Assembly (NCBI GenBank): GCA_030147525.1
Contig: JASBVF010000010.1
Span: 124,001-188,000 of the forward strand
From: Bacteroidota bacterium
GTDB lineage: Bacteria; Bacteroidota; Bacteroidia; Chitinophagales; Saprospiraceae
DNA length: 64,000 nt
Reading direction: 5' to 3'
In this document: positions 1 through 64,000 of the stretch, in pieces
Layout of the letters: every line of letters starts with the position of its first letter
Position numbering within the stretch: the stretch's first letter is position 1
The notes under the pieces: model-generated
Told to the model about the DNA's origin: nothing
The model's input: the letters and a program-made list of their open reading frames with translations, nothing else
Databases searched by the model: none
Position numbers and translations under genes: made by a program

Positions 1-2
1 GC

Positions 3-3000
3 GTTGACCCGGCTAATGGCTCAGCTCCTTTAGTCAATGACACCTGCGTTTATTATATTCCTAATTCCGGTTTTGTAGGAGTCGATACGTTTTGTCTGGT
101 TGTCTGTGATGACAGCACCCCCCAGGAAATATGTGATACGACTATTTTTATCGTAAATGTCCTTCCGGAGACGGATACTGTTTACCTGACAATTCCCGGT
201 GGTGAAACAACCCTCGACTCCTGTCTTTCAAATGCAGTCATTGAATTGCCCGGGGCAATTACGTCCAGTGAAATTTGTGGAATCAACACGGATGAAATAA
301 CTGTCGGGGTCAATGATAATTGTCTGACTTTCAATGTGGTAAATAACTTTACGGGCACAACGGAGGTTTGTGTTGTGCACTGCAGCGGAGCTGTTTGCGA
401 TACCAACATTGTTTTCGTGACGGTTGGGCCGAATATTTCCTGTGATGAAATTTTTATTGAGGAATCGGTTAGTCAGATTTCAGTTACGGCCGAAGGTATC
501 CTTTGTATCCCTGTACCATTGAGTCAGGTCAATAGCTACACGATAACATTGGATGGATCGCTTTATCAGGCTTTTACACCTTGCAATTTTGGCGACCTGA
601 CAGTCTTCAACTACAGCAGTCTCCCAACCGGACCTTATTTCGTTGAGTCCTGGACAGTGAACGGAAATACATTTTCTGGACAAGTGCCCGATATTTCAGC
701 CTTGACAGATTCCATGAATATTTGGGATCCTGCCGGAGGGTGGATCAATGATTTAACCACGCAAACCCTTCAAGGTGGTGCTGCAGGAAGCATTTACAGC
801 AACCTCATTATTTCACAAGTCAGCGGAGGGACTTTTACTTTGCCTGTCAGTGTGATTCAGGCGTCGCTTGGTTCTCAAATGCTAGTGACAGGATTTGGCA
901 CCCACGAAATTGTTGTGGTCGCTCCGGATGGTTGTAGCGATACCCTGGCGTTCGTTCTGGAACAACATTTTATCACCACTGACACCATTTTTCTGACAAC
1001 TCCGGTCAATTCAACCCTGAATGATATTTGTGGAAATACCAATGACTTGCTTGGCAACCTGGTGAGTTTGAATTACTGTGGCCTGCCGGCCAATGGCGGT
1101 ATCGCCCAGACTGACAGTACCTGCATCGCCTACGTTCCGAATTTTGATTTTGTCGGGACAGATGAAATTTGCGTGGTGCTTTGCGATGACAATCCAAACC
1201 CTGTTTGCGACACCTTTTTATTTGTGATTGAGGTGCTGCCGCAAACGGTCGTTCCGGTAACGGATACCATTTTTATCCTGGCCACGGATGTCGTGAGTTT
1301 TGATACTTGTCTAACTGCGGGAGTTCTCCAGTTGGCAGGCAACATTGTCAGTGGGGAGGTTTGCGGAGCAAATGCAAGTGAGGTCAGCCTTACGGTGAAT
1401 GGAAACTGCGTCTCGATAGATTTGGACGATGATTTCACGGGGACGACAACGGCCTGCGTGGTACATTGCGATGACTCGAACCCGTCGGTCTGCGATACGA
1501 CGATCCTCGTCATTACTTTCAACGGGGTGGTTACGCCGTGCCCGTCAATTTTCAATCCGGATGAAGTTTTTATTTCACTCAACAACGATACCGGCGAAAT
1601 CTGCCTGCCCGTACCTGTCACGGAAATCAACAATTTCAGTGTGTTCATTGACGGAGCGCCTTACATCGGTGGCTTTACAGCTTGCGATTTTGATTCTGCG
1701 TACATTTATTTTTACGGGCTGGTATTCGGGCAAGGTAACCTTGGCCCTTACACCGTGAGTTGGCAAGCCTACGGCAATACCTTCAACGCAACGGTAGGAA
1801 ACATGACGGAATTGGTCGGTTTCCTGAATGACTGGGACCCCAACGGCGACTGGATGCTCGACCCCTCAACTTTTACCATCGTGAGCAGCAACGATCTGGG
1901 AATCTACGGAAACTTGACCATCACGCACATCAGCACCGGAGTCATCAGTAACCTAGCGCCTGACTTTAGTGGAATACCCGCCGGCACTAATATTACTCTG
2001 ACAGGCTCAGGAACGCATGAGGTGGTTTTGACCAATTCGGTAGACGGCTGCTCCGACACCCTGACCGTCAATGCACTGGACCAGGTAGATATTATTGACA
2101 TTGTAACGGTAGAAAATGTACCCAGCCAGGTTGTTTGCCTTGACACGTCGGGCTTGCCAGGTAATTTCACAGGCATCACCATTTGTCAGTCGCCGCTGAA
2201 CGGCACCATCATCATCAGCGGAAATTGTTTCACCTTCAATCCTGACAACGGATTCATTGGTACTGACCAGGGTTGTGTGACGGTCTGCGATGATTTAGGC
2301 AACTGCGATACTACACTTTTAAATATTACGGTAAATCCGCTGTGCAGCCTGTTTGACCTTTTTCCGGATGGAGTTCAGGAATTCCAGGTGGACGATTGTG
2401 CTGCTTCTGCGACCTACTGCGTTCCGGTCACCTTGGATTCGCTGGTGAATTTCGGCGTACTGGATAATGGCTTCCCTTACAGCGGTGGTTTAGGGGCTTG
2501 CAACGGTAATTTTTCTCAGATTTCGCTCGATACCGGTTTTCATGAAATCATCTTTGTTCACCTGAACACCGGCTGTCAGGACACCTTGCTGGCCGATGTC
2601 ATTTGCGAGCCGGATTCGACGGGCTGTGGGATTAATGCTCTTTCTCCGCTGAGCTACTCAGTAGATTGCGACAGTACCGTTCAGTTTTGTGTGAGTGTAG
2701 CATTGTCAGACCTGCAGAACTTTTTAATCGAAGACAATGGAGTGCCCTTCAACGGCACAGTTGGCGCCTGCGACCTGAACAGCCAGTTTGTTAGTGTCAC
2801 GCTGGATACAGGGCTGCATGTTTTGGTATTCACCGATACGGTGAAAGGGTGTTCGGATGAATTTATAGTAAATGTTGAGTGTCAGGTATTTGAGGATGTC
2901 ACCGTCGATGTTGAAGTTGAGGTAGGTGACTCGCAGACGCTTTGTTTGGAAGATTTTGGCTTTCAGTTAAGCCAGATTGACAGTGTGGCGGGTACCTGCA

Positions 3001-4520
3001 CAGGCAATGGAAATACAACCTTTGCCTTTGATGGACAAACACTCTGCGTTACTGTTAATGGTGAAATTGAAGGACTGGACACGCTCTGCTTCGAGGTTTT
3101 CTTTGCGGATACCTCTGTTTTCTTCAATGTAAATATCACTGTGACGGATCCTTGTCCGGCTTTCATTCCGGCAGATTTCATAGGAGGCGGAGTAAACTGT
3201 TCACTTGATTCCGGATGGATTTGCCTTCCGGTAAACCTGGCAGAACTGGCCAATAAAGTAATTAGTCTGGACGGTGTGGTCTACACGCAAGGATTTCAAC
3301 CCTGCGATTTCGACAGTATTTTCACACTCAATTATTCAAGCCTGCCGAACCAGGGGCTGCTTGGGCCTTACACCGTTGTGAGTTGGAGTATCAATGGAAA
3401 TATAGTTTCAGGTATTTTCAATACAGCCCAGGAACTTACTGATTTAATGAATCTTTGGGATCCAGCGGGTGGTTGGCAATTGGTCGTTAATCCGATTGAT
3501 CAGACGATCGCCATCGTTGGCGGCACCCCATCGGGCAGTTACGGTACGATGACGGTTGTTCAGGACATTTCACAGGTTCAAACCGACCTTGGTATTAACT
3601 CGACCTTTGCTCCGGGCGGGGTGGCAATTTACATCCCGGTGGGTAGTTTTCAGTTGACAGTGACTGACACTGTCACGCAATGCAGCGATCAATTGACGGT
3701 TGAGCTGACCTGTGTGGATTCAGAAGTTGTGATTGACACGGTACAGGTAGGCGCATCGGATACTTTCTGCCTGGACTTGTCAGAACTGATAGGAACGGTA
3801 GATACGGTTTTCAATCATTGCCCGGATGCTTCCGGCGAGTCTGTTAATTTTATTTTGACTAACAATTGTGTCATTTACACCGGAATTTCGCCGGGGGTGG
3901 ATTCAGCTTGCGTTGTTGTTTGTGATGATACGGGAGTTTGTGACACGACTTACTTTTTTATCACGGTAGAACTACAGGCGGATTCACTGATGGCAGTGAA
4001 CGACACCATTACAATCAGCCAGGGAGAGTCAACCATGATTGATGTTTTTGGAAATGACGTCATCGTTTCGATCACCCAATTTTTTATTCTGGATGCACCG
4101 GTACATGGCACAGCGGTATTTCTTCCGGATGGTTCGGTTAACTACGTTCCGGAACCGGGCTATTGTGACGACGTGATGCCGGATAGTTTTACCTATGTGA
4201 TTTGTAATCCGCTGGCTTGCGATACGGCAATAGTTTTCGTGACGGTGCAATGTTCCGAGCTTGAAATCTTCAATGCATTTTCACCCAACGAGGACGGAAC
4301 GAATGACTTGTTTAAAATTACTGGCCTCCAAAACTGGCCGGATCACAGGCTCTATGTTTACAATCGCTGGGGGAATCTGATTTTTGAAGCTCAAAACTAC
4401 CAAAGCGACTGGGATGGCATCTGGAACGGGAAAAAAGTACCCGATGGCACCTACTACTATGTGCTGGATCTGGGTAACGGTAAAAAGCCTGTAACAGGTT
4501 ATCTGCAGATTATGCGATAA
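3..4520 (+). CDS. Large secreted adhesin, 5' truncated by the window edge, type B T9SS sorting domain
   Basis: The frame is open from the first bases of the window to the TAA at 4518-4520, about 1505 residues, so the true start lies upstream. The protein is a chain of Cys-paired beta-sandwich modules. Cadherin-like/Big_9-type repeats end in VCDTxxxxxxV strands. Three long copies of a module (about 499-966, 1602-2085 and 3223-3717) begin with a CxPV strand and carry a GPYxVxW segment and a WDPxGGW signature. Two short copies (about 2419-2606 and 2690-2880) lack the middle part. The last 85 residues (from about 4266) read FNAFSPNEDGTNDLFKI, then VYNRWGNLIFE and a final GYLQIMR. This is the gliding-motility-associated (CHU_C, type B) sorting domain, which directs export and surface attachment through the T9SS. 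Role as a surface adhesin is inferred; no ligand can be named. A strong terminator follows directly. Confidence 0.9.
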   Translation, partial: VDPANGSAPLVNDTCVYYIPNSGFVGVDTFCLVVCDDSTPQEICDTTIFIVNVLPETDTVYLTIPGGETTLDSCLSNAVIELPGAITSSEICGINTDEITVGVNDNCLTFNVVNNFTGTTEVCVVHCSGAVCDTNIVFVTVGPNISCDEIFIEESVSQISVTAEGILCIPVPLSQVNSYTITLDGSLYQAFTPCNFGDLTVFNYSSLPTGPYFVESWTVNGNTFSGQVPDISALTDSMNIWDPAGGWINDLTTQTLQGGAAGSIYSNLIISQVSGGTFTLPVSVIQASLGSQMLVTGFGTHEIVVVAPDGCSDTLAFVLEQHFITTDTIFLTTPVNSTLNDICGNTNDLLGNLVSLNYCGLPANGGIAQTDSTCIAYVPNFDFVGTDEICVVLCDDNPNPVCDTFLFVIEVLPQTVVPVTDTIFILATDVVSFDTCLTAGVLQLAGNIVSGEVCGANASEVSLTVNGNCVSIDLDDDFTGTTTACVVHCDDSNPSVCDTTILVITFNGVVTPCPSIFNPDEVFISLNNDTGEICLPVPVTEINNFSVFIDGAPYIGGFTACDFDSAYIYFYGLVFGQGNLGPYTVSWQAYGNTFNATVGNMTELVGFLNDWDPNGDWMLDPSTFTIVSSNDLGIYGNLTITHISTGVISNLAPDFSGIPAGTNITLTGSGTHEVVLTNSVDGCSDTLTVNALDQVDIIDIVTVENVPSQVVCLDTSGLPGNFTGITICQSPLNGTIIISGNCFTFNPDNGFIGTDQGCVTVCDDLGNCDTTLLNITVNPLCSLFDLFPDGVQEFQVDDCAASATYCVPVTLDSLVNFGVLDNGFPYSGGLGACNGNFSQISLDTGFHEIIFVHLNTGCQDTLLADVICEPDSTGCGINALSPLSYSVDCDSTVQFCVSVALSDLQNFLIEDNGVPFNGTVGACDLNSQFVSVTLDTGLHVLVFTDTVKGCSDEFIVNVECQVFEDVTVDVEVEVGDSQTLCLEDFGFQLSQIDSVAGTCTGNGNTTFAFDGQTLCVTVNGEIEGLDTLCFEVFFADTSVFFNVNITVTDPCPAFIPADFIGGGVNCSLDSGWICLPVNLAELANKVISLDGVVYTQGFQPCDFDSIFTLNYSSLPNQGLLGPYTVVSWSINGNIVSGIFNTAQELTDLMNLWDPAGGWQLVVNPIDQTIAIVGGTPSGSYGTMTVVQDISQVQTDLGINSTFAPGGVAIYIPVGSFQLTVTDTVTQCSDQLTVELTCVDSEVVIDTVQVGASDTFCLDLSELIGTVDTVFNHCPDASGESVNFILTNNCVIYTGISPGVDSACVVVCDDTGVCDTTYFFITVELQADSLMAVNDTITISQGESTMIDVFGNDVIVSITQFFILDAPVHGTAVFLPDGSVNYVPEPGYCDDVMPDSFTYVICNPLACDTAIVFVTVQCSELEIFNAFSPNEDGTNDLFKITGLQNWPDHRLYVYNRWGNLIFEAQNYQSDWDGIWNGKKVPDGTYYYVLDLGNGKKPVTGYLQIMR

Positions 4521-4537
4521 GATTTTTCAAAAAATTT

Positions 4538-4582
4538 AAGCCGGGCAGAACAATGGCCAGTTCTGCCCGGCTTTGTTTTTTT
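4538..4582 (+). terminator. Rho-independent terminator after the first adhesin gene
   Basis: A perfect 14-bp stem pairs AAGCCGGGCAGAAC (4538-4551) with GTTCTGCCCGGCTT (4560-4573) around an 8-nt loop. A T-rich tail runs from 4572 to 4582. It begins 18 nt after the stop codon, so the first gene ends its own transcript here. Confidence 0.92.
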
Positions 4583-5020
4583 AGCTGGTCTGAAAACAGC
4601 GCCTCTTTCACTATGGTATAATTTTTGGCAAACAAAGTTGTCTGGTTAAATCAACTGCGTTTTCACCTACCTCCCAACTGGCAGACTTTAAACCAGAACC
4701 GAACAACAGCTCACCTTATAAGCTGGCCTGACGGCCTGTCATTTCTATTTAGGAATAGTGATAAATCACATCCTCAAAAATGGCACTTTAAACTTCATAA
4801 ATTCCCTTTTAACAATCTTTTAGATTGTTACCAATCGCTTTTTGATTTGAAATCTTAAAGAAGCAATTGAGGGGGTATCACCGTAAGCAGGTAATTGATG
4901 GTAGGCATGCGCCCAATAATGATTTCTTTATCAAAAGGTTTCACGGAACGGAAAGTGTCTGAGCGGCACAGCGGGTCTTCCGGTTCTCTTCGGGGTTTCC
5001 CTTCCGGAAACAGTAAAATA
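4583..5020. other. Spacer before the SdrD/GEVED gene, no confident gene
   Basis: This 438-bp stretch lies between the terminator and the chosen start of the next gene. A TATAAT hexamer sits at 4617-4622 without a convincing upstream element. A TTG-started frame at 4625-4858 encodes 77 residues with no recognisable feature and is probably chance. From about 4870 to 5058 both strands stay open and look more coding-like than typical spacer. The plus frame joins the downstream gene, but its 42 extra N-terminal residues do not resemble a signal peptide. Confidence 0.5.
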
Positions 5021-8000
5021 ATGCCTGGTACCGCAGGGTGGGGCAAAACTTCCAACACTGGAACAAGGTTTACCTTGCGCTTTCTGGCCTCTTTTCTCTT
5101 GGTTTTTCTTTCCTGTTTTTCAAATGCAACAACTTATCATATACCGCCAACTTTCGCTAATCCCGATGGAGATTTGCGTATCGAAATTGTTTCAGCTTAC
5201 AACCTGATTGTTGACTCGAACGTGGAAACACCTGCCAGTTATGCCCCAACAGCATTTCACGCAGGTGTTAAGTTTTGTAATGACGGTACCGATACTTTAT
5301 GGAACGTGCAGACGCACATTGGAGATTACACTGCCAACACCCCCGGAATTTATCCTTCCCGGACGCATACTGGTCTTACCGGGACCTTTTCATTTACACA
5401 CGAAGGCGGTACTGCCGGCACTGCCGATGCCAGCCGTTTTATCCGATTCATTCCGCCTGGCGAATGTGTGACCCAATATTGGTTGATCAGTTATCCAAAT
5501 TTGGACGACAATGGAAATAGTGTGACTGGTGGCAATGGTCCGGAGGACGATCTCTGGCTGAAATTTGATGTCTGGGCAACAGCAGACGACAATGGGACCC
5601 CGCTGGCTGCCAATGACTCTCAGACTTTGTACATGAGAAGTGAAATTTCAGCTGCGGCCAACAAGATCTGGCCAAACGGGGATAACAAAGTGCCGCTGGA
5701 GTACAAGCAAGCTATTGAAAATACCCTAGGCTGGGATATTGATTCGGCAGCTTACGGGGGAACTTCTCCGGGGGAAACATTTTATATGGAAGGTATCTGG
5801 TATGACCTCGGTAATGTGGGTGCGGGGTTTGATAACGATGGAGACCTGGTGCCGGATCGCAATGCGTGGCTTCAGCCAGTGGGCGACCCCAGTTTTTACA
5901 ATGCAGATTGTTTCAGGTTGGTAGGCGTATTCGGACTAGTGATCGTCAAGTTGAACGATGGAACAGAGTTTCTCATTCCCTTTGAGGATCAGCTTTACTT
6001 TGAAAACCTCCCAGAAAACAATACTGGCGCTGTTGGTTTGGTATTTTACCAGTTTGCAGCACTTAATTCTGGGTGTTCGTCAGGGTTGAGTCCTTATCAG
6101 GAAGTAGCATCTGGCAATGATAATGAAAAATTCAACGGGGATTACGGGCGGTCTATTTCCTTCCCAAGTTCGCTGGCACCGATTGTCACATTTTCAAAAG
6201 ATGTTGACAAAACAAATCTTTCAGGTGCTGCGCTCGATACGTTGACTTACACCCTGAGCTTGGCAAACTCCGGATCAAAATCTATCGGAGATCCACAGTT
6301 GGGTATCCCGCTCGTGATTCAGGATAGCATTCCGGCCGGTACGACCTACCTGGCTGGTTCGGCTGCTGCAAACAATACCTTGCCTTCAGGGGTGAGTGCT
6401 TACACCATTTTATACTCAACAGATAATGGCACTAGCTGGACCACCACTGAACCGGCACCTGCTAGCGTCACCAATATCCGCTGGCAGCTTGAGGGGCCGC
6501 TCGATCCGGGCGCTTCCGGAAATGTGACGTTTAAAATTTCAATAGCTGGAGGCACTTCCGACCCTGTAACGTGCAACGTAGCCGGATTACAGCTGGGTTC
6601 TTCAGCGCCATTTCTCACTGACGATGCCTGTACACTCGGCACGGGCAGTAACAGCATCGGTGACCTGGTTTGGAATGACAACGGAGGTACGACCGGTATC
6701 GGGGGGAACGGAATCAAAGAAGGAAATGAAGCTGTCGTTCAAAATGCGGAAGTAAAACTCTACTACGATCTCAATGGAAATGGTACAGTCGATTCGGGTG
6801 ATATTTTATGGGGAAAAGATACGACCGATGCCAGCGGTAACTACCTTTTCACCCAGCTTCCCGATGGAAAATTTGTTGTGGAAGTTTGCGATACCTGCAC
6901 CGTGAACGGGTTCAGCTTTACAGGGTGGGGGAGTACGACACCAAAGTATTTTGCCGTGGCGCTGGACACATTGCATGCCTCTTCGAGCGGCGTTTCCAGT
7001 CTGACAAATGATTTTGGATTTGCCCAGGCTCCAAAAATCACAAAAATTCTGAACACCGGCACGCCCGAGTATGAAGGTCAGCAGGTTTCTTATACTTTAA
7101 AGATTGAAAACGTTCTGCCGCCGCCTGTAAATAGTCTTTGTGTGCAGACTGCCTGGGCTACCGGCATCGCCGGATCTGCATTTTGTAACAATCCAACCAA
7201 TGCTACCGGAGCACCAAATGGCGTGTATGCGGAGGGTACCAAGTGGAACAATTTCTACGTCTCAGGTAACGGGTTCACATTCCCGAATCCTACGGGAACA
7301 ATCGCCAAGGTGGAATTGATCTTTGAATTTTATCATACCCAGCCTATTTTAAATGAAAGCCTGCATGCCCAAATACAGTTGGCCGGAGGCTCGACTTATG
7401 TGACGCCTTCTTTGACCCCAAACGAGATTAATGAATACGTTGGAGTCGGAAACTCACACTTCATCGTGTTTGATGTGACGGATGCACAAGCCTGGACCTG
7501 GTCGAATTTTACACCGGCATTTTATTCCAGGTTAAATTTGGTGAAAACAACCTCGGGAGATGGCAGCTTGCCTCGCCTCGACGCCATCGGTGTCAGGGTA
7601 ACTCCTGCCGGCTGTTCAGAAAGCCTCGCTTTCGATCCGAATATTACGCTCAACCCCGTGCCGGTTACGGATGATTACGACCCTGCAAAGCTGGAATATG
7701 TTTCAGCCAATCCACCACCAGACGTGGTCAATACTTCCTCTGGTTTGCTAACCTGGAACAATATTGGCCCTATCAACGGTCAATCGGAAAAATTCATAAC
7801 CGTTAACTTCAAAGCCAAAGAACCCAGCAACCTGGTGACCGGAGATACGACCAACAACATCGGAATCATAAGCAATGCTTATTTCGCCAACGGTGACCCG
7901 GCTACCAGTTCAGCCGACACTGCCGGAGTACGTATCGTCAGGTCAGGTTCGGTCGCAGGTTATGTTTGGAGCGACACCAATGGCAACGGCTGGCAATCGC

Positions 8001-11000
8001 CGAATGGCTATCAAACAGGTGAACCATTTATTCCGAATGTAAAAATGGTACTGCATTCCTGTACGACGGTGCAGACCTCCAACGGTACTTGTTCCGGAAC
8101 GCTTACCACGGATACGATCAGGACCAATTCCTCAGGTTATTATATTTTCGAAGGCTTGCAGCCCAACTTGTTTTACAAAGTCGAATTGATTCAATCCTCC
8201 ATCCCCGGCACTTCCAGCCAAACCGGCGACCCGGACGATGACCCCGTGAATGGTACCGGAAACGGCGGAACTTGTGGTACTGGCGGTGGTAATGCTGCAT
8301 GCGACGCTACCTGGAACAGAAATAACAACTGGTTTAAACCAGGAACTCACACCTGGGGTGGTCAGTCGTGGGATGTTACCAACATCAACTTTGGGTACAC
8401 AACACAACGTGCTGTGTACGGCCAAGTGTGGCGGGACTACGATGGCGACGGCGTCAAGGAAGCGGGTGAAACCGGAATAAGTGGCGTTACAGTTGAGCTT
8501 CAAAATGGTACCTGTACTCCTGGGAGCACTTGTCCTACGGCAACTACCGATGCAAGTGGTAATTACTTTTTTAGCAATCTTGTTGCCGGGACCTATACCA
8601 TTGTAGTTCGTTCGAACACATTGCCTTCCGGTATGACATGGACTGAAACGGCAGAGACGGATGGCACCATCAATAATCAAATCACAGTGTCGCCTGCTGC
8701 AGGCGTCATCTCCGGTTCACACAACTTCGGGTGGCAGTCCACTGGGACTGCCTCGGTCGGAGATTTACTTTATTACGACTGGGACGGCGATGGAGTAAAA
8801 GACGCAAACGAAGAAGGTATTCCCAATATCACCATGTACCTCTACATCGATGTCAACAACAACGGCGAGTACGATTTCGGTACTGATGTTTACAGGGCGC
8901 AAACTGTTACGAATGCCAGCGGAGGCTACCTTTTCAGTAATTTACCCCCTGGCAATTATGTCGTTTGGGTAGATGAAAATGATCCTGATTTTCCTCCCTC
9001 TTTTTCGCAGACTGCCGATCCCCAATTTCCGGGTGTGCAGTGCATCACTTGTGATGGAACCGGAAAAGCAGTTTTGACAACCAATTCTCTGCTGACAGTT
9101 GATTTTGGATATCAACCCACCGGGGTGGCTTCGATTGGAGATGTCATTTGGTACGATGCCAACGGGAATGGGGTTAAGTCGGGCATTGCTGAAACGGGAA
9201 TTGCGGACGTGACCGTCCAGCTTTGGGCGGATTTTAACAACGACGGGACGTACGTGCTCCTGTCAACCGATGTATCGGATGCCTCCGGTAACTACAACTT
9301 CACAAATCTCCCGGATGGAAATTACAGGGTTGTTGTAGACAGTACCGATACAAGTTTACCGAAGGATGCACTTGGTAATTCCGTTAAACCAACAACACCC
9401 AGCTTCTACGATGTAGTTATTGACGGCGGCGCCATAACCAGCCTGAACGGCACTTCCTGTTCAAATTGCGATCAAAACGTTGATTTTGGTTTTGTGAAAC
9501 TCGGTATCGTAGGCGATTTTCTCTTTTGGGACGCCAACCAAAACGGTCTTCAGGATTATACGGAAATCGGGATACCCAACATTACCCTTAGTTTGTACGA
9601 TTCGCTGACCAATTCGCTCGTTGCTACCACCACTACCAGCGACGGTTCAGGAAGTACACCCGCAGGTTTTTACAGCTTCGCAAACCTGGAACCGGGAAAG
9701 TACTACATCGTTGTCGACTCACTCGACGCTGACTTGAACGGTGCAACTTTACTTTCCGATCCAAGTGCGGATGGAGTTCCGTGTACAGACCCGTCAGCAG
9801 TTGGCTGCGATCATCGATATACTTTTTCCATTTCCTACGGCGCCTATTTTGCCGGCGTGGATTTTGGCTATTTACCGAAGGGAGTCATAGCAGATTTTGT
9901 CTGGTTGGACAGTGATAACGACGGCGTGCAAGACTACGGAGAGCCGGGTCTTGCGAATATTTTAGTAAAAATAACCAATCAGACCTCTGTGACAATTGGT
10001 GGTACCACTTACCCGGCGGGCACCTACATGGACACTGTTTACACTGATGCGGATGGTTTCTATTCGTTCAGTGCGCTGCCCGATGGCACCTGGAAAGTTG
10101 ATGTTCAGCCTGGCGGTACTTACGCTGCTACCTACGATGCAGATGGCGGAACAGATAATTCCACCATTGCTGTTATCAGCTCGGGTGTGATCAGCAGTTC
10201 CGGTAATAGTTGGTGCCCGGATGCGGACTGTTCACTGGATGTTGATTTTGGGTTAAAACTGAATGGTAGTAACACCGTATCAGGTACGGTATGTATCGAC
10301 GACGGCAGTGGAGACGGCACCTGCTCCACAGGCGGCGAAACCACATTGGACAGCCTTGTGGTCAGAATTTACACCAGTAGTGGTATGTTGGTAGGTACTA
10401 CGCTGACCGATGCAAATGGAAATTACAGTTTTACAGGGCTCCCTAATGATACCTTCTCCGTAGTTATCGGGACTACTCAATCTCCCCTTCACCTCACTGC
10501 ATTGACGACTACGGCTGATGATACACCTGCAACATCCATCATTACTAATCCACGATCCATAGTTCAGGTAGTACCCGTTTCCGGTAACACCACGGGCGTG
10601 GATTTTGCATTTGCCATTAACGTAGACATGGATTTTGGAGATTTACCTGACGGCTATCCGGTGCTTTTGGGAGACGGGCCTGTCGGAGCATATCATATTT
10701 TGCCGGCAACGCCCAATCTTTTCCTTGGGGCAACCGTCGATGCTGAATCGGATGGTACGAAAACAACGAATGCAGATGGTGATGACAATACCGGCGACGA
10801 TGAAGATGGTGTCGTTTTCAACAATCCGGACACGTGGACAGTTGGTACCGCAGGAAGCGGAAACGGAGGCTCCATAACAATCACCGTACAGGGAACTGGT
10901 TGGCTTGTGGGCTGGATGGATTTTAATAAAAATGGAAGCTTTGTTGAAACAGGTGAGATGATCGTTAGCCAGGCGGTATCAACAGGTTCACAGACTATCT

Positions 11001-11485
11001 CTTTTAATATTCCGACCGGGACGAACCTGAACGATACGTCGTTGATGTACACCCGCTTCCGCTTGTTTGCAGCTGAACCCGGGTTTCCGAGGTTTGCTTA
11101 CTCCGGAGAGGCCAACAACGGAGAGGTGGAAGACTATGGTTTTTTAACAATTAGCTGCCCATCTGTAAATGCTGGCACGGCAGTTGCTAATGATAGTATA
11201 TGCCTTGAAGGCAGTGGCCTTTTGACTATCAATCTTTTCGATAAAATTACGGGTGAAGACGCAGGAGGAACATGGTCCGTTATAGCTGGCACACCCGGTT
11301 CAAATTTTAATGCAGGTTCGGGGACATTAAATCCTAACGGACTTCCCATTGACACTTACACTTTTCGATACACAATTGCAGGCCCCCCCTCCTGTCCCAG
11401 TGATTCGGAAGATTGGACGATTACCGTTTACAGGTGCTGCCCCCCGCTAATTTGTTTACCTGTAACTGCTACCCGGAATAACTGA
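5021..11485 (+). CDS. Secreted multidomain protein with DUF11, eight SdrD B-like repeats and a GEVED domain
   Basis: The frame is open from 4895 (TTG), but the ATG at 5021 is preferred. It puts the hydrophobic stretch FLASFLLVFLSCFSNA at residues 20-36 as a signal peptide, giving 2154 aa. Order: an N-terminal beta domain (about 40-385), DUF11-like repeat (388-540), SdrD B-like repeat (543-666), a second DUF11-like region (670-973), then seven SdrD B-like repeats (about 977-1126, 1130-1240, 1243-1364, 1368-1490, 1494-1618, 1620-1743, 1750-1862). Each carries a GDxxWxDxxxxGxxxxxE motif of the Ca-binding B repeat and most end in VDFGY. A GEVED domain (1867-2043) ends in GEVEDYGFLT, and a Cys-containing domain follows. 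The last residues are CCPPLICLPVTATRNN, matching the end of the next protein; neither canonical T9SS sorting domain is present. Rigid stalk-like surface protein is inferred. A C7 run near the 3' end could slip. Confidence 0.9.
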   Translation: MPGTAGWGKTSNTGTRFTLRFLASFLLVFLSCFSNATTYHIPPTFANPDGDLRIEIVSAYNLIVDSNVETPASYAPTAFHAGVKFCNDGTDTLWNVQTHIGDYTANTPGIYPSRTHTGLTGTFSFTHEGGTAGTADASRFIRFIPPGECVTQYWLISYPNLDDNGNSVTGGNGPEDDLWLKFDVWATADDNGTPLAANDSQTLYMRSEISAAANKIWPNGDNKVPLEYKQAIENTLGWDIDSAAYGGTSPGETFYMEGIWYDLGNVGAGFDNDGDLVPDRNAWLQPVGDPSFYNADCFRLVGVFGLVIVKLNDGTEFLIPFEDQLYFENLPENNTGAVGLVFYQFAALNSGCSSGLSPYQEVASGNDNEKFNGDYGRSISFPSSLAPIVTFSKDVDKTNLSGAALDTLTYTLSLANSGSKSIGDPQLGIPLVIQDSIPAGTTYLAGSAAANNTLPSGVSAYTILYSTDNGTSWTTTEPAPASVTNIRWQLEGPLDPGASGNVTFKISIAGGTSDPVTCNVAGLQLGSSAPFLTDDACTLGTGSNSIGDLVWNDNGGTTGIGGNGIKEGNEAVVQNAEVKLYYDLNGNGTVDSGDILWGKDTTDASGNYLFTQLPDGKFVVEVCDTCTVNGFSFTGWGSTTPKYFAVALDTLHASSSGVSSLTNDFGFAQAPKITKILNTGTPEYEGQQVSYTLKIENVLPPPVNSLCVQTAWATGIAGSAFCNNPTNATGAPNGVYAEGTKWNNFYVSGNGFTFPNPTGTIAKVELIFEFYHTQPILNESLHAQIQLAGGSTYVTPSLTPNEINEYVGVGNSHFIVFDVTDAQAWTWSNFTPAFYSRLNLVKTTSGDGSLPRLDAIGVRVTPAGCSESLAFDPNITLNPVPVTDDYDPAKLEYVSANPPPDVVNTSSGLLTWNNIGPINGQSEKFITVNFKAKEPSNLVTGDTTNNIGIISNAYFANGDPATSSADTAGVRIVRSGSVAGYVWSDTNGNGWQSPNGYQTGEPFIPNVKMVLHSCTTVQTSNGTCSGTLTTDTIRTNSSGYYIFEGLQPNLFYKVELIQSSIPGTSSQTGDPDDDPVNGTGNGGTCGTGGGNAACDATWNRNNNWFKPGTHTWGGQSWDVTNINFGYTTQRAVYGQVWRDYDGDGVKEAGETGISGVTVELQNGTCTPGSTCPTATTDASGNYFFSNLVAGTYTIVVRSNTLPSGMTWTETAETDGTINNQITVSPAAGVISGSHNFGWQSTGTASVGDLLYYDWDGDGVKDANEEGIPNITMYLYIDVNNNGEYDFGTDVYRAQTVTNASGGYLFSNLPPGNYVVWVDENDPDFPPSFSQTADPQFPGVQCITCDGTGKAVLTTNSLLTVDFGYQPTGVASIGDVIWYDANGNGVKSGIAETGIADVTVQLWADFNNDGTYVLLSTDVSDASGNYNFTNLPDGNYRVVVDSTDTSLPKDALGNSVKPTTPSFYDVVIDGGAITSLNGTSCSNCDQNVDFGFVKLGIVGDFLFWDANQNGLQDYTEIGIPNITLSLYDSLTNSLVATTTTSDGSGSTPAGFYSFANLEPGKYYIVVDSLDADLNGATLLSDPSADGVPCTDPSAVGCDHRYTFSISYGAYFAGVDFGYLPKGVIADFVWLDSDNDGVQDYGEPGLANILVKITNQTSVTIGGTTYPAGTYMDTVYTDADGFYSFSALPDGTWKVDVQPGGTYAATYDADGGTDNSTIAVISSGVISSSGNSWCPDADCSLDVDFGLKLNGSNTVSGTVCIDDGSGDGTCSTGGETTLDSLVVRIYTSSGMLVGTTLTDANGNYSFTGLPNDTFSVVIGTTQSPLHLTALTTTADDTPATSIITNPRSIVQVVPVSGNTTGVDFAFAINVDMDFGDLPDGYPVLLGDGPVGAYHILPATPNLFLGATVDAESDGTKTTNADGDDNTGDDEDGVVFNNPDTWTVGTAGSGNGGSITITVQGTGWLVGWMDFNKNGSFVETGEMIVSQAVSTGSQTISFNIPTGTNLNDTSLMYTRFRLFAAEPGFPRFAYSGEANNGEVEDYGFLTISCPSVNAGTAVANDSICLEGSGLLTINLFDKITGEDAGGTWSVIAGTPGSNFNAGSGTLNPNGLPIDTYTFRYTIAGPPSCPSDSEDWTITVYRCCPPLICLPVTATRNN

Positions 11486-11708
11486 TGATTGCTGAAATAT
11501 GATCCTGAGGTTATTTGAAGAAAAAATTGAAATTCATTAACCTGTAAGTTCATAGCTCATCTTTCATTATTCATGTATATAAATCGGAGGCTTTTCAAAG
11601 CTTGTATTTGTGTTGATTTGGCCTCCCTCTCATTTACTGACTTCACCCCCTGAAGGTAGTCCTTGGCTACCCGGTTAAATATTTTATTCACAACCAAACT
11701 AACACACA
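11486..11708. promoter_or_regulatory. Leader of the DUF11/GEVED gene
   Basis: The 223-bp spacer is AT-rich. It contains two pyrimidine tracts, GCCTCCCTCT at 11621-11630 and a C5 run at 11646-11650, about 60 nt before the ATG. No convincing terminator for the upstream gene is seen, so read-through is possible. Immediately before the start the sequence is A/C-rich with no Shine-Dalgarno motif, as is usual in Bacteroidota. Confidence 0.35.
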
Positions 11709-13622
11709 ATGCGAGCTTTTTCACAGAAACTCCTGGCTGTTTGGGTAATTACTTTTTGTACAGCATTTACCCTGTTCAGTCAAAACGACCTTTCCCTTAA
11801 CGTGGCGACGGGCTCAGGAACGGTTGCGATTGGTGACACGGTTACCTTCACAATCAAAGTTTACAACCAAGGTGCGACCAACGTGACCGGAGTACAGGTG
11901 ACCAATCTTCTACCTTCAGGGGCTTCGTTCGTTTCTGCATCACCCGGTGCTGGTACCTACGATTCTGGAACACATGTATGGAATATCGGTAATATTTCGA
12001 GCGCAACAGATTCAGTTTCCATGACACTTGCTCTTGTAATAACAGGGGAAGGAGTCCAAACATTACAGTCCAATATCACGTCCATGACTGAGTTTGATGG
12101 TGATTCTGACCCGACCAATGCCAGTCCGCTGGAAGATGATTACTCAGCAGCCTGCGTAACGTCACCCTTTAACTATTGTTCAGGTGATACTATCGACATT
12201 ACTGCAACTGCTCCGGCTGGATACACTACTTATCAATGGACAAAAGACGGAGTCGATATTTCAGGTGCTACTTCACAAACTTACAATATTACAGAAGCAG
12301 GTGCTTTCAACTATAGAGTTGATGGCGGTGCCGTTGGGGTTTGTTCCAGTGGCAGTTGTTGTGATATCGTAGTGGCAGTTCTTACACGGCCGACAGCTGG
12401 CATCACCAATAATACCGGCACAACCGAGTTGACCTGTAACACCACCTCCATCAGCCTTACGGCAACAGGAGGCGGGACTTACCTCTGGTCGACTTCCGAT
12501 ACCACTACCAACCTTAGTGTAACAACGCCCGGCACTTATACCGTGACGGTCACTGCGGCTAACGGCTGTACAGCAACGGCCCAAACCACTATTACGCAAG
12601 ATGTTACCCCACCGACAGCCGGCATCACCAATAATACCGGCACAACCGAGTTGACCTGTAACACCACCTCCATCAGCCTTACGGCAACAGGAGGCGGGAC
12701 TTACCTCTGGTCGACTTCCGATACCACTACTAACCTTACTGTGACTACACCTGGCACTTATACCTTGACGGTGACTGCAGCGAATGGCTGTACAGCAACG
12801 GCCCAAACTACTATTACGCAAGATGTTACGCCACCGACAGCCGGCATCAATAATAATGACAGTACGACCGTAATTACCTGTATCCAGACTTCGATTAGCC
12901 TTACGGCAACAGGAGGAGGGACTTATCTTTGGTCAACTACTGATACTACTGCCAACATTAGTGTAACGGCTGCAGGCACCTATACAGTTACAGTAACTGC
13001 CGCCAACGGCTGTACAGCCACCGCTCAGGAAGTGATTACCGGTGAGTGTACGATTGACTATGCGGATTTACCGGATGGAACAGCAGGCACTGGCCCAGGT
13101 GACTATCAGACAACCAGTGCTAATGGCGGGCCAAGCCACGGTATCATTGACGGATTATCACTTGGTACACAGATAGATGCGGAAGCTGATGGTCAACCCA
13201 CCGCTAACGGTGATGGTGATGACACAGATGGAACCAATGACGACGACGGTGTGGTCGTAGGACCCACTTATGATATCGTTCCCGGCGGAACCATCAGGGT
13301 ACCGGTAACCGTGACGAATACTACAGGAAATACGGCCTACCTCGTAGCATGGATAGACTGGAACGGAGACGGTGATTTCGACGATCCGGGTGAGCAGGTG
13401 ATCAGCATTAACGACGGAACTGTTCCTTTCCCGGAATATCTTGAGATTCCAATTCCTTCAACGGCCACGACAGGCACTGACATCGGTTTTATCATTCGCC
13501 TGAGTAACACTGAGCCAACTTCGCCCGGTGGTTACCTCAGCAGTGGTGAGGTGGAATCTTACCTGATCGATGTGAACTGTCCTACGCAGATATGTCTGCC
13601 GGTTCAGACAACAAAGAACTAA
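11709..13622 (+). CDS. Secreted DUF11/Ig-repeat/GEVED protein
   Basis: The 637-aa product starts at ATG 11709 with a clear signal peptide (LLAVWVITFCTAFTLFSQ, cleavage near 25). Residues about 27-150 are a DUF11-like beta-sandwich (DTVTFTIKVYNQG; VTNLLPSGASFVSASP). Residues 155-227 are an Ig-like domain (YTTYQWTKDGVDISGATSQTY). Three 74-residue Ig-like repeats follow (228-301, 302-375, 376-443), each with GGGTYLWST and GTYTxTVTAANGCTATAQ. A GEVED domain spans about 447-625: DYADLPDG, then Asp-rich loops such as DGDGDDTDGTNDDDG, ending GEVESYLIDV. The protein ends CPTQICLPVQTTKN, the same tail pattern as the preceding gene. There is no type A or type B sorting domain. Repeats one and two are nearly identical at DNA level, so repeat number may vary between strains. 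Surface adhesin or matrix role is inferred. It has its own terminator. Confidence 0.92.
   Translation: MRAFSQKLLAVWVITFCTAFTLFSQNDLSLNVATGSGTVAIGDTVTFTIKVYNQGATNVTGVQVTNLLPSGASFVSASPGAGTYDSGTHVWNIGNISSATDSVSMTLALVITGEGVQTLQSNITSMTEFDGDSDPTNASPLEDDYSAACVTSPFNYCSGDTIDITATAPAGYTTYQWTKDGVDISGATSQTYNITEAGAFNYRVDGGAVGVCSSGSCCDIVVAVLTRPTAGITNNTGTTELTCNTTSISLTATGGGTYLWSTSDTTTNLSVTTPGTYTVTVTAANGCTATAQTTITQDVTPPTAGITNNTGTTELTCNTTSISLTATGGGTYLWSTSDTTTNLTVTTPGTYTLTVTAANGCTATAQTTITQDVTPPTAGINNNDSTTVITCIQTSISLTATGGGTYLWSTTDTTANISVTAAGTYTVTVTAANGCTATAQEVITGECTIDYADLPDGTAGTGPGDYQTTSANGGPSHGIIDGLSLGTQIDAEADGQPTANGDGDDTDGTNDDDGVVVGPTYDIVPGGTIRVPVTVTNTTGNTAYLVAWIDWNGDGDFDDPGEQVISINDGTVPFPEYLEIPIPSTATTGTDIGFIIRLSNTEPTSPGGYLSSGEVESYLIDVNCPTQICLPVQTTKN
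12390..13037 (+). repeat. Three tandem 222-bp repeats encoding Ig-like domains
   Basis: Units start at 12390, 12612 and 12834, exactly 222 bp (74 codons) apart. The first half of units one and two is almost base-for-base identical over more than 120 bp; the third is clearly diverged, mostly in its first third. The period keeps the frame, so recombination between units would add or remove whole Ig-like domains. Confidence 0.93.
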
Positions 13623-13643
13623 TTCCGTAAATTAGACTTATGC

Positions 13644-13679
13644 GAGGAGGGTACGATGCGTGCCCTCCTCTTCTTTTTT
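13644..13679 (+). terminator. Rho-independent terminator after the DUF11/GEVED gene
   Basis: An 11-bp stem pairs GAGGAGGGTAC (13644-13654) with GTGCCCTCCTC (13660-13670), with one T-G wobble and a 5-nt loop. A TTCTTTTTT tail follows. It starts 22 nt after the stop codon. Confidence 0.9.
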
Positions 13680-13904
13680 ACCCCGGAACAAATTTTGGCT
13701 TGTTAATTGCACTGTCCACTTTAAGGTTATTAAAATAATAGCCACCTCCCAATTTCTGAGCGCACTGCTCATCTGTTTTTCACCCTCCTTTTATTATTCC
13801 CTGTATCCGATTTTGATTTTCAAATCCTGGTCTTGAATTGATATGGTCAGGTCCCTGTGAATTAATTTTCAAAGGGTTTTTATAAGAAATAAAAACTGGA
13901 ACAA

Positions 13905-16900
13905 ATGAACTCCTTCTCAAAAGTTCATGCACTACGTTGCATGTGGCTCTTGGTAATTTTCTCATGGCTGCATGCCGGGGTTGCCAAGGCTCAGCTCTAC
14001 AACGATATCTCAATTCAAAAATCTGCTTCTCAACCTACTGCAGCTTTAGGGGATCACGTTATTTTCACTATTCAGGTTTTTAATGAAGGTAAAACCTCGC
14101 TGACCGGCCTGTCGGTATTGGATACCTTACCCACTGGTGCATTTTACTTCAGCCATGTTGCAGATTCCGGGACAACCTATGATCCGATGACTGGCATTTG
14201 GAATATCGGCAGTACCATGACGGCAGATATTGACGTGCTTCAACTTCAGGTTGAAGTGGTGATTACGGGGGAGGGTATTATCTACAATTCTGCCGAGGTC
14301 TGGACGCTCAACGAATATGACGTAGATTCAGCACCTGCCAATCATCTTATCATTGAAGATGATTTTGCAGCAGCTTCCGTCACGGTTCCAATCAGTGTCT
14401 GCTCCTCGCTCAACGAATCTGTAACGATGACGGCGCCAGCCGGTTTTACCAATTATGAATGGTTCAGAGACGATGGTTCAGGGCCCGTTTTGGTCGGTAC
14501 AGAAATGGTTCTGACCACTTCATTGCCAGGGAGTTATACTTTTTCTGCCTTCAGCAATACCTGTCCGGTCGGAATGTCCTGTCCGGTCATCATCGAAGAG
14601 TGTCATCTGGTGAACGAACCACCGGTGGCAAATTTTGATACAGCTTCAACTCCGCCTAACACGCCCGTAATAATTGACGTCGTTTCAAATGACACCGATC
14701 CGGAAGGTGATCTTGATATTTCATCAGTATCGGTCACGGATCCGCCGGGAAATGGAACCGTCGTCATAAACCCTGACGGAACAGTTACTTACACGCCGAA
14801 CAATGATTTTTCAGGTCTCGATACTTTTTTCTATGAAATTTGTGATGGCGGCATTCCAGCGCCTGTCCTTTGTGATACGGCAATGGTCATCGTAACGGTT
14901 GGAAACCTGGTTTTTGACCTTGCATTATCAAAAACACTGGCCCCCGGGCAGCCCGGACTGGTGGATATCGGTGATGAAATTCATTACCTGATCACGGTCA
15001 CCAACGAAGGTCATTTTGCCGCAACCAACATCGAGATCACAGACCAAATCCCGCCAGGCCTTGCATTAAGTCCAAACAACAGCAACTGGTCCCTGAACCC
15101 TGCAGGTAATCCAGTCATCGTGCTGGCTGGCCCGCTTCAGCCCGGTGAATCAGAGACGGTGGAAATCGTGATGGTTATTGTTTATGGAGCTTCCGGTCAG
15201 AATATTTTGAACATTGCTGAAATCACCGCTGCATCTGATTCCAACGGCAATGCTGTTTCCGATGTGGACTCCACACCCAATAATAATAACGGATTGGAAG
15301 ACGATCAGGGACAAATTGGCATTGATCTCGTTCCGCATGACCCTACCGGTTTTATTTATTGTGAAAAAAGTGGTGAACTTATCACTGGCGGGATCATCAG
15401 CGTAACAGGCCCCGGTCAGGTTTTCATCGTTCAAAATGGTTCGAGCGGGCAATATGAATTCTACACCGACGGAACACCCGGTACCTACGTCCTGACTTAT
15501 GATCCGCCTTCCGGATATGTTCAAAGCGTGAGTTGCCTGCCCCAGCCCGGCTCGATCGACCCGACCGGAATGGCAGATCCGCTTGTGCTGGGCTCGGATA
15601 CGCTTGACGGTTGGCTGATTGACTACTCCTGCGATGCAAATCCCTTCTGGGTTTCCTTCGAACTGGAGCCCGGTGATCCTTTCATTTTTAACAATAACAT
15701 TCCGCTTATTTGTCCTGAGGACATCATTCCGGAAGATACCGTGGTAATTAATACTAACTGCGATCAATCCGATCCGCTGTACTGCTTCAACGTGCCTTAC
15801 AACCAGCTTTCCAACTACGAGTTCGAACTGGACGGCAGCCCCTACGCTGCTGAGTTCGGCCCTTGCTCGCTGGTTCGGGATCGATACTACACCTACGTTT
15901 CCGTACTCGGTTTTGGAACTTCGGGGCCTTACCATCTGGAATATTGGAATGTGAACGGAGTGGTTCATACAGGCGACTTTCAGGATATCAACGAACTCGT
16001 GGATTTGATGAATGTTTGGGATGAAAACGGTAACTGGCAACACAATGAGTTCACCCGCACATTCGCCGGCGGCGACCCTCATTCTTTTTATGGAAAAATG
16101 ATCATCCGTCATTTGACCACCGGCTCTGTTGCCGTGCTCGATCTCTACGAGTTGTTTTCTATCAACAGTTCCTACGTCATCGTGCCGGAAGGGGAGCACG
16201 TGCTCGTCGTCACCAATACTGTGACGGGCGTGACCGATACCGTTCACCTGTTCGTGAATTGTATTTCACCTGACTTTGTCGAAATCATTCAACCGGTAGG
16301 CGCTTCAGATACAATTTGTCTGAGCACCGATGAGTTGCAGGGAGCCGTGACGGCTATTTTCAACCCTTGTCTGGAAGGCTTCGACAATCCTTCGGATCTG
16401 AACGTGATTCCCGGAACCAATTGCGTAGAAGCATTTGGTATGTTCCCCGGACAGACACAGGCCTGCTACGTTATCTGTGATGAAACCGGCATTTGCGACA
16501 CGACCTACATTCTGGTCACGGTCTACGAAGGCGAACTGAATTTGCAACCTGACTCACTTTGTACGGTTAAGGACGAGGCGATTCTGGGCAACATCCTGGA
16601 AAATGATGAAATACCTACTTCCATCGTTTCGCTGACGATCATCAATGAACCTCAGCACGGTTCTGTTTTCATCAATCCGGACAACACTGTGACTTACGTA
16701 CCTGAGGAGGGCTACTGCAACGACGGTCCCGGACAACCGCTGGATCAGTTCACCTATGAAGTTTGCACGGCGGTTGAGTGTCAAACCACCACTGTTTTTG
16801 TCAAGGTAAAATGCAACGAGCTGATTGTTTACAATGGTTTTTCTCCGAACGGAGACGGCGTCAACGAATTTTTCAAAATTGATGGTCTGGGGGCTTATCC

Positions 16901-17081
16901 CAACCACAAAATCATGGTCTTCAACCGTTGGGGTAACAAGGTTTTTGAAACCCAGAACTACCGCAACGATTGGAACGGCTGGTGGCACGATAAAAAACTA
17001 CCGGTCGGTACTTACTTCTACCTGATCGACCTGGGTGACGGCAGCGACTGGCTGTCCGGTTACTTGCAGATCATCTGGTAA
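13905..17081 (+). CDS. Secreted adhesin with DUF11, Big_9-like and CxPV/WD modules, type B T9SS sorting domain
   Basis: The 1058-aa product starts at ATG 13905 with a signal peptide (MWLLVIFSWLHAGVAKA, cleavage near 30). Order: DUF11-like (32-159), Ig-like (about 162-232), Big_9/cadherin-like (239-334, PPNTPVIIDVVSNDTDPEGD), DUF11-like (336-462), an SdrD/CNA-like domain (about 479-596). Next is one long copy of the CxPV...GPYHLEYW...WDENGNW module (624-786) that also occurs three times in the truncated gene at the window start. A DTICLSTDEL repeat, a second Big_9-like domain and a C-terminal CHU_C domain follow (about 972-1058: NGFSPNGDGVNEFFKI, FNRWGNKVFE, GYLQIIW). The CHU_C domain is the type B signal for T9SS export and attachment in gliding Bacteroidota. 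The two CHU_C genes of this block are therefore related. The 5' leader (13680-13904) holds a CACCCTCC tract at 13781. Ligand unknown. Confidence 0.93.
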   Translation: MNSFSKVHALRCMWLLVIFSWLHAGVAKAQLYNDISIQKSASQPTAALGDHVIFTIQVFNEGKTSLTGLSVLDTLPTGAFYFSHVADSGTTYDPMTGIWNIGSTMTADIDVLQLQVEVVITGEGIIYNSAEVWTLNEYDVDSAPANHLIIEDDFAAASVTVPISVCSSLNESVTMTAPAGFTNYEWFRDDGSGPVLVGTEMVLTTSLPGSYTFSAFSNTCPVGMSCPVIIEECHLVNEPPVANFDTASTPPNTPVIIDVVSNDTDPEGDLDISSVSVTDPPGNGTVVINPDGTVTYTPNNDFSGLDTFFYEICDGGIPAPVLCDTAMVIVTVGNLVFDLALSKTLAPGQPGLVDIGDEIHYLITVTNEGHFAATNIEITDQIPPGLALSPNNSNWSLNPAGNPVIVLAGPLQPGESETVEIVMVIVYGASGQNILNIAEITAASDSNGNAVSDVDSTPNNNNGLEDDQGQIGIDLVPHDPTGFIYCEKSGELITGGIISVTGPGQVFIVQNGSSGQYEFYTDGTPGTYVLTYDPPSGYVQSVSCLPQPGSIDPTGMADPLVLGSDTLDGWLIDYSCDANPFWVSFELEPGDPFIFNNNIPLICPEDIIPEDTVVINTNCDQSDPLYCFNVPYNQLSNYEFELDGSPYAAEFGPCSLVRDRYYTYVSVLGFGTSGPYHLEYWNVNGVVHTGDFQDINELVDLMNVWDENGNWQHNEFTRTFAGGDPHSFYGKMIIRHLTTGSVAVLDLYELFSINSSYVIVPEGEHVLVVTNTVTGVTDTVHLFVNCISPDFVEIIQPVGASDTICLSTDELQGAVTAIFNPCLEGFDNPSDLNVIPGTNCVEAFGMFPGQTQACYVICDETGICDTTYILVTVYEGELNLQPDSLCTVKDEAILGNILENDEIPTSIVSLTIINEPQHGSVFINPDNTVTYVPEEGYCNDGPGQPLDQFTYEVCTAVECQTTTVFVKVKCNELIVYNGFSPNGDGVNEFFKIDGLGAYPNHKIMVFNRWGNKVFETQNYRNDWNGWWHDKKLPVGTYFYLIDLGDGSDWLSGYLQIIW

Positions 17082-17128
17082 TTTCACAAGGCTTTAATTT
17101 TTAAGCAACATAAAAAACAAAAACAAAA

Positions 17129-17166
17129 GGGGCCTGCTACGAAAGTTGCAGGCCCCTGGCTTTTAT
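17129..17166. terminator. Bidirectional terminator between convergent genes
   Basis: GGGGCCTGC (17129-17137) pairs perfectly with GCAGGCCCC (17148-17156), and a GAAA tetraloop can close the inner part. On the plus strand CTTTTATT follows. On the minus strand the stem is followed by a long T-rich run (complement of the A-rich 17111-17128). It can therefore stop transcripts arriving from both the plus-strand adhesin gene and the minus-strand gene ending at 17192. Confidence 0.92.
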
Positions 17167-17191
17167 TAAAAACCCTTAAAAAAACAATCGC

Positions 17192-21763
<4,572 letters not shown>

Positions 21764-22025
21764 AATTGAAAAATTGTAAGAATTGAAATTTTTTTCGATT
21801 AATAAATATGCATCACGGTTTAGCTGTCAGCTGGTAATTAGCTGACAGTCAAGCCTTATGGAGGAATTCTGTTTGTCATTATGTGGTTAATTTTATTTTT
21901 CATTATGGTTAAAAAATGGCCAGGCCCGCTTCCTGCTGAGGAAGTGGCTAACCTGGGTTTATTTTATTTTCAAAAGTTTGTAAGTGAGTAAGAAAGCAAC
22001 CTGAGCTAAGGGGGGGCGAAGGCAA
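21764..22025 (-). promoter_or_regulatory. Leader of the 1523-aa gene, with 9-bp inverted repeat
   Basis: CTGTCAGCT (21824-21832) and AGCTGACAG (21840-21848) form a perfect 9-bp inverted repeat with a 7-nt spacer, about 60-85 nt upstream of the start of the minus-strand gene. It could be an operator or a 5'-UTR hairpin. No T-run follows it on the minus strand close enough for a standard terminator. A G7 run lies at 22010-22016 next to the preceding stop codon. The start itself is preceded by an A/T-rich leader. Confidence 0.45.
21911..21956 (-). terminator. Terminator of the CotH gene
   Basis: The inner stem is CTTCCT/AGGAAG (21929-21934 with 21939-21944) around GCTG. An outer CCAGG/CCTGG pairing (21920-21924 with 21952-21956) extends it. 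The A6 run at 21911-21916 reads as T6 after the hairpin on the minus strand. It lies about 70-115 nt beyond the CotH stop codon and separates that gene from the next one. Confidence 0.75.
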
Positions 22026-24485
22026 CTATTCGGTCCTGCTGATCAGAATTTCCGTGATAAAATGTTGATCATCACCTGCTGAAATTTCGAGGGAATACCA
22101 GCCTCCCGGTAAGTTTGATACATTGGCCTGCAGGCTTTGCCGGTTTGTTTTTTTCGTAAAAACCGGCTGTCCGAGTGCGTTGCTGATTTTGATAAAAACT
22201 TCACTGCTACCCATCGGGAGCCTGCTGAAGTCCATGCGCAAATATTCATTCGCAGGGTTTGGAAAAACCTTGATTTTATTTTCAAAAGAAGCAATTGAAA
22301 CACTGTTCACGATCTCGTTTTTCTGGTTAAACGTCGGTGTCGTTTGCACAAAATCGCCGATCCCGTTCGGGATGCGTGCGCTGGAAAAATTAGTCATTTG
22401 CGGCCCGAAAGTCAGCGAGTCGATCACGGTGCCGTCTTCGTGCCTCAGCATTAGATGCTCTCCTCCTGCTGATAATTTGAAATTGGCATGCACCCCCGGC
22501 TGCTGCTCATCCTTGTCTGCCCAGACGATGAGGTAGCCCTGCGGTTCGATCGTCGTGCCAAATGGAAAAGTCCATTTTAACGCTGTGCCACGGTCGTCCG
22601 TCAGGTAAAAGTTTTTCAGGTCAACTGTTTGAGCTGTGTTATTGTACAATTCAATCCAGTCGTCGTGCTCCCCGTTGACGTCTGCAACTCCACTGAGTTC
22701 ATTGTTAGAGGCCATGAATTCATTGATAACGATGTCATTCCAACCCACCGGTGAAAAAGCCGGCTCGCAATTATGACCGGCCTGTTCAAGGTCATTTTTA
22801 ATGGCTTCAAAGCGCTCGCTCAACACTGATTTCAGCGCCGGAATTTTCGCTCCACCGCCACCGCCCGTGCCGTTCCCCACGTTGAACTCGAAGTAGTCAG
22901 TAGTAAAAATGTAGTTCGGGTCTTCCTTGATAGAAGGCCTGATAAGGTTGGCAACGGAGTCGATCATGGGGAACAAGCGCTCTGCGTTGAAATTATTTTC
23001 GAGGATCAGACAGGAGATATCGAAGTATCTTTTTCTGAATGCAGGCACTTTTAAAAGCCTGTCAATCAATACTTTATTCGGATTGCCGAGCAGGAGCGGG
23101 AAGTCAGTGCTGTAATCCACGCCCATGCTGCCTATGTCGTTGTTGCCCTGTTGCAACTCAAAATACTGAAGCGTGCAAAGCGCATCCCAGCCGTCCTGGC
23201 AGCAATGGCTGTCCTGCTGCACCACCAGCTGATAAATCGGATCGGTGGGCGGAAAAGGACAAGAGCCATCGAGGATCGAATTGCAGACGGTCGGGTCAAA
23301 ATTCAGGTTGATTTTCCGGCAGCGGGTATTCTGGCAAAGCTTGCCGCCGTCCAGCCGGAAGGCCGTCAGGCAAACATTGACTTCGGATTGACCGGCAAAG
23401 GTGTGCACCGGATTCGGATCGCTCGAAGTTTCCCCGTCGCCAAAATTCCATTGCCAGTATTCAGCTTCGGGGAGCGAGGCGTCAGAAAATTGCAGCGTCA
23501 GGTCACCGGTGCGGGTGTACTGAAAATCCGCCTGCAGGTAGCAGGTCGTGTCGTAGGGAGGGTAGGGCGTGCCTTCGTTGCTGAAAGTGCCGCCCAGGCT
23601 GAGGTTGTAATCCCAGGGAATCCAGTGCAGTTGACCGCCTTCCGGCTCGTGGTAGAAATACCAGTTCCGGCGGTTATGGATGTAGGAATCCCAGTTGTTG
23701 GTCATGATGTCCACTGCCAGCACGTGCAGATAGAGGTCGACGTCGAATATTTGCTGGATAGCTGCCGGGAAATCATCATCGCTGGAGTTATTCAATACAT
23801 CCATAAATTCCAGGAAAACGCTCCAGTCTGCTTCTTCTTCGTTGGTTTTTAATTGAAAATCTTCGAGGTAGGGACCGATTTCCGGGCCTTCCCATTTCAG
23901 CTCGGACCAGCCGATATTTTTAATCAGATTGCCACCGTCGCTGGTGAAATTTCCCTCGGCAAACGTTTTGTCAATTTGCTCAATCACAGCGTACAGCCCC
24001 CAATATTCATCGTTGAAATACAGGCGGCAATACGAAACCCGGGGCGCTTTCACGCCGGCCTTTCGCAGTACGTCGTACGCCAGAAAGTCCCGCATCATGC
24101 TGGGATCGCAGGCGCCATTGTGCAGGTTGAATTTTTTAATACCATCAAAAGACTGGCCCGGCGTGAATTCGTTCAGGTCGATTTTGAACGGCTTCTTTTT
24201 GGCTGTCGAGGAGTTGTGGGAAGAAAGTCCTTTTTGACGAACGCCCACCGTGTCGAGCCAGAAACCATCAATTTTTACGAGGGCTTTGGTGTAAGGAATG
24301 TCTACGCCGGAGTCGTCGATATGCTCCTCATAATTGTAACTGAGTGTGTCCCAAAAGTTTTCATTTTCAAAATAAAAACGGATTTCGTGTAGTTCCCAGG
24401 GGTTGAAAAGCGATTGGCCTGATTGCGACAGCAACCAGGAAGAGTAAGTGAAAAATAGTAAAGTGAGTAGCGATTTTATGTTCAT
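22026..24485 (-). CDS. CotH kinase-family secreted protein with PKD insertion, lamin-tail domain and type A sorting domain
   Basis: The 819-aa product starts at ATG (complement of 24483-24485), preceded by an unusual AGGAAA sequence that could serve as a Shine-Dalgarno. A short signal peptide covers residues 1-20. Residues about 30-310 are the first part of a CotH-family protein-kinase-like fold: VGVRQKGLSSHNSS, FNLHNGACDPSMMRDFLAYDVL, NNWDSYIHNRRNWYFY (near 265) and WIPWDYNLSLGG (near 290). A PKD domain (about 315-392, WQWNFGDGETSSDPNPVHTF) and a Cys segment with CCQDGWDALC (398-443) are then inserted. The fold resumes at about 455 (LIDRLLKVPAFRKRYFD). A lamin-tail domain spans about 580-712 (INEFMASN; DDWIELYNN), and a type A T9SS sorting domain begins at about 735 (VFPNPANEYLRMDF). 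CotH proteins phosphorylate spore-coat proteins in Bacillus. Activity here is unproven, and the substrate could be a neighbouring surface protein. Confidence 0.93.
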   Translation of the reverse strand: MNIKSLLTLLFFTYSSWLLSQSGQSLFNPWELHEIRFYFENENFWDTLSYNYEEHIDDSGVDIPYTKALVKIDGFWLDTVGVRQKGLSSHNSSTAKKKPFKIDLNEFTPGQSFDGIKKFNLHNGACDPSMMRDFLAYDVLRKAGVKAPRVSYCRLYFNDEYWGLYAVIEQIDKTFAEGNFTSDGGNLIKNIGWSELKWEGPEIGPYLEDFQLKTNEEEADWSVFLEFMDVLNNSSDDDFPAAIQQIFDVDLYLHVLAVDIMTNNWDSYIHNRRNWYFYHEPEGGQLHWIPWDYNLSLGGTFSNEGTPYPPYDTTCYLQADFQYTRTGDLTLQFSDASLPEAEYWQWNFGDGETSSDPNPVHTFAGQSEVNVCLTAFRLDGGKLCQNTRCRKINLNFDPTVCNSILDGSCPFPPTDPIYQLVVQQDSHCCQDGWDALCTLQYFELQQGNNDIGSMGVDYSTDFPLLLGNPNKVLIDRLLKVPAFRKRYFDISCLILENNFNAERLFPMIDSVANLIRPSIKEDPNYIFTTDYFEFNVGNGTGGGGGAKIPALKSVLSERFEAIKNDLEQAGHNCEPAFSPVGWNDIVINEFMASNNELSGVADVNGEHDDWIELYNNTAQTVDLKNFYLTDDRGTALKWTFPFGTTIEPQGYLIVWADKDEQQPGVHANFKLSAGGEHLMLRHEDGTVIDSLTFGPQMTNFSSARIPNGIGDFVQTTPTFNQKNEIVNSVSIASFENKIKVFPNPANEYLRMDFSRLPMGSSEVFIKISNALGQPVFTKKTNRQSLQANVSNLPGGWYSLEISAGDDQHFITEILISRTE

Positions 24486-24679
24486 AATGTTTCCTTTCAG
24501 GTATCAAAAAATCATTCTGGCAAACGCTGGTTGTCAGCTTTGCCGGATGCAGGGGGACGAATGCGCCGGTCACATTGTAAATGCGCCGATGAGGTGGTTG
24601 TAATATTTTTAATGAAAGGGAGGAGGGTCAGTCAACCGTAATCAGGCCGGGGGGAAGCCTGAAAACAGCATTTTTCAAT
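24486..24679 (-). promoter_or_regulatory. Leader of the CotH gene
   Basis: The 194-bp spacer holds the GGCAAA/TTTGCC inverted repeat near 24519-24543 and a G5 run at 24552-24556 (AGGGGGACGAA). The latter resembles GGGGGGACGAA in the leader of the next upstream minus-strand gene. A short CAGGC/GCCTG hairpin near 24642-24661 lies after the stop of the beta-helix gene but lacks a T-run, so no clear terminator is called. Confidence 0.35.
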
Positions 24680-27600
24680 TTATTGATCCAAGTCGTCCAT
24701 TAAGGCAATCTGTCTGGTTACCTCACGATGTCCTTCAACCTTGATGGAGAGGAAATAAATGCCGCTTTTTAAGTCTTGCAAGTCGAGGCGAACCGGGTCG
24801 GAAGGCATGGCGTCAAGTTGCACTTTCCGTATGGGTATGCCATAGCTGTTCGTCAGTCTGATGACTGCCGGTTTGCCTTCAAATTTTTTGCGGTAAATCG
24901 AAACATACTCACTGGCCGGGTTCGGGAAAACATGAAAATCTTCCATGTCAAGCTGAATCCAGACCTGCCGAATGGGGCTGTAAGTGTGGCTGCCGTCATT
25001 GTAAATCAACTTCAGCCGGTAAAAATTTGCCCCTTCGAGCGGCTCGAAATCATGGTTTTGATAAAGTTTCGGCCGGTCGTCCCCTCCGATACTGCCAACC
25101 CTTACAATCGGCTCGAAGTGAATGCCGTCGCTGGATTTTTCCACCTGAAAAGTTTGATTTTTATACTCGGTATTGGTGACCCAGTCCAGTTGTACGTGTA
25201 ACTTTTCCGGCTCCTGGATGGCATTGAAGACAAGCTGGTCACTTCCTGCCAGCAATGGGGCACTGACAGGGACGGGAGCGTTTTGGTACCAGTCCACATA
25301 TTTTTTTGAGTCAACTTTTTTGACGATGAAAAGGCCTGCCATTTCAGTGTGATATTCTTCCGTGGCATCGTCGATTTTTAATTCTTTCTCAGGTGCGAAG
25401 ATGTTGGCGTGGAAAATGACGCATTCTTTGATTTCTGCATTGTCTTCTTCAATATGAAACGTGACATCAGGCCCGTCTTCGTTGACAATGCTGTACTTTC
25501 CGATTTCCAACCTCTTTTTCAAAACCACATCCACCGGATGCAGGAAAACGACGTTGGTGGTGTTGGCAGGGCTGGCATCTTTGGTTTTAAATTCCTTGCA
25601 GAGGATGTCGGATGTCGAATGAAAAATGGCAGTGGCGCCTTTTTTTATCTCGATTTTTTCAAACTTATTTCCATAAATGTGGGCAGTTACACCTTCCTGA
25701 ATGACTGTATCTTTTGCAGAGGACAGCTGATTTTTTTTCAGGGTCATTTTTGTGGCAGGATCGATTGCCTGCTCCAAGAACAGAAAGCCTGCCTGACTGT
25801 TGTCCTTCAATTCAATTTTGGGCGCCCGAACAAATTCTTTGACGTGGCTGCCTTCTTCAAGCCTTACAACTTCTCCGGATTTCCACACGCCTGCGCCTCC
25901 CGTGAAAACAGTATTCTTTTTCAGCTTGACTTCTTCCCTGGCCAGGATAGTGTAAGCTGCCAGTTCGGTAGTGGGTACCTGCTCAAGGGTGAAAGAGGCT
26001 GTCTTTTTGCATCCGCTTCCATTCGTAACCGTCACCTGATAATCGCCGGGAGCGGCAGTAATCACGGGCGTAGTTGATCCATTTGACCAAATAAAACCGG
26101 TAGCGTAGACTGAATTAGCACTCAACATCACAACCCCTTGACACATGCCTGTGCAAGCGCTGGTTGTGAAACTGACTTCCGGAGCCGGTAGTACCTCTAC
26201 GGTGAAGCTGCAAACAGTTGCGTTGGCGCTGCCGTCGAAAGCCGTGAATTCCTGGATGGTTGTTCCCTGGGGAAAAATATCCCCAGATTTGAATCCGCTT
26301 CCATCCGATTGCAGGACGGTTGCACCGCAGTTGTCCTGAGCCTGAGGCACCGAATATGTTACTGTTTCACCTTCGCAAACGGTAATCTTTCCCGGGCATT
26401 GCATAGACGGCTTTGAAGCATCAATGACCGTGACGCTGGCAATACAACTGGAGGAGTTGCCATACGTGTCCGTAAGTTTCAGCGTGACAGGAACGATTCC
26501 GGTCTGGCTGCAATCAAAAGTCGATTGGCTCAATTCCCTGGCGACGATTCCGTTTGGATCAAAACTTCCACCGTCCACAATATCTGCATTGATTTGTGCA
26601 AACCCGCTTTGGTTCAGAAAAACCATGACGGGCTTACAGTTGGCGACAGGCGCTACGTTATCCGAAACTGTAACTTCGAATTCACATTTGGCGGTATTTC
26701 CGTTACCGTCTGTAGCAGTGTAAACCACGGTAGAAGCACCGACCGGAAACTGGCTTCCCGGCTGCTTTGAAGCAACAATGTCGAGCGGCTGGCAGAGATC
26801 TTCGAATGTCGGTGGTGTCCAGTTGACTGTTTCGGTTGCAGAGCCTGTTGTAATGCTCAGGTTTTCAGGGCAATTGCTGACTGTGGGTGGTGTTTCATCC
26901 CCCGGGCAGGGGTCAAGCTGGATTACTGTTATTTTAAACTGGCAAAAATTGGTATTGCCATAAATATCTGTTGCAGAATACGTTACAGCCGTCATGCCCG
27001 GCGGGAAAGCATCTCCCGGCGAGTAGTCTGAATCAATCGTAACGTCAGAGCAGTTGTCAACAGCAGTTGGCTCCGACCAGTCAGGGAAGGCCAGGCCCTC
27101 AAATGTTTCGACTTCCATATCTGCCGGGCAGTCGGAGAAAATCGGCGCCAGATTATCCACGGGCGTTACTTCCGCCACGCAGGTCAGTTCGTCGTTCATG
27201 CGGGTTTTGATAGTTACGGTCACCGGAATCACTGTGCCAATGTCCCCGCAGTTGTAAATATTGAGACCAAGGCCGTTGCCATCGTACACCAGGTTAGCGC
27301 AATCGTTAAAATTGGAGAATGTAATTAGAGAATTGGTGTAAACTTTCACGAGGCCGGTCACTGTAGCGCCGACCGTGACATCTTTGCAAAGCAGGGGAGC
27401 TTCATCCGAATCGGAGGTGTGGATGTAGCCGCCTTCATTTTCAGGAGCGTAGCCCGTCAGTGTTCCCCGTTGAATCAGAATTCCCTTGTTTGTAATGACA
27501 TCCTGGTTGTCAAGTGTGCCAAGATTTTTAATAGAAGAACACTCATCGTTAAGAAGGTACTTATCGTTGTTCAGTGTGCCCTCGTTGGCGATGTTGCCGG

Positions 27601-29023
27601 CCGTTTGGAGGAAGTCACCGGTATTGGTCAGTTCGCCATTCGGGAGGATGGAAATGTCGCCCCGGTTTTCGATGGTCCCACTATTGGCGGTAGTGCCAAG
27701 CAGTGACATTCTCACGAGGTTTGTGAGCTGACTTTCGTTGTTAAAAATACCTGAAGATAAATTGTTGAAATCCTGTTTGCTGAAAATTTCACCCGGAAGA
27801 AAATTATTGAATGTGCCTTGATTGCTCAAAACAGATCCCGAAGCGATTTCAAGCATGCCGAAATTGTTGAACAGGCTTTTATTTGAAATTGCGTCGGAGG
27901 CAGTGATGGCGCCAAGATTGGAAAAGTCAGCATTGTTTTCCAGCAAACTTCCATTGTGCAGGGTTATCGAACCTTCATTTTCAAATGATCCGTCGTTTTG
28001 GATCGTACCGGGCGTAACGATCGTGCCCAAATTTGAAAATTCGCCCTCATTTATCAGCTGGCTGCCTGGTCCGCCCTGAACTTTTGCTCCGTTCACGTTG
28101 GCGAACAGTGCGCCGGCCTGGTTTACAATTTCTGCGTTATTGGAAAACAGGGCTTTATTCTCAGCCGTACCTGCATTTATGAATTGGAAACCGTTGATAA
28201 AATTCCCGTTATTGATAAAATTTCCATTGGAAATGAAGGTGCCCGGACTCGTGACCTGACCATTTTCGTTGATGCTGAATGTTCCGTTATTGGTCAATGA
28301 TACCGTATTGGTCAGAGCACCATTCACGGAAATATGAGCTTCGTTGATAATGTCTCCGCTGTTTGTGACAAAACCATCAATCAGAAATATGCCTGGAGTG
28401 CCGGAAATCGTCAGTTTTGAACCGGAAATATTATTGAATGATTTGTCCTTTGCGGTAGAAAGTGAGGCAACAGTAATCTGCTGAAAGTTGTCAATGCTGC
28501 CGGACGATTGGATTGCTCCTGCGGAAGCATCGATGAAGGAGTTGTTTGTAAGCAGGCCTTCATTTTCCAGGGTAGTTTCCAGTATCATCTGGCCACCGTT
28601 AATGATGGAAGCGCCCGCTTCATTGATGAAGGAAGAGTTGCTTAAAAAATTAGTATTTGCAGAGGACGAGAACTCCAGTTTATTGGTGAGACTTCCACCG
28701 CTCCCCACGGTAAAGCTTCCTGCGAGGATATTCAGGGAGCCTTCGTTGATGACAGGAGCAGTGACGATGATGTTCCCGTAATTACTGACGTTAAAATTGA
28801 TCGTAAGCGGGGCGTCAATCACCACGGAGGTAGCTGAGCCAAAGATTTGGGCATCTTTTCCTGGCTCAGGAAGGCCACTGCTCCAGTTGGCCGGATTATT
28901 CCAGCTACCGTTGACCGGGCCATTGTAAATTGTTTGGCTGTCTGCAAATAGTGAGGCCAGACAAAGGATTAGTAGTGCAGCTGTTTTCCTGACTTGTAGG
29001 GTTGGGTACATAGTGTTTTTCAT
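24680..29023 (-). CDS. Secreted beta-helix/HYR-repeat protein with type A T9SS sorting domain
   Basis: The frame is open from a GTG at 29035, but ATG (complement of 29021-29023, MKNTMYPTLQ) is preferred, giving 1447 aa; a second ATG four codons on is possible. A signal peptide (AALLILCLASLFADSQ) ends near residue 30. The protein opens with GSWNNPANWSSG. Residues about 60-520 are a repetitive Asn/Gly-rich stretch of short strands (GTFSNEG, NNGNFINNGNF, TNTGDF) typical of a right-handed beta-helix. Three HYR-type domains occupy about 624-701, 708-788 and 872-948 (FPxGxTxVxYxAxDxxGN); a related Cys domain lies at 791-871. An Ig/SprB-like domain follows (951-1014), then about 350 residues of a second beta-rich region. 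The type A sorting domain begins near 1368 (FHVFPNPASEYVSIY). An extended fibrous surface protein is inferred. It lies between the CotH gene and a Cys-rich paralogue. Confidence 0.92.
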   Translation of the reverse strand: MKNTMYPTLQVRKTAALLILCLASLFADSQTIYNGPVNGSWNNPANWSSGLPEPGKDAQIFGSATSVVIDAPLTINFNVSNYGNIIVTAPVINEGSLNILAGSFTVGSGGSLTNKLEFSSSANTNFLSNSSFINEAGASIINGGQMILETTLENEGLLTNNSFIDASAGAIQSSGSIDNFQQITVASLSTAKDKSFNNISGSKLTISGTPGIFLIDGFVTNSGDIINEAHISVNGALTNTVSLTNNGTFSINENGQVTSPGTFISNGNFINNGNFINGFQFINAGTAENKALFSNNAEIVNQAGALFANVNGAKVQGGPGSQLINEGEFSNLGTIVTPGTIQNDGSFENEGSITLHNGSLLENNADFSNLGAITASDAISNKSLFNNFGMLEIASGSVLSNQGTFNNFLPGEIFSKQDFNNLSSGIFNNESQLTNLVRMSLLGTTANSGTIENRGDISILPNGELTNTGDFLQTAGNIANEGTLNNDKYLLNDECSSIKNLGTLDNQDVITNKGILIQRGTLTGYAPENEGGYIHTSDSDEAPLLCKDVTVGATVTGLVKVYTNSLITFSNFNDCANLVYDGNGLGLNIYNCGDIGTVIPVTVTIKTRMNDELTCVAEVTPVDNLAPIFSDCPADMEVETFEGLAFPDWSEPTAVDNCSDVTIDSDYSPGDAFPPGMTAVTYSATDIYGNTNFCQFKITVIQLDPCPGDETPPTVSNCPENLSITTGSATETVNWTPPTFEDLCQPLDIVASKQPGSQFPVGASTVVYTATDGNGNTAKCEFEVTVSDNVAPVANCKPVMVFLNQSGFAQINADIVDGGSFDPNGIVARELSQSTFDCSQTGIVPVTLKLTDTYGNSSSCIASVTVIDASKPSMQCPGKITVCEGETVTYSVPQAQDNCGATVLQSDGSGFKSGDIFPQGTTIQEFTAFDGSANATVCSFTVEVLPAPEVSFTTSACTGMCQGVVMLSANSVYATGFIWSNGSTTPVITAAPGDYQVTVTNGSGCKKTASFTLEQVPTTELAAYTILAREEVKLKKNTVFTGGAGVWKSGEVVRLEEGSHVKEFVRAPKIELKDNSQAGFLFLEQAIDPATKMTLKKNQLSSAKDTVIQEGVTAHIYGNKFEKIEIKKGATAIFHSTSDILCKEFKTKDASPANTTNVVFLHPVDVVLKKRLEIGKYSIVNEDGPDVTFHIEEDNAEIKECVIFHANIFAPEKELKIDDATEEYHTEMAGLFIVKKVDSKKYVDWYQNAPVPVSAPLLAGSDQLVFNAIQEPEKLHVQLDWVTNTEYKNQTFQVEKSSDGIHFEPIVRVGSIGGDDRPKLYQNHDFEPLEGANFYRLKLIYNDGSHTYSPIRQVWIQLDMEDFHVFPNPASEYVSIYRKKFEGKPAVIRLTNSYGIPIRKVQLDAMPSDPVRLDLQDLKSGIYFLSIKVEGHREVTRQIALMDDLDQ

Positions 29024-29459
29024 TTTAGTTTGCACAAGTGTTTGTCAGCGCTTTATTGGAAGCGTATGAAAAAATATAAAGGGGGGACGAACTTTTGAAG
29101 TAAAAAAAACAGGGGTAACAGCTCTTGCCGATACTGCTTTTCTCTGTTAGATGTAAATGAGAAGGAGAAGATGAACGTCAGTAAACTGATATTCTGAAAG
29201 GGAGGAAGTTTTTAAATGCCTTACAAATGTAACGGTATTTTGGCCGAGAGTTCAACCTGAATTTTAAAAATTCAAGTTTAAATGAAAAAAAATGTGACAG
29301 GCTAACTGTAGGTTTATAAAGGCTGATTTTTATATGTCTGAGACGTTTTTATCTAATGAAAGAAAAAAAAAGCTGTATCACCTAGTCCGTTTTTGAAAAG
29401 GATTCAGTGATACAGCCTGCACAAAATACTAACTCAAAATGTAATGCCTATTCGTGTGA
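29024..29459 (-). other. Spacer between two minus-strand giants
   Basis: This AT-rich 436-bp stretch holds the terminator of the 1745-aa gene (29363-29416) and the leader of the beta-helix gene. The leader carries a G6 run (29081-29086, GGGGGGACGAAC on the plus strand) about 58 nt upstream of the start. TGTCAGC (29043-29049) is also present in the leaders of the two downstream minus-strand genes. No gene is seen. Confidence 0.5.
29363..29416 (-). terminator. Rho-independent terminator of the 1745-aa gene
   Basis: GCTGTATCAC (29372-29381) pairs perfectly with GTGATACAGC (29407-29416), with further partial pairing inside. The A9 run at 29363-29371 gives T9 directly after the hairpin on the minus strand. 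It lies about 45 nt after the stop codon at 29460. Confidence 0.92.
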
Positions 29460-32400
29460 TTAATGGCTGACAGCCAGTTTCTTCACCATCGGGATTTCAC
29501 CCTGTAACTGGAAATGAACCATGTACTGGCCACTTCTGAAGTCATTTAAGTCCAGTTTGAAAGCACTCACGGAAGCGTCATCCAAACGGATGATTTTAAC
29601 AACCTGGCCCAGTTGGTTGAGCAGTGAAATCACAGCAGGCTGATTGGCTTCAGCGCCAGTCCACTCCAGCATGACATAGCCGGAAGCAGGGTTGGGGAAA
29701 AGCTTCATCTCAGCTGTTGCGCCAAACTTGGTCAATGCTTCGAACTGCCTGTCGCTGCGTTCCGCTAAATCATCAGCTGACTTGTCGGTCGTTACAGCTG
29801 AAGGCTCGGTCTGGTTGATACCGCCGGGTGCCTGCAACAAGCTGGAAACAGTAACGTATTCTTTTTTGCTGCAAACAGGCTGCCAGCTGGCATTCCACAT
29901 CTGAACATCCACAAAGTAAGTACCTGCAGGCAGGTTGTTCACCACTTGCGGGTTGTTGCAGTTGTTGAAGCAGGAGAAAACTTTCTGCCAGTTGGAGTTG
30001 AACACTTTCACATCCACATTCGGAGCGTTCAGCCCTGAAATCGTGATGCTGCCCGGACCGCTGGCGAAAGTGATATTGCAACCGCCGCCTGTCGGGGTGC
30101 AAACTTCTTTTTTGACGCAATTACTCTCAATCCATTGCGAGCAACCAACTCTGCGTGCGCAGCGGACATACCAGGTGGTCTGCGTGATCGGAGGCGGATT
30201 GTAAGAAGCCCCGGTTGCACCAGGAATGATTTGGCTGATATCGTCAGGGCAACCCTCCGTTGATTTCAGCCAGATGTATTCCAGCTGACCAGTACCGCCG
30301 CTCGGTGATGTCAGCGAGACAATATTGGCTGGATCGTATGACTGACATTGCGATTCGTTGTAGCCAATGGTGCCAGCGTTCGTCACGTTGTCGCAGGATC
30401 CGCCACCTGAGGAGCATGGCGCCGGCGGCTGTACCGTGAGCGTTGAGGTGCAATTTGCAACATCATGGTCGTTCAGAAGCAGGGTCAGCGTGCCTGCACT
30501 GATGTTGAATGGGCCGAGGTTGTAAGGCTGGCCGTATTGCAATGTGTAAAGCCCAAGTGAAGGAATGTCGTAACCCCACTCGCCGGTGTTGGAGCCGTTC
30601 GCTACCAGCGTGAAAGTGTAAGTATCGTCACCCGGATTGTTGGGTGTGCCATTGTCGTTGCAGACGATGTTCGAAGCTGTACCGTTGAAAACACAAACGG
30701 GTGGCGGCGTTTCTCCGGTCAGGCCGGCATCAAAAGTCAGGTTGTTATCGCCCGGGTTAACGGTGAAACAAGCCGTGAAACCTAACCAGTCGGCATCGCT
30801 GTCTTTGGTGTCATCGTTGCCTGCATCTTTTACGGTAAACTGAACCGGTACGCCATTATAGGTGCCCGGACTGGCAAATTTGATCCGGTACTGGCCGGGC
30901 TGCACGTTATTGAACATGTAAATACCGCTTGCATTGGTCACAGCGAAATCCTTGTAAGCACCCGAGCAGGTTTCAAGGATGACAAAAATGCCGGGTATTC
31001 CGGGTTCGTTCGGATCCTGGATGCCGTTCGCATTGGTATCAAACCAGACGAAATCCCCGATTTTTGCGGGTCCGGTCGTCGTTGATTGGAAAATACCGGC
31101 ATCTCTCGTCGGGTCGTACTGTCCGGAGGTGAGACTAAAGCAGTCCGTTTTTCCATTGGCCGGGCTCACGTCGCTGTCTTTCGCATCGTTGGTGCCGGCA
31201 TCTTTGGCAGTAAACTGGAATCCAGCCGGCAGATTGCTGAACTCAAGGTAATAGCTTCCTGCCTGAAGATTGATGAACTGGTAAAATCCATTGGCGTTGG
31301 TAGTAAACTGGCCGATGAAGGTGTTGTTGCAAGTAAACAATTTCACCAAAACACCCTGCACGCCTGGTTCGCCTTCGTCCTGAATGCCGTTTTTATTCAA
31401 ATCGTTCCAGACAAAATCGCCGACAGAAGCCGGTTGAGGAGCCGGCTTGTAAATGCCTGCGTCGATGGTTGGGTTATTTTCGCCCGTGGCCAGGTTGATG
31501 TTGTTCGTCATTCCGGTTCCGGGGATGATGTCGCTGTCTTTGCTGTCATCATTACCCTGGTCGGCCGGACTAAAAACAAATCCAGACGGTAAATCAACTG
31601 CCACTCGGTAACAACCTGCAGGAAGATCGGGAAATACATAAAAACCGCTGGCGAGGGTGGTTGTCACTGCAATCACTGCATTGTTACAGTTTTTCAAACG
31701 GACGGTTACACCTCCTACGCCGGGTTCGTTCGGATCCTGGATGCCGTTGTTGTTTTGATCGTTCCAGACAAAATCGCCGATAGAACCCAAGGCCGGCGCT
31801 ACTGAGAATATACCTGCGTCAAGGGTCGTGTTATTGTCACCCGGCGCAAGGAATACGCAATCCGTACGGCCGTTGGACTGGTTGGCGTCGCTGTCCACGT
31901 TGTCAGCGGCTGCGTTTGGCGTTGTGAAAACAAAATTCGTCGGCAGATTTGAAAACTCAACGTAGTACTGCATGTTGGCAGTCAGGTTGGTAAATGAGTA
32001 AAGGCCAGCGCTGTTGGTGGACGTTTGTGAAACAAAAGTGCCGTCACACTTGAAAAGTTTCACCGTAACACCCTGAACGCCGGGCTCATTGGCATCCTGC
32101 TGCCCGTTTTTATTCAAATCATTCCACACAAAATCACCAAGCGAAGCTGGCGCCGAAGGCGAGCATGGGCCAGGCGAAACAACGACTGTAGAGGTTCTGC
32201 AATTGCTGTTTTGCGCATCACTGACCGAGACCTGAATATCCAGACCATTCTGGTAAACGATCGGCGGTGAAGCTACACCACAGACAAACTCTCCTGCCGG
32301 GAAAGGCCCAAGTGTTACAGGCGTATTGTAGGCAATCGGGCCATTGATGGCAGCGCCGATACATGCGTTGCTGAAATCAACAAAGTAACCGCTTCCGGTG

Positions 32401-34697
32401 CCGGTGCCGGTGGCATTTACCACGAACGTGTAGGTATCGTCCGTGGTGGTGGCCGTGCCTTTTCCGTCACAAACGATGTTGCTGATGGTCAGGTTGATCG
32501 AGCACGGAGGCGGGCCGAGACGCTTAAAGCCGGCGTCGATGGTCAGGTTGGTTTGTCCTTGTCCGAGGGTGAAACACTCTGTCCAGCCATTGGAGGCGGC
32601 GTCGCTGTCCTTGGCGTCGTCGTTGCCCTGGTCTTTGGACGTAGGCATGTAAATGTTACCGTTCGGGTTGGCAAAGAAAACTTTGTAGCTGCCGGCTGCG
32701 AGGTTGTTAAACATATACATCCCGTTACCGTCGGTAAAAGTGGAGGCAACAAACCCGCCCTGGCAGGTCATCAACATCACGAAAGCTGCCGGGATGCCGG
32801 GCTCGCCGGGGTCCTGAATGCCGTTGCCGTTGGTGTCTTCCCAAACGAAATCGCCGACTTTACCCACAACCGGCTGGCAGTTTTCAACAGTAATATTAAT
32901 TGTTTTGGAAGCGTTGCAATCGATGCAATCCGGGCCTGGAGGTGTTACCGGGCCACAGGTAATACCATTTTTAAAGGTAGCGGACTCAAGCACAAGGCTG
33001 CCGAACTGATCGCCGGCCACGATCGGCGCCGAGCAGGAAGTGTGGATGCTGACCTTTTGCAGCAAGCTGCCGCCCTGGCTGCTGTAAACCAGAAACCAGG
33101 TGTTGGAATTGAAGTCATCTTCACCGGCATTTGCAGACGAAGCTGTGAAAGTTGAATTGATCGCCACATTGCCGGTGAAATAGATTTTACCGGTGCCGTC
33201 ATTTTTTTCAGCAACAACAATGTAGACGCTGGGGTCGCCGTTCGGACCGTTGCCGGTGTCGGAGCAGGAATACTTGCCGGGATCCTGGCTGGTGCTGGTG
33301 TTAGAGCAGCTTTCACCGTTGTACGTGATCGTCAGGGAGTTAGGTTTGTCGCCCTGGTCGCAGCAATCAGCACCACCGCTGCCGCTGCCCGATCCGGTGC
33401 TGTTGATGTCGCAGGTACCGCCGTTTGACCACTGAGCGCTGATGAGGTTCAGGCTGCCGAATTGCTCGCCGGGCACCAACGGAGCCGAGCAGGAAGTGTG
33501 AATTTTTACCCTTTGTAACAAAGTGCCGCCCTGGCTGCTATACACCAGAACCCAGGTATTGGAACGCAGTTCATTGTCGCTAACCAGTCCGGCATCGGCT
33601 GAGAAATTAGCGTTGATGGCGACATTGCCGGTGAAGTAGACTTTTCCGGTGCCATCATCTTTTTCCGCTACTTTGATGTAGACGTTGGGATCGTTGTTGG
33701 GGCCGCCGCTCAGGTCTTCGCAGGAATATTTGCCGGGGTCTTGCGATGTATTGGTAGCGGCACAACTCTGGCCGGTATATTTCAACGTAATTTTCTTGGG
33801 CTTGCCACTGTAAGACGGGCAGCAGTCCGAGCCAACCGGGGGTGGGGGAGGAGCCGGGCAAACAGTTGTTCCCGTTCCACCTTCGCAGTCGTTGTCGATG
33901 GTCAGCTTGACGTTCACGCTGCCTGAGTTGGAATAGGTAACCGTGTGTGGGCCAATACCGGTAGCCGTTGCCGGTGTTGCGCCTGTACCGAAATTCCAGG
34001 AATAGGTAATGCAGGGGAACCCAAGATCTGTGGTGCTGAAAGTGATCGCATCACCCTTGCAGACGGTCGTTGTGCTGGAGCTGTTCGGAATAACTACGGT
34101 GATCTCCGGTTCAGGACAGGATTCCGGCGGGGTAGCCGGTCCGCAGAGTGCTCCGTTGGGCCATTCAGCGGAAACGAGGAACAAGCTGCCGATTTGCTCA
34201 CCGGGAATAAGCGGCGCCGAGCAGGAGGTGTGAATCTTCACATTTTGTAACACTGCTCCTCCGAGGCTGGAGTAAACCGTAAAATAGGTGTTGGATGGAA
34301 AGTTGCTGTCGCCACCGTTCTGAGAATTGGCTGTGAAAGTGGTGTTGATAGCTACGTTTCCGCTGAAGTAGATTTTTCCGGAGCCTGAAACGCCGGAGCT
34401 TGCCACGATATAAACGGCAGGATCGCCGTTTGGTCCGCCGCCGACATCCTGGCAGGAGTACTTGCTGGTGCTCTGCGTGGTGTTCGTAGCGTTGCATCCC
34501 TGACCAGTGTAGCGAAGGGTCAGTTTCTGTGGCTTCCCGCTGTTTTGATCACAGCAGTCAGTCTGTGCCTTCAGATGAAGACCGGTCCCGAGCCAAATTA
34601 ATGGAAGGAGGAGAAGCAACCTCACATCGGGGAAAGTGGCCCGTACTGCCTGAATGACAGGTTGGGCAAAGTTGAGGTGTTGAAAAAGTTTGTTCAT
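29460..34697 (-). CDS. Cys-rich/PKD/SdrD secreted protein, paralogue of the 1523-aa gene, type A T9SS sorting domain
   Basis: The 1745-aa product starts at ATG (complement of 34695-34697). A long N-region precedes the hydrophobic signal (LLLLLPLIWLGTGLHLKAQ, residues 27-45). Three Cys-rich domains lie at about 44-186, 286-426 and 444-582 (KYSCxD; NxxVYI; IHTSCSAPLxxGxQxGSL), one more than in its paralogue. A PKD-like domain lies between the first two (about 196-276). SdrD B-like repeats begin near 606, 849, 967, 1091 and 1209 (VGDFVWNDLNKNGIQDxxEPGV), most with a K/N-DSD Asp cluster. Cys/Ig-like domains sit at about 732-844 and 1330-1420, followed by the VRCARRVGCSQWIESNC domain (about 1432-1529). 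The type A sorting domain starts at about 1661 (KLFPNPASGYVMLEW) and ends VKKLAVSH. Only a very short Ser-Gly linker (STGSGSGSGG, near 430) replaces the paralogue's long tract. Surface stalk or adhesin role is inferred. Confidence 0.95.
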   Translation of the reverse strand: MNKLFQHLNFAQPVIQAVRATFPDVRLLLLLPLIWLGTGLHLKAQTDCCDQNSGKPQKLTLRYTGQGCNATNTTQSTSKYSCQDVGGGPNGDPAVYIVASSGVSGSGKIYFSGNVAINTTFTANSQNGGDSNFPSNTYFTVYSSLGGAVLQNVKIHTSCSAPLIPGEQIGSLFLVSAEWPNGALCGPATPPESCPEPEITVVIPNSSSTTTVCKGDAITFSTTDLGFPCITYSWNFGTGATPATATGIGPHTVTYSNSGSVNVKLTIDNDCEGGTGTTVCPAPPPPPVGSDCCPSYSGKPKKITLKYTGQSCAATNTSQDPGKYSCEDLSGGPNNDPNVYIKVAEKDDGTGKVYFTGNVAINANFSADAGLVSDNELRSNTWVLVYSSQGGTLLQRVKIHTSCSAPLVPGEQFGSLNLISAQWSNGGTCDINSTGSGSGSGGADCCDQGDKPNSLTITYNGESCSNTSTSQDPGKYSCSDTGNGPNGDPSVYIVVAEKNDGTGKIYFTGNVAINSTFTASSANAGEDDFNSNTWFLVYSSQGGSLLQKVSIHTSCSAPIVAGDQFGSLVLESATFKNGITCGPVTPPGPDCIDCNASKTINITVENCQPVVGKVGDFVWEDTNGNGIQDPGEPGIPAAFVMLMTCQGGFVASTFTDGNGMYMFNNLAAGSYKVFFANPNGNIYMPTSKDQGNDDAKDSDAASNGWTECFTLGQGQTNLTIDAGFKRLGPPPCSINLTISNIVCDGKGTATTTDDTYTFVVNATGTGTGSGYFVDFSNACIGAAINGPIAYNTPVTLGPFPAGEFVCGVASPPIVYQNGLDIQVSVSDAQNSNCRTSTVVVSPGPCSPSAPASLGDFVWNDLNKNGQQDANEPGVQGVTVKLFKCDGTFVSQTSTNSAGLYSFTNLTANMQYYVEFSNLPTNFVFTTPNAAADNVDSDANQSNGRTDCVFLAPGDNNTTLDAGIFSVAPALGSIGDFVWNDQNNNGIQDPNEPGVGGVTVRLKNCNNAVIAVTTTLASGFYVFPDLPAGCYRVAVDLPSGFVFSPADQGNDDSKDSDIIPGTGMTNNINLATGENNPTIDAGIYKPAPQPASVGDFVWNDLNKNGIQDEGEPGVQGVLVKLFTCNNTFIGQFTTNANGFYQFINLQAGSYYLEFSNLPAGFQFTAKDAGTNDAKDSDVSPANGKTDCFSLTSGQYDPTRDAGIFQSTTTGPAKIGDFVWFDTNANGIQDPNEPGIPGIFVILETCSGAYKDFAVTNASGIYMFNNVQPGQYRIKFASPGTYNGVPVQFTVKDAGNDDTKDSDADWLGFTACFTVNPGDNNLTFDAGLTGETPPPVCVFNGTASNIVCNDNGTPNNPGDDTYTFTLVANGSNTGEWGYDIPSLGLYTLQYGQPYNLGPFNISAGTLTLLLNDHDVANCTSTLTVQPPAPCSSGGGSCDNVTNAGTIGYNESQCQSYDPANIVSLTSPSGGTGQLEYIWLKSTEGCPDDISQIIPGATGASYNPPPITQTTWYVRCARRVGCSQWIESNCVKKEVCTPTGGGCNITFASGPGSITISGLNAPNVDVKVFNSNWQKVFSCFNNCNNPQVVNNLPAGTYFVDVQMWNASWQPVCSKKEYVTVSSLLQAPGGINQTEPSAVTTDKSADDLAERSDRQFEALTKFGATAEMKLFPNPASGYVMLEWTGAEANQPAVISLLNQLGQVVKIIRLDDASVSAFKLDLNDFRSGQYMVHFQLQGEIPMVKKLAVSH

Positions 34698-34800
34698 AAT
34701 TTTGAAAGCATTTTGTAATGGTTATTTTAAGAATTGTAAAATACATTGACCAGCCCTGGCAATGCGACCATGCCAGTGCAAAGGAAAAACGGCCTGTTTA

Positions 34801-34853
34801 CCGGTTGATACCAGACAGATGTAGCCCCCTAACGGGAGACTGTCAAAAACCGG
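34801..34853 (-). promoter_or_regulatory. Nested hairpin in the leader of the 1745-aa gene
   Basis: Three nested pairings share one axis. CCGGTT (34801-34806) pairs with AACCGG (34848-34853), GACAG (34814-34818) with CTGTC (34840-34844), and an inner CCC with GGG (34834-34836) caps it. It lies 104-156 nt upstream of the minus-strand start. It may be a 5'-UTR structure or operator; no T-run follows it. Confidence 0.45.
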
Positions 34854-35304
34854 AATTGTAGTGAAGTGAGAAACCTTTATCCCGAGAGGGACATAGATCT
34901 GTTTAAGACTGTGTTGAGTGAGTTGTGAGACGTATGACTATGTGAATAGCCGCTCAAATATAGCATTCTTCCCGGATAATTTGTCCAGAGTGAACCAACA
35001 AATGCTCTTGCCGGACAAATTTATTTGTTCTCTTAAAATGCGGATCGGATAACATAAATGGTGTAATTACCTTTTTTTAAATTGACCGGATTCTCTGGCT
35101 GATTTTTTACTCCTGGATCATTTTTAGGCTGCGGTTTTGCGGAGCTTACAGGTCTGTTTATGTGGTAATAATCTGAATTCCAATTTTATAAAAAGTAATA
35201 TTTTTTATCAGTCGTTTCTACGTCTGAACGTCCTGCCAAACTTTTTCTCATTCGAATCACGCCTTCTTCTTTCATTGTTTATTGGTTTCTTAATGGTCTG
35301 AAAA

Positions 35305-35369
35305 CTTCTGTATGCAGGAAACAGCTACAGAAGCTGAGCTTGTTTCTTTTATTTAAATTTTTTTTTTGA
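35305..35369 (+). terminator. Possible hairpin followed by T-rich run
   Basis: CTTCTGTA (35305-35312) and TACAGAAG (35326-35333) form a perfect 8-bp inverted repeat with a 13-nt loop. A T-rich stretch follows, including a run of ten T at about 35359-35368. The spacing from stem to the long T-run is larger than in a standard terminator, so this may be an attenuator or chance. Confidence 0.3.
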
Positions 35370-35439
35370 AACCGGATTAAATCTGCCCCTGGTCACTAAA
35401 ATTACAACCCTCCTGAAGCTGAATTCTTTTTTTTCTGGT

Positions 35440-35721
35440 TTGAAAAGATCACTTTTTAAAGAGCCTCCACAAGTGGAGCGGGCTTTGGGAAAACTACTCA
35501 TCTTGACTCTTCCGGCTTATATTTTTTTAACCTTGATTTTTTACGAACGGGACATGCAAGGTTGTTTTCCTTTTATCCTGATGCTGATTTTATTTCAAAA
35601 AATCGAAAATGTTAACTTGATTGACAAAATTAGCCCTGATTTTTGTGGATGTCTGTTTTTTGGCCTGATTTTCGTAATTGTCTTGTTAACCAACCTTTTG
35701 AAACGAGTTGTATACCGGTGA
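35440..35721 (+). CDS. Possible small membrane protein (weak)
   Basis: A TTG-started frame of 93 codons is the only sizeable reading frame in the divergent spacer. The translation has two hydrophobic stretches that could cross the membrane (about residues 18-34 and 69-86, the latter GCLFFGLIFVIVLLTNLL) and basic ends (MKRSLFK; LKRVVYR). A shorter hydrophobic stretch lies near 42-52. No family is recognised, no ribosome-binding site is visible, and AT-rich spacer readily yields hydrophobic frames by chance. It may well not be a gene. Confidence 0.2.
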   Translation: MKRSLFKEPPQVERALGKLLILTLPAYIFLTLIFYERDMQGCFPFILMLILFQKIENVNLIDKISPDFCGCLFFGLIFVIVLLTNLLKRVVYR

Positions 35722-35914
35722 TTCAATCTTCTATTTTTATAAACGATAAACTTCCGTTGAATTGATTTGCGGATTTTTAAGTTTTCACCCTCCCTCAGGT
35801 TTGAATATCAGCTTTTATACCTCCCGATTATTTATGTTGACCGCTTAATAGAATTTCAGCTATTCCCTGCTGGGAAATGAGAGATTATTTCACTTATTTG
35901 AACAAACACAGGCA

Positions 35915-38900
35915 ATGAGAAAGACTCTACTCAGATATGTGGCTTTTTATGCTCTTTTGCATGTCTTCTGGATCAATGCACACAGTAGTGATCTGATTTT
36001 GAATCCCTCCGGGACAATATCTGTCTTCGAGACATGCAATGATGGTCTTGAAAAAAAATACAGCAGCAATTTTTCTAAATTCTTATCTGTCAGGCATGCA
36101 GGCATTTCAAGCGTATGGTTTCCTGTTGATTTTAGTAATAAGTATAACCCTGGTGTAAACCTGAAAAATACCCTTTCCTCCGAATCCGGATTTCAATTTT
36201 TCAGCCTTTCAGAAATTTGCGACAATGGCATCGATGACGACGGCGACGGCTTGATTGACGAAGCTGACCCCGATTGCCAGCTTAACTGCGCCGGCACTGG
36301 CGACATGCTGAGCCATGTCTATTTCATTCCTTTTCCGGAGGAAGAACTCCACCGCTTTTTTCGACTTTTTACCGAATCCAATAACGGATCCATTTCCAAC
36401 GGTATCAATTCCACCATCTCCATCGTCGTTGCGGAAGACAGCACCGTGATCCGCTTCGATCACTGGGAAGATGGTTTTGAAAATTCGCTGCTCAACCCTG
36501 TGCAAAATACAACGCAGATCTGGGGCGACGGCAACCCTGCCAACGGCAAAGCTCCCGGCTACAATTCTGATATTTTTCATGCCGGGGACGCGATCCAGCT
36601 CGATAACGTGGTGACCCTTCCAAGAAATTCGTCCTCGCTGAAGTTCGATGGCCGGGATCTGATCGTTTCCAGCCGTCCGCTGACTGCTACCAGGGTGGCG
36701 TGGCCGCAATCTCCCGGACCTGAACTCTCCGTAGCCATCCAGATGACGGAACAGACCGGCTGGGGGACAGTATATGAGGTGCCGGTTGGGGAAAATACTC
36801 CAGCCAGCAGCGGCATGTTCGGCAATACGGGCGTTTTTACCATGGCTTGTCAAAACGGCACGACCATTCAGATTGATAAAAATGGCGACGGCTCGATCGA
36901 TACCACCCGGATTTTGAACAAAGGGCAATCATTTTCTTTGTCGGGAGGCATTTTCGCAGGTGCGAAGATTTTTGCCGATCATCCGGTGCAGGTCACGGTT
37001 TGTGCGGGCGACCTCAGTTCTGAGTACGAAACCCGGTGGTTTACCCTGGCGCCGCTGGCGCAATGGGGGAACAGCTATTTCATGCCGGTCGGTACCACGG
37101 TAGAATTTGACCCGGCGCACGTTTTCATTTACAATCCAAACCCGGCGGCCATCCATGTTAATTACAATACGGCCAGGGGTTCTGGCTCCTTTAACGTTTC
37201 TTCCGGAAGTACGCACCGGTTCGAGATGCCCATGCAGTCCGGCGCAAAATTTTACACAACGGACGGCAGCCATTTTTATGGCATCGGCACGATGGATAGC
37301 GACGATTCCGATAATGATTCCCATGAGTGGGGCATTTCATTAATACCGGCAGCAGCCCTGGGGCCAGAGGCGCTTGTGGGATGGGGGGCGGGCAGCAAAA
37401 ATCTTTCCCGGAACGGCAGCCCGGTATGGGTGACGCCTTCCGCTGCAACGACGATTTATGTGGACTATGACGGCAATCCCGCTACGGGGCCGGAGGTGGA
37501 CATTGCCGGAAATCATTTCGATATAAAATTTCAGGCACAGCCCTTCAGAAGTTACAGGGTTTTGGACCCTGACACGGATCAAACCGGGATGCGGCTGTAC
37601 ACCCTCGACGGAAAATCGATCGCTGTAGCCTGGGGTCAGGATCCCTCGCTGTCTTCTCCGTCCAATCCATTCCTCGACCTCGGCACGTCCGTTGCGTCGC
37701 TTCAAAAACCTTATGCCTGGAATGAATTTCAGCTGATTTCCGACGCTGATAACAATGGAATTGCCGGACCCGGCGATACCATTCTGGTCTCACTTTTTAT
37801 TAAAAACGCAACTGACAAATCAATTTGTGATATTACGGTGAAGGACACGCTACCGCCGAATTTTACTTACGTTGAAAATACGGCCAAAAGAAATGGCGTG
37901 GCCATCCCCGGCCAGGTCGTGCCGCCTGCCGGCACTGTTTTTCCTTTGGATGAAACAGGCTTTGCCTACGCAGGCATTGCCCCCGGCAGTTGCGACACCA
38001 TCAGGTTCAAAGTAAGGCTGGACACCGTTCCCGCCGGTATGAAAGAAGTAAATGCAAGATTTCAGGCCAACATTGGCTCTTCCCATTCAAAACTGGTGGC
38101 TGAAATAAAAATCCCGGTGGCCGCTGCTGCGACCCCGCATACGGTGAATTTTACAGATACCAACGAGAACCCGGTTTCATTTTTTACCGAAAACTCAACC
38201 GCACAGATTACAATTACCGACGCAGCGATGAACAGGGATTCGACCAGCACGGAATCCACTACCGCTACCGTTCAAAATCTTTCAGGCACTGACTGGGAGG
38301 ATATCATTTTTACAGAAAACGGTACCAACTCAGATATTTTTAACTCCACGATCGTGGTATCGTCTTCAGCGGGTGATTTTCCCGGTGACGGTATCCTCAA
38401 CGCATCGCCGGGCGATACACTTTCGGCTTCCTACGTTGCACCGGGTAACGATGTCGTCAGCACAACCGCCGTTGTCACGACACGTGTTGAATCGCAGGGA
38501 CTGTACTTTTCCGACCCGGCATTATCCATGGACCGGAACAACCCCATAGCGACCCAGGATACATCCACGGCCCTGGCTCCGGCCCTTGCTACCAGCGGCG
38601 CCCTTCAGGTTGATAATGTCACTTTCAGCTCGATCGAAGGTGTCAATTCTTTCTCCTTCAGCCATACCACCACGAGTGCCGCCAACAGGCTGCTGCTGGT
38701 CGGTTTTTCAGGCGATAAGAATGGTGAAATATTGAATGCTGTTACTTACAACGGTCTGCCCCTGACTTACCTTGGGTCGATCAATAACAACGATAAGGCA
38801 AGGATCGAGATTTGGAGTTTGCTGAACCCGCCCGCCGGGTCTTACAACATCCATGCTGTTTTTAACACGACCTCAAAAGGCGTTATGGGTGCAGTAGGCT

Positions 38901-41900
38901 TCTCCGGAGTTGACATGACAAACCCAATCGGAAACTTTTCATCCGTCTCAGGCAGCGGCAACTCCATCAACCTCAATATGCCAGCCGGCAACGGGGAGAT
39001 TTTATTTAACGTGTTGGCCTGGAAAGGAGCTGGTGCAGTAACCCAGGGTTCCGGGGTCACGCAAATGTGGAACCTGACCAACGGTGGTGGCTGGACGACA
39101 GGCTGTGCGGGTATTTTACCGGTCAGCGGCGCTTCAGCCAACCTTTCCTGGACACGCTCCGGTAGTGAATTTTGGTCGATGGGCGTGGTGCCGGTCAGGC
39201 CTGCTCCTTCCGGCATTGCGAGTACCTCTTTTACCCAGACAACGTCACTTTGCAGCGCTTTAACCATGCCTGCCGGCGGCTTGATAACGGCCACGGCACA
39301 TGTGGATGTAGTCGCCGGAATCATGCCGGTGAACCCCAATGTTACCGCAACTTTAAAATACGATGCCACTACTTTTGCCACCCTTACCACCCCGGTTTAT
39401 GACAGCCTCGCCGGTACATTGACGTGGGCAGGCGCCCTGCCGGGAGTTACTACCATACCCGCAGGAAAATCAATCGTTTTCAATGTGGCGACCCAACAAA
39501 ACAACTTGTCGTTTCGGATAAAATACGACAGCGATTCCGCTCCTTCCGGCATCAATCTGCCGGTGACTTCGATTATCAAAGTCGATTCGGTCAATGTGTA
39601 CAATGCGCCGTACCCGGGAGGCAGCAAGGTTACCTCCTGCGTCAACGGGGATACGGTTTATGTTCGTTCTTTCATCAGCGATCCTTTTGGCAGCAATGAC
39701 ATTACGAAGGCGGATCTGGATATTACGTTTCCCGACGGGACCCCGTTTATTGATTCCACTTTGTCAAATGTGCATGTGGCGGGCGTGACCGGGTGCGGTA
39801 AAATCTATGAATTCCGCTGGCCCACTTCCAACCAGCAGGGATTGTTCAATATTAAAACTACCGGTTATGCAGGTTATGATGGCGTAACTGCATCAGCAAA
39901 GACGAGGCTCGACGTGGGGTTCCTGGACAATGGTACTCCATCGCAGGCCAATTTCACCAATGCCGGCAACGTGCCCGTGACGGCTTTCCAGCCGGACAGC
40001 ACGATTTGCATGTCCGTCAGGGATTTTGATCAAAACCTGACGGATACGCTGGTTGAATCTGTTTCAATCAAACTCGAAAGCAGCAGTGGCGACCAGGAAA
40101 CCGTGATCCTCACAGAAACGGGCGTGAATACAGGTATTTTCAAAGCCTGCATGGCTGCCAGCAGTACGCTGGCCGGCACTTCGGGCAATGGGCAGCTCTA
40201 TGCCCGGGAAGGTGATATCCTTTCTTTCACCTACACGGATCCGGACACGGAAAAGGACAAAAGCGCAGCAACTGCAAATGTCCAGTCCACAGCCCCGGTG
40301 ATGAGGGTGATCAAAAGTTTGAAAAAACCCTTTGACGGCGTAGCCATTCCCGGCGAGCAACTTGAGTATGAAATCGCAGTCAGCAACCCCGGCCCGACCA
40401 TCCTGCTGACGGCTATCCTGACAGATACTTTCGATCTCAGCTGCATGAGTTACGTTTCTTCCAGCTATCCGCTCAGCGGCGCCGGGCCTGGAAGCCTCAG
40501 TTGGAATGTCGCCCCGATCATGCCGGGTGAAATCAAAAAGATAAAAGTATTTTTCAATGCTACCGGTGCTTGCAATCCGGGTAAAAATATTGCCTCCGGC
40601 AATGGTATGGATGAAAATGCAGTCGCAGTTGCGGCAGCACCCGACACGGCCCTTGTGATCGTAGCCAACCCGAAAATGACGGTGGACAAGGCTTTGGTCA
40701 GCCCGGTATCGGGGCCGATTTTTGTGGGGGATACCCTCACTTACAATATTACGGTCACCAATACCGGTACTTCGATCATTTCTTTGATCCCGCTGTCCGA
40801 CCAGTACAGCGATTATTTCATGAAATACGTTTCAGCCAGCCCGGCTGCCACGGGTGGGGGAGGCGTTGTTTTGTGGGATAACCTCGGACCGCTTGCACCG
40901 GGCGCTTCCACCACGGTTACGGTCAAATTCATCGCCATGCACGGCACGCCGGTGAACACCAACCATGCACTCGTGGAATTTGCCGTGGATACCTTCGGGA
41001 ACAAAGTACCCGCTGTGATCGATCGGGACATCAGCCATATTGAAAGTCCTCCGCTTGCTGTTAATGATGCGGTGACGACACCTAAAAATACAGCCGTCAC
41101 CATCCCTGTCGCTTCCAACGATTCGGATCCAGACGGCAACCTGAATACGGCAAGTGTTTCCGTCGCCGACGTATCCGGGCCAGCGCACGGGACGGTTACG
41201 GTCGATCCGGTGACGCATGCGATCGTTTACACGCCTGCCATGGATTTCTTTGGGCTCGATTCTTTCCAATACAAAATCTGCGACTTGACCAACCTGTGCG
41301 ATACGGCATGGGTGATTGTGGATGTTACATTCGTCGAAGAGATCTGCAACAACGGCATCGATGACGATAACGATGGATTGGCGGATTGCTTCGATCCGGA
41401 GTGTGGCCAGCCGGCGATTGATCTTGTTTCAACAGTTCAACCGGACAATTGTCCAACGCCAAACAACGGTCAGATTGTCGTATCAGCTTCCGGATCAAAC
41501 CTCAGCTACAGCATTGACGGCGGCGCTACGTATCAGAATTCCAATACTTTCACGGGCTTGTCAGCCGGTAGTTTTAATATTCAGGTAGTCAATTCACTGA
41601 CCGGCTGTCTGACAGACTACGCAGACAATCCGGCGGTGTTGACAGAGCCTGATTGTATTGAAATCTGCGGCAACGGCATCGACGACGACGGCGACGGCCT
41701 GACGGATTGCGACGATACCGATTGCCAGCCGAAAGCGAATTGGGATTCTTTTATCGCCTGCCCCGGTACGCCGCTCCAGGAACAGGTTATTTTCAATGAT
41801 TCCAATATCCAGAATTCCTTGTTCGGAATTGCTGCACTTCCTTCAAACGGAAGCGTCAGCATCAATAACAACGGGGTTTTCCAGTACTCACCCTACTCCA

Positions 41901-44074
41901 GTTCCTGTACAAACGATATGTTCGTTTACCAGGTGTGCAGCCAGGTTTCGGGATGCTGCGACACGGCTGTGGTTCATTTGATTTTAAACAATTCCCAGCC
42001 TCCGGTGATGTACAATGTGCCGGCGGATATCACCATCGACTGCGGCGAGCCATTGCCTGCGCCTGCTTTTGTGTATGGTTTCAACGGATGCCCGGGATTG
42101 TATGTCAGTTACAACGAAGAATCCAATCAAAGTGGAATCGGAGGGTGCCAGTCTTACGAGATCGTACGGACGTGGACCTGTACTGATAATTGCGGAAACA
42201 CGAATTCAGCTTCGCAAACCATTACCGTACAGGACATCAGTGCGCCGGAGGTGTTCCGGGTTTACACTTTACCCAACGATAAAAGGCTGGCAGCGGGTGT
42301 TGCCCAGCGTGTCAATGAGAAATGGAGATATGTCAAGTTTCCGGTGAGCTTTGGTCAGAAACCCCTGGTTTTCAGCCAGGTTGTCACCACTTTGGAAACA
42401 TCGGCTGTGAACGTACGGATGCGCAACATCACGACCGAGGGTTTTGAAATGCGACTTCGGGAGGAGGAAATTTCTTCCGGGGCTCATGCCCATGAAAAGG
42501 TATCGTGGATGGCCATCGAACCCGGCGCCCTCACCGATACGACTAAATTGCAGGGCTTTCTGATGACCAATTTCAACAGTACGGCCAAGACGCTGAACTT
42601 TTCACCTGCTTTTTCAGGAACAGTGCCAGCGTTCATTTCGGCTATTCAAACGACGAAAGATCTCGAACCCGTGGCGATCCGTTACAGCAACCTGACGACA
42701 AGCTCGGTGAGCGTTGTACTGGAAGAAGAAAAATCGAAAGATGCGGAAGTGACCCATGCCAACGAAGACATTGCTTACCTGGCTTTCAAACCGGGAACTT
42801 TAAGAGATAAAGACAACAGATTCGTGGGTACATCGGGTGTGCTCAACCTGACAAACGACTGGACGACCGTCAGCTTGCCCCGGGCATTTAACAAGCCGGT
42901 CGTGATTTTCGGAGGCGTGCCAACGGGTGGCGATCCTTCGCTGATCCGGGTTCGGAACGTCAATGCCCAAAGCTTTGAAGTCAGGATACAGGAATGGGAT
43001 TACCTGGATGGCATCCATAGTACCACACCGGTAGCGTATTTCGTAGTGGAGGGCAGTGTTTCGGCAGTGCCGGAATACTACTGCGATGCAAGTTCAAATA
43101 ACGTGACTCCCGGTCAGAATCTGTTTGCCGTCGATAATTGCGACAACCAGCTCAATTTCAACTATCAGGAGCAATTCCAGTCCACTGCCTCCGGGCTCAA
43201 AGTGGAGCGGGTTTGGACTGTCGCTGACGATTGTGGTAATACTTCTTTCGTCGCTCGACTGGATTCCTGTATTGTGGCTGCCGTCAAACTGAAAGCATGC
43301 ATTTATGGCGCCATGATGGGTGGCGGCAATAGCGCTCTGATGAGGGATAACCTTAGGGAAAAAGGCTTTTTGCCGTTGCAAGAGCCCTATTCAAACTTAC
43401 CGGGCTATCAGCACAAAGGTGGAGGTGGAGGTGAAACAACCACCCAGGCCATCCTCAGTGTTACCGGACCTGATGCGATCGTAGACTGGGTTTTCATGGA
43501 AGCCCGGGACCCCGACGACAATGAGAACGTGCTGGCCACTTGTTCCGCCCTGTTGCAACGGGATGGCGACATCATCAGCGCAACCGGCGACTCGGTAGTC
43601 TTTTTCAAAGGTTTGGGCGAGGGCGATTACAACCTGGCCATCCGCCACCGCAATCACCTGGGATTGCTGTCGGTAAATGCCGAGTATCTCAGTTCGCAGA
43701 GTGTTTCCGACATGAACTTTGCTAACACTGTCACGCCGGTGAACGGGAGTATTTCAGCAGGGCAATCCACGCCGGGTGGAGGGCGAGCCCTTTGGCCGGG
43801 CGATTTTAACGGGGATCGTAAAATCATCTTCCAGGGACCGAACAATGATATTTTCTATCTTTTTACCCAGGTAATGTCAAATCCGAACAACACCAATTTC
43901 CTGGCAAACTTTATCGTGCAGGGATACCTGAATTACGACATCAACATGGATGGCATGGGTATCTACCAGGGACCGAACAACGATCGCTCCCTTTTACTCT
44001 ACAATACGATTCTCGGTCACCCTGACAATACGGCTAATCTGGCGAATTTTATAGTCTCGGAAATACTGCCTTGA
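35915..44074 (+). CDS. Giant secreted protein: IgGFc-like, DUF11, Ca-loop, lectin-like and dockerin-like modules
   Basis: The 2719-aa product starts at ATG 35915 with a signal peptide (LLRYVAFYALLHVFWINAHS). A Cys-bounded Asp loop NGIDDDGDGLID (about 102-122) resembles TSP3/MopE-type metal-binding loops and recurs near 1811 and 1919. Residues about 126-600 form an IgGFc-binding-like region (FDHWEDGFE; WGDGNPANGKAPGY; WGTVYEVPVGEN). DUF11-like (602-729) and other beta domains follow. A cassette at 38501-39925 opens with GLYFSDPALSMDR and closes with a TSLCSALTMPAGG module. DUF11-like pairs, a Big_9 domain (PKNTAVTIPVASNDSD), SprB-like and HYR-like domains come next. Three H-type-lectin-like repeats span about 2112-2385 (YVKFPVSFGQKP; MRLREEE). 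The C-terminus has a VDWVFMEARD...LLQRDGD...LAIRHRNHLG domain and two Asp-rich dockerin-like repeats (DFNGDRKIIFQGPNND; DINMDGMGIYQGPNND). Neither type A nor type B T9SS domain is present. Carbohydrate binding is only suggested. Confidence 0.94.
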   Translation: MRKTLLRYVAFYALLHVFWINAHSSDLILNPSGTISVFETCNDGLEKKYSSNFSKFLSVRHAGISSVWFPVDFSNKYNPGVNLKNTLSSESGFQFFSLSEICDNGIDDDGDGLIDEADPDCQLNCAGTGDMLSHVYFIPFPEEELHRFFRLFTESNNGSISNGINSTISIVVAEDSTVIRFDHWEDGFENSLLNPVQNTTQIWGDGNPANGKAPGYNSDIFHAGDAIQLDNVVTLPRNSSSLKFDGRDLIVSSRPLTATRVAWPQSPGPELSVAIQMTEQTGWGTVYEVPVGENTPASSGMFGNTGVFTMACQNGTTIQIDKNGDGSIDTTRILNKGQSFSLSGGIFAGAKIFADHPVQVTVCAGDLSSEYETRWFTLAPLAQWGNSYFMPVGTTVEFDPAHVFIYNPNPAAIHVNYNTARGSGSFNVSSGSTHRFEMPMQSGAKFYTTDGSHFYGIGTMDSDDSDNDSHEWGISLIPAAALGPEALVGWGAGSKNLSRNGSPVWVTPSAATTIYVDYDGNPATGPEVDIAGNHFDIKFQAQPFRSYRVLDPDTDQTGMRLYTLDGKSIAVAWGQDPSLSSPSNPFLDLGTSVASLQKPYAWNEFQLISDADNNGIAGPGDTILVSLFIKNATDKSICDITVKDTLPPNFTYVENTAKRNGVAIPGQVVPPAGTVFPLDETGFAYAGIAPGSCDTIRFKVRLDTVPAGMKEVNARFQANIGSSHSKLVAEIKIPVAAAATPHTVNFTDTNENPVSFFTENSTAQITITDAAMNRDSTSTESTTATVQNLSGTDWEDIIFTENGTNSDIFNSTIVVSSSAGDFPGDGILNASPGDTLSASYVAPGNDVVSTTAVVTTRVESQGLYFSDPALSMDRNNPIATQDTSTALAPALATSGALQVDNVTFSSIEGVNSFSFSHTTTSAANRLLLVGFSGDKNGEILNAVTYNGLPLTYLGSINNNDKARIEIWSLLNPPAGSYNIHAVFNTTSKGVMGAVGFSGVDMTNPIGNFSSVSGSGNSINLNMPAGNGEILFNVLAWKGAGAVTQGSGVTQMWNLTNGGGWTTGCAGILPVSGASANLSWTRSGSEFWSMGVVPVRPAPSGIASTSFTQTTSLCSALTMPAGGLITATAHVDVVAGIMPVNPNVTATLKYDATTFATLTTPVYDSLAGTLTWAGALPGVTTIPAGKSIVFNVATQQNNLSFRIKYDSDSAPSGINLPVTSIIKVDSVNVYNAPYPGGSKVTSCVNGDTVYVRSFISDPFGSNDITKADLDITFPDGTPFIDSTLSNVHVAGVTGCGKIYEFRWPTSNQQGLFNIKTTGYAGYDGVTASAKTRLDVGFLDNGTPSQANFTNAGNVPVTAFQPDSTICMSVRDFDQNLTDTLVESVSIKLESSSGDQETVILTETGVNTGIFKACMAASSTLAGTSGNGQLYAREGDILSFTYTDPDTEKDKSAATANVQSTAPVMRVIKSLKKPFDGVAIPGEQLEYEIAVSNPGPTILLTAILTDTFDLSCMSYVSSSYPLSGAGPGSLSWNVAPIMPGEIKKIKVFFNATGACNPGKNIASGNGMDENAVAVAAAPDTALVIVANPKMTVDKALVSPVSGPIFVGDTLTYNITVTNTGTSIISLIPLSDQYSDYFMKYVSASPAATGGGGVVLWDNLGPLAPGASTTVTVKFIAMHGTPVNTNHALVEFAVDTFGNKVPAVIDRDISHIESPPLAVNDAVTTPKNTAVTIPVASNDSDPDGNLNTASVSVADVSGPAHGTVTVDPVTHAIVYTPAMDFFGLDSFQYKICDLTNLCDTAWVIVDVTFVEEICNNGIDDDNDGLADCFDPECGQPAIDLVSTVQPDNCPTPNNGQIVVSASGSNLSYSIDGGATYQNSNTFTGLSAGSFNIQVVNSLTGCLTDYADNPAVLTEPDCIEICGNGIDDDGDGLTDCDDTDCQPKANWDSFIACPGTPLQEQVIFNDSNIQNSLFGIAALPSNGSVSINNNGVFQYSPYSSSCTNDMFVYQVCSQVSGCCDTAVVHLILNNSQPPVMYNVPADITIDCGEPLPAPAFVYGFNGCPGLYVSYNEESNQSGIGGCQSYEIVRTWTCTDNCGNTNSASQTITVQDISAPEVFRVYTLPNDKRLAAGVAQRVNEKWRYVKFPVSFGQKPLVFSQVVTTLETSAVNVRMRNITTEGFEMRLREEEISSGAHAHEKVSWMAIEPGALTDTTKLQGFLMTNFNSTAKTLNFSPAFSGTVPAFISAIQTTKDLEPVAIRYSNLTTSSVSVVLEEEKSKDAEVTHANEDIAYLAFKPGTLRDKDNRFVGTSGVLNLTNDWTTVSLPRAFNKPVVIFGGVPTGGDPSLIRVRNVNAQSFEVRIQEWDYLDGIHSTTPVAYFVVEGSVSAVPEYYCDASSNNVTPGQNLFAVDNCDNQLNFNYQEQFQSTASGLKVERVWTVADDCGNTSFVARLDSCIVAAVKLKACIYGAMMGGGNSALMRDNLREKGFLPLQEPYSNLPGYQHKGGGGGETTTQAILSVTGPDAIVDWVFMEARDPDDNENVLATCSALLQRDGDIISATGDSVVFFKGLGEGDYNLAIRHRNHLGLLSVNAEYLSSQSVSDMNFANTVTPVNGSISAGQSTPGGGRALWPGDFNGDRKIIFQGPNNDIFYLFTQVMSNPNNTNFLANFIVQGYLNYDINMDGMGIYQGPNNDRSLLLYNTILGHPDNTANLANFIVSEILP

Positions 44075-44256
44075 AAATTGAAGGAAACTGATTTGGAATG
44101 ATAATTGAGATTTAAGTTGTGAAACCTCCCGGATTTTTAATCAGCATCCCCCCTCTCCCTTTCATCAATGATCAGATTTGAGACCAGAAAATTAGTGTGT
44201 CTTGCACAGGAGACTATGCTGGTGCTTGTAGTTTTTGCTGGTTTCTCATGAGAACT
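44075..44256 (+). promoter_or_regulatory. Spacer and leader before the 5548-aa gene
   Basis: This 182-bp spacer contains GAAACCTCCCGG and a C6-rich pyrimidine tract (44148-44160, CCCCCCTCTCCCT), about 100 nt before the chosen start. No terminator is visible after the upstream stop codon, so co-transcription with the preceding gene cannot be excluded. Confidence 0.35.
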
Positions 44257-47200
44257 ATGACAAAAAACACTATTATGTTTTTACGCCAGAAATTATTCCT
44301 ATTCAGACATTTTCTCTTGTCTGCTTGTCTGATCCCCATCCTAACTTATGCGGTAGATCCGGGTAACAATCATGTATTTCTGGAAGGTGGATTAGCGGCA
44401 CGGCTTTATGAAAATTTGAAACAAAAGCTGATTGTTACGACAGGGAAAGTATCTCACACCGATGCTAAACAGACTTTCCTTTCACCTCCACCTGCCACTG
44501 TTACTTCCCGGGTGAATGCTAGCAGCGACGACGCCGAAGAAAATATTAGTAGTGGTTCCGTGGATTTGACCAGTACTGACCTGGAATTAACTACGGACGG
44601 CTCCACTGTTCAAATCATTGGAATGCGTTTCAACGGATTGGGAATTCCGGCCGGGGCGATCATCACCAGCGCTTACGTGGAGTTTGAAACGGATGTGGCA
44701 TGGAGCTCCGCCTGCAATTTGACGATTAAAGGCCAGGCAGCCGACAACCCCGGCACTTTTACTACTACAGCCTATGATATTTCATCACGACCGAAAACCA
44801 ACGCAACAGTGGCCTGGACTCCCACTGCCTGGAACACAGTAGATGAAAAACATCAAACACCCGACCTGACTCCTGTCATTCAGGAAATAGTTAACCGCTT
44901 TGGATGGGCCAGTGGGAACTCGATGGTGGTATTTATTGAAGGTACAGGCACACGAGAAGCAGAATCTTATAATGGGGAGGCTGCGGCCGCACCGTTATTG
45001 GTTGTTAATTACACAACCGATGGTACATTAACCGGTGCTCCCGGAGGAGTGACCGGCTCACAGTTATGGCTGAAGGCAAACCAAGGAGTTAACACCGGTA
45101 CAAACCTTATCTGGGCCGACCAATCGGGGAGCGGCAGGTATGGCTTACAGAGCACTGCGGCCAATATGCCAGTCCTCGTCAATAACGGTATCAATTTCAA
45201 TCCATCCTTATTATTTGATGGAACAAACGATCATTTGACCATCCAGAACCTGGCGGGCTTACCTACCGGTGCTGCACAGGTAGAGGTATTTGCAGTGGCC
45301 AACCAGCTGGATTTAGCGTCACAGTGGTCGCATATAGTGGCTTATGGTACAGGCGCCACCAGCCAGATGTTTGCCCTGAGCAAACAACAATACAGTGGGA
45401 ATGCTGCTGCCACCACCTGGGGGAATGATGCCATAAGTTCTTCTGGCGAGTTTGACAACGGAAAACCTGTCTTGTTAGACGGAAAATACACGGGTACGCA
45501 AGTGGTTTTCTCCAGTTATGGCCGGCAAAGGGCGACCCAGACATCAACCAATAATAAGAATATTGCCGGGGGCAGTATCGGCGCCTATCCCAATGCGACA
45601 AGTGGTACATATTGGAATGGGAATATTACTGAAATAATCTTATTTCCAACCAACCTGACTACGGCCCAGGTCAATAGGGTCAACTCTTACCTTGCCCTTA
45701 AATATGGCATTACCCTTGACCAAACCACCCCTCAGAATTATACTGCCTCTGACGGCACGACGATTTTTTGGAACGCCACGACCAACAGCGGCCACAAAAA
45801 TAACATCGCCGGTATCGCCCGGGACGACTCCTCGGCATTGAACCAAAAACAATCCAGGTCGGTGAATGCGGGCTTGCAGGTGGCCATTGGCCTTGGCAAC
45901 ACCATCGCCGGTACCAACGCCGGTAATCCGAATGATTTCACTGCCGACTATTCGGCGCTCGTCTGGGGCGACAATGGCAGTTCGGCATTAGCCTGGACGG
46001 CTACCGGCGCCCCTGCGGGCAGGCAGGTCCTTTCCCGTACCTGGAAGGTTCAAGAGACGGGGAGTGTTGGTTCTGTTCAAGTGCAGGTGCCGGACAACAG
46101 CGGCACGAACGGATTGCCGGATGAGGGCAGTAACCCTGTTTACCTTTTGGTGGATGCTGATGGTAATTTCGCATCTGGTGCTACTGTTATCCCCATGACC
46201 TTGAACGGTACCAACTGGGAAGCCAATGTTGATTTCACCAACGGGCAGTTTTTCACTTTTGCCCAGGGCTGCGTCTTTTCACTCGCAGGTACCCAGATAA
46301 ATGTCACGCCCTGTGCAGGCGGAGCGAATGGCGCTATCAACCTCACGGCGTCGGGAGGTGTTGCTCCTTATACCTACAACTGGTCGGACATTGGTACAGT
46401 GGGTAACCTGCAAAACCGGACTGGACTCGTAGCCGGGGATTACACAGTATCCGTAACGGATGCAGCTTCCTGTCTTACGGTGGCTTCATTTACTATCACG
46501 GAGCCAGACCCCATCACACTTTTTGGTACGGTGACGCCTGCCTCGGGCAGCCCCAGCGGTGCCATTGATTTGACAGTGGTGGACGGAGTGGCGCCTTATG
46601 CTTACGCCTGGGCAGCCAGTGGAGGCGGGGTAGTACCGGCAGGACAGGCCAATAGCCAGGATTTGACGGGACTGGTTGGCGGCACCTATAAAGTAACGGT
46701 AACTGATGCAGGTTCTTGTACCAAAACAGCAACTTACGTGGTGCAAAGCTCCGTTTACAAACAACTTTACCTATCCGACCCTTCCCAGGCGCTCGATCGG
46801 ATGGACCCGGTTGCATCGGCGGATGGGACTACAGCACAAACTGTTACGATTTCCAATGTCAGCAGCAGCACGGTTACTTTAAATCCAATTGCTGATACTT
46901 ATTTAAACAGAGAGGCATTTACTACCAACTTCGGCACCAACACGACTTTTTCCATCGAAGGGGAGGAGAAAAAATTGAAACGGGCTCTCTTAAAATTTGA
47001 CCTTAGTTCGATTCCTGTGGGGGCGGCAATTACTTCGGCTACACTCACACTGCAGAAGGTGGGTGGGGATATTATCAGCTACAACGTCGGTATTTACCGC
47101 ATGGAAAATACCACTCCAGCAAAAAACTGGACGGAAAATGGCGCTCACAATGTCAAATACGATGGTACTACACAATGGACTGCATTGGGAGGCGAGGGCG

Positions 47201-50200
47201 ACCACAATACCTCGGAATACGCCTCTACCAATGTTTCATCCAACGGCTCCTATTCTTGGACTGTTACTTCCTTGATTGATGATTGGGTAAACAACGGGGT
47301 GCCCAACAATGGATTGATGATAAAAGCTCTTCCCGAACAAGCAGGAAATCAGCCCCTTTTTGATTTTAATTCAAGGGAGGCGGCTTCCGGTAAACCTGTG
47401 CTGACGATAAATTACGCTACTGCGGGTGGTACTAATACTACCTTTACTCAAAGCCCGGCGCTTTGCAGCCCATTGACCATCAAGGCCGGGCAACCCATTA
47501 CCATCACCAACTACATTACCATCGTTTCAGGCTCCATGCCTGCCAACCCCAATATCACGGCAACCCTGAAATATGGCAGTAATATTATTATTTCTCTTTT
47601 CAACCCAACTTACAACAGCGGAACCGGGCTGTTGACTTGGACAGGAACGCTTGGCTCTGATAGAACGGTACCGGCCGGGCAGGCCCTTGTACTTGATGTC
47701 TCCACGAGCCAGAGCGGTGTCACCTTTGCCATTCAATACGACAGCCAGACGAAGCCCTCCAAAATCAACCTGCCCGTTTCCACCTACATTGACATTGCCT
47801 CCTACGACGTGTACAACACTGCCTACCCCGGCGGCAGCATCATCACCAATGCAGTGGGTGGACAAGTGGTCTATCCCCGTGCCGTCGTGACCGACCCGTT
47901 CGGGTTCAGCGACATTACGGGCCTGAACATCAACATTTCGCCGCCGCTGCCGGGCACCACCGTGGCCGCTACTTCGGTCGCCACGGCAGGTTGCACCCGC
48001 ACGTACCAATATACCTGGACAACGCCGTTTTCCAGTGGAACGATGAACATCCCGGCCACTGCCAAGGAAGGCCTTGAAAACACCGTGACCGACGTGCAGC
48101 CGCTCAGTTTCGACCTTTGCACGCCGACCATCGGCACGCCGGTTTTTGCATCGGGGGCAAGCTCCACCCGTTGCCAGGGGGCGGGCAGTGTGACCTACTC
48201 CGCCACTTCGACCAGCTCGACGGGTATCTCTTACAGCCTCGATGCGGCCAGCCTGGCTGCCGGTAACACCATCAGCTCCGTGACCGGGGCGGTCACTTAC
48301 GTGGCCGGGTGGGGCGGTACCAGCACCATCACGGCGATGGCGACCGGTTGCGGAGGCCCGAAAACTGCCACGCATACGGCCACGGTCGCTCCGAATGTCG
48401 GTACGCCCGTTTTTGTGTTGGGGGAAAGCTCCGTCCGGTGCCAGGGCGCCGGCACGGTGACCTACACGGCCACAGCATCCAATTCGACAGGCATCACTTA
48501 CAGCCTCGATGCGGCCAGCCTGTCGGCGGGCAACAGTATCAATGCCTCTACCGGGGCGGTTACCTTTACCGCCGGCTGGACGGGCACGTCCACCATCACG
48601 GCCAGTGCGGCTGGCTGCGGCGGCCCGAAAACGGCCACCCATACTGTGACACAGACCCCGTCGGTTACGACCCCTGTTTTTGCGCTGGGCGCAACCTCCA
48701 CCCGGTGCCAGGGCGGCAACAGCGTGACCTATTCAGCCTCGGCCTCGAATACCACTGGTATCGCCTACAGCCTCGATGCGGCCAGTGTTGCCGCAGGTAA
48801 TATCATCAACGCCAGCACGGGGGTAGTTACTTATGTAGCTGGATGGAGCGGCACTTCCACCATCACGGCAAGCGCTGCCGGTTGTGGCGGGCCAAAAACA
48901 GCCAGCCATACGGTCACCATCACGCCCAATGGGACGCTCACATTTGCCTTAGGGGCAACCTCAACCCGTCCTTACGGGGCAGGAATGATAACCTACACTG
49001 CCACAGCCAACAACGGCGGGGCTGTGACTTACAGCCTGGATGCTACCAGTTTGGCCGCCGGCAATACCATCAACAGCTCGACCGGACAGGTGACCTACTC
49101 GGCAGGTTGGGTAGGTACTTCCGTTATCACCGCCAGTGTGAATGGCTGCAACGGCACCCAAACGGCTACTCATACTGCAAACACCAATAACGTTTACAAA
49201 CAACTCTACCTCTCCGACCCCTCGCAGGCCCTCGACCGGGTGGACCCGGTGGCGACGGCGGATGCTACCACAGCTACCAGCCAGACGATTGGCGAAATCA
49301 ATACCATTCAGCCGTCCAACGGGGTTGCCATATGGCATCAAAATGGTGTGCAAACGCCTCAGTACAAGGTTTTTAGTGGAAATACGAATTCTTTTGGCTC
49401 AGAGGCAACCGCCCCTACGGTCGGTAACAACCTGTCGAGTGTCCTGATGACCGCACAGTCGCCAGTTAATCAGAGCGAAGCTTTTTTATTGGAAATTACG
49501 GACGGCAAGCAAATCTACCTGCATAAGTGGAATGGGTCGGGGTGGACGGCTGGCTCATTCAACCCGGTGGATGCCTCCCCCGTTAAAAATGTTAGTGTTC
49601 GCTCAGCTGCGATTGCCTACTCCTCCGATGGCAGCGCCATGCTGGTCTGGGACAATAACGTTGCTGACAACCTCGTGCATTACCGCACCTGGAGTGGAAC
49701 GAGTTGGTCGGCTGCCCAAAATTTCACCATCGAAACAGGTGCAAATAATAAGGCCGTAAACCACATGCGGCTCGCTGCGCACCCCAGCTCCAATGAAATG
49801 ATATTAGTATTCACAGATGATGGTGATGGAGATGACTACGCCTACGTCTGGAACGGGTCTTCCTGGGGAAATGGATTGGAACTGACCATCGATGGTTCCA
49901 ATACCCCGCACGATGCTAACGTGATATATGAACGAATCAGTGGTCATGCGCTGGTGGTTTTCGGGAAGGCAGATGACAACGCCATTTATTACCGGACCTG
50001 GGATGGCTCCTCCTGGAGTGCGGAACAGGTTAAGTCCTATCCAACAGGCGCAGCCACTGCTGCCAAGCTTGGTCCAACCAGTCTGGCAGCCAGTCCTAAC
50101 AGTGATGTTATATTGATGGGCTTGACAACCGAGGCGAAAGAAGGCATTTTTATGACCTGGGACGGAAGTTCCTTCTCCACGGCTGCACAGGACAACCGGA

Positions 50201-53200
50201 TTGTTACGGCACTCGACAAAGCCAAAAATATCAGTCCTATCGACATCGCCTTTGAAAGCCAAAGCGGTCAGGCATTGGGTGTTGTCCAATCCACCGGTGG
50301 GCAATTTGTCACCTATTTCACCTGGGCACCGGGAAGTGGTTACTCTGCGGCCGCCACAACGGCCGATTTTGGTAAAAAACCGAGGATAGTCCAGCTCAGT
50401 TCTGACAAGCACAGCGATAAAATCATGCTTTCGGTCAATGCTGAAAAATTGGGTAAAACCTTGCTCTGGAACGGCTCTTCCTGGGGTGCCATTATGGACC
50501 ATGAAACGGACATGGGCCTGAATGGAGATGAAGGGGCTGGAAACGGTATTCCCATCTCCTACTTCTGGTTACCCGTCGGAAACATTGTCTTCACCCCAAC
50601 GACAAGTTTCACCATGGCCCCGGCCTTGTGTTCTGACCTGACGATTAAAGGTAACCAAACCATCACGGTCACCACCTATCTGAGCATGGTGAGCGGTTCA
50701 TTGACCAATGGCCAGACCTATAACATCAATGCCGTGTTGCGATATGGCGGCACCAATATTGCCATTTTGAATCCGGCAACTTATAGTTCTGCAAACGGGG
50801 GCATCCTGACCTGGACCGGGTCGTTGCCGTCGGATGTAACGGTTCCTGCCGGGCAGGCTATTACCCTGGATGTAAGAGTTGCTAACAACATGCCGGGGGT
50901 TTCGTTTGCCCTTCTGTATGACAGCCAGACGAAGCCATCGAAAATCAACCTGCCGGTTTCCACTTTCATCGACATTACCTCTCATGCGGTGTACAGTGCC
51001 GCTTATCCCGGCGGCAGCATCATTACCAGTGTTGCTGCAGGTACTACAGTTTATCCCCGCACGGTAGTGTCCGACCCGTTCGGGTTCAGCGACATCACCG
51101 GTTTGACCATGAATATTTCACCCACCGTCGGCAACGTGACGGCTACTTCGGTCGCTACCGCAGGCTGTACCCGGACCTACCAATATACCTGGAACACGAC
51201 GGGACTTGGCGGCACCTACTCGCTGCCGGCCACTGCCAAAGAAGGGTATGAAAATGCGGTGACGGATGTGCAGGCACTCAATTTTGATATTTGTTCGCCG
51301 GCGATTGGTACGCCCGTTTTTGCGCTGGGCACAACGTCCTCCCGCTGCCAGGGCGCCGGTACGGTGACCTATTCTGCCACCTCCACGAATTCGACGGGCA
51401 TGACGTACAGCCTCGATGCGGCCAGTGCCGCAGCGGGTAATACCATCAATGCGTCAACCGGGGCAGTGACTTTCACTGCAAGCTGGAATAACCCTACCGT
51501 CATTACCGCCACAGCTACGGGCTGCGGTGGGCCGAAAAGCTCCACGCATACCGTGAACTTCACTTCTACCGTCGGTACGCCTGTGTTTGCACTGGGCTCC
51601 ATTTCGAGCCGTTGTCAGGGTGCGGCGACAGTGACTTATGCTGCCACCGCTAACAATTCCTCCGGCATTACTTACAGCCTCGACGGGGCCAGCCTCGCAG
51701 GGGGTAATACTATCAACGCATCGACGGGAGCCGTAACGTTTGTGGCAGGTTGGGTCGGTACGAGTACGGTGACAGCCAATGCCGCCGGTTGCAGTGGTCC
51801 AAAAACATCAACGCATACGATAACCATTGACCCGTCTGTTGGAACGCCCGTGTTTGATCTCGGAGCAAGTTCAACCCGCTGTGGAGGTGGAGTTTTCGTT
51901 TACACGGCCTCCGCTTCCAATGCGACAGGCATTACCTATAGTCTGGATGCGGCGAGCCTTGCTGCCGGTAATGCCATCAATTCAAGTACCGGGGCGGTTA
52001 CCTTCACAAATTCCTGGACGGGTAATTCCACCATTACGGCTACCGCCAATGGTTGCAATGGTCCTTCCAGTGCCACCCACACTGTCAGTATTTCACCAGC
52101 TTGTCCACCCATCGCCCTGGACGATGCGGCAAATGGTCAGGGTGGATCACCCCTGATTATCAATGTGCTGGCAAACGATACAGATGTCAACAACGACATT
52201 AATCCTTCTTCCATTTCAATCTTGACCCAACCCGAGAATGGCGATGCTGTCATTTCGGGCGGGCAGGTAGTCTATTTGCCGAATGGTACGTTTGAAGGAG
52301 TTGACCAGTTTACGTACCGGGTCTGTGATTTTACTGCGCCCACGACACTGTGCGATACGGCAACAGTGTTGGTGACGATTGATCCGACGATAGTGGATGC
52401 ATGTTCGGAGGCGGTGAAGCCTCAGGTCTACTACATGCCTTACCCTGAGGGTGATGCCCGGCTTGCACTGATTGCATCTTCCGGGTCACCCTGGTTGCCT
52501 ATCCCGAGCAATAATATTCGCACCATCATCAGCATAAAAGTACCTTACCCGGGTATGACACTCCTATGGGATCACTGGGAAGACGGTTATGAAGCCGATC
52601 CTAGTAATCCTCTTCAGGCCACTACCCAGGTCTGGGGTGATGGAAATCCATACAATGGGGTAGCACCCGGTTATGCTGACGATGTCCTGCCGGCAGGTGC
52701 AGCTATCGTGATGGATAATACAATGCCAGCCTATCCGAGGAATCCTGCCAATATATTTTTCGATGGAAAAGATAAACTCATTTCATCCGGGGCGATTACG
52801 GTAACACAGGTTTCAGGGGAGCCATCTATCATTTTTGTGCAGTGCATGAAAACCAACGTTACGCCTACAATCAACTTTGGGAAGTCTTTCACCATCCCGG
52901 TAGGTGAGGATTTTAACAGCCAGGATTTTAGATATACAGCCTTGTTTATCCGGGCATCTGAAGATAGCACGGTAGTAAGTATCGATAAGAACAATAATGG
53001 TTCGTTTGAAACAATAATAACCTTAAATGAGGGTGAATCTTATCTTGTGGATGGAGGTGTTTTGACAGGGGCCGTAGTCACCGGTTCTGCGCCTATTGGT
53101 GTTGACCTTCATTTTGGTGGCGTCGATGGATATTCTTCAAGAGAGGTGCCCGTCTTTCCGGCGACCTGGTATTCAGATACATATTACACGCCGGTGCCAA

Positions 53201-56200
53201 CTACCCAATCGCCCGATTCGGCGGTGGTCATGTTGTACAACAGCTTGAACAGGGCCATTGATATCAACTGGTTTTTCGGGTTGTCAACGCCGGGTGGAAC
53301 CATCAACCTGCCGCCCAAATCGGTAAAAAGATTCCCGCTGGGAATTGATTCCAATAAGGCTTACAAATTTGTCAACCCAACCGGCGAGTCATTTACAGCT
53401 ATTGAAATCGTGGACTCCTACACACCGGGAGGCGGGGGTAATTCCGGTTCAACGTACGACTGGGCGTTTAACCTGATTTCAGAGGAACGTCTGACCAGTT
53501 TTGCAGCAATCGCCTGGGCGCCCGGTTCGGTGAATGGCACGGCTAATGGTAATCCGGTTTGGGTTACCCCGACGGCAAACACCACTATTTACGTGAAATA
53601 TGATGGTGATTTATTAAATGGCGGAAGCCAAAGTCCCTGTGGTTTGAGATATGATGTTTCTTATACTTTAAATGAACTCAGGTATAAAAAATTATTGGAT
53701 TCGGATAAAGACCAAAGTGGTCTGGCGGTTTATACGTGTGATGGTACGAAGATAGCTGCTGCGTATGGCGAAGATCCTTCTTTGTCAGGCCCGGCCAATC
53801 CATACTGGGACGTTGGTTCTACGATTCAACCATTCTGCGGGCAGAAACTCATTTTTGCCAGTAACGACCGTGCCTATACTGTGACGGACCATCCGGTGAC
53901 TATTCCCGTTTTGAAAAACGATAAAGGTTTTCTGGCGGAAATTGACCAGCCGACCTTGAGTATCCTCGGATATTTGCCGCCTAAAAATGGTACTGTCAGC
54001 GTCAACAGCAACGGTACCTTGCTTTACACGCCCAACCCCGGATTTATGGGCATGGACACCCTGGAGTATGGCATCTGTTCGACTCCAGGTTCACCTCCGC
54101 AGGTCGTTTGCGACCGGGCTTACGTTTACATAGTGGTGAACAGTTGCCCGGCTCCATCGCAGCGGAATCTTATCCTGGGGCAGGTCTTTTCCGATAAAAA
54201 TAAAGACGGCATCAAAAATGATGACGGCTCTGGCTTCCCCGGCGCTAAGGTTTACCTCTATGTGGACGGCAACTGCAACGGCGCTATTAATCCGGGTGAA
54301 CTGGCAGATTCGGTCATCGTGGATAGCTCCGGCAGTTATCAATTCATCATGTACCCTGAAAAATTGCTATCTGATAATTTTGACGGTCCCGCAGGTACGA
54401 GTACCTGTGCGTCCGGAAATGATGGTACGGTTTCCTGGGCTTCCAACTGGGTGGATGCTGGAGACCCCTCCACAGGTTTTTGTGTTTCACCTGCGCAATC
54501 GGAAGGGAACACGGATGTGGAAATTATGCAGGACGGTGCGTTCGGTTATGCGCTGCGGCTGGATGATTTGAACAGGTCTGCCACACGAACTGCCAACCTG
54601 AGCGGAGCGACTTATGCTTTCCTGAGCTTTTCGTACCGGAAAGCAAATAATAACCTCACTTCGGGAGAAAATATTTTTGTGCAGGTCTCCACGAATGGTA
54701 GTTCCTTCACGACGATTTTCACCATCTCGGGCAATGGCACGACGGATGCGGGTTACGTGCCGATTTACAACCTGAATATTTCCTCCTTTGCTGCTGCTAC
54801 GACCTCTATCCGCTTTTTAACGAACAGCAGCGTTGATGAGGGAGATTTTGTGTTTATCGATGACGTCACAATTCGTTATCTGAAATATCCGCAATGTTAT
54901 ATCACCAGAATTGATCCGGCTACCATACCTGCAGATTATTACCTGACCACTGCGGGTCAGCATGTGATGACTGCTACCAACTCGGGTACCTGTCTGGCGC
55001 CTTACGACTTTGGTATTGCTAAAAACAGCACGACGATCAGCGGTACGCTGTACAATGACGCCAACGGTTTGTCAGACGGCCAGGTAAATGGATTGGCATT
55101 TGGCAATCCTTCCGGCGCCACAGTTTACGCCTACCTCGTGGATGCATCTGGTAAAGTGCGTTTCAAAACGACGGTTAACAGCGCCAATGGCACCTATTCA
55201 TTTCCGCAGGCCGACGTCAACAGCACCTTTACCCTGATGGTCTCGACGACTGATGTGCCGCTTTACGCTGACGCACCGTCTTCCGCTAATCTTCCGGCAG
55301 GCTGGGCCAGTGCCGGTGAAGCCTATGGAACGAACAACGGAGCAGGTACCGGCAATGAGACCGGCACGCCAAACTCTGCTATCGCTGTTACAACAGGTAC
55401 CCTTGCCGTTACAGGCGTAAATATTGGTATCCAGCAGGTGAATGCCGGACCGGACAGGTTCGCATGCCGTTCCGGATCGGTGACGATGGCCGCTACTACA
55501 ACCCCCGGCACCTGGACAGCCCAGGCGGGGAATCCCGGCACTGCAACGATCACTTCTCCAAATTCTCCCATAACCACCATTACCAACTTTACGGCAACGG
55601 GAACTTATTACTTCCTGTGGACCAATAATGGCGTCACCGACTTTGCCACCGTAACCGTGGTAGCTGATGCTTCCATTACTGCGCAGGCAACCGGTTTTAC
55701 GGAATGTGTGGGCGGGTCGCTGCCGGTTTCAGTGACAGCCACAGGTGGGGTGCCGCCGTTGAGTTACCAGTGGCAAAAAAGTACTGACAATGTTAATTTC
55801 ACCAATATCGGCGGAGCAAACCTGCCGGAATACACGCCGCCAAGCACGACCCCCGGCACAACCTATTACAGGGCGATCATCACCCCGAATGGGGGTGGAT
55901 GTGGAACGCTGACTTCGGCTGTTGCGCCGGTTTCGATTGTGAATGACCCTGCAATTGTAGTACCTCCTGTCAATATCTCTGAATGTATCGGTGAGCAGCA
56001 GGCCCTTACAGTCACCGTTTCCGGTGGCACTTCGCCATTGAATTACCAGTGGCAAAGCAGCTCCGATAATGTAACTTTCTCCGACATACCCGGAGCGGAC
56101 AGCTCATCATATATCCCGCAGGACGTAACGCCCGGTACGACTTATTACAGGGTGATTGTAAGCGCCGGTGGCAATGGCTGCGGAGGTGAGACTTCCGGAA

Positions 56201-59200
56201 GTGTTTCCGTAACAGTAAACAGTGTGCCCTTTGTCGATCTGGGTGCTGATACGACCATTTGCCCCGGTACGAATGCTACCCTGACCGCCAGCACCGAAAG
56301 TGGCGCCCCTCCATATAGTTTCACCTGGAACAATGGGTTGGGCAGCGGACAGGTGAAAACCGTCAGCCCTTCCGGTGAAACGACTTACGAAGTTACCGTA
56401 ACAGATAGTAAAGGATGTACGGCCACGGATGACATACAAGTCAGCATCGGTACTTGTACCGAGGTTTGCGACAACGGCATCGACGACGACGGGGACGGCC
56501 TGACGGACTGTGCAGACCCTGATTGCGGTGGTACAATCACTGCTTCGGTCACTGCCGATGATTCCTCGCTTTGCGAAGGTCAGGCTGCCACGCTGACCGC
56601 CAGTGCCAGTGGAGGGGCGGGGCCGTTCACTTATACATGGTCGAATGGTCTTGGCAACGGTGAAATCAAAGTGGTGACGCCTGTTTCAACAACTATCTAT
56701 ACAGTAACGGTTTCATCGCCTTCCGGCTGTACCGGCACTGCCCAGGTGACTATAGTGGTCAATCCGCAGCCGGTCGTGGATGCCGGTTCTGATATTACAG
56801 TGTGCTCCGGCACAAACATAAACCTGCTGGCAAACGCCACAGGTGGAGACGAGCCTTACTCCTATGTCTGGAGTCACGGGCTGGGAGCAGGCAGTTCGCA
56901 TTCAGTGACGCCCATGGCCACAACGACTTACCAGGTGACGGTGACGACAGCCAATGGCTGCACTGCAACGGGCGAAGTGACAGTGAGCGTTAATGAAACG
57001 CCGGTGGCGAACGCAGGCACTGATGTAACGATCTGTAAAAATTTCAGCACGACACTGTCAGCCAGTGTCACAGGTGGCAAACCTCCGTACCAGTATGCTT
57101 GGAATAACGGCCTTGGCACAGGAAGTTCGAAGACCGTAACGCCACTGGTGACAACGACCTACACGGTGACCATCACCAGCGACAATGGTTGCTACAGCAC
57201 AGACCAGGTAACGGTGACAGTACAGAATTGCCCGGAAATATGTGGAAACGGTATTGACGACGACGGCGACGGTCAGGCAGATTGTGCTGATTCGGATTGC
57301 GGCCCTACGGTAACACTGGGATCGGACATTTCCATCTGCACCAATCATTCAGCTACCCTGGTAGCTACAGTAACGGGCGGCAACGGCGGCCTGACCTACA
57401 CCTGGAGCAATGGCCTTGGCAGCGGACAGAGTAAAACAGTAACACCGCTGGCAACCACAACCTACACGGTAACGGTGACCTCGCAGAGCGGCTGTTCAGC
57501 CGTGGATCAAATAACGGTGACGGTACTGCCTTGTCCGGAAGACTGTACCAACGGCATCGACGACGATAACGACGGGTTGATCGACTGCGATGACCCGGAT
57601 TGTGCGGGCGTGACAGCGCCGGTGCTGATGGATGATGAATTCACGGCCTGCCCGGGCATGGTGTTCACCGACCGGGTTATTTACAATGATCAAAATCTTC
57701 AAAGCCCGGCCTACAGCATTCTGGCGCAGCCCCAGACAGGGACGGTAACCATCGACGGGACGGGTAAATTTATTTTCACGCCGGGCAGCACGCAATGCAC
57801 GACGGATTATTTCATCTACCAGGTATGCAACCAGACGTCGGGATGTTGTGCATCGGCGACGGTGACGGTGACGTTTGGCGGCACCAGTTTACCGGTGCTG
57901 ACGAATGTTCCGGCGGATATCACGATCGGCTGCGACGATGCGGTACCGCCACCAACGCCGGTGCTGGCCATAGCGCAGTGTCCGGGGGTATATGTCAATT
58001 TTGACGAGGCCTCGAATTACAACAACATCGGCAATTGCCAGGCCTACAGTATCACCCGGACGTGGACGGCGACGGACGTATGCGGCAACACGGCGAGCGC
58101 CCAGCAGGTGATTACGCTGGTGGATCAAACCAGGCCGGAACTCTTCCAGCTCTATACCATGGCAAACGGCAAACGGCTGGTAGCCGGGGTTTCGCAACGG
58201 GTGACGCACGACTGGAAATACGTGAAATTTCCGGTAGCCTTCGGCCAGCCGCCGGTGGTGCTGACGCAGGTAGTGAGCAACAACGAAGCCTCGGCAGTGG
58301 TGGTCAAACAACGAAATATTTCAACGCAGGGCTTCGAAATGCGGCTGCGGGAAGAGGAGATGGCCGATGACAAGCATGTCGGAGAGAGTGTGGCCTGGGT
58401 AGCGATCGAGCCGGGCGGCCAGGGTAGTGGTTTGACCTATGAGGCGGGTACACTGGCAGATGTGACCCATGTTTTGAAAACATTGAATTTTACACAGGTT
58501 CATAATCTGGCGCCCCGGTTTTTCTCTTCAGTCCAAACGACGAAGCAACTGGACCCGGCGACCATTCGCCATATTGGTTTAAATACCGGCTCAGTGCAGA
58601 TGTACCTGCAGGAAGAGACGTCGAAGGACGGGGAGACGACCCATCTGGCCGAGAGAGTAGGCTACCTGGCAGTAGAGCCGGGTAAACTGATGCAAGACAA
58701 GGCGGGCAAAGCCTTTGGAGAAACGGGCAGTTTGAGCCTGACCAATGCATGGGCGACGGTGACGTTGACGAGGCGCTACAACAAGCCGGTGGTGATCGTC
58801 GGCGGATTGACGCAAAACGAAACGGATCCGGTAACGGTGAGGGTTCGCAATGTAACAGACCAAAGCTTCGAGGTGAGCCTGAAAGAATGGAATTACCTGA
58901 ACGGCAGTCACACACCGGAGGCGGTGTCGTGGATGGTGATAGAAGGCAGTCTGCCGGGTAATGATAATTATTACTGTGCCGGGGAGACGGAGACGCTGAT
59001 CCCTGGGGTGAATGTATTTGCGGTGGATAACTGCGACGATGTACCGGCATTTGGGCATGAGTCGTTCCAGTCTTTCACCTCGAACGGCTTGCTGACGACG
59101 CACTCGTGGATGGCCATCGACGACTGCGGGAACGTGAACGTGGTGACACTTTACGATACCTGCGCCATGGCGGCAGTGAAGGTGAAAGCGGAGTTGTACG

Positions 59201-60903
59201 GTCCTCTGACGGGTAGTACGCAAGGTTTGATGCGGGATGACCTGCGTTCGAAGGGTTTTGTTCCGCTCTTCGAGCCGTATTCGGGATTGCCGGCCTTCCC
59301 GCATGTGAATAATAACGTGAATTATGTAACGATCTGCCACGACCCGGGCACCCCGGGCCAGATGACAATGACGATCCCGGAAGCAGATTTACAATCGCAC
59401 CTGGACCACGGGGATGAGTTGGGAGTATGTGATTTCAATAACTACAGTGCCACGATACCGGCGGCGGCGCAGGCGGCCAATTTCCGGACGATAGCGAGTG
59501 GCATCTGGACGGATCCGTCGATCTGGGCAGGCGGGGCAGCACCGCCGGTGTCCAGTATTGCGAATAAAACGATCAGCATTGAGCACAATGTAGTGCATCC
59601 CAACGGTAATCTTGACCTTAAGGCTGGCGCTAAAGTCTGGGCGACGAACGGCAAGTTGAGAATGAACAACGGCAACATTAAAATGCAAAGTGGTGCAAAT
59701 ATAATACTGTCTAATGCAAGCCTTGAGCTGGTGAACGGGTCTTTGGAAATGACGACAGGCAGTAACCGGTTTGAGATAAAAGACAGTGACGTATCGGTAT
59801 CAGGAGATTTCAAAAACCTGAGCGGAACGCTTGTAATGGACCGGGTCTGCCTGAACGTTTCAAAGCAATTCACTAACTACCAGGCAGGAGTAGATTCAAT
59901 ACGTAATGTGACATTGACGGCAGGGACCAAATTTGCAAACCAGGCCGGAGCGAAGATGTATGCTAAAAATTGCAACATCCGGGTAACGAATGGCAACATC
60001 GAAAATGAGTCCGGATCACTCGTAACAGGTGACAGCCTGGTGCTCTGGGTGGAAAACGGCAATGTGACCAACAACGGCACATGGACGGCGCCCATTACGC
60101 AGTATTGCATATCAGGTACGGTGGTCAATATGGGCAGCGTATTCCCCATTCTTGAGAATTGCGGCAGCATACCGGGTCATTTCGCAATAACCAGTTGTTT
60201 ACTGGGGGCCAATGATGGCTCGCAAAATGCCAATGGCATTACCCCCGAGCAAATAGCAGGAAGCGGAACGATTTCACCTGATATGTTGACAACGACTGGC
60301 CCGAAAGCCGTCGTCGACTGGTTGCTGGTGGAATTAAGGGATGCAGCAAATTCAAAAAATATCCTGTCGTATGCGACAGCCGTAATGCTGAGAGACGGCA
60401 GCATCGTGAGCGAAGACGGGGATTCGATCCTTATTTTCCCGGGCGTATTGGAGGGAGATTACTACGTTGCCGTAAGGCACCGCAACCACCTGGGCATGAT
60501 GACGGATTCGACGGTCTACCTGACGTCGGTCAATCCACCGCTGGTAGATTTTACGAATCTGTCGGTGCCGGTGCGGGGTGGGGTAGTATCCGGCCGGACT
60601 TTTAACGGCAAGCGGACGATGTGGGCCGGGGATTTCAACGGTGACGGTAAGATTATCTACCAGGGACCGTACAATGATGTGTTCAACCTGTTCACAAGGG
60701 TACTGGCCGAACCGGCCAATACGCAGAACCTGGCCAATTTCATCATCGAAGGTTACGAGTTGCAGGATCTGAACCTGGACGGCAGGGTGATCTACCAGGG
60801 GCCGGGTAACGATCGGGCCACATTGCTGTACCATACGATCCTGTCGCACCCGTCGAATGGCTCAATGCTGGCGAATTTCATCGTGTCGGAGAAGTTGCCG
60901 TAG
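44257..60903 (+). CDS. 5548-residue secreted mosaic protein with dockerin-like C-terminal module
   Basis: The frame opens at a GTG (44197), but ATG 44257 (MTKNTIMFLRQKLFLFRHFL) gives a proper signal peptide ending near YA; ATG 44275 is an alternative. Order by residue: CBM96-like (82-255); LamG/ConA-like (262-470); a domain resembling DUF8202 (482-668, from memory); two SprB-like repeats (to about 830). Cassette one holds a DNRLRE/CBM96 insert (869-1058), a CSPLTIKAG module and four Ig-like repeats. Cassette two holds a propeller-like insert (1679-2108), the same module and three Ig-like repeats. Then: Big_9; IgGFc-like (2715-3195); Big_9; SdrD interrupted by a MAM/ConA-like domain; Ig/PKD-like repeats with three NGIDDDxDG loops (to about 4430); HYR-like; three lectin-like repeats (from 4625); an ICH...HGDELGVC motif; a short beta-helix; an RDGS...VAVRHRNHLG domain; two dockerin-like repeats (DFNGDGKIIYQGPYND; DLNLDGRVIYQGPGND). 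Its C-terminal half parallels the upstream 2719-aa gene. Confidence 0.94.
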   Translation: MTKNTIMFLRQKLFLFRHFLLSACLIPILTYAVDPGNNHVFLEGGLAARLYENLKQKLIVTTGKVSHTDAKQTFLSPPPATVTSRVNASSDDAEENISSGSVDLTSTDLELTTDGSTVQIIGMRFNGLGIPAGAIITSAYVEFETDVAWSSACNLTIKGQAADNPGTFTTTAYDISSRPKTNATVAWTPTAWNTVDEKHQTPDLTPVIQEIVNRFGWASGNSMVVFIEGTGTREAESYNGEAAAAPLLVVNYTTDGTLTGAPGGVTGSQLWLKANQGVNTGTNLIWADQSGSGRYGLQSTAANMPVLVNNGINFNPSLLFDGTNDHLTIQNLAGLPTGAAQVEVFAVANQLDLASQWSHIVAYGTGATSQMFALSKQQYSGNAAATTWGNDAISSSGEFDNGKPVLLDGKYTGTQVVFSSYGRQRATQTSTNNKNIAGGSIGAYPNATSGTYWNGNITEIILFPTNLTTAQVNRVNSYLALKYGITLDQTTPQNYTASDGTTIFWNATTNSGHKNNIAGIARDDSSALNQKQSRSVNAGLQVAIGLGNTIAGTNAGNPNDFTADYSALVWGDNGSSALAWTATGAPAGRQVLSRTWKVQETGSVGSVQVQVPDNSGTNGLPDEGSNPVYLLVDADGNFASGATVIPMTLNGTNWEANVDFTNGQFFTFAQGCVFSLAGTQINVTPCAGGANGAINLTASGGVAPYTYNWSDIGTVGNLQNRTGLVAGDYTVSVTDAASCLTVASFTITEPDPITLFGTVTPASGSPSGAIDLTVVDGVAPYAYAWAASGGGVVPAGQANSQDLTGLVGGTYKVTVTDAGSCTKTATYVVQSSVYKQLYLSDPSQALDRMDPVASADGTTAQTVTISNVSSSTVTLNPIADTYLNREAFTTNFGTNTTFSIEGEEKKLKRALLKFDLSSIPVGAAITSATLTLQKVGGDIISYNVGIYRMENTTPAKNWTENGAHNVKYDGTTQWTALGGEGDHNTSEYASTNVSSNGSYSWTVTSLIDDWVNNGVPNNGLMIKALPEQAGNQPLFDFNSREAASGKPVLTINYATAGGTNTTFTQSPALCSPLTIKAGQPITITNYITIVSGSMPANPNITATLKYGSNIIISLFNPTYNSGTGLLTWTGTLGSDRTVPAGQALVLDVSTSQSGVTFAIQYDSQTKPSKINLPVSTYIDIASYDVYNTAYPGGSIITNAVGGQVVYPRAVVTDPFGFSDITGLNINISPPLPGTTVAATSVATAGCTRTYQYTWTTPFSSGTMNIPATAKEGLENTVTDVQPLSFDLCTPTIGTPVFASGASSTRCQGAGSVTYSATSTSSTGISYSLDAASLAAGNTISSVTGAVTYVAGWGGTSTITAMATGCGGPKTATHTATVAPNVGTPVFVLGESSVRCQGAGTVTYTATASNSTGITYSLDAASLSAGNSINASTGAVTFTAGWTGTSTITASAAGCGGPKTATHTVTQTPSVTTPVFALGATSTRCQGGNSVTYSASASNTTGIAYSLDAASVAAGNIINASTGVVTYVAGWSGTSTITASAAGCGGPKTASHTVTITPNGTLTFALGATSTRPYGAGMITYTATANNGGAVTYSLDATSLAAGNTINSSTGQVTYSAGWVGTSVITASVNGCNGTQTATHTANTNNVYKQLYLSDPSQALDRVDPVATADATTATSQTIGEINTIQPSNGVAIWHQNGVQTPQYKVFSGNTNSFGSEATAPTVGNNLSSVLMTAQSPVNQSEAFLLEITDGKQIYLHKWNGSGWTAGSFNPVDASPVKNVSVRSAAIAYSSDGSAMLVWDNNVADNLVHYRTWSGTSWSAAQNFTIETGANNKAVNHMRLAAHPSSNEMILVFTDDGDGDDYAYVWNGSSWGNGLELTIDGSNTPHDANVIYERISGHALVVFGKADDNAIYYRTWDGSSWSAEQVKSYPTGAATAAKLGPTSLAASPNSDVILMGLTTEAKEGIFMTWDGSSFSTAAQDNRIVTALDKAKNISPIDIAFESQSGQALGVVQSTGGQFVTYFTWAPGSGYSAAATTADFGKKPRIVQLSSDKHSDKIMLSVNAEKLGKTLLWNGSSWGAIMDHETDMGLNGDEGAGNGIPISYFWLPVGNIVFTPTTSFTMAPALCSDLTIKGNQTITVTTYLSMVSGSLTNGQTYNINAVLRYGGTNIAILNPATYSSANGGILTWTGSLPSDVTVPAGQAITLDVRVANNMPGVSFALLYDSQTKPSKINLPVSTFIDITSHAVYSAAYPGGSIITSVAAGTTVYPRTVVSDPFGFSDITGLTMNISPTVGNVTATSVATAGCTRTYQYTWNTTGLGGTYSLPATAKEGYENAVTDVQALNFDICSPAIGTPVFALGTTSSRCQGAGTVTYSATSTNSTGMTYSLDAASAAAGNTINASTGAVTFTASWNNPTVITATATGCGGPKSSTHTVNFTSTVGTPVFALGSISSRCQGAATVTYAATANNSSGITYSLDGASLAGGNTINASTGAVTFVAGWVGTSTVTANAAGCSGPKTSTHTITIDPSVGTPVFDLGASSTRCGGGVFVYTASASNATGITYSLDAASLAAGNAINSSTGAVTFTNSWTGNSTITATANGCNGPSSATHTVSISPACPPIALDDAANGQGGSPLIINVLANDTDVNNDINPSSISILTQPENGDAVISGGQVVYLPNGTFEGVDQFTYRVCDFTAPTTLCDTATVLVTIDPTIVDACSEAVKPQVYYMPYPEGDARLALIASSGSPWLPIPSNNIRTIISIKVPYPGMTLLWDHWEDGYEADPSNPLQATTQVWGDGNPYNGVAPGYADDVLPAGAAIVMDNTMPAYPRNPANIFFDGKDKLISSGAITVTQVSGEPSIIFVQCMKTNVTPTINFGKSFTIPVGEDFNSQDFRYTALFIRASEDSTVVSIDKNNNGSFETIITLNEGESYLVDGGVLTGAVVTGSAPIGVDLHFGGVDGYSSREVPVFPATWYSDTYYTPVPTTQSPDSAVVMLYNSLNRAIDINWFFGLSTPGGTINLPPKSVKRFPLGIDSNKAYKFVNPTGESFTAIEIVDSYTPGGGGNSGSTYDWAFNLISEERLTSFAAIAWAPGSVNGTANGNPVWVTPTANTTIYVKYDGDLLNGGSQSPCGLRYDVSYTLNELRYKKLLDSDKDQSGLAVYTCDGTKIAAAYGEDPSLSGPANPYWDVGSTIQPFCGQKLIFASNDRAYTVTDHPVTIPVLKNDKGFLAEIDQPTLSILGYLPPKNGTVSVNSNGTLLYTPNPGFMGMDTLEYGICSTPGSPPQVVCDRAYVYIVVNSCPAPSQRNLILGQVFSDKNKDGIKNDDGSGFPGAKVYLYVDGNCNGAINPGELADSVIVDSSGSYQFIMYPEKLLSDNFDGPAGTSTCASGNDGTVSWASNWVDAGDPSTGFCVSPAQSEGNTDVEIMQDGAFGYALRLDDLNRSATRTANLSGATYAFLSFSYRKANNNLTSGENIFVQVSTNGSSFTTIFTISGNGTTDAGYVPIYNLNISSFAAATTSIRFLTNSSVDEGDFVFIDDVTIRYLKYPQCYITRIDPATIPADYYLTTAGQHVMTATNSGTCLAPYDFGIAKNSTTISGTLYNDANGLSDGQVNGLAFGNPSGATVYAYLVDASGKVRFKTTVNSANGTYSFPQADVNSTFTLMVSTTDVPLYADAPSSANLPAGWASAGEAYGTNNGAGTGNETGTPNSAIAVTTGTLAVTGVNIGIQQVNAGPDRFACRSGSVTMAATTTPGTWTAQAGNPGTATITSPNSPITTITNFTATGTYYFLWTNNGVTDFATVTVVADASITAQATGFTECVGGSLPVSVTATGGVPPLSYQWQKSTDNVNFTNIGGANLPEYTPPSTTPGTTYYRAIITPNGGGCGTLTSAVAPVSIVNDPAIVVPPVNISECIGEQQALTVTVSGGTSPLNYQWQSSSDNVTFSDIPGADSSSYIPQDVTPGTTYYRVIVSAGGNGCGGETSGSVSVTVNSVPFVDLGADTTICPGTNATLTASTESGAPPYSFTWNNGLGSGQVKTVSPSGETTYEVTVTDSKGCTATDDIQVSIGTCTEVCDNGIDDDGDGLTDCADPDCGGTITASVTADDSSLCEGQAATLTASASGGAGPFTYTWSNGLGNGEIKVVTPVSTTIYTVTVSSPSGCTGTAQVTIVVNPQPVVDAGSDITVCSGTNINLLANATGGDEPYSYVWSHGLGAGSSHSVTPMATTTYQVTVTTANGCTATGEVTVSVNETPVANAGTDVTICKNFSTTLSASVTGGKPPYQYAWNNGLGTGSSKTVTPLVTTTYTVTITSDNGCYSTDQVTVTVQNCPEICGNGIDDDGDGQADCADSDCGPTVTLGSDISICTNHSATLVATVTGGNGGLTYTWSNGLGSGQSKTVTPLATTTYTVTVTSQSGCSAVDQITVTVLPCPEDCTNGIDDDNDGLIDCDDPDCAGVTAPVLMDDEFTACPGMVFTDRVIYNDQNLQSPAYSILAQPQTGTVTIDGTGKFIFTPGSTQCTTDYFIYQVCNQTSGCCASATVTVTFGGTSLPVLTNVPADITIGCDDAVPPPTPVLAIAQCPGVYVNFDEASNYNNIGNCQAYSITRTWTATDVCGNTASAQQVITLVDQTRPELFQLYTMANGKRLVAGVSQRVTHDWKYVKFPVAFGQPPVVLTQVVSNNEASAVVVKQRNISTQGFEMRLREEEMADDKHVGESVAWVAIEPGGQGSGLTYEAGTLADVTHVLKTLNFTQVHNLAPRFFSSVQTTKQLDPATIRHIGLNTGSVQMYLQEETSKDGETTHLAERVGYLAVEPGKLMQDKAGKAFGETGSLSLTNAWATVTLTRRYNKPVVIVGGLTQNETDPVTVRVRNVTDQSFEVSLKEWNYLNGSHTPEAVSWMVIEGSLPGNDNYYCAGETETLIPGVNVFAVDNCDDVPAFGHESFQSFTSNGLLTTHSWMAIDDCGNVNVVTLYDTCAMAAVKVKAELYGPLTGSTQGLMRDDLRSKGFVPLFEPYSGLPAFPHVNNNVNYVTICHDPGTPGQMTMTIPEADLQSHLDHGDELGVCDFNNYSATIPAAAQAANFRTIASGIWTDPSIWAGGAAPPVSSIANKTISIEHNVVHPNGNLDLKAGAKVWATNGKLRMNNGNIKMQSGANIILSNASLELVNGSLEMTTGSNRFEIKDSDVSVSGDFKNLSGTLVMDRVCLNVSKQFTNYQAGVDSIRNVTLTAGTKFANQAGAKMYAKNCNIRVTNGNIENESGSLVTGDSLVLWVENGNVTNNGTWTAPITQYCISGTVVNMGSVFPILENCGSIPGHFAITSCLLGANDGSQNANGITPEQIAGSGTISPDMLTTTGPKAVVDWLLVELRDAANSKNILSYATAVMLRDGSIVSEDGDSILIFPGVLEGDYYVAVRHRNHLGMMTDSTVYLTSVNPPLVDFTNLSVPVRGGVVSGRTFNGKRTMWAGDFNGDGKIIYQGPYNDVFNLFTRVLAEPANTQNLANFIIEGYELQDLNLDGRVIYQGPGNDRATLLYHTILSHPSNGSMLANFIVSEKLP
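46755..48120 (+). repeat. LYLSDPSQALDR cassette 1 in the 5548-aa gene
   Basis: It begins with YKQLYLSDPSQALDRMDPVA and a DNRLRE/CBM96-type insert (about 46860-47430, LNPIADTYLNREAF). It ends with the SPALCSPLTIKAG module up to about 48120. The module is about 225 residues long and closes with GCTRTYQYTW...ATAKEGLENTVTD. It matches the second cassette at 50608-51300 closely at DNA level, for example over 47740-47790. Confidence 0.9.
48124..49190 (+). repeat. Four tandem Ig-like repeats of about 267 bp
   Basis: Equivalent positions fall near 48142, 48409, 48676 and 48940, about 267 bp (89 residues) apart. Each unit reads TPVFxxGxxSxRCQGxxxVTY, GITYSLDAASxAAGNxI, GCGGPKTATHT. The fourth lacks the first Cys (STRPYGAG) and is the most diverged. 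Units stay in frame, so homologous recombination could change their number. Confidence 0.92.
49193..51300 (+). repeat. LYLSDPSQALDR cassette 2 in the 5548-aa gene
   Basis: It begins VYKQLYLSDPSQALDRVDPVA. The insert (about 49290-50580) has repeated WNGSxW/WDGSSW motifs resembling propeller blades. The MAPALCSDLTIKGNQ module closes the cassette. Head and module correspond to cassette 1, while the insert is unrelated to the DNRLRE insert there. Confidence 0.9.
51300..52090 (+). repeat. Three tandem Ig-like repeats of 267 bp
   Basis: Equivalent positions fall near 51315, 51583 and 51850, about 267 bp apart. They are homologous to the array at 48124-49190 and sit at the same place relative to the preceding module. 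The third unit has RCGGGVFVYTAS in place of the RCQGxxTVTY form. Confidence 0.92.
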
Positions 60904-61338
60904 CAGGCTTGTGTGACTTCGATGGTAAAAAATTATTGCACCGGATTTGTTGCTTTATCAGGGCAGATACGGAGGCTTTACGATCGGACTTTTTAAAATA
61001 AAAACTTTTGAATCATTAAAAATAAACTACATAACCGGGTATTTACGCTGGTATTTTAAAGGGTAAGATTTGAAAAATATCAGGTACGCCCCTCATTTTT
61101 CAATTGTTGGTAAGGTATTTGGATGGTGATTTTTAGATATCCCTTTTTATTTACCGATTCTCCCTCATCACAAGTTTGAAATTTGATATTCCCCCCCCCC
61201 TCCTGAATAACACGGTTTTCCCGTACCCCCTGCGAGTTTTTTCAGGTGTAAAATGAACTATGAATCTGCTTATTGCCATATAACCCCTGGTCCTTGAGCA
61301 AAATTTGTCTTAATGACAAATGAGATTAGCAAACACTT
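60904..61338 (+). promoter_or_regulatory. Leader of the last gene, with C10 run and inverted repeat
   Basis: This 435-bp AT-rich spacer has no gene. A run of ten C (61191-61200) followed by TCCTG lies about 140 nt before the start. An inverted repeat, ATTTGTC (61303-61309) with GACAAAT (61315-61321) and a 5-nt spacer, lies 18 nt before the ATG and could be an operator or a hairpin over the leader. No terminator for the 5548-aa gene was recognised. Confidence 0.5.
61191..61200 (+). repeat. C10 homopolymer in the leader
   Basis: Exactly ten consecutive C residues, bounded by T on both sides, upstream of the final surface-protein gene. Runs of this length are prone to slippage; whether it lies within a promoter is unknown. 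Confidence 0.95.
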
Positions 61339-64000
61339 ATGATGAAAGCTGAACAAACTTTAACTAAAACAGGAATGAAGCATACGATATGCGGGAGGTA
61401 TAGATCTCCGGGCAGAGGCCGCTTATTTCGTCTGCCATTCTGCTCCGGCTTTACTGACCCCCTGTCAGGACTTGCTTCCGGGCGGGTTCTTCTCAAGAAC
61501 CTTGTCTTTATTTTTACAATCCTGTTGCACTTCAACTACGGAAGAGCCGATAACTCACTTCTGCTGTTACCGCCGGGGAATACTAATGGGCAAATTTTAA
61601 CCCATCAGTTTGAAACCAGACTTGGTATCACTTTATCGGTTCATCAGAACAATGAAAGACTTCTGTCGCTGAACAGGCCGGCTGGAATAAAAATCAACAA
61701 CACGGTCGGAGGAATTCAAGCGCATCATTTTGCAAATTTTTCATCTAACCAAATCGTAGGAATTCCGGTGATATTACCGAAATTCCATCTTGGGTTTGCT
61801 AACATCACTAATTCATTACTTTCCGAAAATAAAACTACATGTGAAGAAAATTTCTACACGACTGAAAATGAAAGCCTGAACTTCCAGTTTGTCGCTGAAA
61901 TCTGCGACAACGGCATCGACGACGACGGCGACGGCCTCATCGATCATGCCGATCCCGACTGTCCGGGAGTTACCAAGCAGCTCTACCTTTCCGATCCTTC
62001 TCAGGCACTCGACCGGGTACATCCCGGGCTGGTGTCGCCGGTGGATAATACGACAGCTTCGACCTCGCCGTTGGTTGTTGGAACCGGGGCGGCGGGTGCG
62101 TTCGGTACGCCGGTGGATATTTCCAACCAACTTGGTGATAACTCCATCACGCCGGATGTTGCAGTGTATGAGTCGGGTGGAACGGAGACAGTTCACATGG
62201 TTTTTAACAGTAAAAAATCAGGTGCGTCAAAGCGCAATATCTACTATTCCGGCAAGACCGGCGCCGGCGCATGGACTGCACCCGTGCTGATCAGCAGCGA
62301 TGCGTTTAACAATGATGCGCAGAGCTATCCTTCTGTCGCTGTGGATGCCAATAACAAAGTCCATGTAGTGTATGCCCATAAAAACGGAGCAACTGACAGC
62401 AAGATCAATATTTACTACGTAACCAATGCCAGCGGCTCATGGAGTGCGCCGGTAAGGATAAGCAGTAATTCATTTGGCGAGGACGCCTTTACGCCTGATA
62501 TAGCATTGGATGCAAGCGGAAAGGCTTATGTTGCGTACACACACAGAAACGGCTCTACCGATTCCAAGATCAATATTTACTATGTGACCAATGCCGGTGG
62601 TTCCTGGAGTGCGCCGGTAAGGATAAGCAGTAATTCATTTGGCAATGACGCTTTACAAAATCCTGCTATTGCGGTGGACGCTTCCAATAAAGCGCATGTT
62701 GCATTTTCGCATAGAAACGGTTCTACCGATTCCAAGATCAATATTTACTATGTGACCAATGCCAGCGGCTCCTGGAGTTCGCCGGCCCGCATCAGCAACG
62801 ATAGTTTCAACCAGGATGCAAGGTCAAATCCTTCCATTGCCATCGACGGCAATGGAAAACCGCACGTGGTGTATGGTCATAAAAACGGATCGACCGATTC
62901 GAAAGTGAATATTTACTACGTAAACAAAACGGGCGCTTCCTGGAGCAGCCCCGTCAATGTAAGTGGTGATATCAATGGGCAGGACTCCTTCAATCCGGAT
63001 CTGGCGATGAGTGCCACTGGTACTATCCGGGTCGCTTTCTCGAATATTTCGACCAATGTGTTTTACACGGAAAATTCAGGTTCGGGTGGCAGTTGGATTG
63101 CCCCGGTTGATATCAACCCGGCGACGCCGACCAAAAGCACGGATGGCGACAACCCGGCCGTTGCAGTTTCCAGCTCGCTGGTCCACGTGGTTTACCAGGA
63201 CAAGCATGTTACCTTAAGCGGCGATATCGATGTCTGGCACATCAGCGCCCCGGTTTCGCCGGTTGCTACGACTATGACGTTTACACAGGCTCCGTCGATG
63301 TGCAGTCCGCTGACGATCAAAGCAGGACAGCCCATCACCATTACCACCTATGTTTCGATCATCAGCGGCACCATGCCTGCTTCACCGGCTATTTCGGCTG
63401 TTCTGAAATACGGCTCAACGAATATTATTACGCTCAACAATCCAACCTACAACAGCGGCACAGGTATTCTGACCTGGACCGGTACGCTTGGTTCCGCCGT
63501 GACGGTACCGGCCGGGCAGGCGGTTGCCCTGCAGCTTACGACGGCACAGACGGGAGTTTCCTTCAGAATAGACTACGATAGTCAAACAAAACCCTCGAAG
63601 ATTGACCTGCCTGTTTCAACTTATATCGACATCACTTCATTTGCGATGTACGATGCTCCTTATCCGGGGGGCAGTATCATCTCAAATGCAAGTGCCGGTT
63701 CGACGGTGTACCTGCGGGCGGCAGTAACGGATCCTTTCGGATCGAGCGATATCACGGGTCTGAATATTTCCATCACCCCACCCGGCAGTTCGGTTGCCGC
63801 TACTTCGGTTGCCACTGCGGGTTGTACCCGTACCTATGAATATCCGTGGGTGGTGCCAGCCGGTGGTGGTACTTACAATATGCTGGCAACTGCCAGAGAA
63901 GGCTACGAAAACACTGTAACAGATGTTTTCCCTTTGACTATCAGTTTTTGTTCTCCTGTCATCGGCGACCCGGTTTTCACCGCAGGTGCGTCTTCCAACC
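61339..64000 (+). CDS. Secreted mosaic surface protein, 3' truncated by the window edge
   Basis: The frame is open from tandem ATGs at 61339/61342 to the window end (887 codons). The N-region before the hydrophobic signal (NLVFIFTILLHF, about residues 55-66) is unusually long at about 54 residues. After about 110 low-complexity residues comes a Cys-bounded NGIDDDGDGLIDHADPDC loop (near 190), as in the 2719-aa protein. VTKQLYLSDPSQALDR follows directly at 61972. The insert (about 62100-63260) is a propeller-like array of near-identical 55-57 residue blades (INIYYVTNASGSWSAPVRIS; PxIAxDxxxKxHVxY), resembling sialidase/BNR-type repeats. The APSMCSPLTIKAG module runs from 63280 to about 63950, and SPVIGDPVFTAGASSN begins an Ig-like array like those in the 5548-aa gene. 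The C-terminus is not visible. A dockerin-like tail as in its neighbours is likely but unproven. Confidence 0.9.
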   Translation, partial: MMKAEQTLTKTGMKHTICGRYRSPGRGRLFRLPFCSGFTDPLSGLASGRVLLKNLVFIFTILLHFNYGRADNSLLLLPPGNTNGQILTHQFETRLGITLSVHQNNERLLSLNRPAGIKINNTVGGIQAHHFANFSSNQIVGIPVILPKFHLGFANITNSLLSENKTTCEENFYTTENESLNFQFVAEICDNGIDDDGDGLIDHADPDCPGVTKQLYLSDPSQALDRVHPGLVSPVDNTTASTSPLVVGTGAAGAFGTPVDISNQLGDNSITPDVAVYESGGTETVHMVFNSKKSGASKRNIYYSGKTGAGAWTAPVLISSDAFNNDAQSYPSVAVDANNKVHVVYAHKNGATDSKINIYYVTNASGSWSAPVRISSNSFGEDAFTPDIALDASGKAYVAYTHRNGSTDSKINIYYVTNAGGSWSAPVRISSNSFGNDALQNPAIAVDASNKAHVAFSHRNGSTDSKINIYYVTNASGSWSSPARISNDSFNQDARSNPSIAIDGNGKPHVVYGHKNGSTDSKVNIYYVNKTGASWSSPVNVSGDINGQDSFNPDLAMSATGTIRVAFSNISTNVFYTENSGSGGSWIAPVDINPATPTKSTDGDNPAVAVSSSLVHVVYQDKHVTLSGDIDVWHISAPVSPVATTMTFTQAPSMCSPLTIKAGQPITITTYVSIISGTMPASPAISAVLKYGSTNIITLNNPTYNSGTGILTWTGTLGSAVTVPAGQAVALQLTTAQTGVSFRIDYDSQTKPSKIDLPVSTYIDITSFAMYDAPYPGGSIISNASAGSTVYLRAAVTDPFGSSDITGLNISITPPGSSVAATSVATAGCTRTYEYPWVVPAGGGTYNMLATAREGYENTVTDVFPLTISFCSPVIGDPVFTAGASSN
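62230..63070 (+). repeat. Near-identical propeller-blade repeats of 165-171 bp
   Basis: The AAG codon opening the blade strand recurs at 62230, 62401, 62566, 62734 and 62902 (spacings 171, 165, 168, 168 bp). The stretch at 62466-62640 (GCGCCGGTAAGGATAAGCAG and flanks) is repeated almost unchanged. The pattern KINIYYVTNAxGSWSxP recurs in the protein. The near-identity of the central units points to recent duplication or gene conversion. Confidence 0.9.

Follow-up and report, generated by a model that had tools for sequence, protein, structure and literature searches.

Polymorphic toxins of the CdiA-CT and Rhs kinds combine a constant carrier with a payload that is exchanged beside a conserved junction, the payloads being terminal toxins accompanied by immunity genes. 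Ig-like split domains of RTX adhesins were reportedly the subject of work by Graham in 2024. As described in the parts of two papers used here (PMC12077191, PMC10865825), RTX adhesins are giant fibrillar proteins with Ig-like stalks, in which the chain of a split domain forms strand one of a beta-sandwich, buds off a ligand-binding domain and then completes the sandwich; different split domains carry different domains. For the Csh NR2/PAD adhesins, an excerpt of PMC10952558 describes adhesive domains spread among fibrillar surface proteins. Among the matches listed for literature titles and abstract openings, none concerned a Bacteroidota split-domain scaffold, and the portion of PMC9210967 used here holds no 'split' or 'shuffl' wording.

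We analyzed a window (the whole stretch of DNA under study, 64,000 nucleotides; G000:C39:124001-188000) from a 7.1 Mb genome of 59 contigs. Three consecutive giant genes, P0001 (35915-44074), P0002 (44197-60903) and P0003 (61339 onward, running beyond the window to a total of 2964 aa), contain four cassettes, each with a head bearing the motif LYxSDPxxxxDR and a tail of ~230 residues. The insert between them differs in each (212, 195, 437 and 402 residues for c1 to c4). All four cassettes lie where the initial annotation had placed them:

38492..38572, plus strand: head of c1 in P0001, found as a profile match
38573..39208, plus strand: insert of c1, GFSG type, among 27 site-1 GFSG cassettes and without Pfam match
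39209..39904, plus strand: tail of c1
46753..46836, plus strand: head of c2 in P0002, modeled as strand E5-13
46837..47421, plus strand: insert of c2, DNRLRE/CBM96 type (NF033679, E 4e-23), of lower model confidence
47422..48111, plus strand: tail of c2
48112..49191, plus strand: TPVF..RCQG Ig-like array after c2, with RCQG at P0002 aa 1325, 1414 and 1503
49192..49275, plus strand: head of c3 in P0002
49276..50586, plus strand: insert of c3, WNGSSW repeat region, whose profile also matches the inserts of L075 and L103, without Pfam match
50587..51285, plus strand: tail of c3
61969..62058, plus strand: head of c4 in P0003, variant DRVHPGLVSPVDNTTA, in common with L073_2
62059..63264, plus strand: insert of c4, BNR repeats (BNR_2, E 3e-12)
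63265..63942, plus strand: tail of c4

Head profile A4, built with the window heads included, matches the four window heads at E 4e-19 to 1e-14. Searched against its own genome, the c2 tail returned itself and three others at 71, 65 and 44% identity (E 1e-97, 2e-81 and 5e-53; 42-71% over the direct comparisons as well), and no further cassette copy was found by this tail search. Chance resemblance of the four heads and four tails is excluded. The names first given to two inserts are borne out by NCBIfam for DNRLRE and by Pfam for BNR. For the GFSG and WNGSSW inserts, a Pfam scan at E 0.05 gave no match, and because of this the description of WNGSSW as 'propeller-like' remains a guess. Three of the four tails had been said to lead into RCQG arrays, which holds for c2 and c3, with the array of c4 starting at the window edge and c1 lacking RCQG; in L070, the 100 residues that follow c4 share 65% identity with the corresponding stretch after c2.

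Type IX sorting domains (CHU_C or Por_Secre_tail) occur in 5 of 7 neighboring genes scanned, and the Pfam scan of P0001 and P0002 gave no match to either family. P0001, P0002 and P0003 (L070:1340-10234) have their C-terminal 200 residues or so in common; this end contains two stretches resembling DxNxDG (AGDFNGDG..QGPxND and LNxDG..QGPxNDR) and is perhaps a calcium-binding anchor. Below the cut-off, an H-type lectin match lies near the C-terminus at P0001 aa 2138-2201 (E 2e-4) and again at aa 1906-1969 of the translation of window 52501-60902 (E 1e-4). A conserved part of P0002 contains a MAM-like domain (window 54349-54891; frame from 44182, aa 3390-3570) that stands at the end of a weak SdrD_B match and is present in L072 and L073 too, possibly as a second kind of split domain. 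Elsewhere in the window, 22026-24485 on the minus strand encodes a protein of the CotH kinase family that also has LTD, PKD and a type IX sorting tail.

Structure prediction of head plus tail gave a confident fold with the head as first strand; the insert sits after the head. The AlphaFold model of L045_1, a natural empty copy (37-sequence alignment; pLDDT 94.7, pTM 0.87), is nearly all-beta. Its head forms strand E4-11, then 16-18; the linker at site 1 precedes strand 43-48, site 2 lies just past strand 61-73, and site 3 falls at about 102-104, where strand 100-102 gives way to strand 105-112. The same strand order is kept with an insert in place in the model of c2 (463 residues, 27 sequences; pLDDT 80.6, pTM 0.65), which runs E5-13, E17-19, E31-33, the DNRLRE insert, and E232-237 on; every stretch with pLDDT under 50 falls in that insert. 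From the strand order in these models, the head would be the first beta-strand of a putative jelly-roll-like beta-sandwich domain. Foldseek matches were weak, with a best E of 9e-5 and a TMq of at most 0.42 among the matches listed, which include MAM-Ig, CocE-type hydrolases and SiiE and do not include 9CSE. The tail has no significant Pfam, NCBIfam or PDB-sequence match (best E 0.074, ZirU_fam). The weak Foldseek matches, together with insignificant ones to BetaGal_ABD2 (E 0.13) and DUF5001 (E 0.15), suggest a jelly-roll-like part followed by an Ig-like part.

We then asked how tightly the head is tied to the tail, as the head might be a mere linker. Across the 398 family genomes (the window's own included), a search with the head profile alone, the less biased test of linkage, found at least 36 heads; they come from 16 genomes, each of which is among the 20 that bear tails. 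Upon reading the coordinates, 35 of the 36 stand ahead of a tail in the same order as in the cassettes, and the remaining one (G143:C253) ends about 415 bases from its contig end. The head as a mere linker is thereby ruled out. In the tail-fetched relatives, 65 of 66 heads precede a tail in the same frame (c4 enters this count both from the window and from L070), a figure biased because these relatives were fetched by tail; in the exception, L060, the tail lies in a different frame piece from the head. The reverse relation is looser, with no head detected for 8 of the 68 tails in the tree, some of them cut by stretch ends; L068 and L069 are distant tails in which no head was found.

The tail was detected in 7 of 60 relatives, in at least 20 of the 398 family genomes and, in a sample of 395 genomes from across the phylum, in at least 3, the own genome counted each time. 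The genome searches scored at most 7 (tail, family), 7 (tail, phylum) and 19 (head) first-look candidates per genome, and their counts are lower bounds. In genome_contigs, a scan that relied on two peptide patterns gave a lower-bound count of at least 44 tail loci, 41 of them titled MAG. Their titles name Saprospiraceae, Lewinellaceae, Chitinophagaceae, Eudoraea, Algibacter and Winogradskyella, and further Verrucomicrobia, Lentisphaerae, Hydrogenedentes, Gammaproteobacteria and others, for which bin membership may be wrong. The nearest tail there is L026, from a bin titled Saprospiraceae (80%), followed by one titled Sphingobacteriales (75%). The patchy distribution fits horizontal transfer as a candidate route. 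One tail, G372:C94:11073-11762, has an in-frame TAA, which may reflect decay of this copy or a mistake in the assembly.

The insert repertoire was examined in 60 labeled cassettes; 8 of the 68 tails, without a head found, went unlabeled. At site 1, GFSG occurs 27 times, MAM-like 10, DNRLRE 9 and BNR 2, with single cases of Kelch, CBM4_9, X1, WNGSSW, MAM+WNGSSW, DNRLRE+GFSG and MAM+WNGSSW+DNRLRE. Here 'MAM' is a working name taken from below-cut-off Pfam matches, and DISC, for X1, was named by eye without a match. Pfam supports Kelch (E 6e-22), CBM_4_9 (1e-10) and CBM96 in L103 (6e-21); the GFSG, WNGSSW and X1 inserts have no Pfam match. L113, whose degenerate head was read by eye and which stands outside the 60, contains Laminin_G_3 and DUF2341 by Pfam. 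Beyond the initial annotation, we found cassettes in which site 1 is empty (5 of 60: L040, L042, L045, L110_2 and L107), as well as two further places at which the tail is interrupted. At model position about 37-49 (site 2), a GFSG- or DNRLRE-type domain interrupts the tails of L072_2, L073_1, L074_1, L075_1, L043_1 and L110_2, with L062 and L113 added by eye; at about 61-98 (site 3), the interrupted tails are L107, L065 and L067. In L110_2 a filled site 2 goes with an empty site 1, and L065 has GFSG at both occupied sites. L064 and L067 were missed by HMMER default filters, found with filters off, and left out of the tree.

Several insert families are also encoded outside the scaffold in the fetched stretches: MAM-like 18 times, GFSG 3 (excluding two L067 matches located in a cassette), DNRLRE 3, CBM4_9 1 and X1 1, with none for WNGSSW or BNR. 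Such occurrences would suit ordinary domain accretion, in which head and tail are one stalk unit that tolerates random insertions with no display role, but we regard this reading as very improbable, given that several inserts belong to carbohydrate- or ligand-binding-type families and that the same insertion places recur in loci whose titles name different phyla. The CBM4_9-type domain outside any scaffold lies at L073 aa 261-420 of a 4260-aa frame (E 9e-36); the same domain is the insert in the orthologue L072_2, and the free-standing copy is a possible donor form.

At orthologous places, the inserts differ within the lineage. P0002 has orthologues in two congeneric genomes, G007 (L072), in which 2053 residues align at 73% identity, and G001 (L073). 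The last cassette (wB_2, L072_3 and L073_2) holds WNGSSW, GFSG and BNR inserts, respectively, which are unrelated to one another, between upstream sequence of 75-81%, tails of 66-79% and downstream sequence of 77-81% identity. In the first cassette, the tails of wB_1 and L072_1 are 80% identical and enclose unrelated DNRLRE and X1 inserts, with the upstream 120 residues at 41%; the first cassette of G001 has a DNRLRE domain just 32-35% identical to the window's, and GFSG at site 2. The comparison is one between species. Synteny is one-sided: the three genomes share, in the same order, a run of genes whose last member encodes a CHU_C protein. In the relatives the giant gene comes directly after this member, whereas about 40 kb separate the two in G000. 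Part of the intervening DNA (window 4895-34697) matches genes that in G007 lie on the opposite side of the giant gene, and the locus has thus been rearranged. These orthologous loci, along with pairwise insert comparisons, rule out one insert family per lineage; taken with head-tail linkage, they uphold the earlier proposal of a constant scaffold with exchanged inserts.

The varying number of cassettes in these orthologues (two in wB, three in L072, two in L073) is also what would be expected if an ancestral array of fixed-insert cassettes had been lost differentially, by unequal crossing-over between repeated tails and Ig arrays, with lineages retaining different ones and no insert ever changing scaffold. 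This account, which we consider unlikely, gains from the wB_2 tail, which groups with L077 apart from L072_3 and L073_2 (92/96), and from upstream sequence that is often unlike between similar tails. L073_2 has c4's unusual head variant along with a same-kind BNR insert (69%); at that place the exchanged piece therefore includes part of the head, and such joint travel speaks for differential loss as well. However, the sister tails L072_3 and L073_2 (92/96), 79% identical and as similar as their flanks, hold GFSG and BNR inserts. Differential loss is also at odds with same-kind inserts of 31-39% identity in tails of 69-77%, with site-2 inserts of 73-78% in tails of 52-60%, and with the empty and doubly filled scaffolds.

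For tail identities from 30-40 up to 70-80%, the same site-1 content was found in 0.27, 0.25, 0.25, 0.22 and 0.28 of pairs (chance 0.25), and from 80% up the insert kind was shared in 3 of 4 pairs; the cassette pairs share ancestry and are not independent, and most close pairs come from the window's genus. With tails 70-80% identical, homology was found for the downstream 120 residues in 24 of 25 pairs, compared with 9 of 31 for the insert and 7 of 31 for the upstream 120 residues, making the upstream part about as loose as the insert. Downstream homology fell to 77 of 133 pairs at 60-70% and to 0.13-0.17 below 60%, less than the 0.33-0.36 of the insert, an excess that we put down to the narrow insert repertoire; the insert is thus looser than the downstream sequence only among similar tails. 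When cassettes with inserts of one kind are compared, the identity of the inserts correlates with that of the tails (Mantel r 0.50-0.63). A bolder reading, to which we give limited credence, is of a cross-phylum plug-in display scaffold with three insertion places, akin to antibody loops except that whole domains are carried, with payloads exchanged so quickly that insert kind is near random once scaffolds differ by 20%, possibly through recombination in the conserved head.

A careful tree of 68 tails (L049_1, both halves of L104, L066 and L114 left out for short cover) requires 25 changes of insert label, compared with a mean of 31.0 and a range of 27-33 upon shuffling; none of 500 shuffles reached 25, and some phylogenetic signal in insert kind therefore remains. 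A single clade of the nine DNRLRE-only tails was rejected (p 2e-5). Clades of the BNR-bearing tails (p 0.42) and of the empty ones (p 0.08) were not rejected, and for this reason movement of entire cassettes may occur in some cases.

These data are best read as an exchange of inserts. In our probable explanation, each cassette serves a giant secreted protein as a split domain for display, and its insert is replaced between otherwise orthologous proteins. The head would form the first strand of the beta-sandwich, after which the chain would exit through a loop and build a domain of its own, in many cases from a family of ligand-binding type (CBM96-like, MAM-like, CBM4_9, LamG, Kelch or BNR), before returning to complete the scaffold and the Ig-like part that joins the stalk; the two further places in the tail would take inserts as well. 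In the course of evolution, replacement between orthologues would affect the insert, in some cases together with part of the head or as an entire cassette, changing binding specificity and leaving the stalk as it was. The inserts would sit at the cell surface and project outward, and their putative ligand binding is suggested by family resemblance.

As to the route, the initial annotation suggested possible recombination in the conserved flanks, which stays a candidate. Conservation among the four window tails is seen in the protein and does not extend to the DNA, with codons matching at only 26-50% of identical residues, which also leaves recent gene conversion among the four window copies without support. 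Silent identity is 0.42 for heads versus 0.35 for tails within genomes (24 pairs), and 0.26 versus 0.28 between genomes (971 pairs); in the window's genus the contrast is smaller, with heads at 0.44 within versus 0.38 between genomes and tails at 0.36 in both, and the excess for the heads is weak. An exact 99-108 bp match between cassettes (L037, L033 and the L110 pair) proved to be an overlap of adjacent stretches, not a repeat. Recombination or horizontal transfer presumably underlies the exchange, the likeliest route being homologous recombination in the scaffold following transfer between species.

In environmental bacteria, head and tail together provide a sequence handle by which sites of display, and domains that may bind ligands, can be located in giant proteins; Pfam matches are lacking for two of the four inserts in the window. 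Copies that are naturally empty or filled, along with orthologues that differ in their inserts, allow direct tests of payload acceptance and of the pace at which adhesin specificity changes, and they suggest a natural scaffold for engineered display. If the display reading is true, this would be a natural plug-in system that alters what the cell sticks to.

The split arrangement resembles the one described for RTX adhesins; distinctive here are the different inserts at orthologous places, in a tail without significant Pfam or NCBIfam match. As in the RTX split domains, to the extent covered by the parts of PMC12077191 and PMC10865825 used, the proteins are giant, with Ig-like stalks and different inserts per copy, and the modeled scaffold strands keep the same order with and without an insert. 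In contrast to RTX adhesins, no RTX family was found here (Pfam, E 0.01; P0001, P0002 and P0003 up to aa 887), type IX sorting domains mark five of the seven neighboring genes scanned, the tail can be interrupted at further places and has no significant sequence match to solved structures, and inserts differ at orthologous places, which those parts of the two papers do not report. The Csh NR2/PAD adhesins, going by the same excerpt of PMC10952558, likewise carry adhesive domains on different fibrillar surface proteins, but they represent one mutable fold in many proteins, whereas here unrelated folds occupy one constant scaffold. Lastly, the locus resembles the CdiA-CT and Rhs systems in joining a constant carrier to an exchanged payload, but here the payloads are internal domains, several of them of binding type.
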